Below are positions 1 through 64,000 of a stretch of 64,000 nt of DNA, piece after piece. Within the stretch, counting starts at the first letter, position 1, and each line of letters opens with the position of its first letter. The translations under genes and the position numbers were made by a program. The notes under the pieces are model-generated. The model saw only the letters and a list, made by a program, of their open reading frames with translations, was not told where the DNA came from and made no database searches. Source of the DNA: Undaria pinnatifida. Taxonomy: Eukaryota; Sar; Phaeophyceae; Laminariales; Alariaceae. The stretch covers positions 6,789,919-6,853,918 of the forward strand of contig JABAKD010000016.1 in the NCBI GenBank assembly GCA_012845835.1. Reading direction: 5' to 3'.

Positions 1-204
1 GGACGAGGAAAATAAAACATTGGCTGACGACACGTATATACGCACGACGTACCTGGTACTCTGTCTCGCCATCTGTCACCACAGAGCTTGTATCCCAATA
101 ATAGGACGAAGAATCAGCACGGACGCTGTATGTAGATGTAGAGGATGTCGACGGATAGAAATAGGGGTTTAATGTCAGTAACACGGGTATCAACCGAAAC
201 AAAA
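1..204. repeat. Diverged dispersed-repeat copy downstream of the gene
   Basis: The part at about 60-190 aligns, with divergence, to 37,985-38,160 and 51,885-52,055. Shared landmarks are a block like GAAGAATCAGCACGGACGCT, then a GTCG-rich stretch and GGTTTAATGT. A TACCWGGTA dyad lies at 50-58. No coding signal is seen. This would be the 3' flank of the minus-strand gene; I see no clear polyadenylation signal. Confidence 0.45.
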
Positions 205-3200
205 TCACTGACTGCCGACGTTAGCTGATCGCGGCCATATGGATGGCGTTGGGGTCGTGCGCAGTGGTGTGGACAATCTTGTTGTGCGATCGGTCATGTT
301 GTTCACGTCCATGGGACTAACAGTAGAGAGTGGTAAATGAAGCAAGAATGCCTCGTACTTGCAGCAGGCCATGCGCGACGTAAAATAAAAGAAGAAAGAA
401 AACCGTCGAAGATTTCGACACATACAGCAGCAACACTGAGTAGTCAATCGCACGAACAGGCTTACCTTACGTACAAACGACCGACGTACGTGCTAAGTAT
501 GTCACAACCTTCCCGCATGACCTGTCTCTTGTAAGAATACCTTATTTCGAAATCGTACCATCTCTAAGAATTTTGTCGCTTGGACGATACCTTGATGATA
601 CACGCACACCATTAACCAGTTAACTAATCAGCGGCGACTGTTAGCTCTGCGGCTATAGTGAGCATGTAACAAGATCAAAAACTGGGGTCCGTCTGGCTGT
701 TACGCCTAACCCTCAGATTAACATAAGGGTTACAGTCTGTTCCTTCAGCAATGCTAACCTCCCGGGACATCGCGCTCTTAAAAAAATAAATATGTACACA
801 AGATTACACAACTCAGGAGACTGACTGCATCCTACAATACTGTGCAGTGCAAAGGATGAAGCGACTGAGGAACTAACAGCACCCTATAACATCCTGCAAC
901 CTACTAAATAGGCTGCTGGAAGGAACACGCCGTCGTACGTACACGTACCGACGGTTTGATCCTTGTTTTTGTTACTCCTCTCCCGTCCCTCGGCTCCACC
1001 CCTACTTGGGCTGACACCACCGTGTTCAACCCCCCCTTCTAATCAGGAGAACCCTCAACCCCCCCCCCCCCCTCCCTCCCCCCCCCCCGCCCCTGCTCCT
1101 AACCATCAAAAGTCTCCTCCCCGCACCCCCATCTGTCCACACCCCACCACTCCCCCCCCTCCTCCCGAACAGCAGACCCCTCACCCGCCGCCGTCCACCG
1201 CGACGTCCCCAGCGGCGTCGCTCGAGGCCGAGCCGGGGCCCTTGTCCTCCCCGTCAGTGGCGGCGCCCTCGCTCGACGCCTTGTCGGCCACCGCCGACAT
1301 CGTCGCGGCCGCCATCCTCCACCGGACCAGGCGAACCGCCACCGCCCTCTTCTCCCTGACCGAGAAGAACCGCCCCAGCCGCTTGCAGCTTGCGTTCTTA
1401 CGCTGGGCGTTTGCTTCCTCCACCGACGCGCGATAGATTGCCCAGGCGCTGAAGTTGTGGAGGGCGTAGAACCCCTCGTGCTTCAGAAGCCTACCCCGGA
1501 TCTTGAACAGCCGGTTGAGCTTGATCCTCCGCACCTCGTTCCGGGCCTTTTTGAGGTGTTTCTTCGTCTGTCGCGCGTCCGTGACCATAGCTCTGCATGC
1601 GGCCTTCGTGCGCATCGCGTATACGAACGACCAGAGAAGCAGCAACACAACCTGATGGGGAGACACAAGACCATAAAAAAAAAACACGGAAACTTCGGTA
1701 AGGTAGGGGGGGGTGCACGAGCAACACGCGACACGGAAAATTGGGCAAGCTAAGGGCAAAAGGTGTGGGCGAGCGAGCACACAGAATTCAAGTCTTGGCA
1801 CAATACAAAATAATGCAGTATCAGGTGGTAGAAGGGGTGAGATTTAATGTACTTATAATATAAGTAAATTAAGGGGGTGGAACTTTGGTGGCTCATGCAA
1901 CTAACAGCGTAATAATTCACAATGCTTGACTTCCACCTCTAGGAAGGCGATAAATACTATACAACGCCCTGAACAGAATGGAGTCATACTAATTCAGCAC
2001 TGTAATAAATTCCCACGTCCGAGGCAGACGACTTAACACGGCAACAGCACGGCTATAAAGCAAGAATGTCTGCAAAACATGTACAAGTGAATCGCAGACC
2101 TATGATACGACACAACGCTGCCGTCGTAGAAATTACAACACTCGATGGTGCTGACGAAATATATCAGAAAACAGCATTTCACCCCTTGAAAGGCAGCAGA
2201 TTGGCCTTCATTGACACCAGACTACTAGGGTTTAGTGTGGAACACTCGGCCCAACGCCCTTGACAGCGCACGTTTTCCATTGCTTGAGATGTCTCTTGAT
2301 TTTTAACGTGTTGAAAGAGTATGAAATATGAACTAATATCTAGGAGGTGGTGAACTTAATTAAGTCATACTGTTTCAGAACATTACTCATTGTTGATGGT
2401 GGAGGGTGACTTTAATTCAACAGTGCGTAGACGTGTGAGAAGCTAGTAGCGTGAATTGGTTTGGGAATACGACGGTGCAAGATCAAGCGCTTCGCAGGAT
2501 ACAGGTGTCCGGCGTATGCTTGCCGGGGGAACGGCCTATCGCAACCGTACTCTTTTTAGACGATCATTGGTAGAAATCGAAGGGTCCGTCTTACTATTAT
2601 ACCCGTGCAGCCAACGTGACAAAAAACAAGATCCAGAAAATAGCTCACGGCTGGTTCAGATGATGGCCAGCAGGGTCGCGCGGTGCACCCAGAATCAACG
2701 CCACTGATATTTGCTGCCTCCTCCGTGTAACCGTTTTATTGCTGGAACAACTACCACACCAATTCCAAGTAGTTTACCCCCAAACACGAGGGTGTACTTC
2801 TAAACGGATGGAGATCTCCGCGCCGTCCGGACAGCCGAGACACCTCGGACACGGTACCATAGGGGTAGCACTTCTCGGCTAAGCGTCTTCTGACAGACGG
2901 AGCTCTAAACTACCCCCATAATAATGTTCCAATGTTCGAATGTCGGAATGTTCGAATACCATTTGTACCTTCCTATAAGTCTCGTTATATGGACTGTTCT
3001 CGGGTTGTTCTTTTGCTTGTCTTCACACCAGTCTTTGAGCGGGGTATAGAGCATAGAGGTCTTCAATATGGAAGCCTCTGAAAAATAGGGTGCACCCCTA
3101 TCATAGCACGCTTCCTCGGCGGTGGCTGACCTGTTCCTTCGGGTCTTTGCAGCAATGGATAGCTTCAGGTGCGCTTCAGGTGAGGCTACCAACGAGAGGT

Positions 3201-5420
3201 TAGACGATAACCCTTTCATTGATAGCTTTGCCTGGAGCGCACCTCAAGCCTGCAAGTAAGTCAGTGTTGCAAAGGCCCCGAGAACAAGGTCAGCCGCCGC
3301 CGACGACGCTGCCACGACTCACGCTGTCCCCATCCCTCTCTATTAGAGGTACGACGTGACCGCTGAGCTATGCAGGTGGAGCTGACTGCATCTAGCTCAG
3401 TGGTTTTGTGTATCTCTCATAAAGGCGCAATGCCGGGTCCGTTTGGTGGTTGAGTCTGGACCTCGGATTTGCTCAAGGGTTCCAATCCCCGTAGTCGACA
3501 CTGCCCCAAACAGGCGGGATTATGAAGCTTCTTTTTCCGTGGACGTGTGTACCATGGCTCTCGGATACTTTTAGTACTTCAGCAAGTTACATCAAACAAG
3601 AAAAACGTAAAGAACGACGTCGAGGGGATTGTGCTTCTTTTAGAGATACATCATAACCGCATGAACTTACCAGGTAACAGGTAGTGATTATGGTGGCTGA
3701 CTGCATATCTCCGTGCTTACGGTGTATAGATATCTGTAATGCTTCACCTGGAGCGTATCAGACGCCGACAAATAATCCAGTGCTGCACACGCCATAGTCT
3801 TCATCTCCACCGCCACCCAGCCGTACTCTGTCATGATCATCTCCACCTTCCCCACTGTCCAGTGGTACCCCGACGTTGAGGACGCGGCTACGTACCGCGC
3901 CATCGCCATCCCCTTCGCGCGAGAGAAGCTTGCCACGGTTCCGACGTTGTTCGCCATCCAGTTGTACCCCGGTGTCATCGTTTCCACCGTACCCGCCACC
4001 CATTTCTCCACCGACATCATGTGGCTGTTACATGCACGCCACAACGACACCAGCGGGGGGGGGGGGGGTGGCAGCGCGGCCGGGACAAGAATAGGGGGTC
4101 AGCAGGTAGATTAGATTGACGCTAAACCGGAAGTAGACACAGACGCGTGCTTACGATACGGCTAGCACTTTGACACCTTCTGGTCAAACCGTTTCTTGCT
4201 GGTTGTATGGTACCAATGCACTAAAACAAATAATGACTACACCACTCAAGATCGTTGCAATAGCGCGGTTTACTCACCCGTTGGCGCACGGCGCAACGGC
4301 CAGCGAACAGAGCATGTAGCAGGCCCCCTTTCGCGGGCTCTTGAAGCGTGTGGCCTCGCACCGCGTCACACAAAGGTCAAGACCGTCAGCCCCAGCGGTG
4401 CCCTCGGCCCCGCAGGTGGCCGCGGCGTTATCGGTCCTGGCATAGGCGTCGACCGGGTCCTTTTTCCTGGAGCCCTTGCCGTTGGCCACCATGAGAAGAG
4501 CGGTCCGGATGTCCTTGTCGGATGCAGTGTCGATGACATCTTGGATCCTGTGTGGTTAGTGTTGCGGCAGACCAAGGGCGAGACGCGTGTTGTATGAAAC
4601 TACAGCAGAACAGTAGTGCAGGGCATCCAACAAGAAACACAAGTACTGGTCCAGGCTGGGTTTCTTATCTGGGGGGGGGGGTGTTTTATTCTCGACGAAC
4701 TGCAGCATAGCGGCTCCAGGACTTCTGTATATGCCAGTCCGCTTTTCTTATTTTCCTGTTATAATTTTCTGCCATTATTAACATTACATTTGCCACCTGG
4801 CATGCTTGTTATGACGTGCCGTGCCCTGTACTATTATACGTGTAAATGAGATTGGAGCTAAATCTTGTGCAGGGGCTTCCCTTTCTTGGTTTCCCTTGGT
4901 TTCCTTCTACTGTATTTATGAGACTGCTTATGAGTGACCGACGTTAAAGCTCATGCTGCACATCATCGGGTGGCAAAACAAAACATTAATACTACTACTG
5001 TAACTACTGTAACTACTGCAACTACGGCCAGACGCGTGCTAAGGTAGTGGTACACCTGATTTTCTAAGGTTCCTCATTTGACGAGCTCTGCACATGACCG
5101 AGACACTTACTCTGAGAAATATGAAAGTGCAACCCGATGAAAAAAGAGAAACTTCAATACTTAATCCCAATCACTCACTCTTCGATTTCCAGGTTGGGCG
5201 TTCCAGGCCCATATGCGGCGAACGTCAGCCGGCATACAGCGGCCTCCAGCTTTTTGCTCTTGGCCAACCTCGACAAATCCTGCACCGTCCAAATATCCTC
5301 GACGGCGTCAGATTTGCCAACGATGAGCTGCCTCACGCCCGACACCAGGAGCCCGGAAGTGGCCGCGAAGACTCCGATCGAAAAGGCGACCGCTTTGTAG
5401 ATGACCACGTTGAGGATCAT
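205..5420 (-). CDS. Five-exon gene, predicted 455-aa membrane-associated protein of unknown function
   Basis: I do not recognise the family. Exons (minus strand): 5420-5179, 4547-4278, 4024-3748, 1651-1185, 316-205. Introns are 631, 253, 2,096 and 868 bp. All use GT-AG, with donors GTGAGT, GTGAGT, GTGAAG and GTGAGG, and phases match at all four junctions; the total is 1,368 nt ending in TGA. The start ATG (5420-5418) opens a hydrophobic stretch at residues ~3-28 (MILNVVIYKAVAFSIGVFAA), a signal peptide or anchor. Residues 82-170 hold a Cys cluster (CVTRC, then GACYMLCSLAVAPC). Residues 172-263 hold imperfect repeats around GYNWMANNVG, GYHWTVGKVE and YGWVAVEMKT. Exon 4 starts with a short hydrophobic run (VVLLLLWSFVY), then becomes strongly basic (TKKHLKKARNEVRRIKLNR), then acidic and Ser/Ala-rich. 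The tail is Thr/Pro-rich. Exons are GC-rich. Exon 4 could instead stop at the in-frame TGA (1183-1181). An extra exon in the 2.1-kb intron is possible. Confidence 0.72.
963..1180. repeat. C-rich low-complexity tract in intron 4
   Basis: Mostly C runs with interspersed T and A. It sits just past the exon 4 donor, inside the proposed last intron of the minus-strand gene. The plus-strand reading frame through it is Pro-rich and comes from composition. Confidence 0.6.
3388..3500 (+). other. tRNA-like relic with A- and B-box matches in intron 3
   Basis: TAGCTCAGTGG (~3,394) fits a pol III A box and GGGTTCCAATCCC (~3,479) fits a B box and T-arm. The flanks GACTGC and GTAGTC can pair as an acceptor stem. 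A CTCATAA stretch between them resembles an elongator tRNA-Met anticodon loop. The spacing (~85 nt between boxes) is long, and I could not draw a good anticodon stem, so this is more likely a SINE head or tRNA pseudogene than a working gene. Confidence 0.3.
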
Positions 5421-5758
5421 TGTAAAAGTTCGATAGAAGGTAAACAGCTGTGTAGTGGGAGGTAGTGCGTGGTCAAGGGAGTACACACAGGGGAGGAGAA
5501 TAGATTGGGTGAAAGTGGCAGTATTTGGAGTTTTGTTCGTGTCAGTTTTTACGTTCAGAGTGAATTGTGCATTGCACGTTATCGAAAGGAAAATATAACA
5601 ACACAATTATTTGGACCAACGTCGGAATGGGTACGGTGGACCGCAACTAGACCGAGTCCGGCGGAAGGCTGTTCTCTCGTGGCCGGGGGCTTTGTTAGTG
5701 GGTGAGCTTGCGCAAGTTCCACACTACCAGGAACGATGCCGTTCCGGGTGGCTATCTC

Positions 5759-6139
5759 CACCTGTTATAAGGCTTAGTTTGGGTAAGCTATTGGTTAACT
5801 TTTGGCAAGTGGTTGAGCGGACTAATACCCCAATAGTAACTTCACAAATGGCGTCGTCGACAGACCATGGGTTTATTGGGTCGTGGGTTCGATTCCCACC
5901 ATCCATAGTATTAAACGTTTACGACTTTCCCCATGTCGAACTTGAAAAATACTCTCCCCGGTATCCCCAGGAAATGAAACCGCTTGGATATTTACAGGTC
6001 CGCCCGTATATCCAGCCGACCTGCCATCCCGCCGTTTCAGGGGGGGAGAGTGTTATAAGGCTTAGTTTCGCTAAAGCTATTGGTTAACTTGTTGCAAGTG
6101 GTCAAACAGACCGATATCCCACTCATTCCTTAACACACC
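5759..6139 (+). mobile_element. Intact terminal-repeat retrotransposon in miniature (TRIM), 373 bp
   Basis: Short LTRs at 5763-5846 and 6051-6135 both start TGTTATAAGGCTTAG and end in CA. The 5' LTR is followed by TGGCGTCGTCGAC (from ~5849), resembling the TGGCGCCG-type primer-binding sites of some Ty3-like elements. A polypurine tract (AGGGGGGGAGAG, 6039-6050) abuts the 3' LTR. CACC flanks both ends (5759-5762 and 6136-6139), a 4-bp target duplication. There is no coding capacity, so it must have moved with enzymes supplied elsewhere. The internal region holds a perfect B-box/T-arm match (GTGGGTTCGATTCCCAC, ~5886-5902), and a second relative lies at 43,220. Confidence 0.75.
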
Positions 6140-6269
6140 GCACCTGACCCTCAGGGGTCAAGCCGGGTCGACATACTCACGCATCCGTATACAACGGCAG
6201 CTTGCGCTGCCGGAGAAGTAACGGGGACCGCCGGTAGGGACAGCTCACGCTATTGCTACAGTGGGAACC

Positions 6270-6412
6270 GAAGGACACGCCAGCTAGCGCTGGATTGCGA
6301 ATGCAATCGAGTCAAATCGACGGACGACAGCGTGTATGAAAATACATGGAAGTGTGGTGAGCGTAAGCTTTATTTTTTTCCATCCGCCGGAGGATAAAAA
6401 ATAAAAAAACAA
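6270..6412 (-). repeat. Dispersed repeat 'CCGGCGGAT', copy 1
   Basis: On the minus strand this reads CTCCGGCGGATGG, an A-rich stretch, then AAGCTTACGCTCACCACACTTCC and a GATTGCATTCGCAATCCAGCG-like segment. It is clearly related to 7,045-7,180 and 13,635-13,745. An inverted copy of its CATCCGCCGG end lies at ~6,615-6,640, so 6,385-6,640 can fold back. Confidence 0.5.
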
Positions 6413-6640
6413 AACAGAATGATCGACGGTGGACTGTGCGTGGTATGGCGGTAGCAGATAGTAGTGTTATTTATTTTTCTCTCTGATTTTTCTGTCTGTT
6501 CGATTGGGTATAGCGGCGAGAGAACGTTAGGCAACAAGGTATTGTCGACAAAGACGTGACGACAGAAAGGTCAGGGAGGAAGGGAAGGCAAGGGGAGAAA
6601 ACATATTTTCTTTGTTTTTTTATTCTCCGGCGGATGTATG

Positions 6641-7044
6641 GAACCTGGTCTCTCACGGGGTCCCGGTGTCGAAGTGGAGAGGGCGGTCCCGGAGGTCTGG
6701 TGCTCGTCGCGGAGGGGAAGTTGAAGCGGGTAGAGCTGAAGTCGAAGCGGAAAGGGCGTCGCGGTGCTGAGGTCCCTTGACGATCGTCTTCACAGCGGAC
6801 GCACGCTGAAACCTTTATTTCTTAGATGTAGCAACGAGATGCTAAAGCTAGAGTGACGGTGGGCTTATGCCCTCTCGTCATGCGGCGGGATCATCTTTCG
6901 ATGGCTGACCTTCCGGGGACGGGTCAACGCCGTCTATGACGGGTGACACCGTTCGCGACCCGGGATCGTGTATTTGCCTGGCCGGTGACGTGTCCTCTCG
7001 CGCATGCGTGTACGAGATCTACGATAGGTATCTACGACCCTGCC
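6641..7044. other. Unassigned intergenic stretch
   Basis: Unique-looking sequence. A 74-codon open frame across its start is short and shows no recognisable domain. I see nothing further in it. Confidence 0.4.
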
Positions 7045-7180
7045 TTCCACAGATGGGGGAAAAAAAAGCTTAAGCTCACCACACTTCCACCTGCAGTATT
7101 TTCATACACGTCGTGCGTCGATTTGGCTCGATTTGATTGCATTCGGAATCCAGCGCTAGCTGAACATATTTGCTGGTTAG
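7045..7180 (+). repeat. Dispersed repeat 'CCGGCGGAT', copy 2
   Basis: AAGCTTAAGCTCACCACACTTCC followed by a TTTTCATACACG and GATTTGATTGCATTCGGAATCC segment matches the minus strand of 6,270-6,380 at roughly 80% by eye. The end bearing CCGGCGG is missing here. Confidence 0.5.
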
Positions 7181-8165
7181 CGACAGCAGCGGTACCTTGT
7201 TTTTAGTGTCGAGAATAGTACATATCAGTAGAAAGTGTTCAAAACACGGGAGGGGGGGGTGGCTCGGGCGTCTGATTCGATTCTAATTCTGAAGAAGAAT
7301 CGATCGTGAATTTTGGGGGTGGATCATTCCCCATTTTTCTTCAGAATCGGAGAATCGGGAATGGTCGTGAATCTGATATTTTGAGTTAATCTTGTTCAAC
7401 CTTGTACGTAAAGCGTTGGCTTGGCACGGTGAAGCGCACAACAGTGGTGCCTGCAGTATCAGCCCAACCACCTTATCCGTGCATGACACGTATTATACGA
7501 AGTGAAAAAGTAGAACTACCGGCCGGTACATAGTATTATATCGGTTTTACCCAAGCAGGGAGAAATACATTGAAGGTCGCGGTCTCGATCCTCGATGTTC
7601 GATCTCGATTAATAATCGAAGAGGGTTCGTAGTTCGTACTGTAATCGGAGAAGTAGTTATCGATCTCGATTCCGGGAAAATCGAGAAAATCACGATTATG
7701 ACTGGGCAACTCGGTCTCGATCTCCAACGCTGTCGTTTTGCATTGTACCATACCACCATACCGGTACAACATGTGCGGTGGTTATTTCTTTGGTGAAATG
7801 TCTGCGGCGTGTTGCGATTTTGATGCAGCCACAGACAGGCTTTGCCATCTTGTCTTTCTTTACGACAAACACTTGGTCATATATACCTCCTCGTCAACAA
7901 CCGCGCAGGACGGGTGCCGGGGGAAGAGATATTGAAAGAGGTACTGTAATGCGGGAGGGACAGGTTACTCGTAATGAGTACCAGGTACAATGCAGGAAAC
8001 TCAATAAAAAATAGGAAGGTTGGCTTAAGCTGAGTTTCCTGGCTGAGAAAGAGTGCGTTCCACACTACCGGTACCTTCAGCACAACGGGTTCAGAAATTA
8101 TTATTTTCCGGTAAATCTCAGCTTGTCTTTCTTAATACCCTGTTTCTAGGTGTCCTGTACTGATT
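7181..8165. other. Intergenic stretch with ATCTCGAT-type short repeats
   Basis: 7,270-7,380 holds two near-inverted GAATCGATCGTGAAT-like and TTCAGAATCGG segments. 7,580-7,720 is peppered with ATCTCGAT, CGATTCC and TCGATCTC. TACCGGTA occurs at 7,759-7,766 and 8,066-8,073, and TACCAGGTA at 7,979-7,987. No gene is supported. Confidence 0.4.
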
Positions 8166-8214
8166 GCAACGAGGGAGAGAGGGAGGGCGAGAGGGAGGGA
8201 GACAGGGAGGGAGC
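8166..8214 (+). repeat. GA-rich simple repeat (GAGGGA-type)
   Basis: Repeated GAGGGAGA and GAGGGC units on the plus strand. This is a low-complexity purine tract with no coding meaning. Confidence 0.7.
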
Positions 8215-8930
8215 ATGGTATGGGCGGTATATTACAGTAAGAAAAAGGGCCTTACCGTAGTATCCCATATCGACCGGGCGCCTTCACGAAATCAAGGCCA
8301 ACAGCGGCCAATGATTATTTTGTGGGGAAAAAAATGCCTGATGATTGATGGTGGCATGTTTATGTTTTTGGCAACGAAAAAACAAGATGCCGCCGGTCCC
8401 GATACCCAGCAGTACAGCCGGCGCCTGAGTTTAAGAAAAATTAACTTACGAAAGATAGGCTCAAACTTTCGGAAAAAATAGAGAATAAAGTGTGTCAGAA
8501 AGACAAACCAGCCACCAAGATACCAGATAAGAAAGAGTCATACAAGAAGCAGCTGCGCACCCAATATAGGAAACGATGACGTTCGATCCGGAGGGTGGCA
8601 CATAATAAGAAACGGCACAAGTCCCAACCTTTCAGCAGTGATACGTCTCAGAGACAGTGTGTTACGATTTTAACAAACTTGCGGCTGACAGCTAGCTGAC
8701 AGCTCATTGTTCTCCCCCCCCCGTTTTTCAGTCTTCCAATGATCCAAGACTTCATTTTCCCCAATTTACCAGCACGGGCTCGCGTAAATGAAAAGCTTTC
8801 GGCTGACCTGTACAACATCAACGTGAGAAGTGGGCCTGCGTACGTAAAAAAATAAGAAGAACAAAGAAATTATGAAAACTGTTGAGATTGAGCCTAGAAA
8901 ATAAGAAGCAACCATAGCCAGTCGCCCCGG

Positions 8931-9280
8931 TGGTCTAGTGGTTACCCTCGAACCCGGTGGTCTAGTGGTTACCCTCGAACACTACTATTAATAACGTTGG
9001 TCCTTGAGTTCAATTCCCACCGTGGTGACAGTTTGAAATTAGTTGCAAACATGCAAAAAAATGATCAGGTATTGAGAGCACCTAGCAGCGTGGGTAGGTA
9101 CAACTCGACGCGAGTCGACGTGGGAACAAAATGCGGGATTGTTCGCGATAAACATGAAGGCACGTACCGTAGTGGGGAGGGGGGAGGAGGGCCGGCAATG
9201 TGACCCCGGATCTGAGTTACTACTCGGAGGGAGCGAGAGCAGCGCGAGGATAATAAACGCATAAAATAAAAATGAAAAAT
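8931..9280 (+). mobile_element. tRNA-derived SINE, copy with duplicated head
   Basis: The head CGGTGGTCTAGTGGTTACCC (an A-box type) occurs twice in tandem at 8,935-8,980. The B-box match GAGTTCAATTCCC is at ~9,006-9,018. The body (GCAGCGTGGGTAGG, CGCGAGTCGACG, TTCGCGATAAA, GAAGGCACGTACCGTAGTGG, CCCCGGATCTGAGTTAC) is shared with 38,883-39,250, 42,725-42,857 and 43,675-43,790. The 3' end is A-rich. As in other SINEs, pol III promoter elements are expected and no protein is encoded. Confidence 0.7.
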
Positions 9281-9699
9281 CATCTAAGAAACTATATATG
9301 GCGATGATGCTGGTTGAGCCGGACACAACGTAAGACTTTAAGCCTGGACGCCAACGTATTGTAACACCGAGCGCCCACTGCACTACTGAAGCCGTATCGT
9401 ATCATAACAGACAGACGGTGCATTTTACGCTTGGTACATGGCATCCATCCCCATAGTATCGTAGCACACTACAACCCTCTACCGTGCTGTTGGCGGCGTG
9501 CGCCCAGCCTCCAGTCACAGATAGTAATGCAGTTATTAACAGTGCAAACTATTACTCCATCACCTTCATTCATTCACGTGAATGGTGCCGACACCCTTAT
9601 TGTTACAAAAGGTTTTCCTTGCTCGACCTCCTGGTGAGCTCGGCAATCACGAGTCACGAGGAGCGTACAGCAACAGCAGCAGCAGTACCGTTAAACACG
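9281..9699. other. Unassigned intergenic stretch
   Basis: Short open frames on both strands only. No repeat partner was found in the window and no motif was recognised. Confidence 0.35.
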
Positions 9700-9705
9700 T
9701 AAGAT

Positions 9706-9870
9706 AATACACCCCCTCGGATGATTTTCGAAGCTGATTTCCTGTCACAACTGACAATGAGGAGAGTGCAAACGCGGGGCGATGACGCGTCTGCTCGACG
9801 AGATATTTCCAGCTCCACCATTCGTTATTGCGTTTGCCCCCCTTGTTTTGGAAAACAAAATATTCCTGAA
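9706..9870 (+). repeat. Module Y end, partial copy
   Basis: A CCCCCTCGGATGATTTTCGAAG block followed by GAGAGTGCAAACGC matches the segment that follows the C-tract in module Y at 24,355 and 26,270, and the minus strand of 31,360-31,490. It is diverged and truncated. Confidence 0.45.
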
Positions 9871-10080
9871 ATTCGTTCAAGGGGGTGTATATATCTTGCG
9901 TTTTACCAAAGGTACCAGTATACACCACAGCAGTCAGTCTACACGGCGGTGACACAACATTAAGCTTCATTTTCAGGTTGCATCGCAAGATATGATACCA
10001 GTTGCGGCAGTAATCAACAATCAGTCAAAGATACACTTTGCACCCTGAGGGCAGTATATAACCTCCACTTATAGTCTTTA

Positions 10081-11312
10081 ATACCTGGTTCGTACTTTTT
10101 CGACGAGAATCCTCTGATTAGACTTGACCAGGTAGGTTTTACTTCGCTGCTGCCTGCAAAGAACTGGGCCAAGTTCCGTTTGTCTACCTTGACTATGTCC
10201 GCGTCGAGGGAACACAGACTGCAAGGCCCTCCCTAGCGATGCCTTATGGCCGGGTTGCCATGTGTTTTTCTGCACACTCGTGCTGGTGTCGTCTCCGCCA
10301 AGGGGCACGTTGAGAAGAGCGAGGAGGGCGGACGCAAGCTCTCTATAAATAATAAAAAAATGACACAAACGTGTCCTCCGGGATCGTGAATCCGATGATT
10401 TTTTCCTCAAGGAGAGGAAGGCGGGTGACATCGGCCAAGCACAAGGGCAGACAAAGGGCTGCACGGTCTGGGGGCTACAAGTACCACATGTATAGACGGT
10501 CCCTAGGATCTAGTGACTGCAGGCTCACGAGCGAAGAGCTTTTGCCGCCGCTACGGGCCTGGTCCAGATGATGGGTAATCAAGTTCGTACGAATGATAGA
10601 ACTCGACGATATATGGTGTTTATTATGTCCATGCCCAACGCCTGAAATTGAAGCGCGTTCTTGGCTTGCTACAACACCCGGTTTAGCACGAGACGACTCT
10701 GCCGGCAGCGGGCATGCATACGGCCACTCTCCGTGGATCGAAAATGAGCAAGCCTCTTGCAAACTTTGAGGAAGAGCCCGTGGCCCGGGCGGCACTAGAG
10801 GTCTCGTGGGTGAGCCAAGAGCCAAGGGCTGTACTGCTGCTGCTGTAAAATAATAGATGCAAGATCCACGCAGATAAAGGCGACACGCGGAAAAAGACAC
10901 CACAGACGCCGAAGGCGGCAAGAGAAAGAAAGCCCTTCGTTAGGTCGGGCGACTCCGTCCGCTCAAACGCAGGAATTTCCACACTTATCTGCCTGTGCAT
11001 TATCATGGTTTCCTTACCCACAGAGTGCGAGCCCGCCGCTGTGTGGACCCCTCTCTAGCGGGGGCGGCTGTATAGGGCACACATTTTTTACGAATACAGT
11101 ATACCTGGCAACAAGTCATTTTCTGTATGTACGAGGGAGTACACCCGCAGAGGGGCTGAAGAAATAATCAGACCCGTGGCGGATAGACGCACCTTCGGTC
11201 TTCTCGACGGCTTTTCGCTTCTCGGATCCGCACAACTCGAGCAGCAGGACAAGAGCAGCAGGCCCGGATTCGCAGTTGCTATTGGGTGGCGAAGGCCGAT
11301 CCGGATTCAGAA
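10081..11312 (-). CDS. Possible multi-exon gene, function unknown (weak model)
   Basis: Coding-like codon use recurs on the minus strand. Candidate exons are 11312-11193 (contains ALVLLLELCGSEKRKAVEK; donor GTGCGT), 11067-11018 (donor GTAAGG, phase-compatible), 10828-10529 (100 open codons; donor GTGAGC) and about 10348-10081 (contains ALLALLNVPLGGDDTSTSVQ, ending TAA). The join into the last exon is out of phase as drawn, and no start codon is identified, so the structure is incomplete. An overlapping frame at 10,000-10,240 (DADIVKVDKRNLAQFF) also looks coding and could replace the last exon after a TTGCAG acceptor. No family is recognised. It could be a pseudogene or chance. Confidence 0.22.
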
Positions 11313-13634
11313 CTTAGCTTGGGCACCGACAGCGACACGGGAAACGGATGATGATGCGTAATGCGTCCCCGATGTTCGTGTTCCGTTGGACGGTTAGCAC
11401 AAAAGGTTTTGCATCCCGGGCCCCCGACTAAAATACCGCCGAACACACTGCTGTGAACTCCGTTGCCTCTCCAGCTGTTTTCTTGCGTTTCGAGCAGCCA
11501 ACATTAGATCATTACTATCTAAAGAAACTACTACTATTTACTGCTGCTGTATGCAGTGCTGCTGCTACGCGGATGGACGGGACCTCCCGTTTCGTCGAGC
11601 TAGTAGAAGGTGGGCAAAAAACAGGCCTTCTGAACACCCCTTAGAAAAAGTCAAATTCAGTAATGGTCCCTCTATTATTATAGTGCTGATTGAGTAGTGC
11701 TGGTTTCCCGCTATAGTCTAGTGCCTGTGCAATCGCTTGGCACAGATGTGGAAAACACTGCATTTTAAGAGTGTTGGCAGTATGCGGAGTGGTGCCGGTT
11801 GCCGTTATAGTACCGGTATGTCTGGCTGGCTTGTACCGGCGCTATAACATATACCTGGTAGAGGAATTACTATGATATGTATGTTTTATTATGTTTTATC
11901 TACAGCAGGTAATATATTCTGTAGAGTATGTGTAGACTACCCTCTGTTACGACGCAACATCGACAGAACGTATATACGTACGTATACCAGCTAACAGCAT
12001 CCGAACGACAGCCTTTGAAGACACCTGTTGTTATAGAATTTCAACAATCACGCGCCAAGCCCAAAGAACGTGGACAAAGCCGCACGTTGTGCGTTCCAAA
12101 AGGTGCCCTGAAGGTCTGCCTTTTACCGACGTTCTACGTGTATGTTACCAACCATACTACACGATGTCCACGAAACGGAAGGATTCCAAGCACGCGTGTA
12201 CTGCTCGTACTACTACTGCTTCTACTAAACTTATAATAACCCTATTCATACACACTACAGCAGCACTGTCTACTACCATTGCTGCTGTAGACATACTTGC
12301 AAACATTTCGGCAAGTAATTCGTCTTGAAATCACTTGATTAGAAGGCCCTGCTTCGCTCTCAGCGCTTCCACCCGGAACACGCCTGCCTAAACCCTTCTC
12401 GGATAACCTTCCCGACGGTTTTCTGCGTTCTTTGCTTTCTTTGTCTTCATCGTGTTCTTCGAGACCGCCCCTATACACTATTAACAGCTTCGAGACAAAA
12501 TCTCCAGCATTGCTTCAAGATAAATCTCCCCACGCTAGTTTCAATATGGTTTTTGCACACTAAAATCAAGATTTTTTTCTCAGAAAATCGAAAAACAGAA
12601 AAAAATGGATAATCAAAACTCGAGTCTGAATAAAACTAGGTCAAAACTGAGCAAGATCGACGTCCCCACACTAAATTTAGCATAAAAAAGCCCCAAAACA
12701 AAACTAAGTACAAAAAAAATGTCCGAGTAGGTACATACGTGCATGTTTATTTTGCACGCGAATCATATCATATGCAATGTTTTCGTAGACCACAAGTGCA
12801 CGTTTATTTTGCACCTGTTTCTTCTGCCCAAATCACAATAAAAACACATCCACCTGCAGCTTTTAGAGCTATAGCAAGCAGTATTAGCATGTTGCCGTCG
12901 AGTATGTTTCACAAGGACGGAACAGAACAGAACACTACAGCGCACTCAGCCCTCAAAGCCGTATAGTATGTACCGGAATGTACTTGTGCTGTTTGCTGTT
13001 TGCTGTGTATTCATGTTTTTGCCTTCGTCATTTGATTATTCGTCCCCGCTCGGTCCTCTTCATGCCCCCCCCCCCCCGCAAACTACACCCGTGGTGCTGA
13101 TCAGAACGTGACATCGCTAGCAAGCGCACAGCACAGCACAGCGCAATCAGCTTTGCATAAGTAGCTCTAGGCATGATCAAATCGCTAGTTTTACCAACTC
13201 ATGGACCTCTTCTTTCGGTCCCTTACACATTTTGTTGTATTCTTCCTTGAGCGAGTGTAGCGGGCGGCCGCCCGCGGAGCGAAGCCCTTGTAGTAGGTAC
13301 CAGGGGTGCCAGCACAGTTGTTTGGTCTAAAGGAAGATGACCCTTTCTGCTACTCAAGTATCATAGATAGGAAGAGCTATCAACAATAAAACGTGTATTG
13401 TCATGCCGCGCGCGTGTCGTATATGAGAAACACATGAATAACATGACAACTGAGCAATGCAGCCAGCCTCCTTCGTGTGGCAGATGCTGTCATCGTTCCT
13501 TTTTTTGACATGTTTTCCCTCGCAAGTCCCGAAGGGGTCGGACCGCTTTCTGCCAACGAAGTTTTGTTTAATGACGAGCAACAAGTGGCACTGTTGGCCG
13601 GCACCACCGACCTCCAACCTTTTTCTTATAAATT
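11313..13634. other. Long intergenic stretch, little structure
   Basis: Notable items: TACCGGTA (11,811-11,818), TACCTGGTA (11,852-11,860), a short duplicated CGTTTATTTTGCAC segment (12,742-12,815), a C run near 13,067-13,078, and the 14-bp palindrome CGGGCGGCCGCCCG (13,261-13,274). An open frame at 11,453-11,644 is short. No gene is supported. Confidence 0.4.
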
Positions 13635-13745
13635 CGTTTTAATCCGCCGGCGGATGGGTACAAAAAGTGACTTCTTCCTTCAACACACTGAAGCTTAAGC
13701 TCGCCATACTTCCACTTAGTATGGGTCGTGTGTCAATTCAACTCG
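13635..13745 (+). repeat. Dispersed repeat 'CCGGCGGAT', copy 3
   Basis: TTTTAATCCGCCGGCGGATGG, then an A-rich stretch and GAAGCTTAAGCTCGCCATACTTCC, matches the minus strand of 6,270-6,412 and the plus strand of 7,045-7,180. Confidence 0.5.
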
Positions 13746-14054
13746 GTTGCCGGCGACCTCCTTGGCTTGACCTTGCACTACCGCAAGTTCCATGATCTAC
13801 ATTTCGCCACGCAACTTTGCCGATGCAATCTCCGTCGCCGACCGAGACGGGTGGGTACGCCCTGCTCGACACCATCCCCGCGGCCGTTGACGAGTCTTCT
13901 ACTTTTGTACTTCGAAGTACTCCTTTGCTTGCCGCCTTCCCGTGACTTATGCGCCAGGTTCAAATTGTTTAGAACTGAACCCGCATTTTTGGGACATACT
14001 ACTTGGAACTAACGTGGGACATTTGTTTGCGGTAGTGAAAGGGTTGACGCATAA

Positions 14055-14290
14055 ACAACCAACCAGCCTCCTCCACAAGTTCGGTTCTACAAGCGTAAGC
14101 TTTGCCAGAGCGCGCACTGTGGGTTGACCTCTCTCGACCCCCCCGCCTCCCCACCCCCTTCCAGTTCGGAACAACCAACCAGCTTCCTCCATAGTTTCGG
14201 TTCAACAAGCGTTAGCTTTGCCACAGCGTGCATCGCAGGTTGACCACTTTCGGTCCCCCCGCTCCCCCAACCCCCCCACCCCCCTAATCC
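14055..14290 (+). repeat. Tandem duplication of ~122 bp
   Basis: Two copies of a unit that begins AACCAACCAGC, continues TTCGGTTC, ACAAGCGT and AGCTTTGCCA, and ends in a C-rich stretch. They start at about 14,058 and 14,177 and are similar except for small indels. This creates overlapping long open frames on both strands. Confidence 0.65.
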
Positions 14291-14820
14291 TCCCCACGCA
14301 TCCGCACCCCCTCCTGGTTCCTTCACCCGCCCCCGCTCCCACCGACTGTGCGAACCAGTTTCCGCGGAACTCTCGACCTCCCGCGAGGCTTGGCCAGGCG
14401 CCGAAGCACCCCGATTCCGCCTGGGGTATTCCCGCACGCGAAAAACCGGCGGGCTTGCCACCGGCTCCACCTTCATCGGGCGACATGCCCTCCTTCCCTT
14501 ATCAGGAACAAAATCGGCCAGTGGTATCATCGACACCTTCTCCCCGTGTACTTCTGGTCGTCCTCTCTTTTCTGTCACTGCCACCAGTTGCTCTTGGCTC
14601 AACTGATTTGATGTCCACATGATCGACCGCTGCGGGGCACCGGTGCCGTTTTAGCTCCTTCGAGTCTAGGTGTTTGCTCCTCCGATCGTCGTTTCATGGC
14701 CAACTTCACCATCCTCGTCCTTCGTCGTGCCTTGTGCATTATCGGACGACTCTAAACAAAAAAACTCTGCCTCGGGCAACCTCTGGGCTACCTCGATATG
14801 TATGGGATCTTGATCTCCTA
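14291..14820. other. C-rich intergenic stretch
   Basis: C-rich to ~14,340, then moderately GC-rich sequence with open frames on both strands (up to 177 codons on minus, 134 on plus). Neither frame shows a recognisable domain, and the overlap argues that composition keeps them open. Confidence 0.35.
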
Positions 14821-14839
14821 CCCACCAAGAGTACCATTA

Positions 14840-16530
14840 TCGATTAACGCCGTTCGCGCACCAAGATAATCTCCGAAATTGATAAAACAAAACTTGACTA
14901 AAATAGCCCGCCTATGAAGACCATTGGCGAAAACTCAGCGCGCGTAACAAGACCATATGGCGTAATACCCTCGGACTACGAGAAGCAAGATCGCCGCCGC
15001 TGATACCCACCCCGCTGCCCCGACATGTGATTTCGATCCCGACCACCAACTACACCATCGTCACGATTAACTCCTTTCACTCAACAAGACCCTCTCCGCA
15101 ATTGACCACCGCACTTACCTATCACCTGCCTGCCACATCCGTTGAGGAATTCTTAGCGCGCGTACTAACCGTATGGTGTAACACAGTCGGACTATGATAA
15201 AACACAAGGCTGCCGCCGTCACAGGCACCCGCCCCACTGCCACGACATGCCATTTCCATCCCCTAAGCTACACCGTCTTTGCGATCAATATCGTTCGCGC
15301 ACCAAGACCATCGTCGTAATTGACCACTCATTAAGACTAGAGCAGCCAAGCCCGCGTACCGCATCCTTTGACGAAAGCGTAGCGCGCCTACTGCAACCAT
15401 CGACGAAATCTTGGCGCCAACCGATACCCTTGACGAAATCTTACCATAGTAGCGCCTGCAACAAACCGTGTACCAAAAACATTGACGAATGCTTGGTGCG
15501 CCTACCAAGTCTATTGATGAACGCTTATCCCGCCTACCAAGACCATTACCGAAAGCTGGTCATAATAGCGCCTGCTCAAGTCTGTGTACCAAGTCCGTTG
15601 ACGAAAGCTTACGTACCTTCCAAAACAGATGACGAAAGCTTAGTGCGCCTACCAAGACCGTTGACGAAGGCGTATCGCGACTGCCACGAGCGTTGACGAA
15701 TCTTCAGCGCACCTACCAACACCGTTAACGACCATTGATTAAAATTTAGTGAACCTACCAAACATTTTGACGAAAGATTATCACATTAGCGCCTGCAACA
15801 ATCCGTGTATCAAAACCATTGGCACACGTTTGGCGCACCTGCCGAAACAATCCATCAAAGACTAGCGCGCCCACCGCAACCTTTGATGAAAGCTTAGCGC
15901 GTCTACCGCAACTATTGACGAAAGCGTGGTGCGCCTACCGTAACCAGTGACAAAATATATGCATGCCTCCGAAGACCGTTGACGAAAGCTTAGCGCGCCT
16001 TTCACGACCGTCGACGATGCCTTAGCGCCCTTACCAACACCATTGACGACCATTGATGACATTGGCGAGCCCACCTAAACTTATGACGAAATATGATCAA
16101 AGCAGCTCTAAAACCCGTGTACCAAAACCATTGAGTAGAGCTTGGAGAGCCTACCGCAACTATGAAGGAAAGATTGACGCTCCTACCACAACCATTGACA
16201 AAATATTAGCGTGCTTACCAAAACCGTTGACGAAAGCTTAGCGCGCCTTCCACGACTGTTGACGACAGTGTAGCCCGCCTACCAAGACCATTGACAACCA
16301 TTGGTGAATCTTAGCGAGCCTATCGGAACCATTTATGAAACATTCGCGCGCCTATCGCAAGAATTCACAAAAGCTTAGCTCACCTAACAACACCGCTGAC
16401 GAAAGCTTAGTGCCCCTACGAAAGCCATTTACGCAATCTTATTGCATTAGCGCCAGCAACAACCCGCGCACCATAACCATCGCCGAGATAAGACCGCCGC
16501 TATGTCGACAGCAAAAGCCCGGTCTAAGCA
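14840..16530 (+). repeat. Degenerate minisatellite, ~32-36-bp units, about 1.7 kb
   Basis: Dozens of imperfect units around the core GACGAAAGCTTAGCGCGCC, followed by TACCAAGACCATT-like sequence. Spacing is mostly 30-40 bp. Units are clearest at 15,590-16,420 and decay to both sides. A longer repeat of ~215 bp is also visible (14,975-15,070 against 15,190-15,275, sharing GCCGCCG and a CGACATG core). The 149-codon plus-strand frame at 15,247-15,696 (recurring PLTKAY) is a by-product of the repeat. Confidence 0.75.
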
Positions 16531-19530
16531 GACTGCCGCCCGCGAAACTACTCCGATTGGTTCCGACACCGCCCCAGCTTTTGACGTTTGACAAACGTCA
16601 AGGCGTAATCACCGTCACTCAGCCTGTTAACTCGATCCTCACTAGGGCACACCACCTTGCTGACCCTCGTCCCCTCCTAATCTAACTTCTCACTGAGTTA
16701 CTACTGGTCTCGACGCGCCGCCACTACCTCGCATGTGTCAATATTTTATGTGGCTACAGACTAAAGGAGAACATTACTTTGCCTGTCTCGAGCTTCATGT
16801 ATCTACAGACGGACAGCGAAAGATACCCCTTCGTTTTCACCAATATTTATGTGTCTACAGACTACGAAAAGTGAACCCTTTTTTGTCTTCCAATGCCGTT
16901 TACTCCGTTGCTATCAGATACACCTCTCCGGGCTACCACCATCCGTCTATTCTACTGCATTCCTTCAAGCACTGTCGTTACTCTACTACATTGCCAAGCT
17001 GCTGTCATGACTCTACTGCATTCTTTCAAAAGCACCATCGTTTCATCTCAAACTTGCTGGGGCGTGCCAGCCAAGGAGGCCTATACCCTGTCCTCGTCGT
17101 TTGTAAATTGAGTCGTACAGGACACCCTCGGATAATCAAGACAAACCTCCGCGCGGCCAAGCTACGGTGATAGTTTTGTCCCTTTTAGGGGTCTTTTGTA
17201 GCGAGTCAGAGCCACGCGGGCGAGTGGCTACCTCTTGTGCTTTTCGCGATAAGCATCGCCATGGCATCGTTGCTGTTTATTTCGCTGCGCCAATAAAAGT
17301 TTTTAAAGTCCGTTTTTGAACGACCTGAACTCTTTAGTGCAGGTGAGGGTATAATATTGCATTATGTATAATACTACGTAAAATACTATAAAGTGTAATA
17401 CTATAATACCGTAGCCTCGGTCGCGCTCTGTCACGACCACCATCTGCTTCTCGGCAAACCTACGCGCGTCCATATATATATTCGTCCTGACGGTCTCCAT
17501 AGCGGCCGCGCGCGTGAGTTTGACACCATCCTCCCAGTCTCAAGGGTCTCACGGGGCAATCAGGAAGTATTCGCGCCATTTATACCATCTCGTGGCTAGT
17601 CATCTCCCTGTAACCGGCATCGCCAACGGCGCTGACCACATTGACCGTGTCCCTACCACACCTTGTTGGAAAGTTTCGCATCAAAATTAGACGCACCCTT
17701 GTCACGAGATTCAGGTTTTCATCGCGCCAAAAAACAAGGACCCCTTTCGAATTTCGTGAAGCGCCCGCCGATCACCAACGCATACAAGTTAATAACAGCT
17801 AGGTACTCTTATTCTTCGTCGCGATTTTCTACCACAGCTAAATTCTATGTTATACGGGCCACTACGGCAATCGCCGCATGGGCATGTGCCCTCCGCGCCG
17901 CTTGCCTCCAAAGGTATCCCCTCGACATTAGCATTGCTCGGTTTCTTCTTCCCTACTCTAGCTCCGTCCCGATGTCCCGATTTTTTGTCGGAACAATGGA
18001 ATGACCTAGGCAGTTCTTGTGTTTCGAACCCTCCGGCTACGTAGACGCGTATCTGGGCATCAAATAAACACATAATTCCTCCCCGTCACTCCAACAATGG
18101 TGGCGCAACGGCGGTGGGAGTGCCAAACCTAACAGGTACCAGGTACCAATTATTAACACCTTCGATTAACCTCTTTGGGTCTCATGTAAAACAAAAACCA
18201 AACGAGGGGGGGGATCCTATCATCTGTCTAGGAAAAGCGAGCAGCAGTGCGAGAATCGCTACGCTGCGCGCGTGCCGCTCAGCTCCTTGCATTGCCCTTT
18301 GGACACATGGCCCACCCCCGCTGCCTGGGCTCTGCTTAGTGTTGCTGGTAATCGTTAATTTTAGTATCCTGTGTTTTTCTCTGCAGTCCCGATCTTAGAA
18401 CCTTAAAACATGTTATCATGTTCGCATATATAAAGTAGTATACACCGCACGCAGGGGATGTGTGTTCATTTGCATCACTCACCAGTTTGTTTCATTGTCC
18501 GTATATACGTGTGTCGGCAAATAGAAATGGGTCTCGACGCTAAAGTATATATTATTGTCCGGTGTAAAATACCTATGTGGGTGCAATGTGCCTGATGTTA
18601 TCGGCGAATAGTTGGCCACCGCCCGGAGCAACGGCAACATGTTTTTCCTGGTTGTGGATGAGCGTATTTGCGGAGGTGACGCATACTTCTCATTGGCTAT
18701 TAATAGTATACATTGCTGAAATGCTGGTAATGGTCGCGCCAAACCAACGCCGGATTATTTTTTTTACATTACACATTTCTACCTGCTTTTCTTTTCACAC
18801 CAGTTATGATATTACACTGCGTTTATATAGTGATTAGATATGTCGTGTTGAGCTCGCCTTCAACAACCACAACGCACTTGGTGTCAACGAAGTACACACG
18901 TACAAATGTGCACACGTACATGAGCAGCCTTCCTCTCTATGTTTACACGCATGAGCCGTTTTCCTGTTTACGCTTCATTGGATTTGAACCACCTAGCAGT
19001 AGCGGCGACCGCACAAAATATCATAGTAACCTGTCCATTTTGGCTTTGTTATCTACAACAAATTCGCCACAGACCTCCAGCACCGCCGCTCGTTCCTACC
19101 AGCTACTATACGACGTCACTGCTTGCCATTGACGCGACGGTGCACACGCCCACCCGTAGGTACGAGTAGCCACAAAGATAAGCTGTGGCGGTGTTAGCGG
19201 TTAAACGACCGTTTTCGAGGCTCATAACCTGTTATGGATGTAAAATTTGCTTACGCATTGACCAAGAGGAGCTCGCTGGCACACCGTTGTGCAAGTAGAA
19301 GGTTCAGAAAGGTTGATATCAACTTGTGGTCCAAACTTTAGACAACGATGGATCAGGCGGAGCAGTGAAAATAATAAGGGGAGGAGGACGATGATAGAGC
19401 GACAGAGGTGGGCGTACAGTATGGCCATCTTCGCGTTCTCGCGACTTGTTGTGGTAGCCTCGGTTATTCGTTCTGAAGTTCGAACAAATTCCTTGCGCTA
19501 GCCTTTCAGGTCCCATGTTACGGCCCCTGC
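16531..19530. other. Long intergenic stretch
   Basis: 16,738-16,880 holds three diverged ~50-bp units containing TATGTGNCTACAGAC. 17,350-17,415 has short AT-rich direct repeats (TAATACTATAA). TACCAGGTA is at 18,137-18,145. The remaining open frames are short and unconvincing. Confidence 0.4.
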
Positions 19531-19539
19531 TTCCGTTCC

Positions 19540-19860
19540 TTCTCAGCGCACTGGTCATTTCTATTTTGCCTTTCGACCGACGGCCCCACATCAGCCTTCC
19601 AGGTTCGAAGTTGTGGACCCTGACATTGTTTTGGGCAGTGTGTCTTGCTTCCTCTTGTCTGCTGGTTTATTTTCTTTTGCCTTGTGACCAATGGGCCCAC
19701 GCTAGCCTTCTTTGCGTACTGGTTCTTTCTCTTTTGACGTTCGGCCAATGGCCCCGTGTCAACCTACCAGGTCCAACGTTACCGACCCTGACGTTGTTTT
19801 AGGCAGTCTGCTTTGCTTTTGCTCTCTTGTCTTTCGGCCGATGGCCCGACCGCCCGTCCC
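19540..19860 (+). repeat. Tandem duplication of ~165 bp
   Basis: Two diverged units, each holding a GGCCCC block, a CCAGGTYCRA stretch, GACCCTGACRTTGTTTT and GGCAGTNTGYTTTGCTT. They begin near 19,545 and 19,710. On the minus strand this yields repeated GPxxERQ-like peptides. Whether these were ever coding cannot be told. Confidence 0.55.
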
Positions 19861-19904
19861 TTCGGCCCCGCACTACAGGCCCCAAATTTGTTGGCCCACC
19901 ACAG

Positions 19905-20340
19905 CGTGGCATGTTTCGTTTTCCCTCTTTCGACTTTGTTTCCGCGTCTATACACTTTTTTTGTTTCCATTCGCATCCTTGCGCTCAGTGGCTTTGCCCC
20001 TCGCATTTTCGTAGGCCGATAGCTGCTGGTAAACCGTAGGTACATACCCGACCTCGAGCTCCCAAGGTTGTGAGCTCAACGACAGAGCTGTAACCCGTAC
20101 AATGAGGCGTCTTAGCTTCATTGCAAAGTGTGGGGGGACCTATAGCCACGTCTTCGTTTGTGCCGAATAGCCGCATCTTCGGCCCCCATTCCAATTTCTG
20201 GATGCTTTGTTGACATTCTTTGATTGCCGTATGATCTGCATCTACGACTATACATGGTGGGCTACGTAGATGGATAGGATATAGATTGACATGAAACCAC
20301 GTCATAGTTGATGTCAAACCATGTCATAGCTGTATGATGG
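19905..20340 (-). repeat. WZ repeat, truncated minus-strand copy
   Basis: It matches the reverse complement of 53,600-54,070: the GGATGCGAAGG region, GAGCTC blocks, a GGCTATTCG and GAAGATGCGGC stretch, GTCGTAGATGCAGATCA, and at the right end the ACCATGTCATRGTTGA hairpin. Only a fragment of the W half remains. Confidence 0.6.
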
Positions 20341-21714
20341 CCTATATAGTACAAGGTTCCCCATTGGGATGGGGTTGACTAGATATCCCGGGGCGTCGCA
20401 AGTCGAAAAGGGGGAACACAGCCATTCCAATACTATATAAGGGCGGATCCTAACGAACACACAAAAAAATCAGAATCGTGTCGGAAAATGAGCTGCTGCT
20501 TTTGCTATTGCTGTATGCGTCGTGCACCTGATGCATATGAGGTCCGATCATGTGGGTTTGATTGTTGCATTGGACGTGAAACTGTTTTTGTCGTGACTCG
20601 ATCTCCTGTTGTGCACCAACCACATATATACACCGTGACTACTGGCACCAAGGCAATAACTTGAAACACGACTCCTGCAGTTGTAGTGCAGCTGTGCTGG
20701 TCCTCTATACATTTTTCCGTGACAGCACACAAGCTACGCACACATACATACGTGGTACCTACAGAAGCGCACAAACACACACAAATACACACGGAAGCAC
20801 TGTCTGCGGCTGTCACAAAGGAGAAAGCTCACAGCGCGGCCGGTGTTGTACCGTGACTGCCACAAGTACTGAGCCTAGAGGGCCATGTGTGATGCAGCAG
20901 CACAGCAGCAGCAGCAGCGGCAGAGCGAGAAAAACACTGTGTGGTGGAACTCGAGTATAAAAGGGCCTATTCGTAGAGTCCTCTGTCGATCGACATTTTT
21001 AGTTTTCTTTCCTCGCAACTATTAATAGCACATACAGTAGGTTTCTATGGGCCCTGCGCGGCTCGGCTAAACGAGGCAGGTGGCAGTATGGGCCCTGCTC
21101 GGTAGGTCTTGCTCGGTGCCACTACTTCCCAGATGCGACGCAGGGAGCATACCAGCTCGAGAAATAGCAGCTAGGTGCCAATCTCCAAGGTAGACGGGCA
21201 GAGAGGAAATCATTGTTGTCACAGGCGAGGTTTAATATATGTTCAGTGCGAGGTGTACAACAGAAGTAAAGGGATAGGTGCAAAATATATTCTGTTGCTG
21301 CTGCTGTTGCTGCCGCTGGCTGTATGTAGCTGCGCCGTAGCACACAGCACAGAATGGTTTAAAGCTACTGGGCTGATGTTGTGCAGGGGGCGAAAGATCG
21401 GAGCGTGTAGAAAAATCTGAGAGCGCAGCGGGCTGTTGAAGAAGATCAAATTGTGGGGTTTTCCATTCACAACTACTGGGCTCAGCGAGGCGGAATGCAA
21501 CCGCTTGAAAAAAAAAGCCAGTTCAGCGACGTTGAATGCTCAGAGCACCGCCACGGAGCTCGGCCGGGATCCCGACATGCGTCGTAATGTACCGAAGGCT
21601 CCCCTAACTAACTGCCGAGTCATGCCTCTATATTGCGGTAGGGGTTGCAGTTTTTGGGTTAAATGTTTTTCTGGCCGATTAGTCAAGTAATTTCACGAGT
21701 ACGTAACATGTTGT
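20341..21714. other. Intergenic stretch
   Basis: Holds a CAG-type microsatellite (20,896-20,920) and a repeated TATGGGCCCTGC pair (21,046 and 21,088). Small open frames are on both strands. No gene is recognised. Confidence 0.4.
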
Positions 21715-21870
21715 TTTAGGACTAAGGCATAGAAGCTTGGTCGGGTTGTGCGAACGAACGCCTTCGAAGTCATTTGTCGGGTGGGATATTGATTGAGTTC
21801 GTCATGTTAGGAGCCCAGGAGCTTTCTGCTGCACCCCTACGTACCGTGGGATGACTCTGCCCCGCAGCCG
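21715..21870 (+). repeat. Module U, copy 1
   Basis: It aligns to 27,890-28,065 over ~150 bp, sharing CATAGAAG, CCTTCGAAGTCAT, GATATTGA, TAGGAG and TGCTGCACCCC, and a GTGRGATGACTC end. Confidence 0.6.
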
Positions 21871-21929
21871 TAAGTGCGAGAAACAAACTTCGGCCGCCGG
21901 AGAACCGCACCCCCTCCCTCCCAGCCAAG

Positions 21930-22010
21930 TTGCATTTACATAAACATATGTCACGTCAAGGCCATCGTCATAGGCGGGCGAGAATGTAAGTGGTGGTGAT
22001 GGTCCATGCA
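21930..22010 (-). repeat. WZ repeat, short W fragment
   Basis: CACGTCAAGGCCATCGTC and GGCGRGAATGTAAGT match 42,945-43,010 and the reverse complement of 53,580-53,640. Confidence 0.5.
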
Positions 22011-22237
22011 AGACATCGCACCTCGACACTGTTGTTCTATACTGTTCCATGGAGTATGGTGGTGTCAGTATTGTTGTGTTTAAAAGCAGCGAGCCAATAG
22101 AGATAATCATGAGTAAAAGACGCGACGAACCATGAGAAGACAGCTACCCAGCGCCGTCTCCCCCAATCCCTGCGCCCCCTCGGGGACACTCTATGTAACA
22201 GATGCCGATCCGATCCGGGGTGATGTTCAGGACAGGC

Positions 22238-22720
22238 GGTTATTATAAAAATTAAAATACACTCCAGCTGTGAGATCGAATATTTTGTCGAAACTCATCT
22301 TTGCAAGCTGTGTCTGATACTCCGGTCGCGCGCATTACGGGTTGTGCGTCCTCATTAAGGATATAGGTCGGCGACTCCCCTTGCAACTACAGTGTAGCTA
22401 CCAGGGTCAACAGGGTGATGTTAGGCGGTCTGTGCGCGGAAACTATAAACCTGTTTCTGAGGGGGACAAAATCTGACAGCTGTGGAAGGAAATGCATCAG
22501 TTTATCAAGTGAATCCTGTAAGTCGAATATCCGGTGAGGGGAGGGCGGAGTTTTTAAGGACGTGGGGGCCTGATTTTGATCAAAAGGGGGGCGGGAGGGG
22601 GGAAGGGGGGGGAGGGGACGGGTGGGGCAGGTCTATTTGTGCGTGGAAACTATAAATATTATGCGGCAAATCTATTGAGTTCTTACTCCGGTTCGGCTGC
22701 CTAATGTGTCGGCGCGTTTG
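22238..22720 (+). repeat. R1 foldback family, single arm
   Basis: It begins with the family's AT-rich end and ACTCCAGCTGTGAGATCGAA. It runs through GCAAGCTGTGTCTGATACTCC, GGTCGGCGACTCCCC, CAGGGTCAACAGGGTGATG, the repeated GCGGAAACTATAAA/ACAAAATCTGACAG block, and a G-tract (22,585-22,622). It is close to 56,515-56,830 and 59,830-60,095. No inverted partner arm is next to it. Confidence 0.7.
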
Positions 22721-23300
22721 GTACTTTTTACTACATACTAATAAAAAAAAATACCATGGTACTAGCCAATACGCGCATATCATGTGTACGTATACTCACG
22801 TATGTGCCTATATATACTCCGTACCCAGGTACAGTACAGTGTGCCGGCGCGTATAGCATGTGTATTTTCGTACAGATGATACCAGGTATAACATAATAAT
22901 AGGCACCTTCTGAGAAACTTCGGCGGGACGTTGCCAGAGCCACATGTTGGTAGCAGCTATTTGGCCGCGAGCAAGTATCGAGGAACATTACGTTGTGAGT
23001 CGGCCAGTACAACGTCCCGTGCGGCACATACGTACAGCATACAACGTAGCCGAGAAGCGTTAATCTTACCGAACTCAAGAGAGGATTGTAATGTGCATAT
23101 CCACGTTTAGGATACTCGCGTGCGCAGTTGCGCGCGGCAGTAGTGACTGCACGCCATATACAACAGGCTACGCATTGCACACTGCACACTGCTAGCGTCT
23201 ACAAAGCGGTGCCTACCAGGTATGCTTATTGTATCCTGCTGAGCATTGATTGGTTGATAGACTGCGTGTCCCAAATGAGATAGCACCTCTCACATGGTCC
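22721..23300. other. Intergenic stretch with two TACCWGGTA dyads
   Basis: TACCAGGTA at 22,880-22,888 and at 23,214-23,222. A 152-codon open frame on the minus strand crosses the stretch but has no recognisable features. Confidence 0.4.
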
Positions 23301-23309
23301 AACCCTGAT

Positions 23310-23885
23310 CGTCTGCCGTACAACACGAATGATAACACCCCCCCCTACATTATATGCATATTGGGGTTGGCGTTGGTTGGCAACGACGCTGTAAAACGTG
23401 CCAATCACTGCGTGAGCTTGACAAACCAGGGTACCTTTTTATTTATTTTTTTGGCGGTCACTATGATGGTTATCGAGTTAGATCATATTGTGCAGGGTGG
23501 AGAATCCTAACTCCGCACAAGAGGAATGGTCGCATCACGTAGTGTGAATATGGTACGAGTCACCCACGAGGCAGTTACCTTGTAATACCCATTGCTATCT
23601 CTGGAGTGGCCACAACAGAAAACAAAGTAACTCATTGGCGCTGTCATCCATAAGCAACAAAGTAGGCACAAGGTGCCGAAGTCCGTCTTACGAGCGGTTC
23701 TTGGAAGGATGCAGTTCACCCTTCATGCGACTCGCCGAACACCTCACGACACTTCGCGCTTTTGGTGCAAGCAATGTCTGCCTGGTTGGTGAAAACCCGA
23801 CATGCTCCGTCCCGGCATAATAGGGATGCGAGGGTCTATGGTCATACGACTACGGCCATGCACAAACTGAGTACACCCCCCCCCC
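23310..23885 (+). repeat. Module X, copy 1
   Basis: It aligns to 28,495-29,040 across ~550 bp (GTTGGCAACGACGCTGTAAAAC, ATCGAGTTAGATCA, CACCCTTCATGCGACTCGCC, GGTGAAAACCCGACRTGCTCC, CTACGGCCATGCACA, ACTGAGTACAC) and ends in a C run. Conserved peptides appear in several frames on both strands, so the similarity is at DNA level. No single conserved frame stands out. Confidence 0.65.
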
Positions 23886-23904
23886 CCTGCTCCCCTCTGA
23901 CGAT

Positions 23905-24560
23905 CGCTATCCTAGGAGGTCGACGGCGGCCATAGACGGCCAAACAGAGAAGAAATGAATAATAACAACAACAAAAAATAAAATATGGAAGCAGCGTAAT
24001 GAACGCCCAAACGCCCAAGATTTGGTGGTGCCTCTACTATTTCGGGGGAATTGTAGTCAGGACCAAGTATCATTATTATTCACGGAGGACCTTCTCAGTA
24101 ACTTAGGACCTACGATATACACAAAAGGCTGTATATTTTGCCTGTTTTCCCTACTCACAGTGGGTCCTGATTATCGTGTTCCCCCGTGATAATAATGAAA
24201 ACACGGGAATATGTAGGTTTTAGTGGGTATCGTGGGTCCTGGTTACAATGTTCCTCCTTGATAGGAGTAGAAACGGTGCCCCGTCTCGAACGAGATGCAT
24301 GGCCAATTTGTCAAATGACTAGTTCGAGCAACCATTGAGTACCTCTCCCCCGCCCCGCCCCCCCGCTCTGAGGATTTTCAAAGCTCGTTTTGCTCGACAA
24401 CGCGGTGAGCGTAACCGCCGAACGGTGTTCCTGTCGGAAAGGTCTCCGCGCGCTATTTTCCGAAGTCATTTTTTTTCGTTTCGTGTGCCCCCCCCCTGTT
24501 CTTGTTTTGAGGGAGAAAACGTCTCGGAGCATGATCGCAGGGGGTGTGTGTTGTTGCCTT
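23905..24560 (+). repeat. Module Y, copy 1 (carries a MITE)
   Basis: It aligns to 26,064-26,470: CTAGGAGGTCGACGGCGGCC and GACGGCCAAACAG at the left, then GCGTAATGAACGCCC, CGGTGCYYCGTCTCGAA, GATGCATGGYCAATG, a C-tract, and TTTCAAAGCTCGTTTTGCTC. The only large difference is the 222-bp insertion at 24,040-24,261. Confidence 0.65.
24040..24261. mobile_element. 222-bp MITE with TA target duplication
   Basis: TA flanks both ends (24,038-24,039 and 24,262-24,263). The ends form imperfect ~24-bp inverted repeats: left includes GGGGGAATTGTAGTCAGGACC and the right-end complement includes GAGGAACATTGTAACCAGGACC. The related repeat copy at 26,176-26,190 reads CTCTATTAGGAGTA with a single TA, the unfilled site. 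TA duplication is typical of Tc1/mariner-like elements. It has no coding capacity. Confidence 0.7.
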
Positions 24561-25010
24561 ACGTGTTATACGGTAACCTCTCCACCGGAATAATGCTTCT
24601 GCTGCCGGCGGCATTTTTTACGTCGAAATGACGTTAGAACACCGGCCCCGTGAAAATTTCCCGCTTTCCGCCGGGCGGCTGCGGGAAAATTCCCGGATGG
24701 TTGACCCCCGCAGAGCAAGGTCCTCTACGCCAATGTTCCGCCCGATATGCCTGTCCGGAAAGCCGCGCGTAGATGCGTTCCGGTTCAATTGTCAAGGCAC
24801 AGTACCGAAGCCTTCTGTCTGTGGGTTAGACTTTTGACACGCTATCGTTGGGTCGTCTACCAGGTAAACTGCAAGCGTTGCGTTAATCCCGATCAACGAC
24901 ATCGAGGAATTGTCCCACCCGACCAAATTAACGAAGCGTATATAATCCTTACATAAAAAACACCGTTTCCTGCCCCCGCCGCGTTCCCTGAAACAACGTC
25001 TTGACGCCTT
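24561..25010. other. Intergenic stretch
   Basis: Includes a GGGAAAATTCCCG hairpin-like segment (24,683-24,696) and TACCAGGTA (24,858-24,866). No gene is supported. Confidence 0.4.
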
Positions 25011-25011
25011 C

Positions 25012-25278
25012 CCCTCCACCGCCCCCCTCCACCGCCCCCCTCCTTTCCTGCCTCCTCCTTCTCCCGCCTCTCTTCTCTCTCCCCCCCCCCCTCCCTCCTT
25101 CCCTCCCCCCCTCCCCCCCTCCCTCCTTCCCTCCCCCCCTCCCCCCCTCCCTGTCTCCCTTCCTCCCTCCCTCCCTCCCTCCCTCCCTCCCTCCCTCCCT
25201 CCTTCTCTCTCTCCCTCCCTCCCTCCCCTCCCTCCCTCCCTCCCTCCCTCCCTCCCTCCCTCCCTCCCTCCCTTCCTC
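25012..25278 (+). repeat. (CCCT)n-type pyrimidine microsatellite, ~265 bp
   Basis: Nearly uninterrupted CCCT/CCTC units with C runs. The 129-codon Pro/Ser/Leu frame across it is an artefact of the repeat. Confidence 0.9.
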
Positions 25279-25544
25279 CCTACTTAATGCGTCAAAGTCA
25301 GCTAATACTAGAAGGTGTCGACTACCACGAGCGCCTTGTTGTGTGAAATCCTGTGGAATAGGCAGCCCTGGGACCGTCTCTGGGCCATAGATTCGACCGA
25401 TCAGACACGTTCCGCGGACTTGTCACTACCAATCATCACATCGTCTCCTTCGAAGGTGGAAAGTGGTCAATTATTTTACCTCCACGCACCAGGTACGCCC
25501 CGTTGTAGAACACGCGATATGAGAAAAAGACGCTCGTGCTTTGC

Positions 25545-26035
25545 TTTGAGGTGTGGGTGGTATTGTGTGGGTGATATTGTGTGGGTGGTATTGTGTGGGT
25601 GGATGGGTGGGTGGGTGGGTGGGTAAAATGCGTGTGTGGGTGAGACAAAAAAACAATGTCGACGTCGTGAGGGTATTGATTTATTACTCCTATCCCCTTC
25701 GTGGACTTCATAGGGGAAATCGGTCGAAAATGTGTGGCGACCACAGCATCGGACACACGAGGCACCCCGGGGTGTTAATGCTGTGAGTTAGGCGAGTACA
25801 CGTTCAGTGTCCGAATTGTGGGTGGGTGGGTGGGTGGGTAAATGCGTGTGTGGGTGAGACAAAAAACAACGTCGACGTCGTGAGGTTAGTGATTTATTAC
25901 TCCTATCCCTTTTGTGGACTTCATAGGGGAAATCGGTCGAAAATGTGTGGCGATCACAGCATCGGACACGCGAGGCACCCCGGGGTGTTAATGCTGTGGG
26001 TTAGGCGAGGATACGTTCAGTGTCCGAACTGAGTT
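25545..26035 (+). repeat. ~215-bp tandem duplication with GGGT tracts
   Basis: Two highly similar units at ~25,600-25,815 and 25,816-26,032, each starting with (GGGT)n and containing GTCGACGTCGTGAGG (25,658 and 25,871), CTTCATAGGGGAAATCGGTC and CCGGGGTGTTAATGCTGTG. Before the first unit lies a GTGTGGGTGGTATT run of the same flavour. The high similarity suggests a recent duplication. Confidence 0.8.
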
Positions 26036-26063
26036 ACAGCACACTAACACGTAAATATACCCC

Positions 26064-26470
26064 TAGGAGATAGATGGTGGCCTCAGACGGCGAAACAGGA
26101 AGCGGATAGGATAAGCAAACAGTTTTTATGTAGTATCTGGAAAAAGCGTAATGAGCGCCCAAAATGTTGGAGGTATCTCTATTAGGAGTAAGAACGGTGC
26201 TTCGTCTCGAAAGGGATGCGTGGTCAATGGTCAAATGGCTAAAGCAAGCAACAAAAAGTACGCCCCCCCCCCCGACGAATTTCAGAGCTGATTTTCTCTA
26301 CAACGGAGAGAATGCCAACGCCGAGCGACGCGTCTATCGAAACATCTCGACGATTTTTTTCCAAAACCGCCATTGTCAATGTGTCTGCCCCCCCGGTGTT
26401 GAATATTATTGATTCTGAAGGTCATCCCCACGTGTGTGTTGTCTTGTGTGTTATATGGCATACGGCACAC
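26064..26470 (+). repeat. Module Y, copy 2 (empty MITE site)
   Basis: A partner of 23,905-24,560 without the MITE. The TA at 26,183-26,184 is the empty target. The segment after the C-tract includes ATTTTCTCTACAACGGAGAG, shared with the minus strand at 31,440-31,470. Confidence 0.65.
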
Positions 26471-26900
26471 GCGTGGCATGCCACTACTCGAAGTGCTGCT
26501 TGCTCACGCATAGACGGATGTTACGGTCGAGCACTTGTCAGGTCTCGATCGCTTTATCTGGGTCCCCCATTGCACCACTAGTTTATCTTATGTCCTTTGT
26601 TTTTTGGCCGATAATCTGCAGCGTACCATTCATTCCATATAATAAGCTCGTGTTCCGTTTTCGGCGGTATGTAACGGAAAAGCTGACAAAACAATGTACA
26701 TTATAACCACACCAATTTCGCAATTTTGGGTGTGGGTTTCCCAACGCTATGCGTAAATGGTGAGCGGGGGTGGCACATATCGATATCCACTAAATGGGCG
26801 TGGATCTATGCCACCAGCAGCCGCAGAAGGGATGGGTCGGTAAGATAGATGCCGTACCTAGAAACAAGGTCAAAAGGCGTGTTTTTCTTTTCGCCAACCC
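26471..26900. other. Intergenic stretch
   Basis: Short open frames only. No repeat partner was seen. Confidence 0.35.
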
Positions 26901-27525
26901 CCCTTTTTCCCCATACACTGGGAGCTCTGTGCCGAAAATATACTGCTATCAGTATAAGACTTACCCTAGGCTGGGTAAATCTTATGTTGCTATTTTACCC
27001 TGGGAGGTAAGTAGGTAGCACCTTCACACCATGTTACAGACCGACAGCTTAGGGCTAACACTGATCCTAACCCAACCCCTGACCGCAACCCTTCGCAGAA
27101 ACAAAGGAGAAAATGATTCTCCCCTGCTTGCCGAACCCTCCCCGCTTGTCGAACCCCCCTGCTACCCCATACACCGGGAGCCACGCACGGTATACCAGGT
27201 ATATCGTTCGAAAACATAGGCTTACCCTTGGCCGGGTAACCGATCGACCCTTTGCCCTGTTAGCTCAGTAGGTACCACCTGCACAATATGGTGTAGACTG
27301 AGAGCTTAGCGTTAGGATTAGGGCTAGAACCCTAACCCTAATCCTGACCCTCACGCTTCGTAGAAGCAGGGGAATAGATGCGTTTTTCCTTCTTGTCGGA
27401 CCTCCCTTTCCTCCCGTACATCCGGAGTCACGTACGGTATATATTGTTCGAACGCTTAGGTTTACCCTGGGCTGGGTAACCGATCGATCTTTTACCCTGG
27501 TAGCTCAGTAGGTAAAACCCGTCTT
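26900..27525 (+). repeat. ~250-bp tandem repeat, about 2.5 units, with A-box-like motif
   Basis: Units begin near 26,921, 27,177 and 27,424 (GGAGYYACG or GGAGCTC). Each runs into a TTACCCT, GGGTAACCGATCGA segment, then TAGCTCAGTAGGT (27,261 and 27,501; degenerate near 27,003), a good pol III A-box match. No B box is seen. Units 1-2 are followed by a telomere-like stretch (27,050-27,080 and 27,303-27,345). Unit 2 alone has the TACCAGGTA dyad (27,193-27,201). A distant relative lies at 57,895-57,955. Confidence 0.7.
27303..27345. repeat. Telomere-like repeats in inverted arrangement
   Basis: GTTAGGATTAGGG, a short spacer, then CCCTAACCCTAATCC: TTAGGG-type units meet CCCTAA-type units head to head and can form a hairpin of ~14 bp. 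Too short to be a telomere; it resembles an interstitial relic. Confidence 0.5.
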
Positions 27526-27889
27526 AGTTTCCTCTCTAGGGCGAGAACACAGAGTGTCCCCTTGCCAGATCAGCCTTTAATGTGCAGTCCTTGTGGTTAC
27601 TTACGTGTGTTTTGTTGCTTAGAGGTCGAAGGCGGCAGCATGTTCCATTTCCACGCTTCAAGGAAGCTGCAGGTAATTGCCAGCCTTCCGAAGGTAATAC
27701 CATAACACCTTCACACTGTGGTACACAGTCGGAGCGCCAAAAAGATTGGTGATATTGTGTATGAGTCATCCGCACGGTAGGGATCGCGCTTGTTGGGTCA
27801 AACGTTTCTGACGTTCTGATTGGCTGAGCTTCTCAAGCCAGGAACTACCGGTTAGCCTGATACTTCTACAAGTACGTTTGTTGTACAGT
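27526..27889. other. Intergenic stretch
   Basis: No recognisable gene or repeat, apart from a 16-nt ACACAGAGTGTCCCCT match to the direct repeat at 50,720. Confidence 0.35.
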
Positions 27890-28065
27890 TAGTTACGTCT
27901 AGCTCATAGAAGTATTGGTCGGAATTGCGCGAGCGAATGCCTTCGAAGTCATGTTTCGGGTCATGTCGATATTGAGCTAGCTCCTCGTGCTAGGAGTCCA
28001 GAAAGTTCTTAGAATATGCTGCACCCCCACCGTGAGATGACTCGTTCGCCGGTTGTGCTGTTAAA
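27890..28065 (+). repeat. Module U, copy 2
   Basis: Partner of 21,715-21,870 (see that entry), with GAATGCCTTCGAAGTCATG as the best-conserved core. Confidence 0.6.
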
Positions 28066-28339
28066 AATGGCGATGATTTCTTCAGTGCTCTTGACCGTCT
28101 GCGGTGATACGACGGAAAACGATGAATGTCTCGAATTAGTATTTTAAGACTTTTAGTATTCAAGTTAATTTGTGACGATGTCAACCCCCTCGGATGAAGA
28201 ATTATAAAATGTCACGGAAGTATAAGCATGAAATAATTGGCGCATGGGATAGTCAGCGTTAACTGAACAGAGTCCAACCGACCGACAATCTCCAGCTAGT
28301 CCAGAGGGAGGAGGTAACATAAGCAAAATGGCACGACAT

Positions 28340-29045
28340 CGAAGAAACGCACTGAGCTCCCAAATGTCGGAGGCGTCTCTATTGGAAGTTCATAGGAACT
28401 TTGCTCCGTCTCGAAAGGGATGCGTGGTCAATGGTCAAATGACTAAGGTAAGCAACAAATGAGTACCCCGCCCCCCTCCTCCCTCCGGAGGGACCCCCCT
28501 GCTGGGGCTGGCGTCGGTTGGCAACGACGCTGTAAAACACGCCTCTCACTACATGAGCTAGACCACCAGGGTACAGTTTTTTTTTCTTCCCGTTTTCATG
28601 TTTTGGCGGTAGCCGAGATGGTGGTCGAGTTAGATAACACTTTGCGGCGTGGAGAACCCTTGCTCCCCGCGAGGGGGATGATATCACGTATTAATAGTGT
28701 GCATATGGTAAGGCACCCACAAGGCAGCTACATAGTATCCCCATTGCTGTCTCTGGAAGACGTGGCCGTACCAAAAAAACAAAATACATTCGTCCGAAGC
28801 TGTCGTCCAATGGTATCCAAGAATAAACGAACAGCGTGCGGAAGTCCGCCTCCCAAGTAGTTCTTAGTGGGATGCAGCTCACCCTTCATGCGACTCGCCG
28901 GACACTTCACGGCGTTGGTGCACGCGATGTCTACCTGGCCGGTGAAAACCCGACGTGCTCCGTCCCGACATTGTAGGGATGTGAGGGTCTACCGTCCTAA
29001 GGACTACGGCCATGCACAGACTGAGTACACTTCCCCCTCGGGATC
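28340..29045 (+). repeat. Module Y fragment joined to module X, copy 2
   Basis: 28,365-28,460 (GGCGTCTCTATTGG, CTCCGTCTCGAAAGGGATGCG, GGTCAATGGTCAAATG) matches module Y. 28,495-29,040 matches module X at 23,360-23,885. The order Y-X here is opposite to X-Y at 23.3-24.5 kb. Confidence 0.65.
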
Positions 29046-29453
29046 AACAGTGGAACATGGAAATCGCATACATACCGCTACATATATAGTGCATACTTTC
29101 ACGATGAGACACAAAACGTGGAGCCCTAAACACTTAGTAATGCTACTGATTCGTATGATGAGTTCGTGTTGAGGTACCTGGGAAACAATTCCCGAACCGC
29201 ACCATGTGGACTATTTATTAAATACCACGTATTCGTACCAGGGTACTATATCGTCTCCAAGAAAAACCAATTACGAAAATATTTCACCCCTTATAAAACC
29301 CTAGGGGTGTGTTTACGGTATACCATGTAATCATTGGGTGGGTACCTGTCATGCTATAATATTAAGTATAGATCCGCTAACGAAGGAAGATAATACAACG
29401 GACATATTCTTATTAGCTGCTATATACCTACAGCAGTACGTAATTGCTACGAA

Positions 29454-29455
<2 letters not shown>

Positions 29456-29493
<38 letters not shown>

Positions 29494-29536
29494 GCTACTA
29501 CTACCACTAGCAGCAAGATTTTGTTGTTGTTGTAAT
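29456..29536 (+). repeat. (ACT)n microsatellite
   Basis: About 13 ACT units with minor interruptions at 29,456-29,515, followed by a TTG run that abuts the tail end of the adjacent minus-strand SINE. Confidence 0.9.
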
Positions 29537-29539
29537 CAC

Positions 29540-29838
29540 ATTTATTCTCCAGCTCAACTCGTAAGAGGTTTTGCCCTCAGCGACCTTTTTGGGCAAGCCG
29601 TGGCCGCGGGTGTCTTCCCCTTCCCCCCCCGGTACTTGCATTCGTTTGTATCGCGTATAGGGTTCAGCATTCCCACTTTTCAGAGTTTTATGCTCATCGA
29701 TTTACATCAAATTTCGCCAACACACGCTCTCGCGCTTTTGGTCTGTCGATTCGAAAGAAGGAGTCCCTTGGGAGCTTCGAACCTATCACCTCCACCTCAA
29801 TAGTAACGCGGCCTACTATTGGACCACCGGGGACGGCG
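29540..29838 (-). mobile_element. tRNA-derived SINE, minus strand
   Basis: On the minus strand the head reads CGTCCCCGGTGGTCC with a B-box-like ATAGGTTCGAAGCTCCC. The body matches the SINE at 40,030-40,352 and, more distantly, those at 61.2 and 62.2 kb (TTGGCGAAATTT, GCTGAACCCTA, CGCGATAC, GGCCACGG). The tail end meets a (TTG)n stretch. Confidence 0.6.
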
Positions 29839-31129
29839 GATACTATATTACTATAGAGGCTATAATACATGAGGGATTGGAGTATCCCAGGTTCGAATTA
29901 CGACTGCAATAACTTCTCTTCTTGTCTTTTGTAGTAGGTTGGGGCAAGGTCCGACGATGAACCAAGCAAGGGCAAACGATAGAAGAGACTTGAGGCAAAA
30001 CGAGAGGTGCTTCCACAGAAAGATGGGAGTCGGCAGTGATTGCTTGTCGGCGGGGAAAGGATTATTCCCACTCCTCTCTGTCACCTGAATCTACGGAGAC
30101 TCAACGACCACTTTTAGTACATCAAGAAATGATATCGAACACGTCTGGAACGGCTACCGTTCCAACAAGCCTTTGCGAGCAGTTACAACTTTGTAACTGT
30201 AGAAAGTGTACCTGCAACCCACAGAAAATGCGGTGGATAGATCCGGTAGATAGCTACCCTTCGGGTTTATTTTACACAAACTGACAACATACCAACCTCC
30301 TGCGCTGTTCATGAGTGAGCTTGGTTGATGGCGTTTGTGCAGGACATGTCCAGAACAAACAAAATTCAATTGGAAACACCCAGTAACGGGTATCGATTTG
30401 CTATTATTACATTTTTTCTGACTGTTACTCGAGGGTAGGTTTTGGTCTACTTGCTAGCTCAGCTGTAAGTTCGATCGATTAATTTGCTGTTGTCATGTTT
30501 CCGTCCGATAATGTGCAGAAGAAACCTTGATGTCGATCACTCACAAAACACTATAATTACCAAGGTATTTTTCCATTTCTAAAGCTATTGCAGGTTGTCT
30601 CGTGATCACAGGCTCTACTACGGCCATGGGTTATTTATAGTGCGAGAACAGCGATAACAACGGCGACAGCACTACTTGCAACATAAGAATCCAGCCTGAA
30701 GCTTCGTTCCTGTTCCTTGCTAAATTTTTGGGTGTCCCGTTTCTTACTATATACTCGGTGTCCTGTTTTTTACTATATGCAGATGTCCCGCACTGTGTCT
30801 AGTAGTCCTGCTGACCCCCCCCCCCTTCGTCACAGAGGGGTTCATTATTTCAATCTGGTCGCTCATACAACGGCACAGGATTGCGAGCTTTGCGCTCTGC
30901 CCTTTGCGACGATACATTCCACTCACATTCGTGTTTTCTCAAAGTCCCGCCGACCCCGTGCCCCCCCCCGTTTATCACCTGGATCGGCTTGATTAATCGG
31001 GCCTCTCATACCCAGACACAGGCTAGAAAAAGGTGCACTTGTGAGCCGCAGCGTACAATCCGACCTCTTCCAAGCGCTCCATAATCAGCTCCAACGTATT
31101 GAACAAGCCAGTCTCGTCCAAACCCCAAT
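29839..31129. other. Intergenic stretch
   Basis: Three ~28-bp imperfect units containing TGTCCNG and TTACTATAT occur at 30,728-30,795. No gene is recognised. Confidence 0.4.
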
Positions 31130-31510
31130 AAATCACATCGTCCCCCAAATCAAGAAATTCAGCCCCTCCAGCACGCGTCTAAGCGTCGCTTGGAAGTTTA
31201 TTTTCAATGTTTCGACCATAGAATTTTTCCCCGTCGCCCGCCCCCTCGGTGTTATAAATATTATGTTACAGCGAGGCAGAGCAATCGAGCCTTCTCGTCT
31301 AACGCGCATGATAACACCCCACCTGCGCCGAAGTTCTGATTTACTTTTTTCGAAATGAGGGGGGCACTCACGATGAAAACGGTCGCTCTGAAAAGACCTA
31401 GTTGACATCTGTTCATTGACGCAACGCTCGACTCTTGCACTCTCTCCGTTGTCGAAAAAACCAACTTGGAAATTCGTCCTCGGGGGTGTGTAACCTTTTG
31501 TGTTACAGTG
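31130..31510 (-). repeat. Module Y-like repeat, minus strand
   Basis: The minus strand reads CCCCCGAGGACGAATTTCC, then TTTTCGACAACGGAGAGAGTGC, matching 26,270-26,310 and 9,706-9,760. Confidence 0.45.
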
Positions 31511-32416
31511 GTGCACCCACTTTAAAGACCATCCCGTGACAAGCCAATTTGGGTGGTCTTTTCTGTCTTATCTCTACCATGGTCTTATCTATACGATGGT
31601 TAGTTTTTACAAACTTCAAACATGATCCCATGCTAATTCCGAGTAGTTTTTCCTTCGTGACAAGCCGATGTACCTGGTATTATCTCTAATATGGTCTTAA
31701 ACCGGATGCTAATAAAATGGATACACCACTGCATACGATACTCCCGAAGACTCTGCCTAACTGAAACATGGTGAACCCTCAGAGACACCAGAATTTTGAG
31801 TTGAGCCGTGCTACGGCAGGGGTGGCAGTTTCGAGCTCAACTATTTCTCGCGGCCGGAGCTTCTTAATCCTTTTGCCACTGCAAGTCTTATCCAACACAA
31901 AATCCAAGTAGATTGTCCGAAAAATCGTGGGAACAGTTCTAAAACGGGGAACGGAGGAGCTACCCATATATCGGGGATCTGATGCGTTTCACGTTACACC
32001 TCTGGTATCGTATATGAATATACCTAGACCAGGGAGTGTGAGTAGGGCTTACCATAGTCCACAGACACATGCTCCGGTAAAGGTGCATTTCTTTTTTCTG
32101 AAGATCCTTACTCGAGGAGCTGATTAAAAAAAAAACGAAAGTCTACCCCAATGAAAAATCTCATGTCCTAGGGAATAAACGAAAAAAAAAAGTAAAAAAA
32201 CGAAAATTTCTTTCTAGCGATATTGGGTTGAAGAGTCCCGAAATTCAGGGGAAAAAATGGCCAAAAAGTGCTACCCCTATCGTAGAAGGCGTCGTTCCTC
32301 GAATGTCTGGTGTTGGGCGACATACAGAACTCCTCAGATTCATGGTGAGCCTCAGGAAGATCAGGTGCCGCCCCTACCGAGGCATGAGTCGGCTGAGAAA
32401 AATACTCAAAACACTG
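31511..32416. other. Intergenic stretch
   Basis: Holds two diverged TCGTGACAAGCC segments (31,535 and 31,657), a TACCTGGTA dyad (31,671-31,679) and A-rich runs (32,127-32,205). No gene is supported. Confidence 0.4.
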
Positions 32417-32706
32417 AATAATCTAGTTCGGGGGAGGGGCGGTTTCTTGCGAGGGGAGTCTGGTGCGAGGGATATCCGCAATCACAGGAAGGCGTCCCCA
32501 TCTCGGTGCAACCCGGCGCACGTCGCTGCAACGGAAACGACTTCGGTGTCTGGCATTGTTTTAGTCCCATACGGGTGGGATTTCCTTTTCATTTCCTGCC
32601 TGGAGACTGGATGATCTAGGTTCGGGGGTGGGGGGCGGTTATATGTCAGGGGAATGAACCCAATGCGAGGGATTTGCGCAATCTCAGGAAGGCGTTTCCA
32701 TCTCGA
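32417..32706 (+). repeat. ~190-bp spaced duplication
   Basis: Segments at 32,417-32,506 and 32,608-32,705 share CTAGTTCGGGGG, GCGAGGGAT, CGCAATC, CAGGAAGGCGT and CCATCTCG. The spacer (32,520-32,605) is itself related to 34,880-34,985 (CGTCGCTGCAAC and CTTCGGTGT). Confidence 0.55.
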
Positions 32707-33189
32707 GAACCTACCCTGCAAACCTCCAATGTTGTGCATGATAGAAAGCTTTTCGACAGCTTGATATCAGCCTGTACACAATGACCTCTTCTCGCGTGGT
32801 ATGGTGCCGGAAGTTGTGAGGCCGATTTTGGCGGTTTTGACTGAAACAATACTGCTCTATGGACGAACTGAGCTGATCCGAAATGTGCGCCGGAAAGCCG
32901 TCGCTGTTCACACGGGGTTCCGAATGTGCCCATTTAGACGGTGGGGTTATTTGAGTCGACTCTTGTAACAGTGTTATGGAGTGGTGTCGTGCCTATTACG
33001 GAGATCCGCTGTTTGCAAGATGAATTAATAAACAAAAAAGGGGGCACAAAAACACCCGTCTTTGTTTATTTGCCTTTGACGCAAGTGTATTTTTTTGGCT
33101 GGTCTTACCGGGTAAACACAGCCTTAATCGAACACAGCCGTAGCGTAGAAGAGCTCGCCTGAAAGGTGGCCATACTTTCTTTTTTGTGT

Positions 33190-33535
33190 GTGATTTCATC
33201 CTGTCAACAATGGATCTTCGTAAATAGCTATATATATATGAAAATAGGTTCCTGCTCTGTAGAACCGTCCTAGTGGACCTATGTAGTATCTGGTTGTCCA
33301 GGATTTGTGTCCTTTAGGTCCTAAAGTGATCACCAGTCGTAGGTATGGCAGGGGATTGATAGCATCCACCATCCCCATCCCGTCATTTGGAGCCTTGACC
33401 TGTACCAAGCCTTGAGCTAAGAAAGGAGTCTACGAGGAGAAGCTATACAATGCGAAGCGGTGCCTCCCACCACGGATACCTCCTGTGTCCCAACCACTCG
33501 GCAGCACTTTGACAGAAGGCGTCGTCGGCAGGATT
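33190..33535 (+). repeat. Duplicated module, copy 1
   Basis: It aligns with 33,808-34,085 (TAGCTATA, GGTTCCTG, GGATTTTGTGTCC, GTCGTAGGT, CCTTGACCTGTACCAA, GAGAAGCTATACAA, GCGAAGCGGTGCCTCCCA). The minus-strand frames of both copies begin MVQVKAP and stay similar for ~35 residues, but the DNA is equally similar outside that frame. It ends next to GGCGTCGTCGGCAGGA (33,528-33,543), 16 nt identical to the primer-site-like segment at 43,662, so it could be the end of an LTR. Confidence 0.5.
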
Positions 33536-33604
33536 TCTGCATCTCATTTCACGCCCAGCTTCGTGGAGTTTGTTTTACCTTTTCAGTACACCACGTGTAC
33601 CACG

Positions 33605-33785
33605 TCTCCACCTTACGAGAGGCGTCTTAGCCTCATTTCTGAGGTGTAGGGGTAGATGTAGCCGAAGTTCAGTTGTATCGAATAGCCGCATCTTCGACCC
33701 CCCTCTTTTCGATTTTGGAATGGTATCATAGTTACCATCCTTCGATCGTCATGGGATCTGCATCTACGACTGTTCCGGGTGGCAT
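33605..33785 (-). repeat. WZ repeat, Z fragment
   Basis: GAGGCGTCTTAGCCTCATT, GAATAGCCGCATCTTCG and GGGATCTGCATCTACGACTG match 20,105-20,255 and the reverse complement of 53,740-53,875. Confidence 0.6.
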
Positions 33786-33807
33786 AATGTTATGGAGTGA
33801 TGTCGTA

Positions 33808-34110
33808 CCTAGCTATAGATATGAATATTGGTTCCTGAAACGGTCCGTGTGAACCTTTATTTGGCTGTTCCAGGATTTTGTGTCCCTTAGGTTCTAGAGT
33901 AGTCATCCGTCGTAGGTGTGGCGGGGGACTGATAGAATCCGCCGTCCCCATCTCGTCGCTTGGTGCCTTGACCTGTACCAATCCTTGAGCTAAGAAAGAA
34001 ACAATCTACGAGAAGCTATACAACGCGAAGCGGTGCCTCCCAGCACCAGTAGCTCCTGTGTCCCTACCACTCAGCAGCACCTTGACAAGGGTAGTTTGGC
34101 CATCGCTAGG
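33808..34110 (+). repeat. Duplicated module, copy 2
   Basis: Partner of 33,190-33,535. Both copies are preceded by a TTATGGAGTGRTGTCGTRCCTA segment (32,974 and 33,790), so the original duplicated unit was larger and was broken by other sequence. Confidence 0.5.
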
Positions 34111-36879
34111 GAAGGTGCTTCACGGCCACGAGTCTGCATACCTGAACAAGTGTGGCGAACCCTACGAAATCGGGGGCAGATATCGACAGCCAGCAAACAC
34201 GTCTATTATAAAACATTGGGATCATCCTCTCTCATCCGTGGAACATGCAAAAAATGTATACCCTGATGCATTAAAAAAAAAAAAGCCACATTAAGTCCAG
34301 TTGCCGGTGCGGAACAAACCTCCCAGCGGCGATGCAAGGCCAGTAGAGACCGTGACGCCTCCCCCGATAGGATCCGTCGCGTTGAGAGAACCTTGGCTGG
34401 TGCTAGCCTCTCGTTTGTGAGCTTGGGGCGCCAATCGAGTGGAAATTGCTATCGGTTAGATTTCGTGGCTCAAGACCTCGTAAAATCTCTGAAACGCCTC
34501 CGATCGATACGGTGTTTGAACAAAACTTGTGGCAGTTTGGAAGTAGATTACAGTTACAAAAACGGAAATAAAAGTTATAAGAATTGAATGAGTTACAGCC
34601 GGTCAAGGAAATCCAGTCTCTCAAATTGTGACATCATGCTGATTCGACCAATCACCACGCATCATGGTTACGATAATGTTATCACAATAGTTTTTTTCTT
34701 TGAACTCTTGTCCGTGGTCACTAAAAAGGTTAAGGAAGCATCCCAACGGGAAGAAGAAAGAACCAAAACGTACGTGTCGCATTGACGCAGTTGTATCAAT
34801 ACGAGTTTAATACTCAAAGGCGTTGACACTACGGGCTGCGGCATACCACTCTCTATCACGTGCGAACCAAATCGGATTACCACCTGCCACACGTCGCTGC
34901 AACATGGACAGCTTCGGTGTTTGACTGTTTTCGAGCCCCTTATGGGTGGCTCTCGTTTTTCTTCCCACGTTTTTGACGTTGTTGAGGACATTTCGTAGCC
35001 TCACACAAGGTAGAGGTGTGTGTGGGAGTGTGTGCTAGAGGGGCTGCACCTTTGATTCATGTTCTAGAGTAGTAGTGTTGGTAGTAGCTCGTTGAACCAC
35101 TATTTCCCCGACTCTTACATAATTCTGCATGACACACGGCTCACTAGGGTGGGCTAGTGATACGGTATAGCCCTAGAAGATCTGCATGGGTCCCGGATTA
35201 GGACTAGGGGAAATAATGGCATACTTATTGTAAGGCCTACCCGCACAAGGGAACAGGGAGGAGTGTAGGATTTATCAATCTTGCTTCTTCTCTATTTCTT
35301 GGTGTTGCAGGAAAACAGCGGGAAACGACAACCGCTTTGGTCACACTCCACGACATACTGAGCACAACCAACACTTAGCAGTATTTCGCTTGGGGTGGTC
35401 GTGGAGGGACGGTCGTGCATCGTGATCAGCTGGTCTGGACTCCCTTTCTCTGCTACCACTTCTGTCTGTTGTCCGCCAGACCTCCCCCGTCCTCCCCCCC
35501 CCCGCCCCATTCCAGCCCCCCTCCCCCCTCCAGCCCGCCCGCCCCGCTCCCGCCTGCCCCCTCCAGTCCCCCCGCCCCCCTCCCACCCCCCCCCCCCAAG
35601 ACCTTGATAGTAGCTGCTAGTGGAAAACAGGGAACATCTATCTTCTGCTGGTTCGGAGAAAGTGAGAACATTAGGTAGAGTGGATAGACTTTAAATTTGA
35701 CTTAGATACAAAATGGAGGTAGATTGTACTATTAATACGTAAACAGGTGTCCATTGTTGTATTTCCTGTGTTTTGTTTCCCTTGTTTTTGTTCTTCTCTC
35801 AGAGGATGTCTGCGGGGGATCGAGACGTTGAAGTTCATAGGATATATATAAATGGTAGTGACATGCCGCTGCACATATAAGTAGCCGGATGGCAGATGGC
35901 AAACATTTGACAAGCGTAAAGTGAAACTTACCGGGTGTTATGTTTCTGACTGCTGTATGCACGATCATACAGCAGTTGCAGCTTTCTGTGCTTACAGCTT
36001 GGACTAGTGTCGACTAGTAGCTTCGACAAAACGGCTGGTAGTGCACCCAAGCTGACGTCTACGCCGTGGGCCCAACAGCAAAGTCGTACAACACGACCAC
36101 CAGATGATGAAACACGACTACAATCGGTTGCTATCTACAGTCGCGATCCCTCGTCAGTGCGGCACCTTGCCAGACGACAATACCCGTACTAAAGCGGGAT
36201 CCCGCACCATAACGGGATAGTGCGATACGATGCAACAGGACGATAGCGTGACAAGCGATTTTCACCGCAATAAACTGGGACCCCGCACTAAAGGGTACTG
36301 CATCGCCCGCCCGCACTATCGCGGTACCGCGACTGTATTTCGCGCGTACAACCTGGCATATATTTCCTGGTAAATATCGATAGATCCACAAGCATTATTA
36401 CTGCATTTCTTTTCCGACGTGCAGGGCATTACTCGTTCTGAACGCAAGAAAAATCCATTGAGACAACCAGACACGGCAGTAGTGCACCGAATGCCACCAC
36501 TCTCACCCAATCCGTTCATCCATTCTCACTTAGTTCCTTCTCTTTTCCTGCGTGTACCGCCTCCCTTTTCTATCGCTAATTATTGCCCCTTAGGGTTAGC
36601 CATTGTTCGATCAATTCGCCGCGTGTCCTACTCCGCATCCACACGCCACCCCCACGCCATGAGTAGCGGCCCTCCACCCTCTTACCTTTTCTCCATGGTG
36701 GCCTGGCGTTTTCGCTGAACGAGCTTGTATGGGCGCACCCGACCCGAGATCGCGACCTGGGTGGTCCCCGAGATTGACTGAAAAATGTGCTCCTTACACA
36801 CATCGTTTCCGGGCAAGGACCCCCGTCCGTTCCTCCGACGATACTCGCCGCCAGCTGGCCCATGATGTCGCTCGCTTCC
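34111..36879. other. Long intergenic stretch
   Basis: C-rich low complexity lies at 35,480-35,600. 36,183-36,345 has several GGGATCCCGCAC and GCACTAAAG-type inverted snippets. 34,870-34,990 is a diverged relative of 32,515-32,605. No gene model is convincing. Confidence 0.4.
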
Positions 36880-36884
36880 TTTCC

Positions 36885-37985
36885 GAGACGTCCAGGCGTT
36901 GATGGAAGCTTAACCTAACCCTACGAGACGTCCAAACGATTTACAGGCATTGGTTGAAGCCTGTTTGACGTTGACCATATCATCATCATCGAAAGTTTGT
37001 TTTTTTGTTTGGGTGGTTGACAGTTGTACTGTAGTTGACACCCTTCTTTTGGTAATTTGCCCAAAAGGGAGAGCGCCTTAGCCGCACCCCCTGTGAAGAT
37101 GTCGAGACACCTTTAGCGAGATCGACGTTTATGTATAGGTCGATAGGCATTGACGCTTGTTTGATGTTAATCATGGCATAATCGCCGAAGAGTTGTTGTT
37201 GTTGGTTGGTAAGAGTTGACACCGTTTTTCTGGAATTTGGGAGAGAGCAGAGAGCCTTCTTACTCGTGGCCCCTGTTGGGACACCTCGATGAGCTAGCTG
37301 AATGCTTCCCTGTCCGGGGCGGCCAAAAACGTTTCCAGGTGTTGAATCTTGTTTGTTGTTGACCGTTGATTGCATCATCATCGAAAGGTAGTTTTGGTTG
37401 ACGGTGGACAGCTGACATGGCGCCTCTTTTCTGTAATTGCGAGAGAGAAAATCGCCTTACACGCAATCCCTGTCGAGACAAGAAACCTCGATGAGTTCAC
37501 TGCCTTCCTTTCCCGGGCGCCAAAAAAAGCGAAAAAGGGGTTGAAGCTGTTTTGCTGATGACCATTGATTGCATCATCATCCAAAGCGTTCGTTTTTTGG
37601 TTGATGGTTGATATTTGACTCCCTTAATCTGCAATTGCGAGAGAAGAGATGGCGTTATTCGCAACCCCTGTCGAAACACCTCGACGAGCTCGCTGCCTTC
37701 ATTTCCTGGGCGCGCAAGCAAAGCTCTCCAGGCGTTGAAGCTTGTTTGCCTGTTGCTGCTGACCATTCATTGCATCAAAATCGAAAGTGATTTTGGTTGA
37801 CGAATGACAGTTGACCCTCTTTTTCTGCAATAACAGAGAGACGGGAGATCGCGTTACTCGCGGCAGCTGCCGAGACGTCGAGACACCTCTACTAGCAAGA
37901 TCGGCATTTACAAGTCTGGGCACTGAAGCTTGTTTGTTGTTGACCACTGCATCCCCGAAAACCATCATTAATTGGTTGACACCCT
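36885..37985 (+). repeat. Satellite array, ~197-bp monomers, five to six copies
   Basis: The ATCGAAAG-type landmark recurs at 36,991, 37,187, 37,383, 37,582, 37,783 and 37,956, giving steps of 196, 196, 199, 201 and 173. Each monomer has a GGTTGACAGTTGA stretch, TTCTGNAATTGCGAGAGA, CGCAACCCCTGTCGAGACACCTCGA and a GCGTTGAAGCTTGTTTG end. Monomers are 65-85% alike by eye. Fragmentary similarity continues at 38,185-38,255. Confidence 0.8.
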
Positions 37986-38160
37986 GTACCCGGTACACTA
38001 GCACTTCACTTGCATTACCTTGATTAATTGCGGTTGTTGTGGGTTTCTCTGCCTCACAGTCTGTGACCACGTCACTTGCATCTCTCTAGGATGAAGAATC
38101 AGTCACGGACACTAGGTGTACTGGTGTCGTTGGGTAGAAACAACGGTTTAATGTGAAGGC
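37985..38160 (+). repeat. Dispersed repeat, copy adjoining the satellite
   Basis: It aligns with 51,885-52,055 (GTACCCGGTACRCTAGCA, TTCACTTG, CCTTGATTAATTGCG, TCTCACAGTCT, GATGAAGAATCAG, GTACTGRTGTCGTTGGGTAG) and distantly with 60-190. Confidence 0.65.
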
Positions 38161-38249
38161 AACACACACCCTATCTCTTAGTAGTTACGGGAGAGGATGG
38201 CGCGTTATTCGCAATCCGTGTCGAGACACCTGCCCAGAGCAAGAAGATC

Positions 38250-39400
38250 GAAATTGACGACCGCCTTGTAACCTAGGATTTTTCCTGGAATTAAGCTACC
38301 GCCGTCACGCCCTCGAATAACACGACTTGATACTGCTGTGAGGGTAGTATGTCATACTGTACAGCCAAGGGTGCACAAAAAAAAAAGAATCGACGCAGCA
38401 GTAGTTCGTGACCTCTCTGAAGCGAGCATACATAGTACGTCCAAGTGGAAAGCTTCCTTATATATCAACGTCTCTTTACCAGATTTGGCATATGTGGCAC
38501 TTTGGGAGTACACAACTCGTTATATAGAATTGCTTGTGGCGTTTTGCAAGCGGGAGACAGTCTACAGTCGCCATTTAAGGGACCTTGGGTTCCTTATTGA
38601 ATGTTGCATCCAACTTGAGGGACCTGGTTCCTTAAAATTAATATATAACTCGGACCTGGCCCCTTAAAGTAGGAAAACACGGTGCGCAGGAACTTGAGGT
38701 TCTTTCTATACTGTTTTTTTTTATCGCGGGGTTCCTCAGAAGTAGCTACCTACTACACACAGTAGTAGTAATAGGAGAAGCGATAATGCCTGCCAAGCAC
38801 CTAGCATGATGAGAGCACACGCGGTCCCTTGTGAGGCAACCGTCGACTATCATGATACATGTGGGCTACAATAGTATGACACGTCCCGGTGGTCTCGTGG
38901 TTACCCTCGAGAGCTACTACTAGAAAGAGTTGGTTCTGGAGTTCTAATCCCATGTGGGTCGGAATTTTGTTTTTATTTGCTTAAAGTTTAAAATCAAAGG
39001 AATCCACTGCTGAAAGCGCTTTGCAGCGTGGGCAGGCGCAGTAACACCGCTGCGAGTCGACGAGGGAAGAACGGGCTGCAGTCTTCTCGCGATATAATGA
39101 AAGGCGCGTACCGTAGTGGGGACGGGGGAGAAGAGTCAGCTTAGTGGCCCCGGATCTGAGCTACGTCTAGGGAGGGAGAAGGAGAAAGAAAGAGCCAGTG
39201 CGAAGACACTATTCATACTAGATGGGGGATGAAAAAAAAAAAAAAAAAAATTATCCCAGCAGCCCATAGCCTGTCGAGCAGAAGAAGACTAATCACGATC
39301 GATCGCCCTGTGACCCTAGGAATGTTCCTGGAACGAAGCTACATCGGTAAACGTGGACGACTTGATACTTGATACTGTCGTGTTTGAGGGCACATAATTA
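38250..39400 (+). repeat. Duplicated segment, interrupted by a SINE
   Basis: 38,755-38,880 plus 39,255-39,395 correspond to the two ends of the uninterrupted segment at 39,735-39,955 (AGGAGAAGCGATAAYGCCTGCCA, GGGCTAC, then GTCGAG, AAGAAG, CACGATCGATCGCCCTGTGACCC). A third partial copy of the right part lies at 38,255-38,340. Confidence 0.6.
38883..39250 (+). mobile_element. tRNA-derived SINE with poly(A) tail
   Basis: The head CCCGGTGGTCTCGTGGTTACC has an A-box with one change, and a B-box-like GAGTTCTAATCCC is at ~38,939. The body matches 8,980-9,260. It ends in 19 A residues (39,232-39,250). The tail and the position inside a duplicated segment support retrotransposition. Confidence 0.75.
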
Positions 39401-39403
39401 CGG

Positions 39404-39727
39404 GTGACGGGAGCCCCTATTTGCATGACGGGCCTGCAACGAATTCTTGCAGGACGTTTTGGAACACTTTTGTCCCAGGTACCTGCACAGACCCCACCCA
39501 ACCCCAACCCTAACCCTAACCCTAACCCTAACCCCAACCCCAACCCGACCCCTGACCGTTTGACCGGTACGTGGGGCTAAAAGTGCCCTCGCGCGGCTTC
39601 GCCGCGCGTTCGGCAGGCGTTCGCCAAAAAAAAAACGCGGGCAATAAAAAGCGGCAGGTGGCCAATCAGAGGCACGTCCTGCAAGAATTCGTTGCAGGCC
39701 CATCCTGCAAATAGGGTTTCTCGTGAC
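39404..39727. mobile_element. 324-bp MITE-like element with 53-bp inverted ends
   Basis: Left arm 39,404-39,456 and right arm 39,675-39,727 are inverted copies matching at about 47 of 53 positions; the inner GGCCTGCAACGAATTCTTGC is perfect. Between them are a telomere-like tract (39,495-39,548), the hairpin CGCGCGGCTTCGCCGCGCG (39,590-39,608) and an A-rich stretch. Target duplication is unclear; TA lies just outside at 39,399 and 39,734. Confidence 0.65.
39495..39548. repeat. Interstitial telomere-like tract (CCCTAA)n
   Basis: Four CCCTAA units flanked by CCCCAA variants. The plus strand is C-rich. It lies inside an inverted-repeat element, so it was probably moved here and does not mark a chromosome end. 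Confidence 0.75.
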
Positions 39728-39734
39728 TGACTGT

Positions 39735-39955
39735 AATATACCATAATAATAGGAGAAGCGATAACGCCTGCCAGGTACGACGAATAAACACGCGGTCGCA
39801 GTCGAGGCACCTGTCGAAATATGGGCTACGGGCTTACAGCAATATTGTCGTAGAGCGCACTGCGTGTCGAGAAGAAGGTTGGTCACGATGATCGCCCTGT
39901 GACCCTAGGAAAGTTCTTGGAATGGAGCTAACGTTACGTCCTCATACGACTTGTG
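39735..39955 (+). repeat. Duplicated segment, uninterrupted copy
   Basis: Partner of 38,755-38,880 plus 39,255-39,395, without the SINE. Confidence 0.6.
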
Positions 39956-40029
39956 TTTGTGTGATCATGTACGCATGTTTGTGTGATCATGTATGCATGT
40001 ATGTGATGATCATTTTGAACTTTTACTTC

Positions 40030-40352
40030 CCACCTCATCAACTCGTGAGAGGCTTTCACCCCCAGCGACGTTCTGGACAATACGCTGTGGTCACAGGGGG
40101 CTGGTCACAGGTGCCCTCCCTTCCGTCTCTCCCCCGGTACGTGCCTTCATTTTTCATCGCACGTAAATTTGGTTCAGCATTCCATTGCTTTTTTTGTCGA
40201 TTTGCATTGAATTTCGCCAACTTGCGCTCTTCCCGCATTACTTTCGGCCTGTCAGTTTCGCAAAGACAAAGAAAGGCCCTTGCGAGATTCGATTTCACGA
40301 CAACCTCGATCCCATAAGCACGCGGCTTAATATTGAACCATCGGGGAGGACG
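40030..40352 (-). mobile_element. tRNA-derived SINE, minus strand
   Basis: The minus strand starts CGTCCTCCCCGATGGTTC and continues through a GAAATCGAATCTCG box. Its body is shared with 29,540-29,838 (TTGGCGAAATTC, GCTGAACC, GAAGGCACGTACC, CTCACGAGTTGA). Confidence 0.6.
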
Positions 40353-41334
40353 TCGTTGGTATTGATACTGATACTGCTGAAAGCACACGCAGAAACCAAA
40401 TTACTGCCCCAAGCAAGCTGGGCTTCTTATTTCGGAGCGAGCGCGTTTTACGCTAATTTCTCAGTATAATGCAAAATGGCTCCCGGGTTCTCATAATCCT
40501 GTAAATACATATGATAGCCGCCTGGCGTGCTTTCTTGTTGCCCTGCCGTTTCTTAACATTATTAATGATTGGGTGTCGTTTTCCGACCGGCAAACACACA
40601 CGTGGTCGCCTTGCTTGTCAGATTTGATTGATGAGCCGGAAGTGAAGATTGGCTTTTCACTTTGGATTAATATAGCTCATCAAGCTCATCAAGCGTTGTT
40701 GGTTTCGAGCCGACAGAAAATACGTGGGGATGGGTGGGTCGGATGAATAATAGTTGGCAGAGAGTCTCATATATCTTTTGTTTTTTCTTTTTTTTAGTAT
40801 ATCTTTTGATCAAAATCCTTTTTGGTCGATCTCGCAGCTGAATGAGGTGTAATTTTTCTTGTTTTTTTTTAATACATATATGTAGGAGAGGTGCTACGTA
40901 CTGCTGTACAGAAGAAGGACGTTCGATTTGCAGGAACGGCATCCATCTACGCTGCATTTTGGGAGGGCAAAGCTAATAATAACGATAATAAGATGAAAAA
41001 ATGAAAATGAAAGCTTACTTAGTTATTTATGAGGGCGGCGATAAGGTACGCCCGGCGTACATTATGGTCTCTATTCGCTAGCTATTATTATTCTGGGTGG
41101 ATTGGTACCGTCTTCCTTGTGCTAAGTCGCTGGGTTCTGCATCTGCTTTGTATGTGGATACCTTGAGGGGCTGCCAGGCCGCCAGGGGGAGGGAGGGAGA
41201 AGCCGGACGACTGTGGCCAATGACCTGGGGATGGAACATTGATGAGGAATGCTGTATGTAGCATAGATTGTAGTAGCAAAAAATGAAAATATATGTGGGG
41301 AAGGGAAATAGGGAAATGGTTGACAGAGAATCAT
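40353..41334. other. Intergenic stretch
   Basis: T-rich runs at 40,780-40,870. No gene or repeat partner was seen. Confidence 0.35.
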
Positions 41335-41462
41335 GTTGCTGTTGTTGTTGTTCTCACATTAACTCGCATAATCAAGTCCGTGGTCACAGGACAGGCTCCA
41401 GTCACTCTGGAGCTGAGGAATAACCCAGGGAAAAACACAAACAACCCAAGGTGGTACACGCG
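41335..41462 (-). repeat. ~125-bp short interspersed repeat, copy 1
   Basis: The reverse complement matches 47,228-47,347 at about 90% or better (CGAGTTAATGTG, CAAGTCCGTGGTCACAG, TCACTCTGGAGCT, AACAAACACAAA). The partner sits inside an R1 copy, so the sequence moved as a unit. No clear terminal repeats were found. Confidence 0.6.
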
Positions 41463-42724
41463 CATATATGTATCACAGCTGACGCAATTTATGCCTCCAC
41501 CAGAAACATGTAAAAGTGAAATCGGGAGTCAGTCTACGATGTCATGTGCCAGGTCCATACCGGTGCATAGATAGGTCTCATTACTCACGCCTGGAGAAAC
41601 CGACTAAACCGCATATATATGTAGGAAGGACGGATACCATATTATTATTTTTTTACTCCTCCTATCTACAACTTATACTGGTTTTTTACGGAATGATACA
41701 AGTGTTCGATGTACCACGAGGTCGGAACGGATTGTACGCTACAGATAGTAGTGCAGTAATACACATTTTACTTTTCTAACCGTTTTACCCCAGTGATGTC
41801 ATTAACGGGTGCACTTCGACCGGTATTTCCCATGGGTTAGGCATGTGTTAGGGTTAGGGTTGATTAGCGTGGTTGGAAAAACACAATGATATATATATAT
41901 ATATATATATATGTAAGATATGTACTAGAAGAAGAGGTGGTGCTGGAAAAGGCTGTCGGATTACGGCAGCTAAAACTTACTATTCATCAATTACGCGTTT
42001 TTCGGCAAAATCAGAAAAAAAACGATGCTTACGCGTAATAACGGCAAAAACGGGGGACGTTTAAGAGGCGTCCCCGCTGGGATTGAAGAGCACGTTAAAA
42101 ACTGCTGTGCAGATCTCTGTTTTTTTTGTTTTTTTTGGCAATTTATCTGAATTGATAACCTATTATTTTATTTCGTGCTGTCGCACGTTGCACCTATCGT
42201 GTGCACACCGCAACGTCGTGCCCCCTCTTCTTGAGGAAATGAGTCGCCTGCCGAGCGAGGGTTAGCTGACGTCTTGTCGGCATGATGACTTGCAAGTGCC
42301 ACGCCAGAGGTGGTACTCGCGCCCGGTTGGCCAGACGGAATTTCGATGTCCATGGGGTTCGAATTTCTCGTGGACGCCTGACTGAGTGCTTAGACCTCTT
42401 TGTGATCCAAGATGCCATCGCCATGGTCGAAGCAGGTCTTAGGGTCACAGCCCAACCAACCAAGCTCAAAGTACAAATGTGAAGGTTAGGGAGAAAAAAT
42501 GCCGAGATTTTTAGAGATTCTTACGGTTTTTATTCATCGGGGATTGGGGGGGTCCCGTGATTCGTCGGCCAAGTCCTATTTCGTACTTACCGCGAAAACG
42601 GCTCGCCGTAAGGACGTAATTCCGTAATCCGACACGTCCGAATCTCACATGGCTCGGAGTATTGAGTTTTTTCGCAAAGAAAGGCAAATGGAATAAACGG
42701 AATAAACTGTGCCGAGAGCGCCTA
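41463..42724. other. Intergenic stretch
   Basis: Two TTAGGG units at 41,845-41,860 and a (TA)n run at 41,889-41,912. Open frames on both strands at 42,190-42,480 overlap each other and are not recognised. Confidence 0.4.
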
Positions 42725-42857
42725 CGTATTAAAAGCAGCGTGGGTAGGCGTATACTATACTAAGTCTTACGCGAGTCGGCGAGGGAAGAAAAGGGATGAA
42801 GTCTTCTCGCGATAAAAACGAAGGCACGTACCGTATACTAGGGAGGGGGGAGAAGTG
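42725..42857 (+). mobile_element. SINE fragment, 5'-truncated
   Basis: The GCAGCGTGGGTAGGCG to GAAGGCACGTACCGTA part of the SINE body, joined directly to a WZ repeat. Confidence 0.6.
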
Positions 42858-43215
42858 TAACGGACTGCCCTCCGTAGAGGCATAGGTTACAGATTCGACG
42901 TGAAACCATGTCATGGTTGAGGTGAAACCACGTGATATTAGATGTCACATTCACGTCAAGGCCATCATAGATGGGCGATAATGTAGGTGACGATGATGGG
43001 ACAAGCAGGACGCCCTTCATCTCACTACCCTGCTCTACCCTGCTCTACCATGCACTACCCTACTTAGTCCTATTATGTCTGTCTTTTAGTAGTCTCTGTG
43101 GGGACATAACGCATAAGCTTTGAGCCTAGCCAGCAAGTCTTTTATGGAGAGCCAATAAAGACACCGGAACCCATGAGGGGCACGTGTTAAATTACGCTTC
43201 CCAACACCGACCAAC
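42858..43215 (-). repeat. WZ repeat, W half, minus strand
   Basis: It matches the reverse complement of 53,355-53,735: CCCTCCGTAGA, the AACCATGTCATGGTT hairpin, CACGTCAAGGCCATCATAGA, a CTACCCTGCT micro-tandem (43,026-43,063), and CCGACCAACCA at the far end. Confidence 0.7.
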
Positions 43216-43219
43216 CAAG

Positions 43220-43670
43220 TGTTATAAGGCTTAGTTTGGGTAAGCTATTGGTTAACCTTTTGCAAGTGGTCAAACGGACTAATACCCCATTAATACATTA
43301 ACACAAGCATCTCCCACTCGGAGTACTGTCACAATTGGCGTCGTCGACATACCATGGGTTTTTTGGGTCGTGGGTTCAACTCCCACATCCATAATAATAA
43401 ACTTTTTTAGAGTTTCCCCATGTCGAACTTGAAAAATACTCTCCCCCGTATACCCAGGAAATGAAACGGCTTGGATAATTGACAGGTCCGCCCGTATATC
43501 TGGCCGACCTGCTATCCCGCCGTTTCAGGGGGAAGAATGTTATAAGTTATAAGGCTTAGGTTGGGTAAGCTATTGGTTAACCTTTTGCAAGTGGTCAAAC
43601 GGACGAATACCCCATTAATACCTTAACACAAGCATCTCCCACTCGGAGTACTGTCACAATTGGCGTCGTC
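43220..43670 (+). mobile_element. TRIM, tandem form (LTR-internal-LTR-partial internal)
   Basis: LTRs at 43,220-43,333 and 43,538-43,658 start TGTTATAA and end GTCACA. Each is followed by ATTGGCGTCGTCG (43,334 and 43,659), so primer-site-like sequence also follows the second LTR: a truncated second unit. A GGGGGAAGAA polypurine stretch precedes the second LTR, whose start carries a 7-bp microduplication (GTTATAA). It is related to the TRIM at 5,763, but its LTRs are ~30 bp longer. Confidence 0.65.
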
Positions 43671-43674
43671 GGCA

Positions 43675-43790
43675 GGACAAGTCAAGGCAAAGAAGCGGCA
43701 CCTTGACAGAAGAGCCTGCGTAGTGACCCCGGATCTGAGTTACGTCTAGGGAGGGTGAAGGAGAAATAAAAAAATACACAGCAGCAGTAG
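43675..43790 (+). mobile_element. SINE 3' fragment
   Basis: GTGACCCCGGATCTGAGTTACG, TCTAGGGAGGGTGAAGGAG and an A-rich end correspond to the 3' end of the SINE at 39,140-39,200. A short GTA repeat follows. Confidence 0.55.
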
Positions 43791-44156
43791 TAGTAGTAGA
43801 AGGGATAGACATTAAACCAAAAAGAAATCAGATGGCAAAAATGAAAATAATAACAAAAATACACTCTGTAACGTAGCATGCTCGTAACAAAATAAGAAAC
43901 CTTTTGGGGACATCATAATATACACATGCAGAAAACGTCTCCATCAAAATGTCCCTTCCTTACATTCACCATCAGGCAGACTTGTATCATCATAATAAAA
44001 TAGTAGTGTGCACGTACTAATAATACAAGTGAGTGCTACTACTGTATTGCTGCTATAATAAGTATTATTTGTTCATTAAGTAAACACAGCACTTTGTTCG
44101 ACTTGTTGTCAAACAGATTTTTTATGCCCAACTTGTGAGAACCTTGCTTTTTTATT

Positions 44157-44429
44157 ATGATTGCGAGCTGGGCACCTTCCTGTTCATCGCTTTGTCGAAA
44201 AATGCGATTATTAATTGAAACTTTCAAAAGGCTAAAACGCCTTCAACAGCGAACGCGTGAAATTCCAAAGTTAAAGCTCTTGTTATATGGCAAAAACCCT
44301 ACTTCCGAGAACGTTCCATCTTCCGATAGCATTGACCCCCTTTCCTCTGGTCTCTCGGAAAGGGACCAGGCAACGCCAGAAAAAAACAATGAAAACATTT
44401 TTTTGCCTATATTTTCGGCCAATCAATAA
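44157..44429 (+). CDS. Possible 90-aa ORF, unknown
   Basis: ATG at 44,157 to TAA at 44,427-44,429. The product would be basic at first (LIETFKRLKRLQQRTREIP), then hydrophilic and Ser/Glu-rich. Codon use is AT-rich, unlike the exons at 1.2-5.4 kb. There is no conserved domain, signal peptide or flanking splice signal. It could be an exon, a relic or chance. Confidence 0.2.
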   Translation: MIASWAPSCSSLCRKMRLLIETFKRLKRLQQRTREIPKLKLLLYGKNPTSENVPSSDSIDPLSSGLSERDQATPEKNNENIFLPIFSANQ

Positions 44430-45136
44430 CAATAATAATAATAGCAGAATACGTATGTATATGTATAATCATTATTTTTTCTTCTCCTTCGGGCGCATCT
44501 CTTCGTGTTCGCACCTTTGTCCCAAACGTCGGGTGGGGTGGGCACAATTCGACCGTCGGGCTCACGTTGCTGGAGGTTTGGGCGCGATCCGTGCAGTGTG
44601 TCGCGCGTGGCAAGTCTTTTAAACTTTTTGGCCTTGGGCACACTTGAGGCAAATCCCCGGGTTTCCGCAACATCCCCGCGGGGATTGGGTTTCTGCATCC
44701 CTTATCCCCGCGTACGCACGTGAAATTTGGATGCAAACCCGGCTTTTCTGCTCTCGTAGAGGGTACACGTTTCGTTCCCTCTTTTTGCACAGAGCACCAC
44801 GCTACGATCCTGCCGCCCAGCAGCAGTCCAGCCCCCTAGCAGCAGCAGCCTGCAACCGTATGCGCGTGTGGCTGCTGTTGTAATAACTAATTCTTTGATC
44901 GGAGCGTGGCATTTGTCATCCCATCATACCCCATTTTCCTGGTGTGCTGCCGCTTCGGACGCATCTCAATTGCATGTCCATAGATCGCGCCAATTTTCGT
45001 CGGTAATATAGGAACATTTTTGATAATAATTGGTATACTAACCAATCCTTACATTTACGTCCAAAGAGGAAGTATTTTTCCGTACTACATACCAAAGGGG
45101 TATTATTTTGTGTCGGAGATTTTGCTCACGCCACTG
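44430..45136. other. Intergenic stretch
   Basis: Moderately GC-rich at 44,500-44,760, including CATCCCCGCGGGGAT (44,671-44,685) as a short hairpin. Open frames occur on both strands without recognisable content. Confidence 0.35.
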
Positions 45137-45403
45137 ATGACAGGTACCAAACATGAGGACGGCACAACGCTACGTGTACAACCCCACCGCACAGCAGCAG
45201 TAGTGGAATACATCATGTACATGCGCGTGGCGAGTCCTCGTTATGCTGAGGCGAGTTGCTTTCGTCTCCACGAGGGGACGATTTTGAATCGGACGACGAT
45301 CAAAACAATCCAGCGTATTTTACTTGACTACAAAAAGCAAACAGCAGTGGATATAGGCGCTGATGCTCCACGAGAAAGGGCTTCTCTGTCTCAGCGACAA
45401 TAA
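45137..45403 (+). CDS. Possible 88-aa ORF, unknown
   Basis: ATG at 45,137, ending TAA-TAG at 45,401. The product is basic with mixed composition (contains NRTTIKTIQRILLDYKKQT) and no motif I know. The frame is open upstream to ~45,020 without another ATG. A lone exon or chance. Confidence 0.2.
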   Translation: MTGTKHEDGTTLRVQPHRTAAVVEYIMYMRVASPRYAEASCFRLHEGTILNRTTIKTIQRILLDYKKQTAVDIGADAPRERASLSQRQ

Positions 45404-45787
45404 TAGAAGCCCTACAGTTCCTCATTCTGCGCACTCTCTGCGACGAACTGGCGGTGAAGGGGGATGATTGCCCATCCTGGCGTGTATCACTCGTCGTTAA
45501 GTTCAATATCTGACTCAACAAGACACGAAGAGTACCTATTCTGAAATTATTTGCTTATTTCCATACGAAACAACAAGAAACAAAGAAAAACATCAAAACC
45601 ACGATAGAAACACGGCGCACGAAACAACTGGCTGCTGATTTGTTTTTTTGCCGGTTGAAAATCCACCTATTCGTCCTTTTATTTTTACCACGCAAATTTT
45701 ACTGCATAAGAGTCGCCCGTCTTTTTTAGGATGGGACTTTTGGATGTAAAATGTTGTGGTGACAGTATATTTTATTTACTTTTGCTT

Positions 45788-45912
45788 GATCATCTTATTT
45801 ATTTATTTATTTATTTGTTTATTTATTTATTTATTATTTATTTACTGAGTATTTGTTTATTTATCTATTTATTTATTTATTTATTTTGTATTTATTTATT
45901 TAACTATTTATT
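45788..45912 (+). repeat. (TTTA)n microsatellite
   Basis: TTTA/ATTT units with occasional G or C substitutions over ~125 bp. Confidence 0.9.
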
Positions 45913-46109
45913 TTTCAAATATATTTTTAGGGTGGAACTTTTACATCATATCTATTAGATCACTACTACTACTACTGTCTTCATACTCCCGACGTATACC
46001 AAAACCCGCCACTATAGTGAAAAATAAAATTAAATAGTAATATAAAGCCACCCCCAGGCAAAGAAAACTTACTTACGCACTTAACCATGAGTACCAACAA
46101 CCCCTACCA

Positions 46110-46815
46110 AGCCATCTATCCGTACAGAAATACATTTATAAAATAGATATGACGTTAGATTACTTCAAATTTTCCCACCTGAAGTAAAAATACTAACACC
46201 AATCATTCTAGTAGTGGAGAAAAGCGTTTGTTAATAAAAGAATAGGACCCTTTCATTTTTTTTTTACCCACATAGCATAATACAAGTGCCAGCAAGCAGC
46301 TTCAAAATATGAGAACTGACTCAAAATTCGTCGAACTCACACCTCCTCAAGTCCTGAAAATATTGTTTTTATAAAATGTTGAGAGTGACAGCGTACAGAG
46401 TTCTCAATTTGGGGGGGGGGGGAGTTACCGACTTTAATTTTCGAATGCTGTATTAAGAATAATATATAAGATAACTAGTAATATTCTGTAATCGTACTCT
46501 TCCCGATATTAAAGCCCGGGTGAGAGAAAAAACAAAATAAACCGCTTACCATACATATGATAGAGCAGTACAGTGGAAACTACAGTTTTACATTTATAAA
46601 ATAGATGTGGTGTTAGATCTAGCTCAAAATTCTCCACCCAAAGTAAAAATACCATCACTTACCATTATATTGGACCAAAAATACGACCCTCCAAATAAAA
46701 ACTCATCTATATTGTATATTACAAGTACCAACAACGCAGCTTGCAAAGATGAGGATTGACCTAAAATTCGTCGAACTCACGGCTGACGTCCTTGAAATTT
46801 GTTTATAAAAAGTCC
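46110..46815 (-). repeat. R1-related direct repeats
   Basis: Two diverged copies (46,110-46,385 and 46,560-46,810) share ACATTTATAAAATAGAT, AAAATTC, AAGTAAAAATAC, TTACAAGTRCCAGCAA/ACAA, GCAGCTT and AAAATTCGTCGAACTCAC. The CAGCTTGCAAAGATGAGG end ties them to the R1 family. A G run (46,412-46,423) lies between. Confidence 0.5.
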
Positions 46816-47149
46816 CCATCGTACGAGTACTGGCGCTGGACACGTACGTACTGATGGGATTGCCACTTATTTTCGGTTCTCCACCACGACGGCGAGAGGG
46901 CGAACCGTACCCGGGAGGGCCCTCCCCACACTCCGCTTCTCGATCGAGCTGCGGACAAGAGCATAGTTTTTACTACCACCAGGTACATCTTATTATTTGC
47001 CCACAGACAGTCAGATGTTGGATGTTTGGGTTTCGTTGTTGCGCCACTCCCTTAGGCACTTCCCGGAGGGGAACCTTGTATATATATATTATATTTATAA
47101 AAAAATACAATACAATATTACTACGACAACAACGGCTACTACTAATGAC

Positions 47150-47395
47150 TGTAAGATCGAAGATTTCGCCGGAACTTATCTTTGCGACCTGTGTGTGATA
47201 CTCCGATCGCGCGTATTACTGCACAGTCAGTGTGTACTTTCGGTTTTGTTTGTGTTTTTCCCCTGGGGTATTCCTTAGCTCCAGAGTGACTGGGGTCTGT
47301 GCTGTGACCACGGACTTGATTATGCGAGTTAATGTGGGAACAACAACAGCATTAAGAATATAGGTCGGCGACTCCCGTTAGAACTACTCTTCTAT
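47150..47395 (+). repeat. R1 fragment split by the ~125-bp repeat
   Basis: GTAAGATCGAAGATTT and TGTGATACTCCGATCGCGCG (to ~47,237), then the short repeat shared with 41,335-41,462, then ATTAAGAATATAGGTCGGCG (from ~47,347), the next part of R1. The interruption is clean on the right and slightly rearranged on the left. Confidence 0.6.
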
Positions 47396-48640
47396 GATGG
47401 AGCTTATTATATACTGGTACAAGGGCTCCGCATGGGTAAGGCAGGGCAGCACTTCGACTTATTCGATTCAATATTCGATAGAAGAGAGCAAATACCGTCA
47501 TCACACAACACATAGTCTACGCGTGTAGAATGTAAAGTAATGCTAAGATATCGATATAGACTAACAGTTGAGACTACTTACTTCTGCCGTTTCTTGCGTG
47601 AATCAGATTCCGAGCATGATCATATTTCGATCGGATAAAATTGAGCCCACGCAGACTGACCCTCTAGTCTGGCCACGAAGAGACGTTTTGAGTGTGTTTC
47701 TTGATATTTTGACTCAACCGAGCATCCGGGGTCAGCAAGGAGATGTCCATGTTTGCTGCATGTTCTCTGCATAGCCACTGAGAGGTAGGTGCGCACTGAG
47801 CCAGTACACCGTGCATGATAGCATCTAGATCCGAGGCTCGCAGACCGACTGTCTCTGTGTGTATAATAGCCTGATCGTGGAAATACTTGCTGACGGTATT
47901 CTAGGCGTGAAACACGGTGTCGCTGCCTTCGTCATTCAATTCCTCGAATGCTATTATAATACTGTTAGTTACTTGTTACCTGTAGATCACCCTCGTCTGG
48001 TAGATAGAGTAATAGTACGCGATAGCACTGAACTAAGAATTTGGTTGCTAATAATATCAGGCTCGAGCTTTAGACGAAAATAAAATCTTATGCTACTGCC
48101 TGCTATGGCCTTTTTGTCTGATCGCAGGCCTCTCATTGGCCGGGGATCGTACATGAAGTAACCGTCATCTGCGGATGACAGGGTCCCATCCCAGGATCAC
48201 AATCCATCCACACATATACAACTTCGACAACCCGGGAACGAACACGGATATCACCAGGATTGATACCTCCCCGCACAGTGTGGAAATCCCCAACCCCACC
48301 AACCGGCCGATCTCTGAATGGCTGGGAGTCGTATAGTATAGATGCAGCTCCACCCGGGGACGATAGGGTCCCATCCCCGGTTCAGAGGTCATTCCATATG
48401 TCTGAAAGTTAGACAAACCGGATGGCGTACTTCTCGCATACGGCAAACATTCGCAATGCGAACGCAATTTGACCAGTTATTTGCATGATAAGCACAAACA
48501 AGCGATTTTGAGCCTATATCAGGTCGGCGTGTCGAGCAGGCACGCTCAAAATGAGGATGACAAACACTTGAACAGCAACAACAGCACCAAACGCAATAGT
48601 TTGTCCAAACGCCCCAATCACAATCGAAATCGGCCTGAGT
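47396..48640. other. Intergenic stretch
   Basis: Two plausible-looking short plus-strand frames (47,568-47,774 and 47,859-48,083) with no domain and no joining splice signals that I could find. A GGGTCCCATCCC motif occurs twice (48,180 and 48,366). Confidence 0.3.
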
Positions 48641-49820
48641 AATAAACACCTATACGCAGTTGATATCACGTCATTATCTTTCTGACCATCCATGACGTAG
48701 TTTTCAATTCTTCCCCCCCCCCCCCCCCCCCCCGTCCAACGCCCCCTCTTTTCCAACCACCCGCACGATCGCCTAGACCTAGCACCACGCGTATAACAAG
48801 CTGCTACATATCTTTGATCTCACAGCCGAAGTGTACTTGAATATTATTTGTGACCTAAACCTCCTAAAAAATCTCCCCCCCCCCCTCTTGCTCTCCCTTA
48901 CTCAAACGCCCCACCAAATATCGAAATCCGCCAGATTAATAAACACTTCACGCACAGGATATCACCTCATTATCTTTCTAGAGCCATCCATGCCGCTGTG
49001 TCCCCCCCCCCCCCCCTCCCGCCTCGAACGCCCCCTTCTTCCCCATCACCCGCACCATCGCCTAGACCTAGCACCACACGTATAACAAACCCCTCACCTA
49101 AAGCCCTTCCTTCCCCCCCCCCCCCCCCCCCCTCCCAACCCATCCCAACCCCACCCCCTCGAACACCCCACCCTCTCTTTACTCACTGATTGTACGACTT
49201 ACCCCAGGATATACATGATCAACTGATGCATTATTTCCAAAACCGTCACATTTATCCCCTCAAAATAATGTATAGTTTCCACGCACATATTGAGCTGCCC
49301 CACACGCCTTCCCCCCCGCCCCAACCCCCCCCCCCTCCTCCCCCCCCAATAATATACTGGTGCCAAAACCGTCAGATTTATCCCCTTGAAATGATTTATA
49401 GCTTACATGCACAAATTGCCCCCCCTTCCCCCCCCCCCCCCTCCAAACCCGCTCGCTTTTGATCAAAACCAGCCCCCCACGTCCTTAAAAACTCCGCCCC
49501 CCCCCCCTCACCGGTTATTCGACTTACAAGATTCACTTGATAAAAGGATACATTTCCCTTCACAGCTGTCAGATTTCGTCCCCCTCACACACGGGTTTTA
49601 TAGTTTCCGCGCACAGACTGACTAAAATCACCCTGTTGACCCTGATAGCTACACTGTAGTTGTACGGGGAGTCGCCGACCTATATCCTTAATGAGGACAC
49701 ACAACTCGTAATGCGCGCGATCGGAGTATCACACACAGCTTGCAAAGATGATTTTCGACGAAATCTTCGATCTCACAGCTGGATGGAGTGTATTTTCATT
49801 CTTTATAATATAAATGGACG
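48640..49820 (-). repeat. R1 foldback family, arm with internal duplication
   Basis: It reads outward to the AT-rich end at ~49,800. Landmarks: CATTATCTTTCTAGAGCCATCC, a long C run, CCTAGACCTAGCACCACACG, CGTCACATTTATCCCCTC, CGTCAGATTTATCCCCTTG, AGCTGTCAGATTTCGTCCCC, GGAGTCGCCGACC. The outer part is present twice (48,659-48,806 and 48,957-49,095). One C run reaches ~22 nt (48,712-48,733). Confidence 0.75.
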
Positions 49821-49950
49821 AATTAGAGCGATTAGTATCCGGGACATGAGAGCGGTCAAATCGTCAATTCGCCATGTCCCGGGATACTAACAGCCATACA
49901 CTGCCCACAACACATACGAGCAATGAGGGCTTGCTTCGGCTGGTCACAGC

Positions 49951-50968
49951 GTAAAGCTATTGATAGGGGACACAGTGTCCCCTGCTGGTCTGCCTATTGA
50001 GCAGATCCTCGACGAGTACTCACTTTCTTAGCCGCAGTGGAGGAGCAGCTTTATTATTTTCCCCAAGAACCCCGGATAGCAACTGAGAAGCCAGGCGCAT
50101 GTCTCGGTTTCATTTCCTGACTATCCCGAATAGAAAATTCCAACCTATCATATGAAAACGGCCAATTACCAATTGAATCCGGTAATTATCGGCCTTTCAA
50201 GGCCGTGTTCCCCCTGATGAGCCGCAAAAATGCAGAAATATGGGACATTCGGGGAAACTCCGGTTCTACGAACTGGAGCTGTGCAGGTAATTGCGCAGCA
50301 CGAGGCTGGCAGGGTGCAACAGGCTTGCTGAGCGCGGAGCGAACAAGTCTGGTGGGTGGGGCTTGGATCGGCTTCTCTGCGGAGCTGCCGCTAAGGCAAC
50401 TGGCGGAGGGCTGGTGCGACCAGAAAGCCGAGACGAGGAGTGTGTTCCGAGGAGCAGCGCTTCTGCACGTAGATCGAAGGTGTCGTCCGTGCGCAACGTG
50501 CCCGGCGGTCAACAGGAGGGCCCCCTGCCGTTCACTGCTGTAGTGGTCGCCGTTGGAGGAGGACGCTCCCTCCGTTGAGATGCTGCCCGAGGGGAACAGG
50601 GGTTTTGGGCTCGATGGAAAGCAGAAAAACGTTCCAAGGTTCGGAGAGATTGAGAAACACTGCTGCAAAAGCAACTCGAGCCAAGATGACGCCATTTATA
50701 TTGTAAAGTTATTGAACGGGGACACAGAGTGTCCCCTGCAGGTCTGCCTGTTGAGCAGATCCTCGACGAGTACTCACTTTCTTGGCCGTAGTAGAGAAGC
50801 AGCTTTATTATTGTCCAACAGAACCCCGGCTAGCAACTGAGAAGCCAGGCGCATGCCTCGGTTTCATTTCCTGACTATCCCGAATAGAAAATGCCAACCT
50901 ATCATACGAAGTATGAAAATGGCCAAGTACCAATCGAATGCGGTAATTATCGGCCTTTCAAGGCCGTA
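49951..50968 (+). mobile_element. Pair of ~260-bp direct repeats around a GC-rich insert
   Basis: 49,951-50,206 and 50,703-50,968 are ~85-90% alike by eye. Both start GTAAAGYTATTGA, have the inverted GGGACACAGTGTCCC box early (perfect in copy 1) and end with the palindrome CGGCCTTTCAAGGCCG. The ~500-bp insert is GC-rich and open in several frames (169 codons minus, 112 and 95 plus). An ORF at ~50,309-50,578 (contains LDRLLCGAAAKATGGGLV) has exon-like codon use after a GGCAG acceptor-like site. Ends are not TG...CA, and neither primer site nor polypurine tract is evident, so LTR status is unproven. It may be two solo insertions or a captured gene fragment. Confidence 0.5.
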
Positions 50969-51307
50969 CCTTAACAACAGGGTGATCTTGGATCGGAATA
51001 CCCCCACTGTACTGCTGTAGTTACTAGCTGGTGCAGCTTGTCTGAAAAGCTGTTCTCGTACTGCATCAGGCATAAAACAGCAGCAGCACCTCGAAGAGAA
51101 CTGCAAGTCACAAGATACACATACATGTTTGTACCGGTACTACAGGGAAGACAGGAGTGCACATCGCAGGTCAAACTGCCCGAGCGTGATCAGGCACTAC
51201 GCGAGAAGTACGCATACATCAAGAAGCGTTGGCTGACAGTGTGTAGGGGAGCTGCCCACTACGTACATGCCAGGGTCATCAGCGGTTGTAGGAGGCCCAA
51301 TACGCTG
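50969..51307. other. Intergenic stretch
   Basis: A 113-codon plus-strand frame (51,038-51,379) has mixed composition but no motif. TACCGGTA is at 51,134-51,141. Confidence 0.3.
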
Positions 51308-51572
51308 CACAAGAAGATCCCTATTATTTCACTACTACCGCTGTATCGCCGATTGCTGGCGCACACGAGATCTTTGTAAGCAATATCCCTATTTTATTAT
51401 ACTGCTATATCGTCGATTGCTGTGGGGCACACGAGATATTGTCAAGAAGATCCCCATCACTCTGTATCATTGATTAATTATTGCTGGCGAACACGAGATG
51501 ATATTTTCAAGAAGATCTCTATGTTATTATATTGTTGTATCATCTATCAGTTGATGGGGCACACGATGTATT
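51308..51572 (+). repeat. ~66-bp tandem repeat, four units
   Basis: Each unit has AAGAAGATCYCTAT or similar, a TATTAT stretch, CTGTATC, GATTGCTGG and CACACGAGAT. Unit ends (CACACGAGAT or similar) fall near 51,371, 51,436, 51,499 and 51,565. Confidence 0.7.
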
Positions 51573-51884
51573 GATCAGCAACAACAACAGTCAGTAACCA
51601 GCGCCACTCTTGCAACCACACAACAAAGCGTTCGAAACACTCCCTTGGACATCACTTCTTTAGAACTGCATCCACGTTTGTGGGGATAAATACACTTGTA
51701 ATTAGTGTGGGATTTATATTATGCGGTCCTGAAAGATGGACCGTGGACCGTGGACCAATTTATACGGAACGACTCTTTGGAGCGGCGATGAAAAAGACCG
51801 ACAAAGCATGGTTTCTTGTAGTGCGATTTTTAAAAGCGACTCCGTTGTGCTTATTTTCTTATTTTTGTGGTCTGGCCTGTTTTG

Positions 51885-52055
51885 TTGTGGTCTCGTACCC
51901 GGTACGCTAGCATTTCACTTGCTCTACCTTGATTAATTGCGATTGTTTGGTTTACTCTGTCTCACAGTCTTTGACCACATACGTTGTATATTCTGTACGA
52001 TGAAGAATCAGCACGGGCACTGGGTGTACTGATGTCGTTGGGTAGGGAACGGCCC
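51885..52055 (+). repeat. Dispersed repeat, partner of 37,985-38,160
   Basis: CTCGTACCCGGTACGCTAGC to GTACTGATGTCGTTGGGTAG is well conserved between the copies. Confidence 0.65.
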
Positions 52056-52565
52056 CCCTCGAAGCGCTCAAACAAAGGAATTTGACCGAGAAATCCGATA
52101 TCGAAAGCAACGACACAGCAGTAGTATGATAGTAGGCCAGACGCTTCGAGGTGTGACCATGATAAAAGTGTTGGGACGAAATAATATGCCAATTTGCAAA
52201 TGGTGCCGATTTGGAAATGATGCCAAGTTGGAAATATTTTCCCATGTTTTTTTCGTTGAAGCTTTGCATATGCCAAGATCCAAGAATAGCTTGGGCGCGT
52301 ATACCGCCCAAAAAAACAATTTTTGGCCACTTCTCGCTTGTCTCCCTCATCAGCCCCCATCCGCGTTCATGTCGAGGTGCGGAACGGATAAGGCAGGGTG
52401 AGGGGCGTTGCAGTCGCCCCTCAAAGACAGCGCTCGAACGAAGCGATTTGACCGAGAAATTCCAGTTTCGAGAACCCCGTACTGAGGCCGAGACGAAAAA
52501 AAACTCCTGGCCAATCCCTGTCCTCTCAAAAACACGAATAACTTTATATATAGCTAATATGATGA
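52056..52565. repeat. Stretch with an internal duplicated segment
   Basis: TTTGACCGAGAAATYC with GCGCTC upstream occurs at ~52,079 and ~52,447, ~370 bp apart. Overlapping open frames of 219 (minus) and 181 (plus) codons cross it and run into neighbouring repeats. Confidence 0.45.
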
Positions 52566-52905
52566 TAGGGCAGACGATTGAAATCGGTGAACCACAACCA
52601 TTGCGCGCCACCGTGCGGTACAGCAGAATACGCCCAGGTTTTTTACCCCGATCCGCGACGCTGATTGGTCAGCTCAGCCTCGTACCGGTTTTTGACACCA
52701 ACTCCATGCGGTACATCGTACCGTGGCTTTTCGGCTCGGCCGTCATCGCTTTCTGATGTGACCCATACCTCTTTCTGTCGGAAAATATACCATACGGATC
52801 GACTTTGCCCGAGGCTCTTCACGTCCGCACCCTTTCAAATTCCGACCGAATCTCAACCATGTGCGCTACGTCATGTAGCATGCATAGGACTGCGCGCTGT
52901 CATAT
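52566..52905 (+). repeat. Inverted-pair repeat V, copy 1
   Basis: It matches the reverse complement of 54,385-54,700 at ~88% by eye: CATTGCGCGCCACCGTGCGG, GTACATCGTACCGTGGCT, GAAAATATACCATRCGGA, CAAATTCCGACCGAATCTC. The two copies face each other 1.5 kb apart. Confidence 0.75.
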
Positions 52906-53059
52906 TTCGGATCCCTTTAGAGCAATCAACACCCCTTCCGCACACAGCACGAACTGCTGCTCAAACATAGACAGCTCGCACACCCCACGTGCACGTATGT
53001 ATGTATGAATGGCGGAGAAAGGGGTGAGACAAAGCGACAAAGGGGGAGTGACAGTCCCG

Positions 53060-53270
53060 CTACACGCGCACGACCCTCTTGGACGACACACACACCACCT
53101 CGCGTCCGCCTTGCCCATTCGCACACCGTATTCTGTTGAAACCCTCGCTACCGATGGCGCCATCATCGAACCTGACGATGCACACACGCCGCTCTCTCGT
53201 CCGCCTTGCGTATTCTTACACCGCATTCTGTGGAAATCCACGCAGGGAGAGGACGCCACCACTTGAACTT
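53060..53270 (+). repeat. Short tandem duplication
   Basis: Two diverged ~120-bp units sharing CGTCCGCCTTGC, ATTC, CACCGYATTCTGT and GAAAYCC. Open in several frames, with no recognised product. Confidence 0.45.
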
Positions 53271-53354
53271 GGTAGTTGTAAGAACTTGGGCTCACTTGAG
53301 ATGCCCGGAAAATAACCTATAATACACTACCCATACACTTAAATGTGACCGTAC

Positions 53355-54070
53355 TCCGAGGGGGGGAAATGCGTGGTTGGTCGGTGTTGGGGAGCGTGCC
53401 CGTCATGGGTTCCGTTGTCTTTGATTGGTCTCTCCTCATGGCTCGCTGGATAGACTCGAAAGTTTGTGCATTATTTCCCTATATAGAATACTTAAAGACT
53501 GACATAACGGGGCTGCAGGTTAGCGCAGGGTAGAGCAGGGTAGTGCAGGGTAGTGAGATGAGGGGCGTCCTCCTTGTCCCATCATCGTCGCCTACATTAC
53601 CGCCTATCTATGATGGCCTTGACGTGAATATGACATCTAATATCACGTGGTTTCACCTCAACCATGACATGGTTTCACGTCGAATCTATAAACTACGCTT
53701 CTACGGAGGGCGGTCCATTACATTAGGCCACCCTGAATAGTCGTAGATGCAGATCACTTGGCAATCAAAGGATGTCAACTAAACATCCAAAATTGGAAAG
53801 GGGATCGAAGATGCGGCTATTCGAAACAAACGAACATGAGGCTATATATTCCCCCACACCTCGTAATAATGAGGCTGAAATGCCTCATTGCAAGAAATGC
53901 AACCCTATGACGGAGCTCACAACCGTGAGAGCTCGAGAAAATAAAAGGAAAGTACCCACGGTATACCAGTAGCAATCGGCCTACGAAAACACAAAGGGCG
54001 CGGCCACTGAGCGCAAGGATGCGAAGGGAGTCAAAGAGGAAGGTATAGACGCGGAAACAATGTCAGAAAA
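53355..54070 (+). repeat. WZ repeat, most complete copy
   Basis: The W half (53,355-53,735) is the reverse complement of 42,858-43,215. The Z half (53,735-54,070) is the reverse complement of 19,905-20,255. Features are a GCAGGGTAG micro-tandem (53,526-53,556), the AACCATGACATGGTT hairpin (53,658-53,672) and a GGAGCTCACAACCGTGAGAGCTC inverted motif (53,913-53,935). Non-coding; termini are not defined. Confidence 0.7.
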
Positions 54071-54329
54071 TAAGAATGGAACACTTGTCACGCTGTGACG
54101 GCCAGAAAAACTTACGGCCTGAAGCGAAGTGCCGGAGGGGCGGGCGGTAGGTCCATTTGCCGACCGATAAAATATGCCTCGGATTCAAAATTAAGAAGAA
54201 TGATGACCAAAAAAAAATCCTCAAGTGATGGCGCCATCTGTATTATTAATAGTCGTCCACAACTGGTTATGTACGAAACAACGGCTTTTTCGACCGTTGA
54301 AAAGTAGACCTTGAAATAATCGGGAGCAT

Positions 54330-54395
54330 ATTACATGTAGTCCTCTACATGGCCTTCTACATGCACTATTGTAGCCATGCATTCTACATGACGTG
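54330..54395. repeat. CTACATG short repeats and hairpin
   Basis: CTACATG or TCTACATG recurs five times within 65 bp, with CATGTAG complements, next to the end of repeat V copy 2. Confidence 0.6.
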
Positions 54396-54700
54396 GCGCT
54401 CATGGTTGAGATTCGGTCGGAATTTGAAAGGGCGCGGGGCATGAAGAGCCACGGGCAAAGTCGGTCCGCATGGTATATTTTCCGGCAGAAAGCGGTATGG
54501 GTCACGTCAGAAAGCGGTGACGGCCGAGCTGAAGAGCCACGGTACGATGTACCGCAAGGGGTTGGTGTCAGAAACCGGTACGAGGCTGAGTTGACCAATC
54601 GGCGTCGCAGATCGGGGCCAAAAACCTAGGTGTATTCTGCTGTACCGCACGGTGGCGCGCAATGATTTCGGTATACCGCTTTCTGTCGTCTGCCCATGAT
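54385..54700 (-). repeat. Inverted-pair repeat V, copy 2
   Basis: Inverted partner of 52,566-52,905. Confidence 0.75.
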
Positions 54701-54959
54701 AGTATGTGCGTTCGCCGATTGATTATGATATTCGTATTATTATTCCTATAATATATACTTCTATCAAAGATGAAATCGCGTGGAAACCAAACCAGGAAAT
54801 CAATAATATTATCACGTATGTCATGTATGTATGTGTATTTTATGATGATATGTGTGTGCTCTTAACATTGAACTGTTATTTTTGCCCATCGACATGAAGC
54901 ACCCCCAGACTGAGCGTGTTGTTTCGAGACAGGAAGCTTTTTGGTACAAACTAAGAGAC

Positions 54960-55740
54960 AGAGAAGATATCATTATCTTTCGAGAGCCATCCATGCCGCT
55001 GTGTCCCCCCCCCCCCCCCCGCCTCGAACGCCCCCTTCTTCCCCATCACCCGCACCTTCGCCTAGATCTAGCACCACACGTATAACAAACCCCTCACCTA
55101 AAGCCGTCCCCCCCCCCCCCCCCCCGCCCCCACCCCCCCCCCTCCCCCCCCAACCCATCCCAACCCCACCCCCTCGAACACTCCACCCTCTCTTTACTCA
55201 CTGATTGTACGAATTACCCCAGGATATACATGATAAACTGGTGTATTATTTCCAAAAATGTCACATTTATCCCCTCAAAATAATGTATACCTGGTAGTTT
55301 CCAGGCACATATTGAGCTGCCCCCCCCCCCCCCCCCCCCCTGCCCCCAATAATATACTGGTGCCAAAACCGTCAGATTTATCCCCTCGAAAGGATTTATA
55401 GCTTACATGCACAAATTGCCCTTTCCCCCCCCCCCCCCCCCGCCCCCCTCCAAACCCGCTCGCTTTTGATCAAAACCAGGCCCCCCTTTCCCTTCACAGC
55501 TGTCAGATTTTGTCCCCCTCAGAAACGGGTTTTATAGTTTCCGCGCACAGACTGACTAAAATCATCCTGTTGACCCTGATAGCTACACTGTAGTTGTAAG
55601 GGGAGTCGCCGACCTATATCCTTAATGAGGACACACAACTCGTAATGCGCGCGATCGGAGTATCACACACAGCTTGCAAATATGGGTTTCGACGAAATCT
55701 TCGATCTCACAGCTGGAGTGTATTTTCATTTTTATATTAT
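54960..55740 (-). repeat. R1 foldback family, arm with TACCTGGTA insertion
   Basis: Same order of blocks as 58,618-59,490, with C runs at 55,006, 55,107, 55,320 and 55,425. The stretch matching 59,165-59,250 is deleted. Relative to 49,268 and 58,946 it has a 7-bp insertion that creates TACCTGGTA at 55,288-55,296. It ends at an AT-rich palindromic junction (55,722-55,760). Confidence 0.8.
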
Positions 55741-56420
55741 AATATAAAATATATTTCAAAAAATGAAATATACCATTCAGCTGTGGGACCGACCAAAAAT
55801 GTTTTTGTGATCAAAACCCACCTTTGCAAGCTGCGTAACTGCGTGTGATACTTCGAATGCGCGTGTAACGGGGCAGTGTGTATACCCTCGTGAAGGGTGC
55901 AACAGGTCGGTGACTCCCCTGATAATAATGCCAGGGTCAACAGGACTACTAAGACGTCCAGCCTTGTTCTGCGCACGGAAACTGTATAACCCGCATTGAG
56001 GGGGACAAAACCAGACATCTGTCTGTGGAATTCAGTATGCATAAACCATTGTTACTATAGTGTGAGTTAACTTTTGGAGTGGGCTTGTTGGATCTACCGT
56101 GTTTGTACGCAAGTTCCGGTGTACTCCCTGTATAATATTTAGAAAAACGAAAAAATATACTTCAGCCGTGAGATCGACCATAGCATGAAGGTTTTTGATC
56201 AAAACTCAGCTTTGCAAGCTGCGTGTGATACTTCGATCGCACGTGTTACGGGGTGTGCATACCCTCGTGAAGGACACAGGCCGGTGACTCTCCTGCTAAG
56301 TCCAGGGTCAACAGGACTACTCGTAAGACGTTCAGCCTTGTTCTGTGCGCGGAAACTGTAAAACCCGCATCGAGGGGGGCGAAACCAGACATCTGTGAAA
56401 TTCAGTATGCACGAAACAAA
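55741..56420 (+). repeat. Two diverged R1 half-units, plus orientation
   Basis: 55,765-56,040 and 56,155-56,410 both hold TTTGCAAGCTGCGT, GATACTTCGA, CAGGGTCAACAGGACTACT, GCGCGGAAACTGTA, AACCCGCAT and ACCAGACATCTGT. They are closer to each other than to other R1 copies, a subfamily. The first forms the opposite arm of the 54,960-55,740 foldback. Confidence 0.7.
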
Positions 56421-56509
56421 ATTGTTATATTGTGAGTTAACTTTTGGATTAGGCTACTTCTTGGTGGGTCTACCGGGTTCGTACGCAAGGTCCTGTGTAC
56501 TCCCTGTGT

Positions 56510-57590
56510 ACTATAAAAATTAAAATACACTCCAGCTGTGAGATCGAAGATTTTGTCGAAACTCATCTTTGCAAGCTGTGTGTGATACTCCGATCGCGCG
56601 TATTACGGGTTGTGTGTCCTCATTAAGGATATAGGTCGGTGACTCCCCTTGGAACTTCAGTGTAGCTATCAGGGTCAACAGGGTGATGTTATTCAGTCTG
56701 TGCGCGGAAACAATAAAACCCGTTTTTGAGGGTGACAAAATCTGACACCTGTGAAAGGAAATGCATCAGTTTATCAAGTGTATCCTGTAAGTCGTATAAC
56801 CGGTGAGGGGAGGGCAGTTTATTATGTATATTCTGTGAGTTGTACAACCAGTGAGGAGAGGGCGGAGTGTTTCAGGGGGTGGGTGGGTGGGGGGCAAAAG
56901 GGTTTTAAACAGCTTCAGGTCGAATAGATGTAGGGGTTTGCTATACGCGTGGTGCTAGGTCTAGGTGATGGTGCGGGTGGTGGGGAAGGAGGGGGCGTTG
57001 GGGGCGGGGCTGGGGCGGCATGAATTGGAGCAGCGGCATGGGTGGCTTTAGAAAGATAATGAGGTGATTTCGATGTTGGGTGGGGCGTTTGAGCAAGGGG
57101 GAGCGGATGAAAAAAGGGGGGGGGGGGGGGGGGCTTCGGGGGGAGGGGGAAGGGGTATTTAACAGGTTTAGGTCGCATATATGTAGGGGCTTGCTGTACG
57201 CGTGGTGCTAGGTCTAGTCGATGGTGCGGGTGGTGGGGACGGAGGGGGCGTTGGGGGGGGGGAGGGCTTTGGGGGGGGGAGGGGGGATGAATTAAAGCTA
57301 CGTCATGGATGGCTAGAAAGATAATGACGTGTTATCAATTGCGTAGAAGTGTTTATTACTCTAGCCGATTTCGATTTTAGGTGGGTCGTTCGAACAAGAG
57401 AGAAGGGGGGGAAAAAGAAGGGGGGAGGGGGGGGGGCGGGGGGCGGGGGGCGGGGGGCGGGCGGCGGGCGGCGGGCGGGACACTTTAATATGTGCGCGGA
57501 AACTGTACATCCTTGAACGGGACAAATCTGATGGCTGTAGCAAGAATACATCCCTTTATTATATCACCTGCATTGTATTGTTTATTATTC
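56510..57590 (+). repeat. R1 foldback family, long arm with repeated outer block
   Basis: It starts ACTCCAGCTGTGAGATCGAA and ends beyond 57,540. The outer block (GTGGTGCTAGGTCTAG, GGTGCGGGTGGTGGGG, GAAAGATAATGA) is present twice (56,950-57,090 and 57,200-57,340). G runs at 57,117-57,133 and 57,256-57,287 and a (GGGGGGC)n-like stretch at 57,421-57,478 are the complement of the C runs in minus-oriented copies. Confidence 0.75.
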
Positions 57591-58545
57591 TAGCAGATTT
57601 GACGTTATAGCTAAGTAATTTGTTGTACGAGTACATGATTCGCAAGATAGAACATTTCAATCGATAGGTACAACCATGCAATTGCCATGATTTTACCGTG
57701 CCGGTGTGGGGCTCTGACATCGCTCATTGTAAGAAAGAGATACATATTGCAAAATACAACAGGCGAGGTGATGTGGTCATGCAACGTCACCACCATTGAG
57801 CACGAGGGGAAGAAGTGCAAATATATTATATACCGTATATATCGATATGTTTTAGGATAAGTTATATACGTTCATTATACATTTGAAGGCTTTTCGTGGG
57901 CGGGGTAATCGATCGGCCTTTCATCTAATACCCCGGCAGGCCAGCAGATAACACGTTCACATCCGTTAGATTATTCCTTAGACTAATCCACCGTTTCCTG
58001 CGCCAACCATAATAATGTCGAAAAAGCCGTGAATAGCTCTCGTTTCACGAATCTTCCTTGTTCCTTTTCTTTCCGTTGGATCGCGGATCGCGGATCGTGA
58101 TTTCAGTATCTCATATATCTCACCCCCCCCCCCCTGCAAACAATTAAGAAACAAAGACATCATCTTTCACTAACGAAAACAAAATTGGCGCTAAAAGCTC
58201 ACCCAACCATTGCAAGGGAACAAATACATAACATAAACAACCTTTGTCAAGGATGTACGCCTGTCGCGCGAGTCCGCCATTCCAACCTTTACTTTGCAGA
58301 CTATGATGACCTCTATAGACTACCTCTGTTCTGTAGACTATTCTGGAGAACAGATCGATCCTCCCTGTGCGTTTAAAATTCTAGAAAAAAATATTCGGGC
58401 TGTTGTTTACGGAGTACTTCTTTTTTTGCATTTATTTGCTTCCCCTTCCGAGAGGGCTTCTCTCACACGAAAAAAAAACACACTTGACTGAAAAAAATGA
58501 GGTCAAGTTCAGAAAATTGAGCAAGATATAAATACATACCTGGTA
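57591..58545. other. Intergenic stretch
   Basis: 57,895-57,955 resembles the 250-bp tandem unit at 27.2 kb (GGGTAATCGATCG). TACCTGGTA is at 58,537-58,545, abutting the next R1 copy. No gene is supported. Confidence 0.4.
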
Positions 58546-58549
58546 TATA

Positions 58550-60095
58550 TTGCTCTCCCTTACTCAAACGCCCCACCAAATATCGAAATCCGCCACATTA
58601 ATAAATACTTCACGCACAGGATATCACCTCATTATCTTTCGAGAGCCATCCATGCCGCTGTGTCCCCCCCCCCCCCCCCCGCCTCGAACGCCCCCTTCTT
58701 CCCCATCACCCGCACCATCGCCTAGACCTAGCACCACACGTATAACAAACCCCTCACCTAAAGCCCTTCCTCCCCCCCGCCCCCCCCCCCGCCCCCACAC
58801 CCCCCACCTCCCCCCCAACCCATCCCAACCCCACCCCCTCGAACACTCCACCCTCTCTTTACTCACTGATTGTACGGCTTACCCCAGGATATACATGATA
58901 AACTGATGTATTATTTCCAAAACCGTCACATTTATCCCCTCAAAATAATGTATAGTTTCCAGGCACATATTGAGCTGCCCCCCCCGCCCCTCCCCCCCCC
59001 CCCCCCCCCCCGCCCCAACCTCCCCCCCCCGCCCCCAATAATATACTGGTGCCAAAACCGTCAGATTTATCCCCTCGAAAGGATTCATTGCTTACATGCA
59101 TAAATTGCCCCCTTTCCCCCCCCCCCCCCCCCCCTCCAAACCCGCTCGCTTTTGATCAAAACCAGGCCCCCACGTCCTTCAAAACTCCGCCCCACCCCCC
59201 TCACCGGTTATTCGACTTACAAGATTCACTTGATAAAAGGATACATTTCCCTTCACAGCTGTCAGATTTTGTCCCCCTCAGAAACGGGTTTTATAGTCTC
59301 CGCGCACAGACTGACTAAAATCATCCTGTTGACCCTGATAGCTACACTGTAGTTGTAAGGGGAGTCGCCGACCTATATCCTTAATGAGGACACACAACTC
59401 GTAATGCGCGCGATCGGAGTATCACACACAGCTTGCAAAGATGAGTTTCGACGAAATCTTCGATCTCACAGCTGGAGTGTATTTTCATTTTTTATAATAT
59501 ATTATAAAACAAAATACACTCCATCTGTGAGATCGAAGATTTTGTCGAAACTCATCTTTGCAAGCTGTGTGTGATACTCCGATCGCGCGTATTACGGGTT
59601 GTGTGTCCTCGTTAAGGATGTAGGTCGGCGACTCCTCTTGGAACTACAATAGGTAGCTTGTACCAGGGTCAACAGGGTGATGTCAATCGATCTGTGCGCG
59701 GAAACTATAAAACCCGTTTTCGAGGGGGACAAAATCTGACAGTTGTCGAAGGAAATATTCTACAAAAATGAAGACGCACTCCAGCTACGTAGCTGTGAGA
59801 TCGAAGATTTTGCCAAAACTCTCATCTTTGCAAGCTGTGTGTGATACTCCGATCGCGCGTATTACGGGTGTGTGTCCTCATTAAGGATATAGGTCGGCGG
59901 CTCCCCTTTCAACTACAGTGTAGCTTGTACCAGAGGGTCAACAACAGGGTGATGTTAGGCAGTCTGTGCGCGGAAACTAAGAAACCCGTTTTTGAGGGGG
60001 ACAAAATCTGACAGCTGTGGAAGGAAATGCATCAGTTTATCAAGTGTATCCTGTAAGTCGCACTCGTATAGCCGGTGAGGAGAGGGCGGAGCTTA
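58550..60095. mobile_element. R1 foldback element: two facing arms around an AT palindrome
   Basis: The left arm (58,550-59,490) reads toward the centre; the centre (59,491-59,512) is TTTTTTATAATATATTATAAA-like; the right arm (59,513-60,095) reads away. The inner ~330 bp of the arms are near-perfect inverted copies. The right arm has an extra partial restart at 59,775 (ACTCCAGCTACGTAGCTGTG). Arms contain ~60-bp sub-repeats (GTCAGATTTATCCCCTC, TTTATAG, GCACAAATTG) each followed by a C run. No ORF of substance, so a non-autonomous foldback element or amplified hairpin is likely. Confidence 0.7.
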
Positions 60096-60159
60096 TATGA
60101 AATAATAATAATTAATTTTAGGGAAAAAAAGTACTGAAAACGGGGGAAAAAAAACAAGC

Positions 60160-60222
60160 CTGGCCGGACTCGAACCGACAATATCTGCCTTAGAAGGGCA
60201 GCGGGGCGTGTGGGCTATATAT
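60160..60222 (-). other. tRNA-Arg(UCU)-like 3' two-thirds
   Basis: The minus strand reads CGCTGCCCTTCTAAGGCAG, an anticodon arm with stem CTGCC/GGCAG and loop CTTCTAA (anticodon TCT), then GTCGGTTCGAGTCCGGC, a paired T-arm. No matching D-arm or 5' acceptor strand precedes it, so it is a tRNA pseudogene or SINE relic. It lies between an R1 copy and a SINE head. Confidence 0.5.
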
Positions 60223-60258
60223 GGTACATACTCGTACAACAGCGGGTATATACCACCG

Positions 60259-61450
60259 CGGTCGCCCCGGTGGCGTATCATCATCAGGTAATTATCCTCG
60301 AGCCTGGTATAGGGCGGGTTCCGAGGTAAAGCCGGATTTTTTTCACGAGATTTCAGAACGCGGCAACCACGAGGATTTGAGCTCTGAAAAATTGCACAAA
60401 CTTCCGCTAGGTTATGGGGATTACGAAGATATACTTTTTTTTTTATTCGGCCGTCGTGATGGTGAGTTACTCGCGAATAATTGGCTAAAATTGAGGTAAA
60501 ATAGCATCCGCGGGCAGCCCGAGAAAATTTCAAACACCTCCGAATCTTATAAAATTTTCAGGTTATGGTAATTTTGGGGTGTAGATCACGAATCCGTCGT
60601 TAGATTTTTGATCGGGATCGATTTGACCTTGATACAGCTGCGCAAAGATACGTGCAAAAAGAGGGCATAACCTGGGATTTACTAGGGATTAGACTGAAAA
60701 ACTCCCACCCGTGGAAAACGATCCACACGTTGATTAGAGCTCTGTGAAACTTCGATTTGAGGTGATTTTAGGGTGGGGAACACGAAGATATCAGTGGATT
60801 GTCCTAGTTATGCTTTTGGAATCGACTTACGGCTGCCCAAAAGCTGACCTTAGTTAGTTGAGCAATTTCAAATTTCCTGGGATTTTTTATTCTCGGTTCC
60901 GGGCTCGAGTTTTTGTCTGAACAACTTTCTGAGTGGCTCTACCCCCCCTAATTCGACCAAGCGGAAGCGATTGCCGCCGAGTCCGAGAAAAAAAAAGTTC
61001 GGCAATGCGGAGAAGAAAAAAAAATATCCGGAGGGGAACTTTTTTTTTTTGGGACATTTTTTTAAACGTCGTATTTGGCCGTTTAAAAGCGAACCACGAA
61101 GTCGATTTTTTTTTTTTTCTTATTCCAAGCTCGGAAGAGCAGTCCGGCTTTAGGTCGGAACCCGCCATAGGTCAGTTTCGTGAGTTCGAGCCCCGCCGAG
61201 TGCATACTCGTACAAATTCGTTGGGACTTTTTCTTGTGCGCAAACTGGCTCGCGGAAAGCGCGAGAGCGTAAGCTAGCAACACTCGATGAAAAATCGACG
61301 AGCAGTGGGACTGCTGAACCCTATGCGCGATAAAAATTGAAGGCAAGAGCCAGGGGGGAGAAGGGACGACACCTACCTGTGACCACGGCTTGTTGTCCAG
61401 AAGCTGGAAAGTAAAGTGTGAGAAAAAAAAGAAAAAAAAACACCGTCGAA
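60259..61450 (+). mobile_element. SINE split by an 854-bp TIR element
   Basis: The head is at 60,259-60,312 (GGTCGCCCCGGTGGCG to CCTGGTATAG). The rest is at 61,167-61,450 (ATAGGTCAGTTTCGTGAG to an A-rich tail at ~61,421-61,440). Joined across the insertion they match the intact minus-strand SINE at 62,187-62,502 at about 90%, including the CCTGGTATAGGTCAG junction. The head has a small insertion and an altered A-box region. Confidence 0.75.
60309..61170. mobile_element. 854-bp non-autonomous TIR transposon with ATAG duplication
   Basis: The element spans 60,313-61,166. The ends are inverted repeats of 24 bp with 22 matches, starting GGCGGGTTCCGA; ATAG flanks both sides (60,309-60,312 and 61,167-61,170). 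The intact site exists in the SINE at 62.2 kb with a single ATAG. Inside are three diverged ~60-bp units (60,380, 60,535 and 60,737) with GAGCTCTG, AAACTTC, GGTTATGG or GAGGTGATTTT and CACGAAGATAT. No transposase ORF. Superfamily unassigned; 4-bp duplications occur in groups such as Sola and Ginger. Confidence 0.75.
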
Positions 61451-61694
61451 AGGAGAGTATCGACGGAACACCAGACAAAAATAAAAACTAGACTACCCGC
61501 CCTTTAACATAAGACCAGAAACTCAACCTGACGCTTTTCCGAAGGAATGAGAAATTCGGGAACGGTTATATTAAGTTCAGTGCGGAACACAACCTTATCT
61601 CAAATAGGAATAGGAACTCTAACGGGTGGCAGTATCTCTATTTCTTATCATCGTAAACAGCGGGTTGGTACTTTGCATATTATAGACCGTACAA

Positions 61695-61698
<4 letters not shown>

Positions 61699-61725
<27 letters not shown>

Positions 61726-61766
61726 GCTACTGCTACTACTACTGCTACTACTACTGCTACTACTCT
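61699..61766 (+). repeat. (CTA)n / (CTG CTA)n microsatellite
   Basis: About 20 trinucleotide units, mostly CTA with several CTG. The poly-Leu frame is an artefact. Confidence 0.9.
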
Positions 61767-61866
61767 GTGCTGTTATAATTGTTTACATGCTTCGAAGTAG
61801 TATACTACGGTAAGAAAATGAGCGTTGATTGGTTGATCTAACGAAAGGCCACCTGGCATTTATATA

Positions 61867-62005
61867 ATATTAGAGTGTATTTTCATTTTTTATAATATTA
61901 TAAAAAATGAAACTACACTCCAGCTGTGAGATCGAAGATTTTGTCGAAACTCATCAAGCTGTGTGTGATACTCCGATCGCGCGTATTACGGGTTGTGTGT
62001 GAAAA
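61867..62005. repeat. R1 family, short palindromic junction fragment
   Basis: AGAGTGTATTTTCATTTTTT, an AT centre, then its inverted copy and ACTCCAGCTGTGAGATCGAA to TATTACGGGTTGTGTGT. It keeps the foldback centre plus ~100 bp of one arm. Confidence 0.7.
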
Positions 62006-62186
62006 CAAGAAATTCGGAAGCATATCTACATCATATACATTAGAAAGGACGCTCTTAATGTTGTGCTTCGGAGTAGAATAGAACGCACTTTCTTTTTTTC
62101 ATTTTCCCAGTAAGAAATCCAGGCTGGGCCAACGTCCCGTCCCTTGTACCCACGTACGTGTCAACCGTATTATAATAAGGCGACCA

Positions 62187-62502
62187 TGTTTTTTTTTTTT
62201 TTTTTCTTGCGCACTTTTACTTTCCAGCTTCTGGACAAGCCGTGCGTGGTCACAGGTGTCATCCCTTCTACTCCCCGGTTCTTGCCTTCAATTTTTATCG
62301 CGCGTAGGGTTCAGCAATCCCACTGCTCGTCGATTGTTCATCGAGTGTTGCTAACTCACGCTCTCGCGCTTTCCGCAAGTCAATTTGTCCACAAGAAAAA
62401 GTCCCAACGAATTTATACGAGTATGCACTCGGCGGGGCTCGAACTCACGAAACTGACCTATACCAGGCTCGAGGATAACCTGATACGCCACCGGGGCGAC
62501 CG
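62187..62502 (-). mobile_element. Intact tRNA-derived SINE, minus strand
   Basis: The minus strand starts GGTCGCCCCGGTGGCG, has a B-box-like GAGTTCGAGCCCC, and ends in a poly(A) tail (T run at 62,189-62,205 on plus). About 90% identical to the split copy at 60,259-61,450, so this subfamily looks young. Confidence 0.75.
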
Positions 62503-62581
62503 GCTCTGTATATAGCCACGGCACATCAAAAAGCGGGAATACGAGCCTATACAATAATATTGACGGTTAATTAATATAGAG

Positions 62582-62745
62582 CGTTCCATGGGCTTTCACG
62601 TATTATGGGTATGTTCGCACTTTGATGTCTGATTCGCTTTGCACGCGTTCCATTGGCTTTCACTTTTGGTATATATACATAAGACGTTCGGTGCCTGCTT
62701 CGCTTTGTACTAGTCCAATTGGCTTCAACCCTGCAAGTTAGAGGT
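62582..62745 (+). repeat. ~65-bp tandem repeat, 2.5 units
   Basis: GTTCCATGGGCTTTCAC, GTTCCATTGGCTTTCAC and GTCCAATTGGCTTCAAC begin successive units (62,582, 62,648 and 62,713). The middles share TCGCTTTG. Confidence 0.65.
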
Positions 62746-63220
62746 GTGGGAGCGCGTTGTGAAGCGTCGCATGTTCGATCCATTCTCCGGGAGGATTTGG
62801 TTCCACCCGATCTTTCCACGAATTTGCATATTATACGGCATTTGAGGGCGGGCTACTGCTGTAGTACAAGTGTTACGGTATCCCCTATCCCCCGTTGCGA
62901 CATATGATTTATAGGAAGTGTCTCCTCATTAGCTGGGAGGCATTATCGTCTGCCTGGATGAGGGGAACTCCCCCCCTTCTCTCAGAAGGCATCATCAGGT
63001 CGATAGCAAGAAGAAACTAACTCAAGAGAAAACAACGCCCAAAGCAACCCTCGTGTAAGTGACCAGTGCAGAGCACAGCCAGAGGCGCCCCTGCATACTC
63101 GTAGCAGTAGGTAGTCCCTAAGATGGAATTGCCTCATACCTTCACAGATACCCCTGGTGAGCTTTTTTGTTGACCACCAGCCCATAGGTACGAGCATACA
63201 TGCACACGTACCTCGTGCGA
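62746..63220. other. Intergenic stretch
   Basis: No gene or repeat partner recognised. Confidence 0.35.
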
Positions 63221-63225
63221 AAAAT

Positions 63226-63301
63226 GTCTACAACTACAACTACAACTAAAACTACAACTAAAACTACAACGACAACTACAACTGCAACTACAACTACAAC
63301 A
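63226..63301 (+). repeat. (ACAACT)n microsatellite
   Basis: Twelve or so six-base units, mostly ACAACT with AAAACT and ACAACG variants. Confidence 0.9.
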
Positions 63302-63627
63302 GTTGCTACCGCAACCAACAAACAATAACAGGGTGCAGCAAGCATCTGCCTTGACGTAGAGACATAGAATTGAGACACTGAACAGGTACCAGGCTACGTT
63401 ATTTTCTATTTCTTGCAATGCCGTTGCTTGGCGACACCCACCACTACCAACTCTACTAGTACTGGGGTGGCACGACCGCCTATTATAATGGAGCTATCGC
63501 CAACTTTCGGACGAAACAGCCGCAACGATAAGTAGCAGCTACGTTCCAGCACATACACACACATCCAAAGAACATTCAATATATGTACAATACGTATACA
63601 GCAAACACACAAATAGTAGCGTAGCCA

Positions 63628-63905
63628 GAGGGGGGCGAGGGGGAAGGCCGAGGGGGGGGTGGGGTGGGCGCGGAGGAGACGGGGGGGGAATCGGTGGGAA
63701 AAGAGGTGGGAGGTGGTCGCGAAGGAGACAGGAGGGCGGGCGGGGGCGGATGGTGGGCGAGAGGCTTGGGGGGGAGGAGGCCGGGCAGGGGGGGGTGGGG
63801 AGTCCGAGAGGGAGGAGGGGGGGGGGGGGGGGGCGACAAGGTGGGGGTGGAGGGCGGCGGTAGGCGGGGGGGGGAGGGGGGGGGGCATGGGGGGGGGGGG
63901 GGCGA
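63628..63905 (+). repeat. G-rich low-complexity tract
   Basis: About 275 bp, over 75% G on the plus strand, with many G runs of four or more and little C. Pro-rich frames on the minus strand come from composition. Confidence 0.85.
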
Positions 63906-64000
63906 AAGATACAAAGAGCGCACCTGTTAACATGGGCCGTCTACGACGTATCGCTGGTAACTGCGTGATCTGCTATCTTGGCCCCTCCGCACTCCTCCCT

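Follow-up and report, generated by a model that had tools for sequence, protein, structure and literature searches.

Why does the 9-bp dyad TACCWGGTA occur so often in a stretch of the Undaria pinnatifida genome, and is it the excision footprint of a transposon that inserts at TA, as an initial annotation had proposed? The window, i.e. the whole stretch of DNA analyzed, comprises 64,000 nt (GCA_012845835.1, contig JABAKD010000016.1, positions 6,789,919 to 6,853,918 of the forward strand). Features are given by their position in the window and without strand assignment. We conclude that the dyad is probably the footprint, or scar, of a cut-and-paste DNA element inserting at TA, which would have entered many times and been excised imperfectly.

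Over-representation of the dyad in the window and in the genome

The enrichment claimed for the window was confirmed: all 12 positions are exact matches, compared with a mean of 0.56 in 100 dinucleotide shuffles, none of which reached 12. The presumed scars have the form TACCTGGTA at 50..58, 11852..11860, 31671..31679, 55288..55296 and 58537..58545, and the form TACCAGGTA at 3668..3676, 7979..7987 (GTACCAGGTAC), 18137..18145 (inside GGTACCAGGTACC), 22880..22888, 23214..23222, 24858..24866 and 27193..27201. Two of them adjoin repeats. Repeat matches (38047.. and 51953..) start at 59 and 57, the right edge of the first site, and homology to the repeat at 48888.. starts at 58550, immediately to the right of the last one.

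With any base at the centre the dyad TACCNGGTA was found 15 times, compared with 0.97 expected from its arms. The three extra sites are TACCGGGTA at 33106..33114 and TACCCGGTA at 37987..37995 and 51896..51904. The first is probably a decayed scar whose central W changed to S, a form (TACCSGGTA) that is itself in excess, with 5 places in 172 kb versus 0.84 expected. The second probably represents an old scar and marks the left border of a repeat also present at 51896, its paralog, which is partly kept at position 9203 of stretch L011. The shorter word TACCGGTA, a possible variant scar, was found at 7759..7766, 8066..8073, 11811..11818 and 51132..51139; the first three positions agree with the initial annotation, the fourth had been placed at 51134. 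Its excess alone is weak, since the observed count of 4 (shuffle mean 0.82) was reached in 1 of 100 shuffles.

The excess extends to the complete assembly, as the initial annotation would predict. In 511 Mb we counted 85,263 copies of TACCWGGTA and 3,475 of the reversed control word, an approximately 24.5-fold difference and a surplus of about 82,000. An unbiased sample of 174 kb, consisting of the window and 11 stretches chosen by coordinate, contained 32 sites. Among the 9-mers scored in 172 kb (words with at least 4 occurrences, short-period repeats excluded) TACCWGGTA showed the highest excess, with 37 occurrences versus 1.13 expected from an order-3 Markov model. Many forms decayed by one base were present in the same 172 kb. 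The further TA-framed words TAAGGCTTA, TAGCWGCTA, TACASTGTA and TAGWCTA show smaller excesses.

These counts bear on one alternative, that the dyad reflects compositional bias or membership of a few repeat families. About half of the Undaria genome consists of repeats (54.0%, PMC7058681), which would favor such an origin, but neither the shuffles nor the Markov model accounts for the count, the reversed word is 24.5 times rarer, and the flanks of the 12 window sites are unrelated within the sample. Neither the matches listed in the window self-comparison nor a ±60 search of 222 kb showed a paralog with the motif at the position corresponding to one of these 12 sites, so within the sample they do not stem from copying of a single repeat. 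We consider this explanation refuted.

Filled and empty sites in paralogous sequences

Comparison of paralogs within this one genome revealed the clean presence/absence differences implied by the footprint reading of the initial annotation, the empty copy having just one TA. In unrelated contexts, filled and empty copies differ by the change from TA to TA-CCWGG-TA, which is exactly 7 nt (5 nt plus the second TA). A paralog crossing the site was found for 12 of the 66 TACCNGGTA sites surveyed, and four of these showed clean 7-nt absences with target-site duplication. Site 55288 is empty in three copies, two within the window (58893..59005, 88%; 49213..49322, 83%) and one in stretch L010 (ATGTATACCTGGTAGTTTCC versus ATGTATAGTTTCC). 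Site 27193 is empty in one copy at 27392..27499 (76% identity over 116 columns), where GGTATACCAGGTATAT and GGTATATAT differ by 7 nt. The remaining two are L009:2715, with two empty copies of 93-94% identity, and L019:3377, with one empty copy in a short match (E 1.9e-5). A fifth case, L020:1197, is a slightly decayed second unit nested inside an older one. At the other 7 of the 12 crossed sites the motif was shared with the paralog, decayed in it, or replaced by an untidy gap, for example at L020:697 and 952 versus window 57168/56885, where the gap is broken or 9 nt long.

Target preference and tandem units

The TAs that were struck show a symmetric preference of the form TA-N5-TA-N5-TA, i.e. 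a further TA 7 bp off on either side. Of the 64 flanks in the unbiased 174-kb sample, 20 had a TA at this distance (p 3.8e-8 with a background of 0.077), 39 had T at +6 (background 0.266), and 46 had a pyrimidine directly outside, at +1 (p 0.014), the last being a weak preference. Genome-wide, 5,877 of the 85,263 sites have a TA on both sides at the 7-bp spacing, compared with 14 of 3,475 for the control, in which the entire pattern is reversed and the outer letters hence read AT.

Tandem doubles TACCWGGTACCWGGTA occur 3,654 times in the genome, compared with 2 in the control and about 14 expected by arithmetic from random placing of 85,263 sites. This surplus far above chance indicates that the TA of an older scar may have been struck again. 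In 9 distinct doubles (10 places displayed, one with identical letters removed) the orientation of W was the same in 5 and opposite in 4; the doubles are therefore not merely tandem duplications. Tandem doubles in viral contigs, 9 stretches across the collection, were judged without a test to be due to chance.

A protein-binding site, under selection or spread by copying, would also be a palindromic, dispersed and strongly over-represented word. However, the clean 7-nt insertions with TA duplication between paralogs, which also occur within repeats, refute it as the sole cause. The flanks carry the signature expected around a struck TA, tandem units occur in either orientation of W, and the motif was not copied along with its flanks, because those of the window sites are unrelated. 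As a whole we regard a binding site as highly improbable.

Candidate sources of the scar

No full-length element of the form TACCWGG...CCWGGTA was found in the 222 kb sampled, which correspond to 0.04% of the genome. The sole perfect-looking pair of ends (L010, 4242-5826) proved to consist of two copies of a tRNA-like repeat in inverted orientation, and the repeat continues beyond the motif. A tRNA scan of the DNA with the bacterial code gave no hit. When the extensions of TACCWGG outside scars were compared, no new common end was apparent, only already known repeats, and by eye none of the 74 candidates listed as large insertions between paralogs had CCWGG at both ends. The 10 open frames of the window matched no Pfam family.

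The genome does contain transposases of the IS630-Tc1-mariner/pogo group. DDE_1 (pogo/Tigger-type, PF03184) gave 82 matches, a few of them fragments of one copy, with a best E of 1.3e-30 and many open frames; DDE_3 gave 8 matches, 7 of them above the cut-off. Transposase_1 gave 0 matches in the genome, and the controls were likewise silent. The readable DDE_3 copies (L032-L035) are elements of 1.75-1.86 kb with TA-bounded inverted repeats and in this respect resemble the element sought, but their terminal inverted repeat is TATGGTCCGTGCACAAC and their ends are TGGTCCGTGCACAAC. CCWGG scars are not expected from such ends, and DDE_3 was rejected as the source. Pogo/Tigger-type transposons belong to the TA-targeting group, and the plentiful DDE_1 transposases appear to be the foremost candidates for the enzyme.

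The search bears on a self-standing micro-insertion, an alternative already named in the initial annotation. Here an enzyme would insert the 5-nt CCWGG, or else some very short piece of DNA, at TA and duplicate the TA, and a long element would never have existed. The outcome in the 222 kb is in line with this idea, as is the nearly invariant product, and the paralog, target and tandem evidence fits it equally well. But we know of no enzyme that inserts a constant 5-mer with target duplication, whereas TA-duplicating transposases that leave scars are common and this genome holds many transposases of that kind. A micro-insertion is thus less likely than a transposon footprint, and in itself unlikely.

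A restriction-like nuclease of the EcoRII type could also have cut an element at its two CCWGG ends before religation. CCWGG is the EcoRII/Dcm site, at which an EcoRII-type cut acts, and religating two cut sites would yield exactly TA-CCWGG-TA. A viral precedent has been published: mariner elements flanked by TA in algal viruses are reported to carry a cytosine methylase together with a nuclease resembling EcoRII-C (PMC3627910). Against this, the EcoRII-C domain had 0 matches in the genome, a weak argument given that the controls were silent too, and a DDE transposase accounts for the same scar without a nuclease. We rate a nuclease as very unlikely and retain excision by a transposase as the preferred origin.

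Model of excision and comparison with known systems

In the model we favor, the ends of the element would start with CCWGG, and after staggered cuts both flanks would retain these five bases. Because CC and GG are self-complementary, the two flanks could pair at all but the central position; repair of this W:W mismatch would yield A or T, and almost a single product would therefore be expected. It speaks against the model that TACCWGGCCWGGTA, which plain fill-in of two such ends would give, is rare (22 versus 2 genome-wide). TACCWWGGTA, the product of 3-nt fill-in, occurred 2 times in 222 kb. Because the TA is duplicated, the enzyme would be a member of the IS630-Tc1-mariner/pogo group; the TA target and its duplication seen between paralogs are those of this superfamily. 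The genome-wide excess, the 7-nt paralog differences, the symmetric target and the re-use of scars all support the footprint reading of the initial annotation, with an element that we infer from its traces. Its statement that the element is active or recently active is supported in part, as the many forms decayed by one base point to activity over a long time.

The well-studied Tc1/mariner elements retain 2-3 nt of their end, and the Sleeping Beauty footprint has the form TAC(A/T)GTA with a central A:A mismatch. PMC7827188 gives a length of 3 nt for both Sleeping Beauty and mariner, and describes that the 3-nt 3' overhang of Sleeping Beauty equals its footprint. TA-CC(A/T)GG-TA can be seen as the 5-nt analogue, with the same TA target and duplication and with the element's terminal bases enclosed by two TAs. 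Unlike these systems, the Undaria scar retains 5 nt instead of 2-3, which counts against the model, is a nearly unique product in about 82,000 copies, has TA-N5-TA-N5-TA as its target and has a source element that remains unseen. Plant Stowaway/MITE-mariner elements are non-autonomous, duplicate TA and reach high copy numbers; they share the TA duplication with the present case, in which the scar rather than the element is what abounds. Almost 12,000 Mariner-Tc1 copies are reported for Ectocarpus in PMC12477816, in whose main text "footprint" and "excision" are absent. Among the matches listed in a literature search (titles and opening of abstracts) no paper described TACCWGGTA as a scar.

A new scar carries TA-N5-TA and thus supplies half of the preferred target. 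Scars are probably more numerous than intact copies of the element. Tentatively, we picture a hit-and-run transposon that leaves mainly scars, not copies: it would target TA-N5-TA-N5-TA, possess a self-annealing 5-nt CCWGG end and produce a near-invariant scar that goes halfway toward a better target. The long-term tally of this built-in process of 7-bp mutation would then be some 80,000 scars, along with 3,600 tandem doubles. Its scale is unusual, as is the self-seeding; the type of process is already known. A scar that improves the target amounts to positive feedback, of which we know no description.

Excision scars are usually examined singly at marked loci, and here some 80,000 nearly identical ones are present in one assembly, so that sequence alone allows one to measure how targets are chosen, how breaks are repaired, how the rate changed with time and how genes are affected. 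If scars truly exceed elements, element counts badly understate how strongly a transposon mutates its host. At one 7-bp insertion per about 6 kb, such scars would contribute notably to small-scale variation in this lineage, and the TACCWGGTA unit could be misread as a regulatory motif.

Abundance of TACCWGGTA

An approximately 25-fold enrichment of TACCWGGTA in the window had been noted in the initial annotation and was confirmed. The window, which has a G+C content of about 0.49 and few long open frames, contains 12 copies compared with a mean of 0.56 in shuffled sequences, and 0 of 100 shuffles attained 12. The shorter word TACCGGTA was on its own a weak signal. The excess is real and extends to the whole genome (511,146,479 bases in 68 contigs), with 85,263 occurrences against 3,475 for the reversed word. 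The genome size and the features of the window leave no doubt about a eukaryotic origin. By our calculation this count corresponds to 1.7 copies per 10 kb; an unbiased sample of 174 kb contained 32, or 1.8 per 10 kb. Scoring of 9-mers in 172 kb with an order-3 Markov model, for words with at least 4 occurrences and with short-period repeats excluded, gave TACCWGGTA the largest excess (37 versus 1.13).

Filled and empty paralogous sites

Independent tests support the reading of these words as excision scars of an element that is itself missing so far. When the repeats were compared with one another, the same place appeared in both a filled and an empty form. Dense direct and inverted repeat families with long C or G runs, at 37337-37749 and 48700-60060 of the window and in many copies 70-96% alike, were a source of the paralogs. 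The scar at 55288 reads ATGTA-TACCTGG-TAGTTTCC, compared with ATGTATAGTTTCC in two paralogs of the window and one of locus L010 of the same genome; at 27193 the filled form GGTATACCAGGTATAT faces GGTATATAT. Exactly seven bases are missing from two tandem copies (93-94% identity) at L009:2715, and seven from one paralog at L019:3377 (56 columns, E 1.9e-5). At L020:1197 an additional unit TACATGG, one base off, is nested within a scar common to the sister copies 697 and 952. Compared with more distant paralogs, the gap at these two copies is broken or 9 nt long and does not match a single clean event.

In all, 66 matches to the broader pattern TACCNGGTA were surveyed, and a paralog spanned the site in 12. 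Four of these 12 showed the clean 7-nt absence anticipated for excision footprints, one was the nested case, and seven were shared, decayed or untidy. In an unselected scan of 277 paralog gaps of 3-30 nt, 14 were 7 nt long and the ACCAGGT class was found twice; a 5-nt class from a single repeat family was commoner. The alignments show that the scar is an insertion. Another type of TA insertion separates paralogs at 50905 of the window (TATCA-TACGAAG-TATG versus TATCATATG).

Target signature and tandem scars

In the 64 flanks of the unbiased sample, T was present at +6 in 39 (background 0.266), A at +7 in 29 (background 0.261) and a pyrimidine at +1 in 46 (background 0.578, p 0.014). A TA exactly 7 bp off was found in 20 of the 64 (background 0.077, p 3.8e-8). 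Genome-wide, 5,877 of the 85,263 scars have TA on both sides at this spacing, compared with 14 of 3,475 for the backward pattern with AT as outer letters. A two-fold symmetric integrating enzyme leads to a palindromic target preference of this kind.

The tandem double TACCWGGTACCWGGTA occurs 3,654 times in the genome versus 2 for the control, and random placing of 85,263 sites would by our calculation predict about 14. Plain tandem duplication would produce doubles with both W in the same orientation only. Among 9 distinct doubles whose letters were read (10 places; one with identical letters was dropped), this is the case in five, whereas four are opposite. Scars are thus probably struck again, and such re-use is expected because the scar holds TA-N5-TA with C adjoining TA, and this combination is half of the preferred target.

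The 24 one-mismatch forms (centre excluded) total 61 versus about 28 expected in 172 kb, although part of this excess consists of repeat copies, e.g. three TACCAGGAA in a single L009 array; TACCSGGTA was found 5 times versus 0.84 expected. The excess of near-miss forms suggests prolonged activity that has left many scars in a decayed state.

Search for the source element

No element with CCWGG ends was found in a 222 kb sample. From zero seen in this sample, partly chosen and partly of short pieces, a rough 95% bound of fewer than about 7,000 intact copies per genome was calculated, so that intact copies are probably at least ten times rarer than scars. DDE_1 (pogo/Tigger-type) transposases are plentiful, with 82 matches, a few of which are pieces of one copy. 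DDE_3 elements are present, but all four with ends read (L032-L035; TA-bounded, 1.75-1.86 kb, terminal inverted repeat TATGGTCCGTGCACAAC, carrying a DDE_3 fragment) begin with TGGTCC after TA. Locus L036 holds a relative that has a cysteine-rich region and an open frame of 676 aa or more, still open where the locus ends. CCWGG is the EcoRII site. For this reason, and since an EcoRII-C-like nuclease is reported in viral mariner elements in an excerpt of PMC3627910, EcoRII-C was also searched for; it gave 0 matches in the genome, and the controls were likewise silent. In L010, two copies of a tRNA-like repeat lie in facing orientation, separated by about 1.5 kb, and so look like a transposon. 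This repeat (GGTTCGAATCC-type box, with TACCAGGCTCGAGG) lies at L010 4150-5920, at 60259-60309 and 62461-62503 of the window, and at L016 1277-1319.

Proposed mechanism

In the simplest view, a TA-duplicating cut-and-paste element with CCWGG ends would leave five terminal bases on each flank, which could pair as C:G, C:G, mismatch, G:C, G:C. Repair of the central mismatch would then yield TACCAGGTA or TACCTGGTA. Unpaired fill-in products are rare, with TACCWGGCCWGGTA at 22 versus 2 for the control genome-wide and TACCWWGGTA found twice in 222 kb. For Sleeping Beauty, 3-nt overhangs equal the footprints, according to an excerpt of PMC7827188; the scar proposed here would be a 5-nt analogue. Processes of this type are known; what sets the present variant apart is its scale, together with a single 5-nt product, a TA-phased target and tandem scars that are self-seeding.

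Other TA-framed dyads with smaller excess in the window and sample, TAAGGCTTA, TAGCWGCTA, TACASTGTA and TAGWCTA, might be scars of other elements. The 12-bp palindrome TTTTGATCAAAA occupies 8 places in the 172-kb sample, which makes a count of 16 when both strands are read, versus 0.09 expected. At 15481-16449 the window contains degenerate 32-bp repeat blocks with 69-80% matches, several of them broken pieces.
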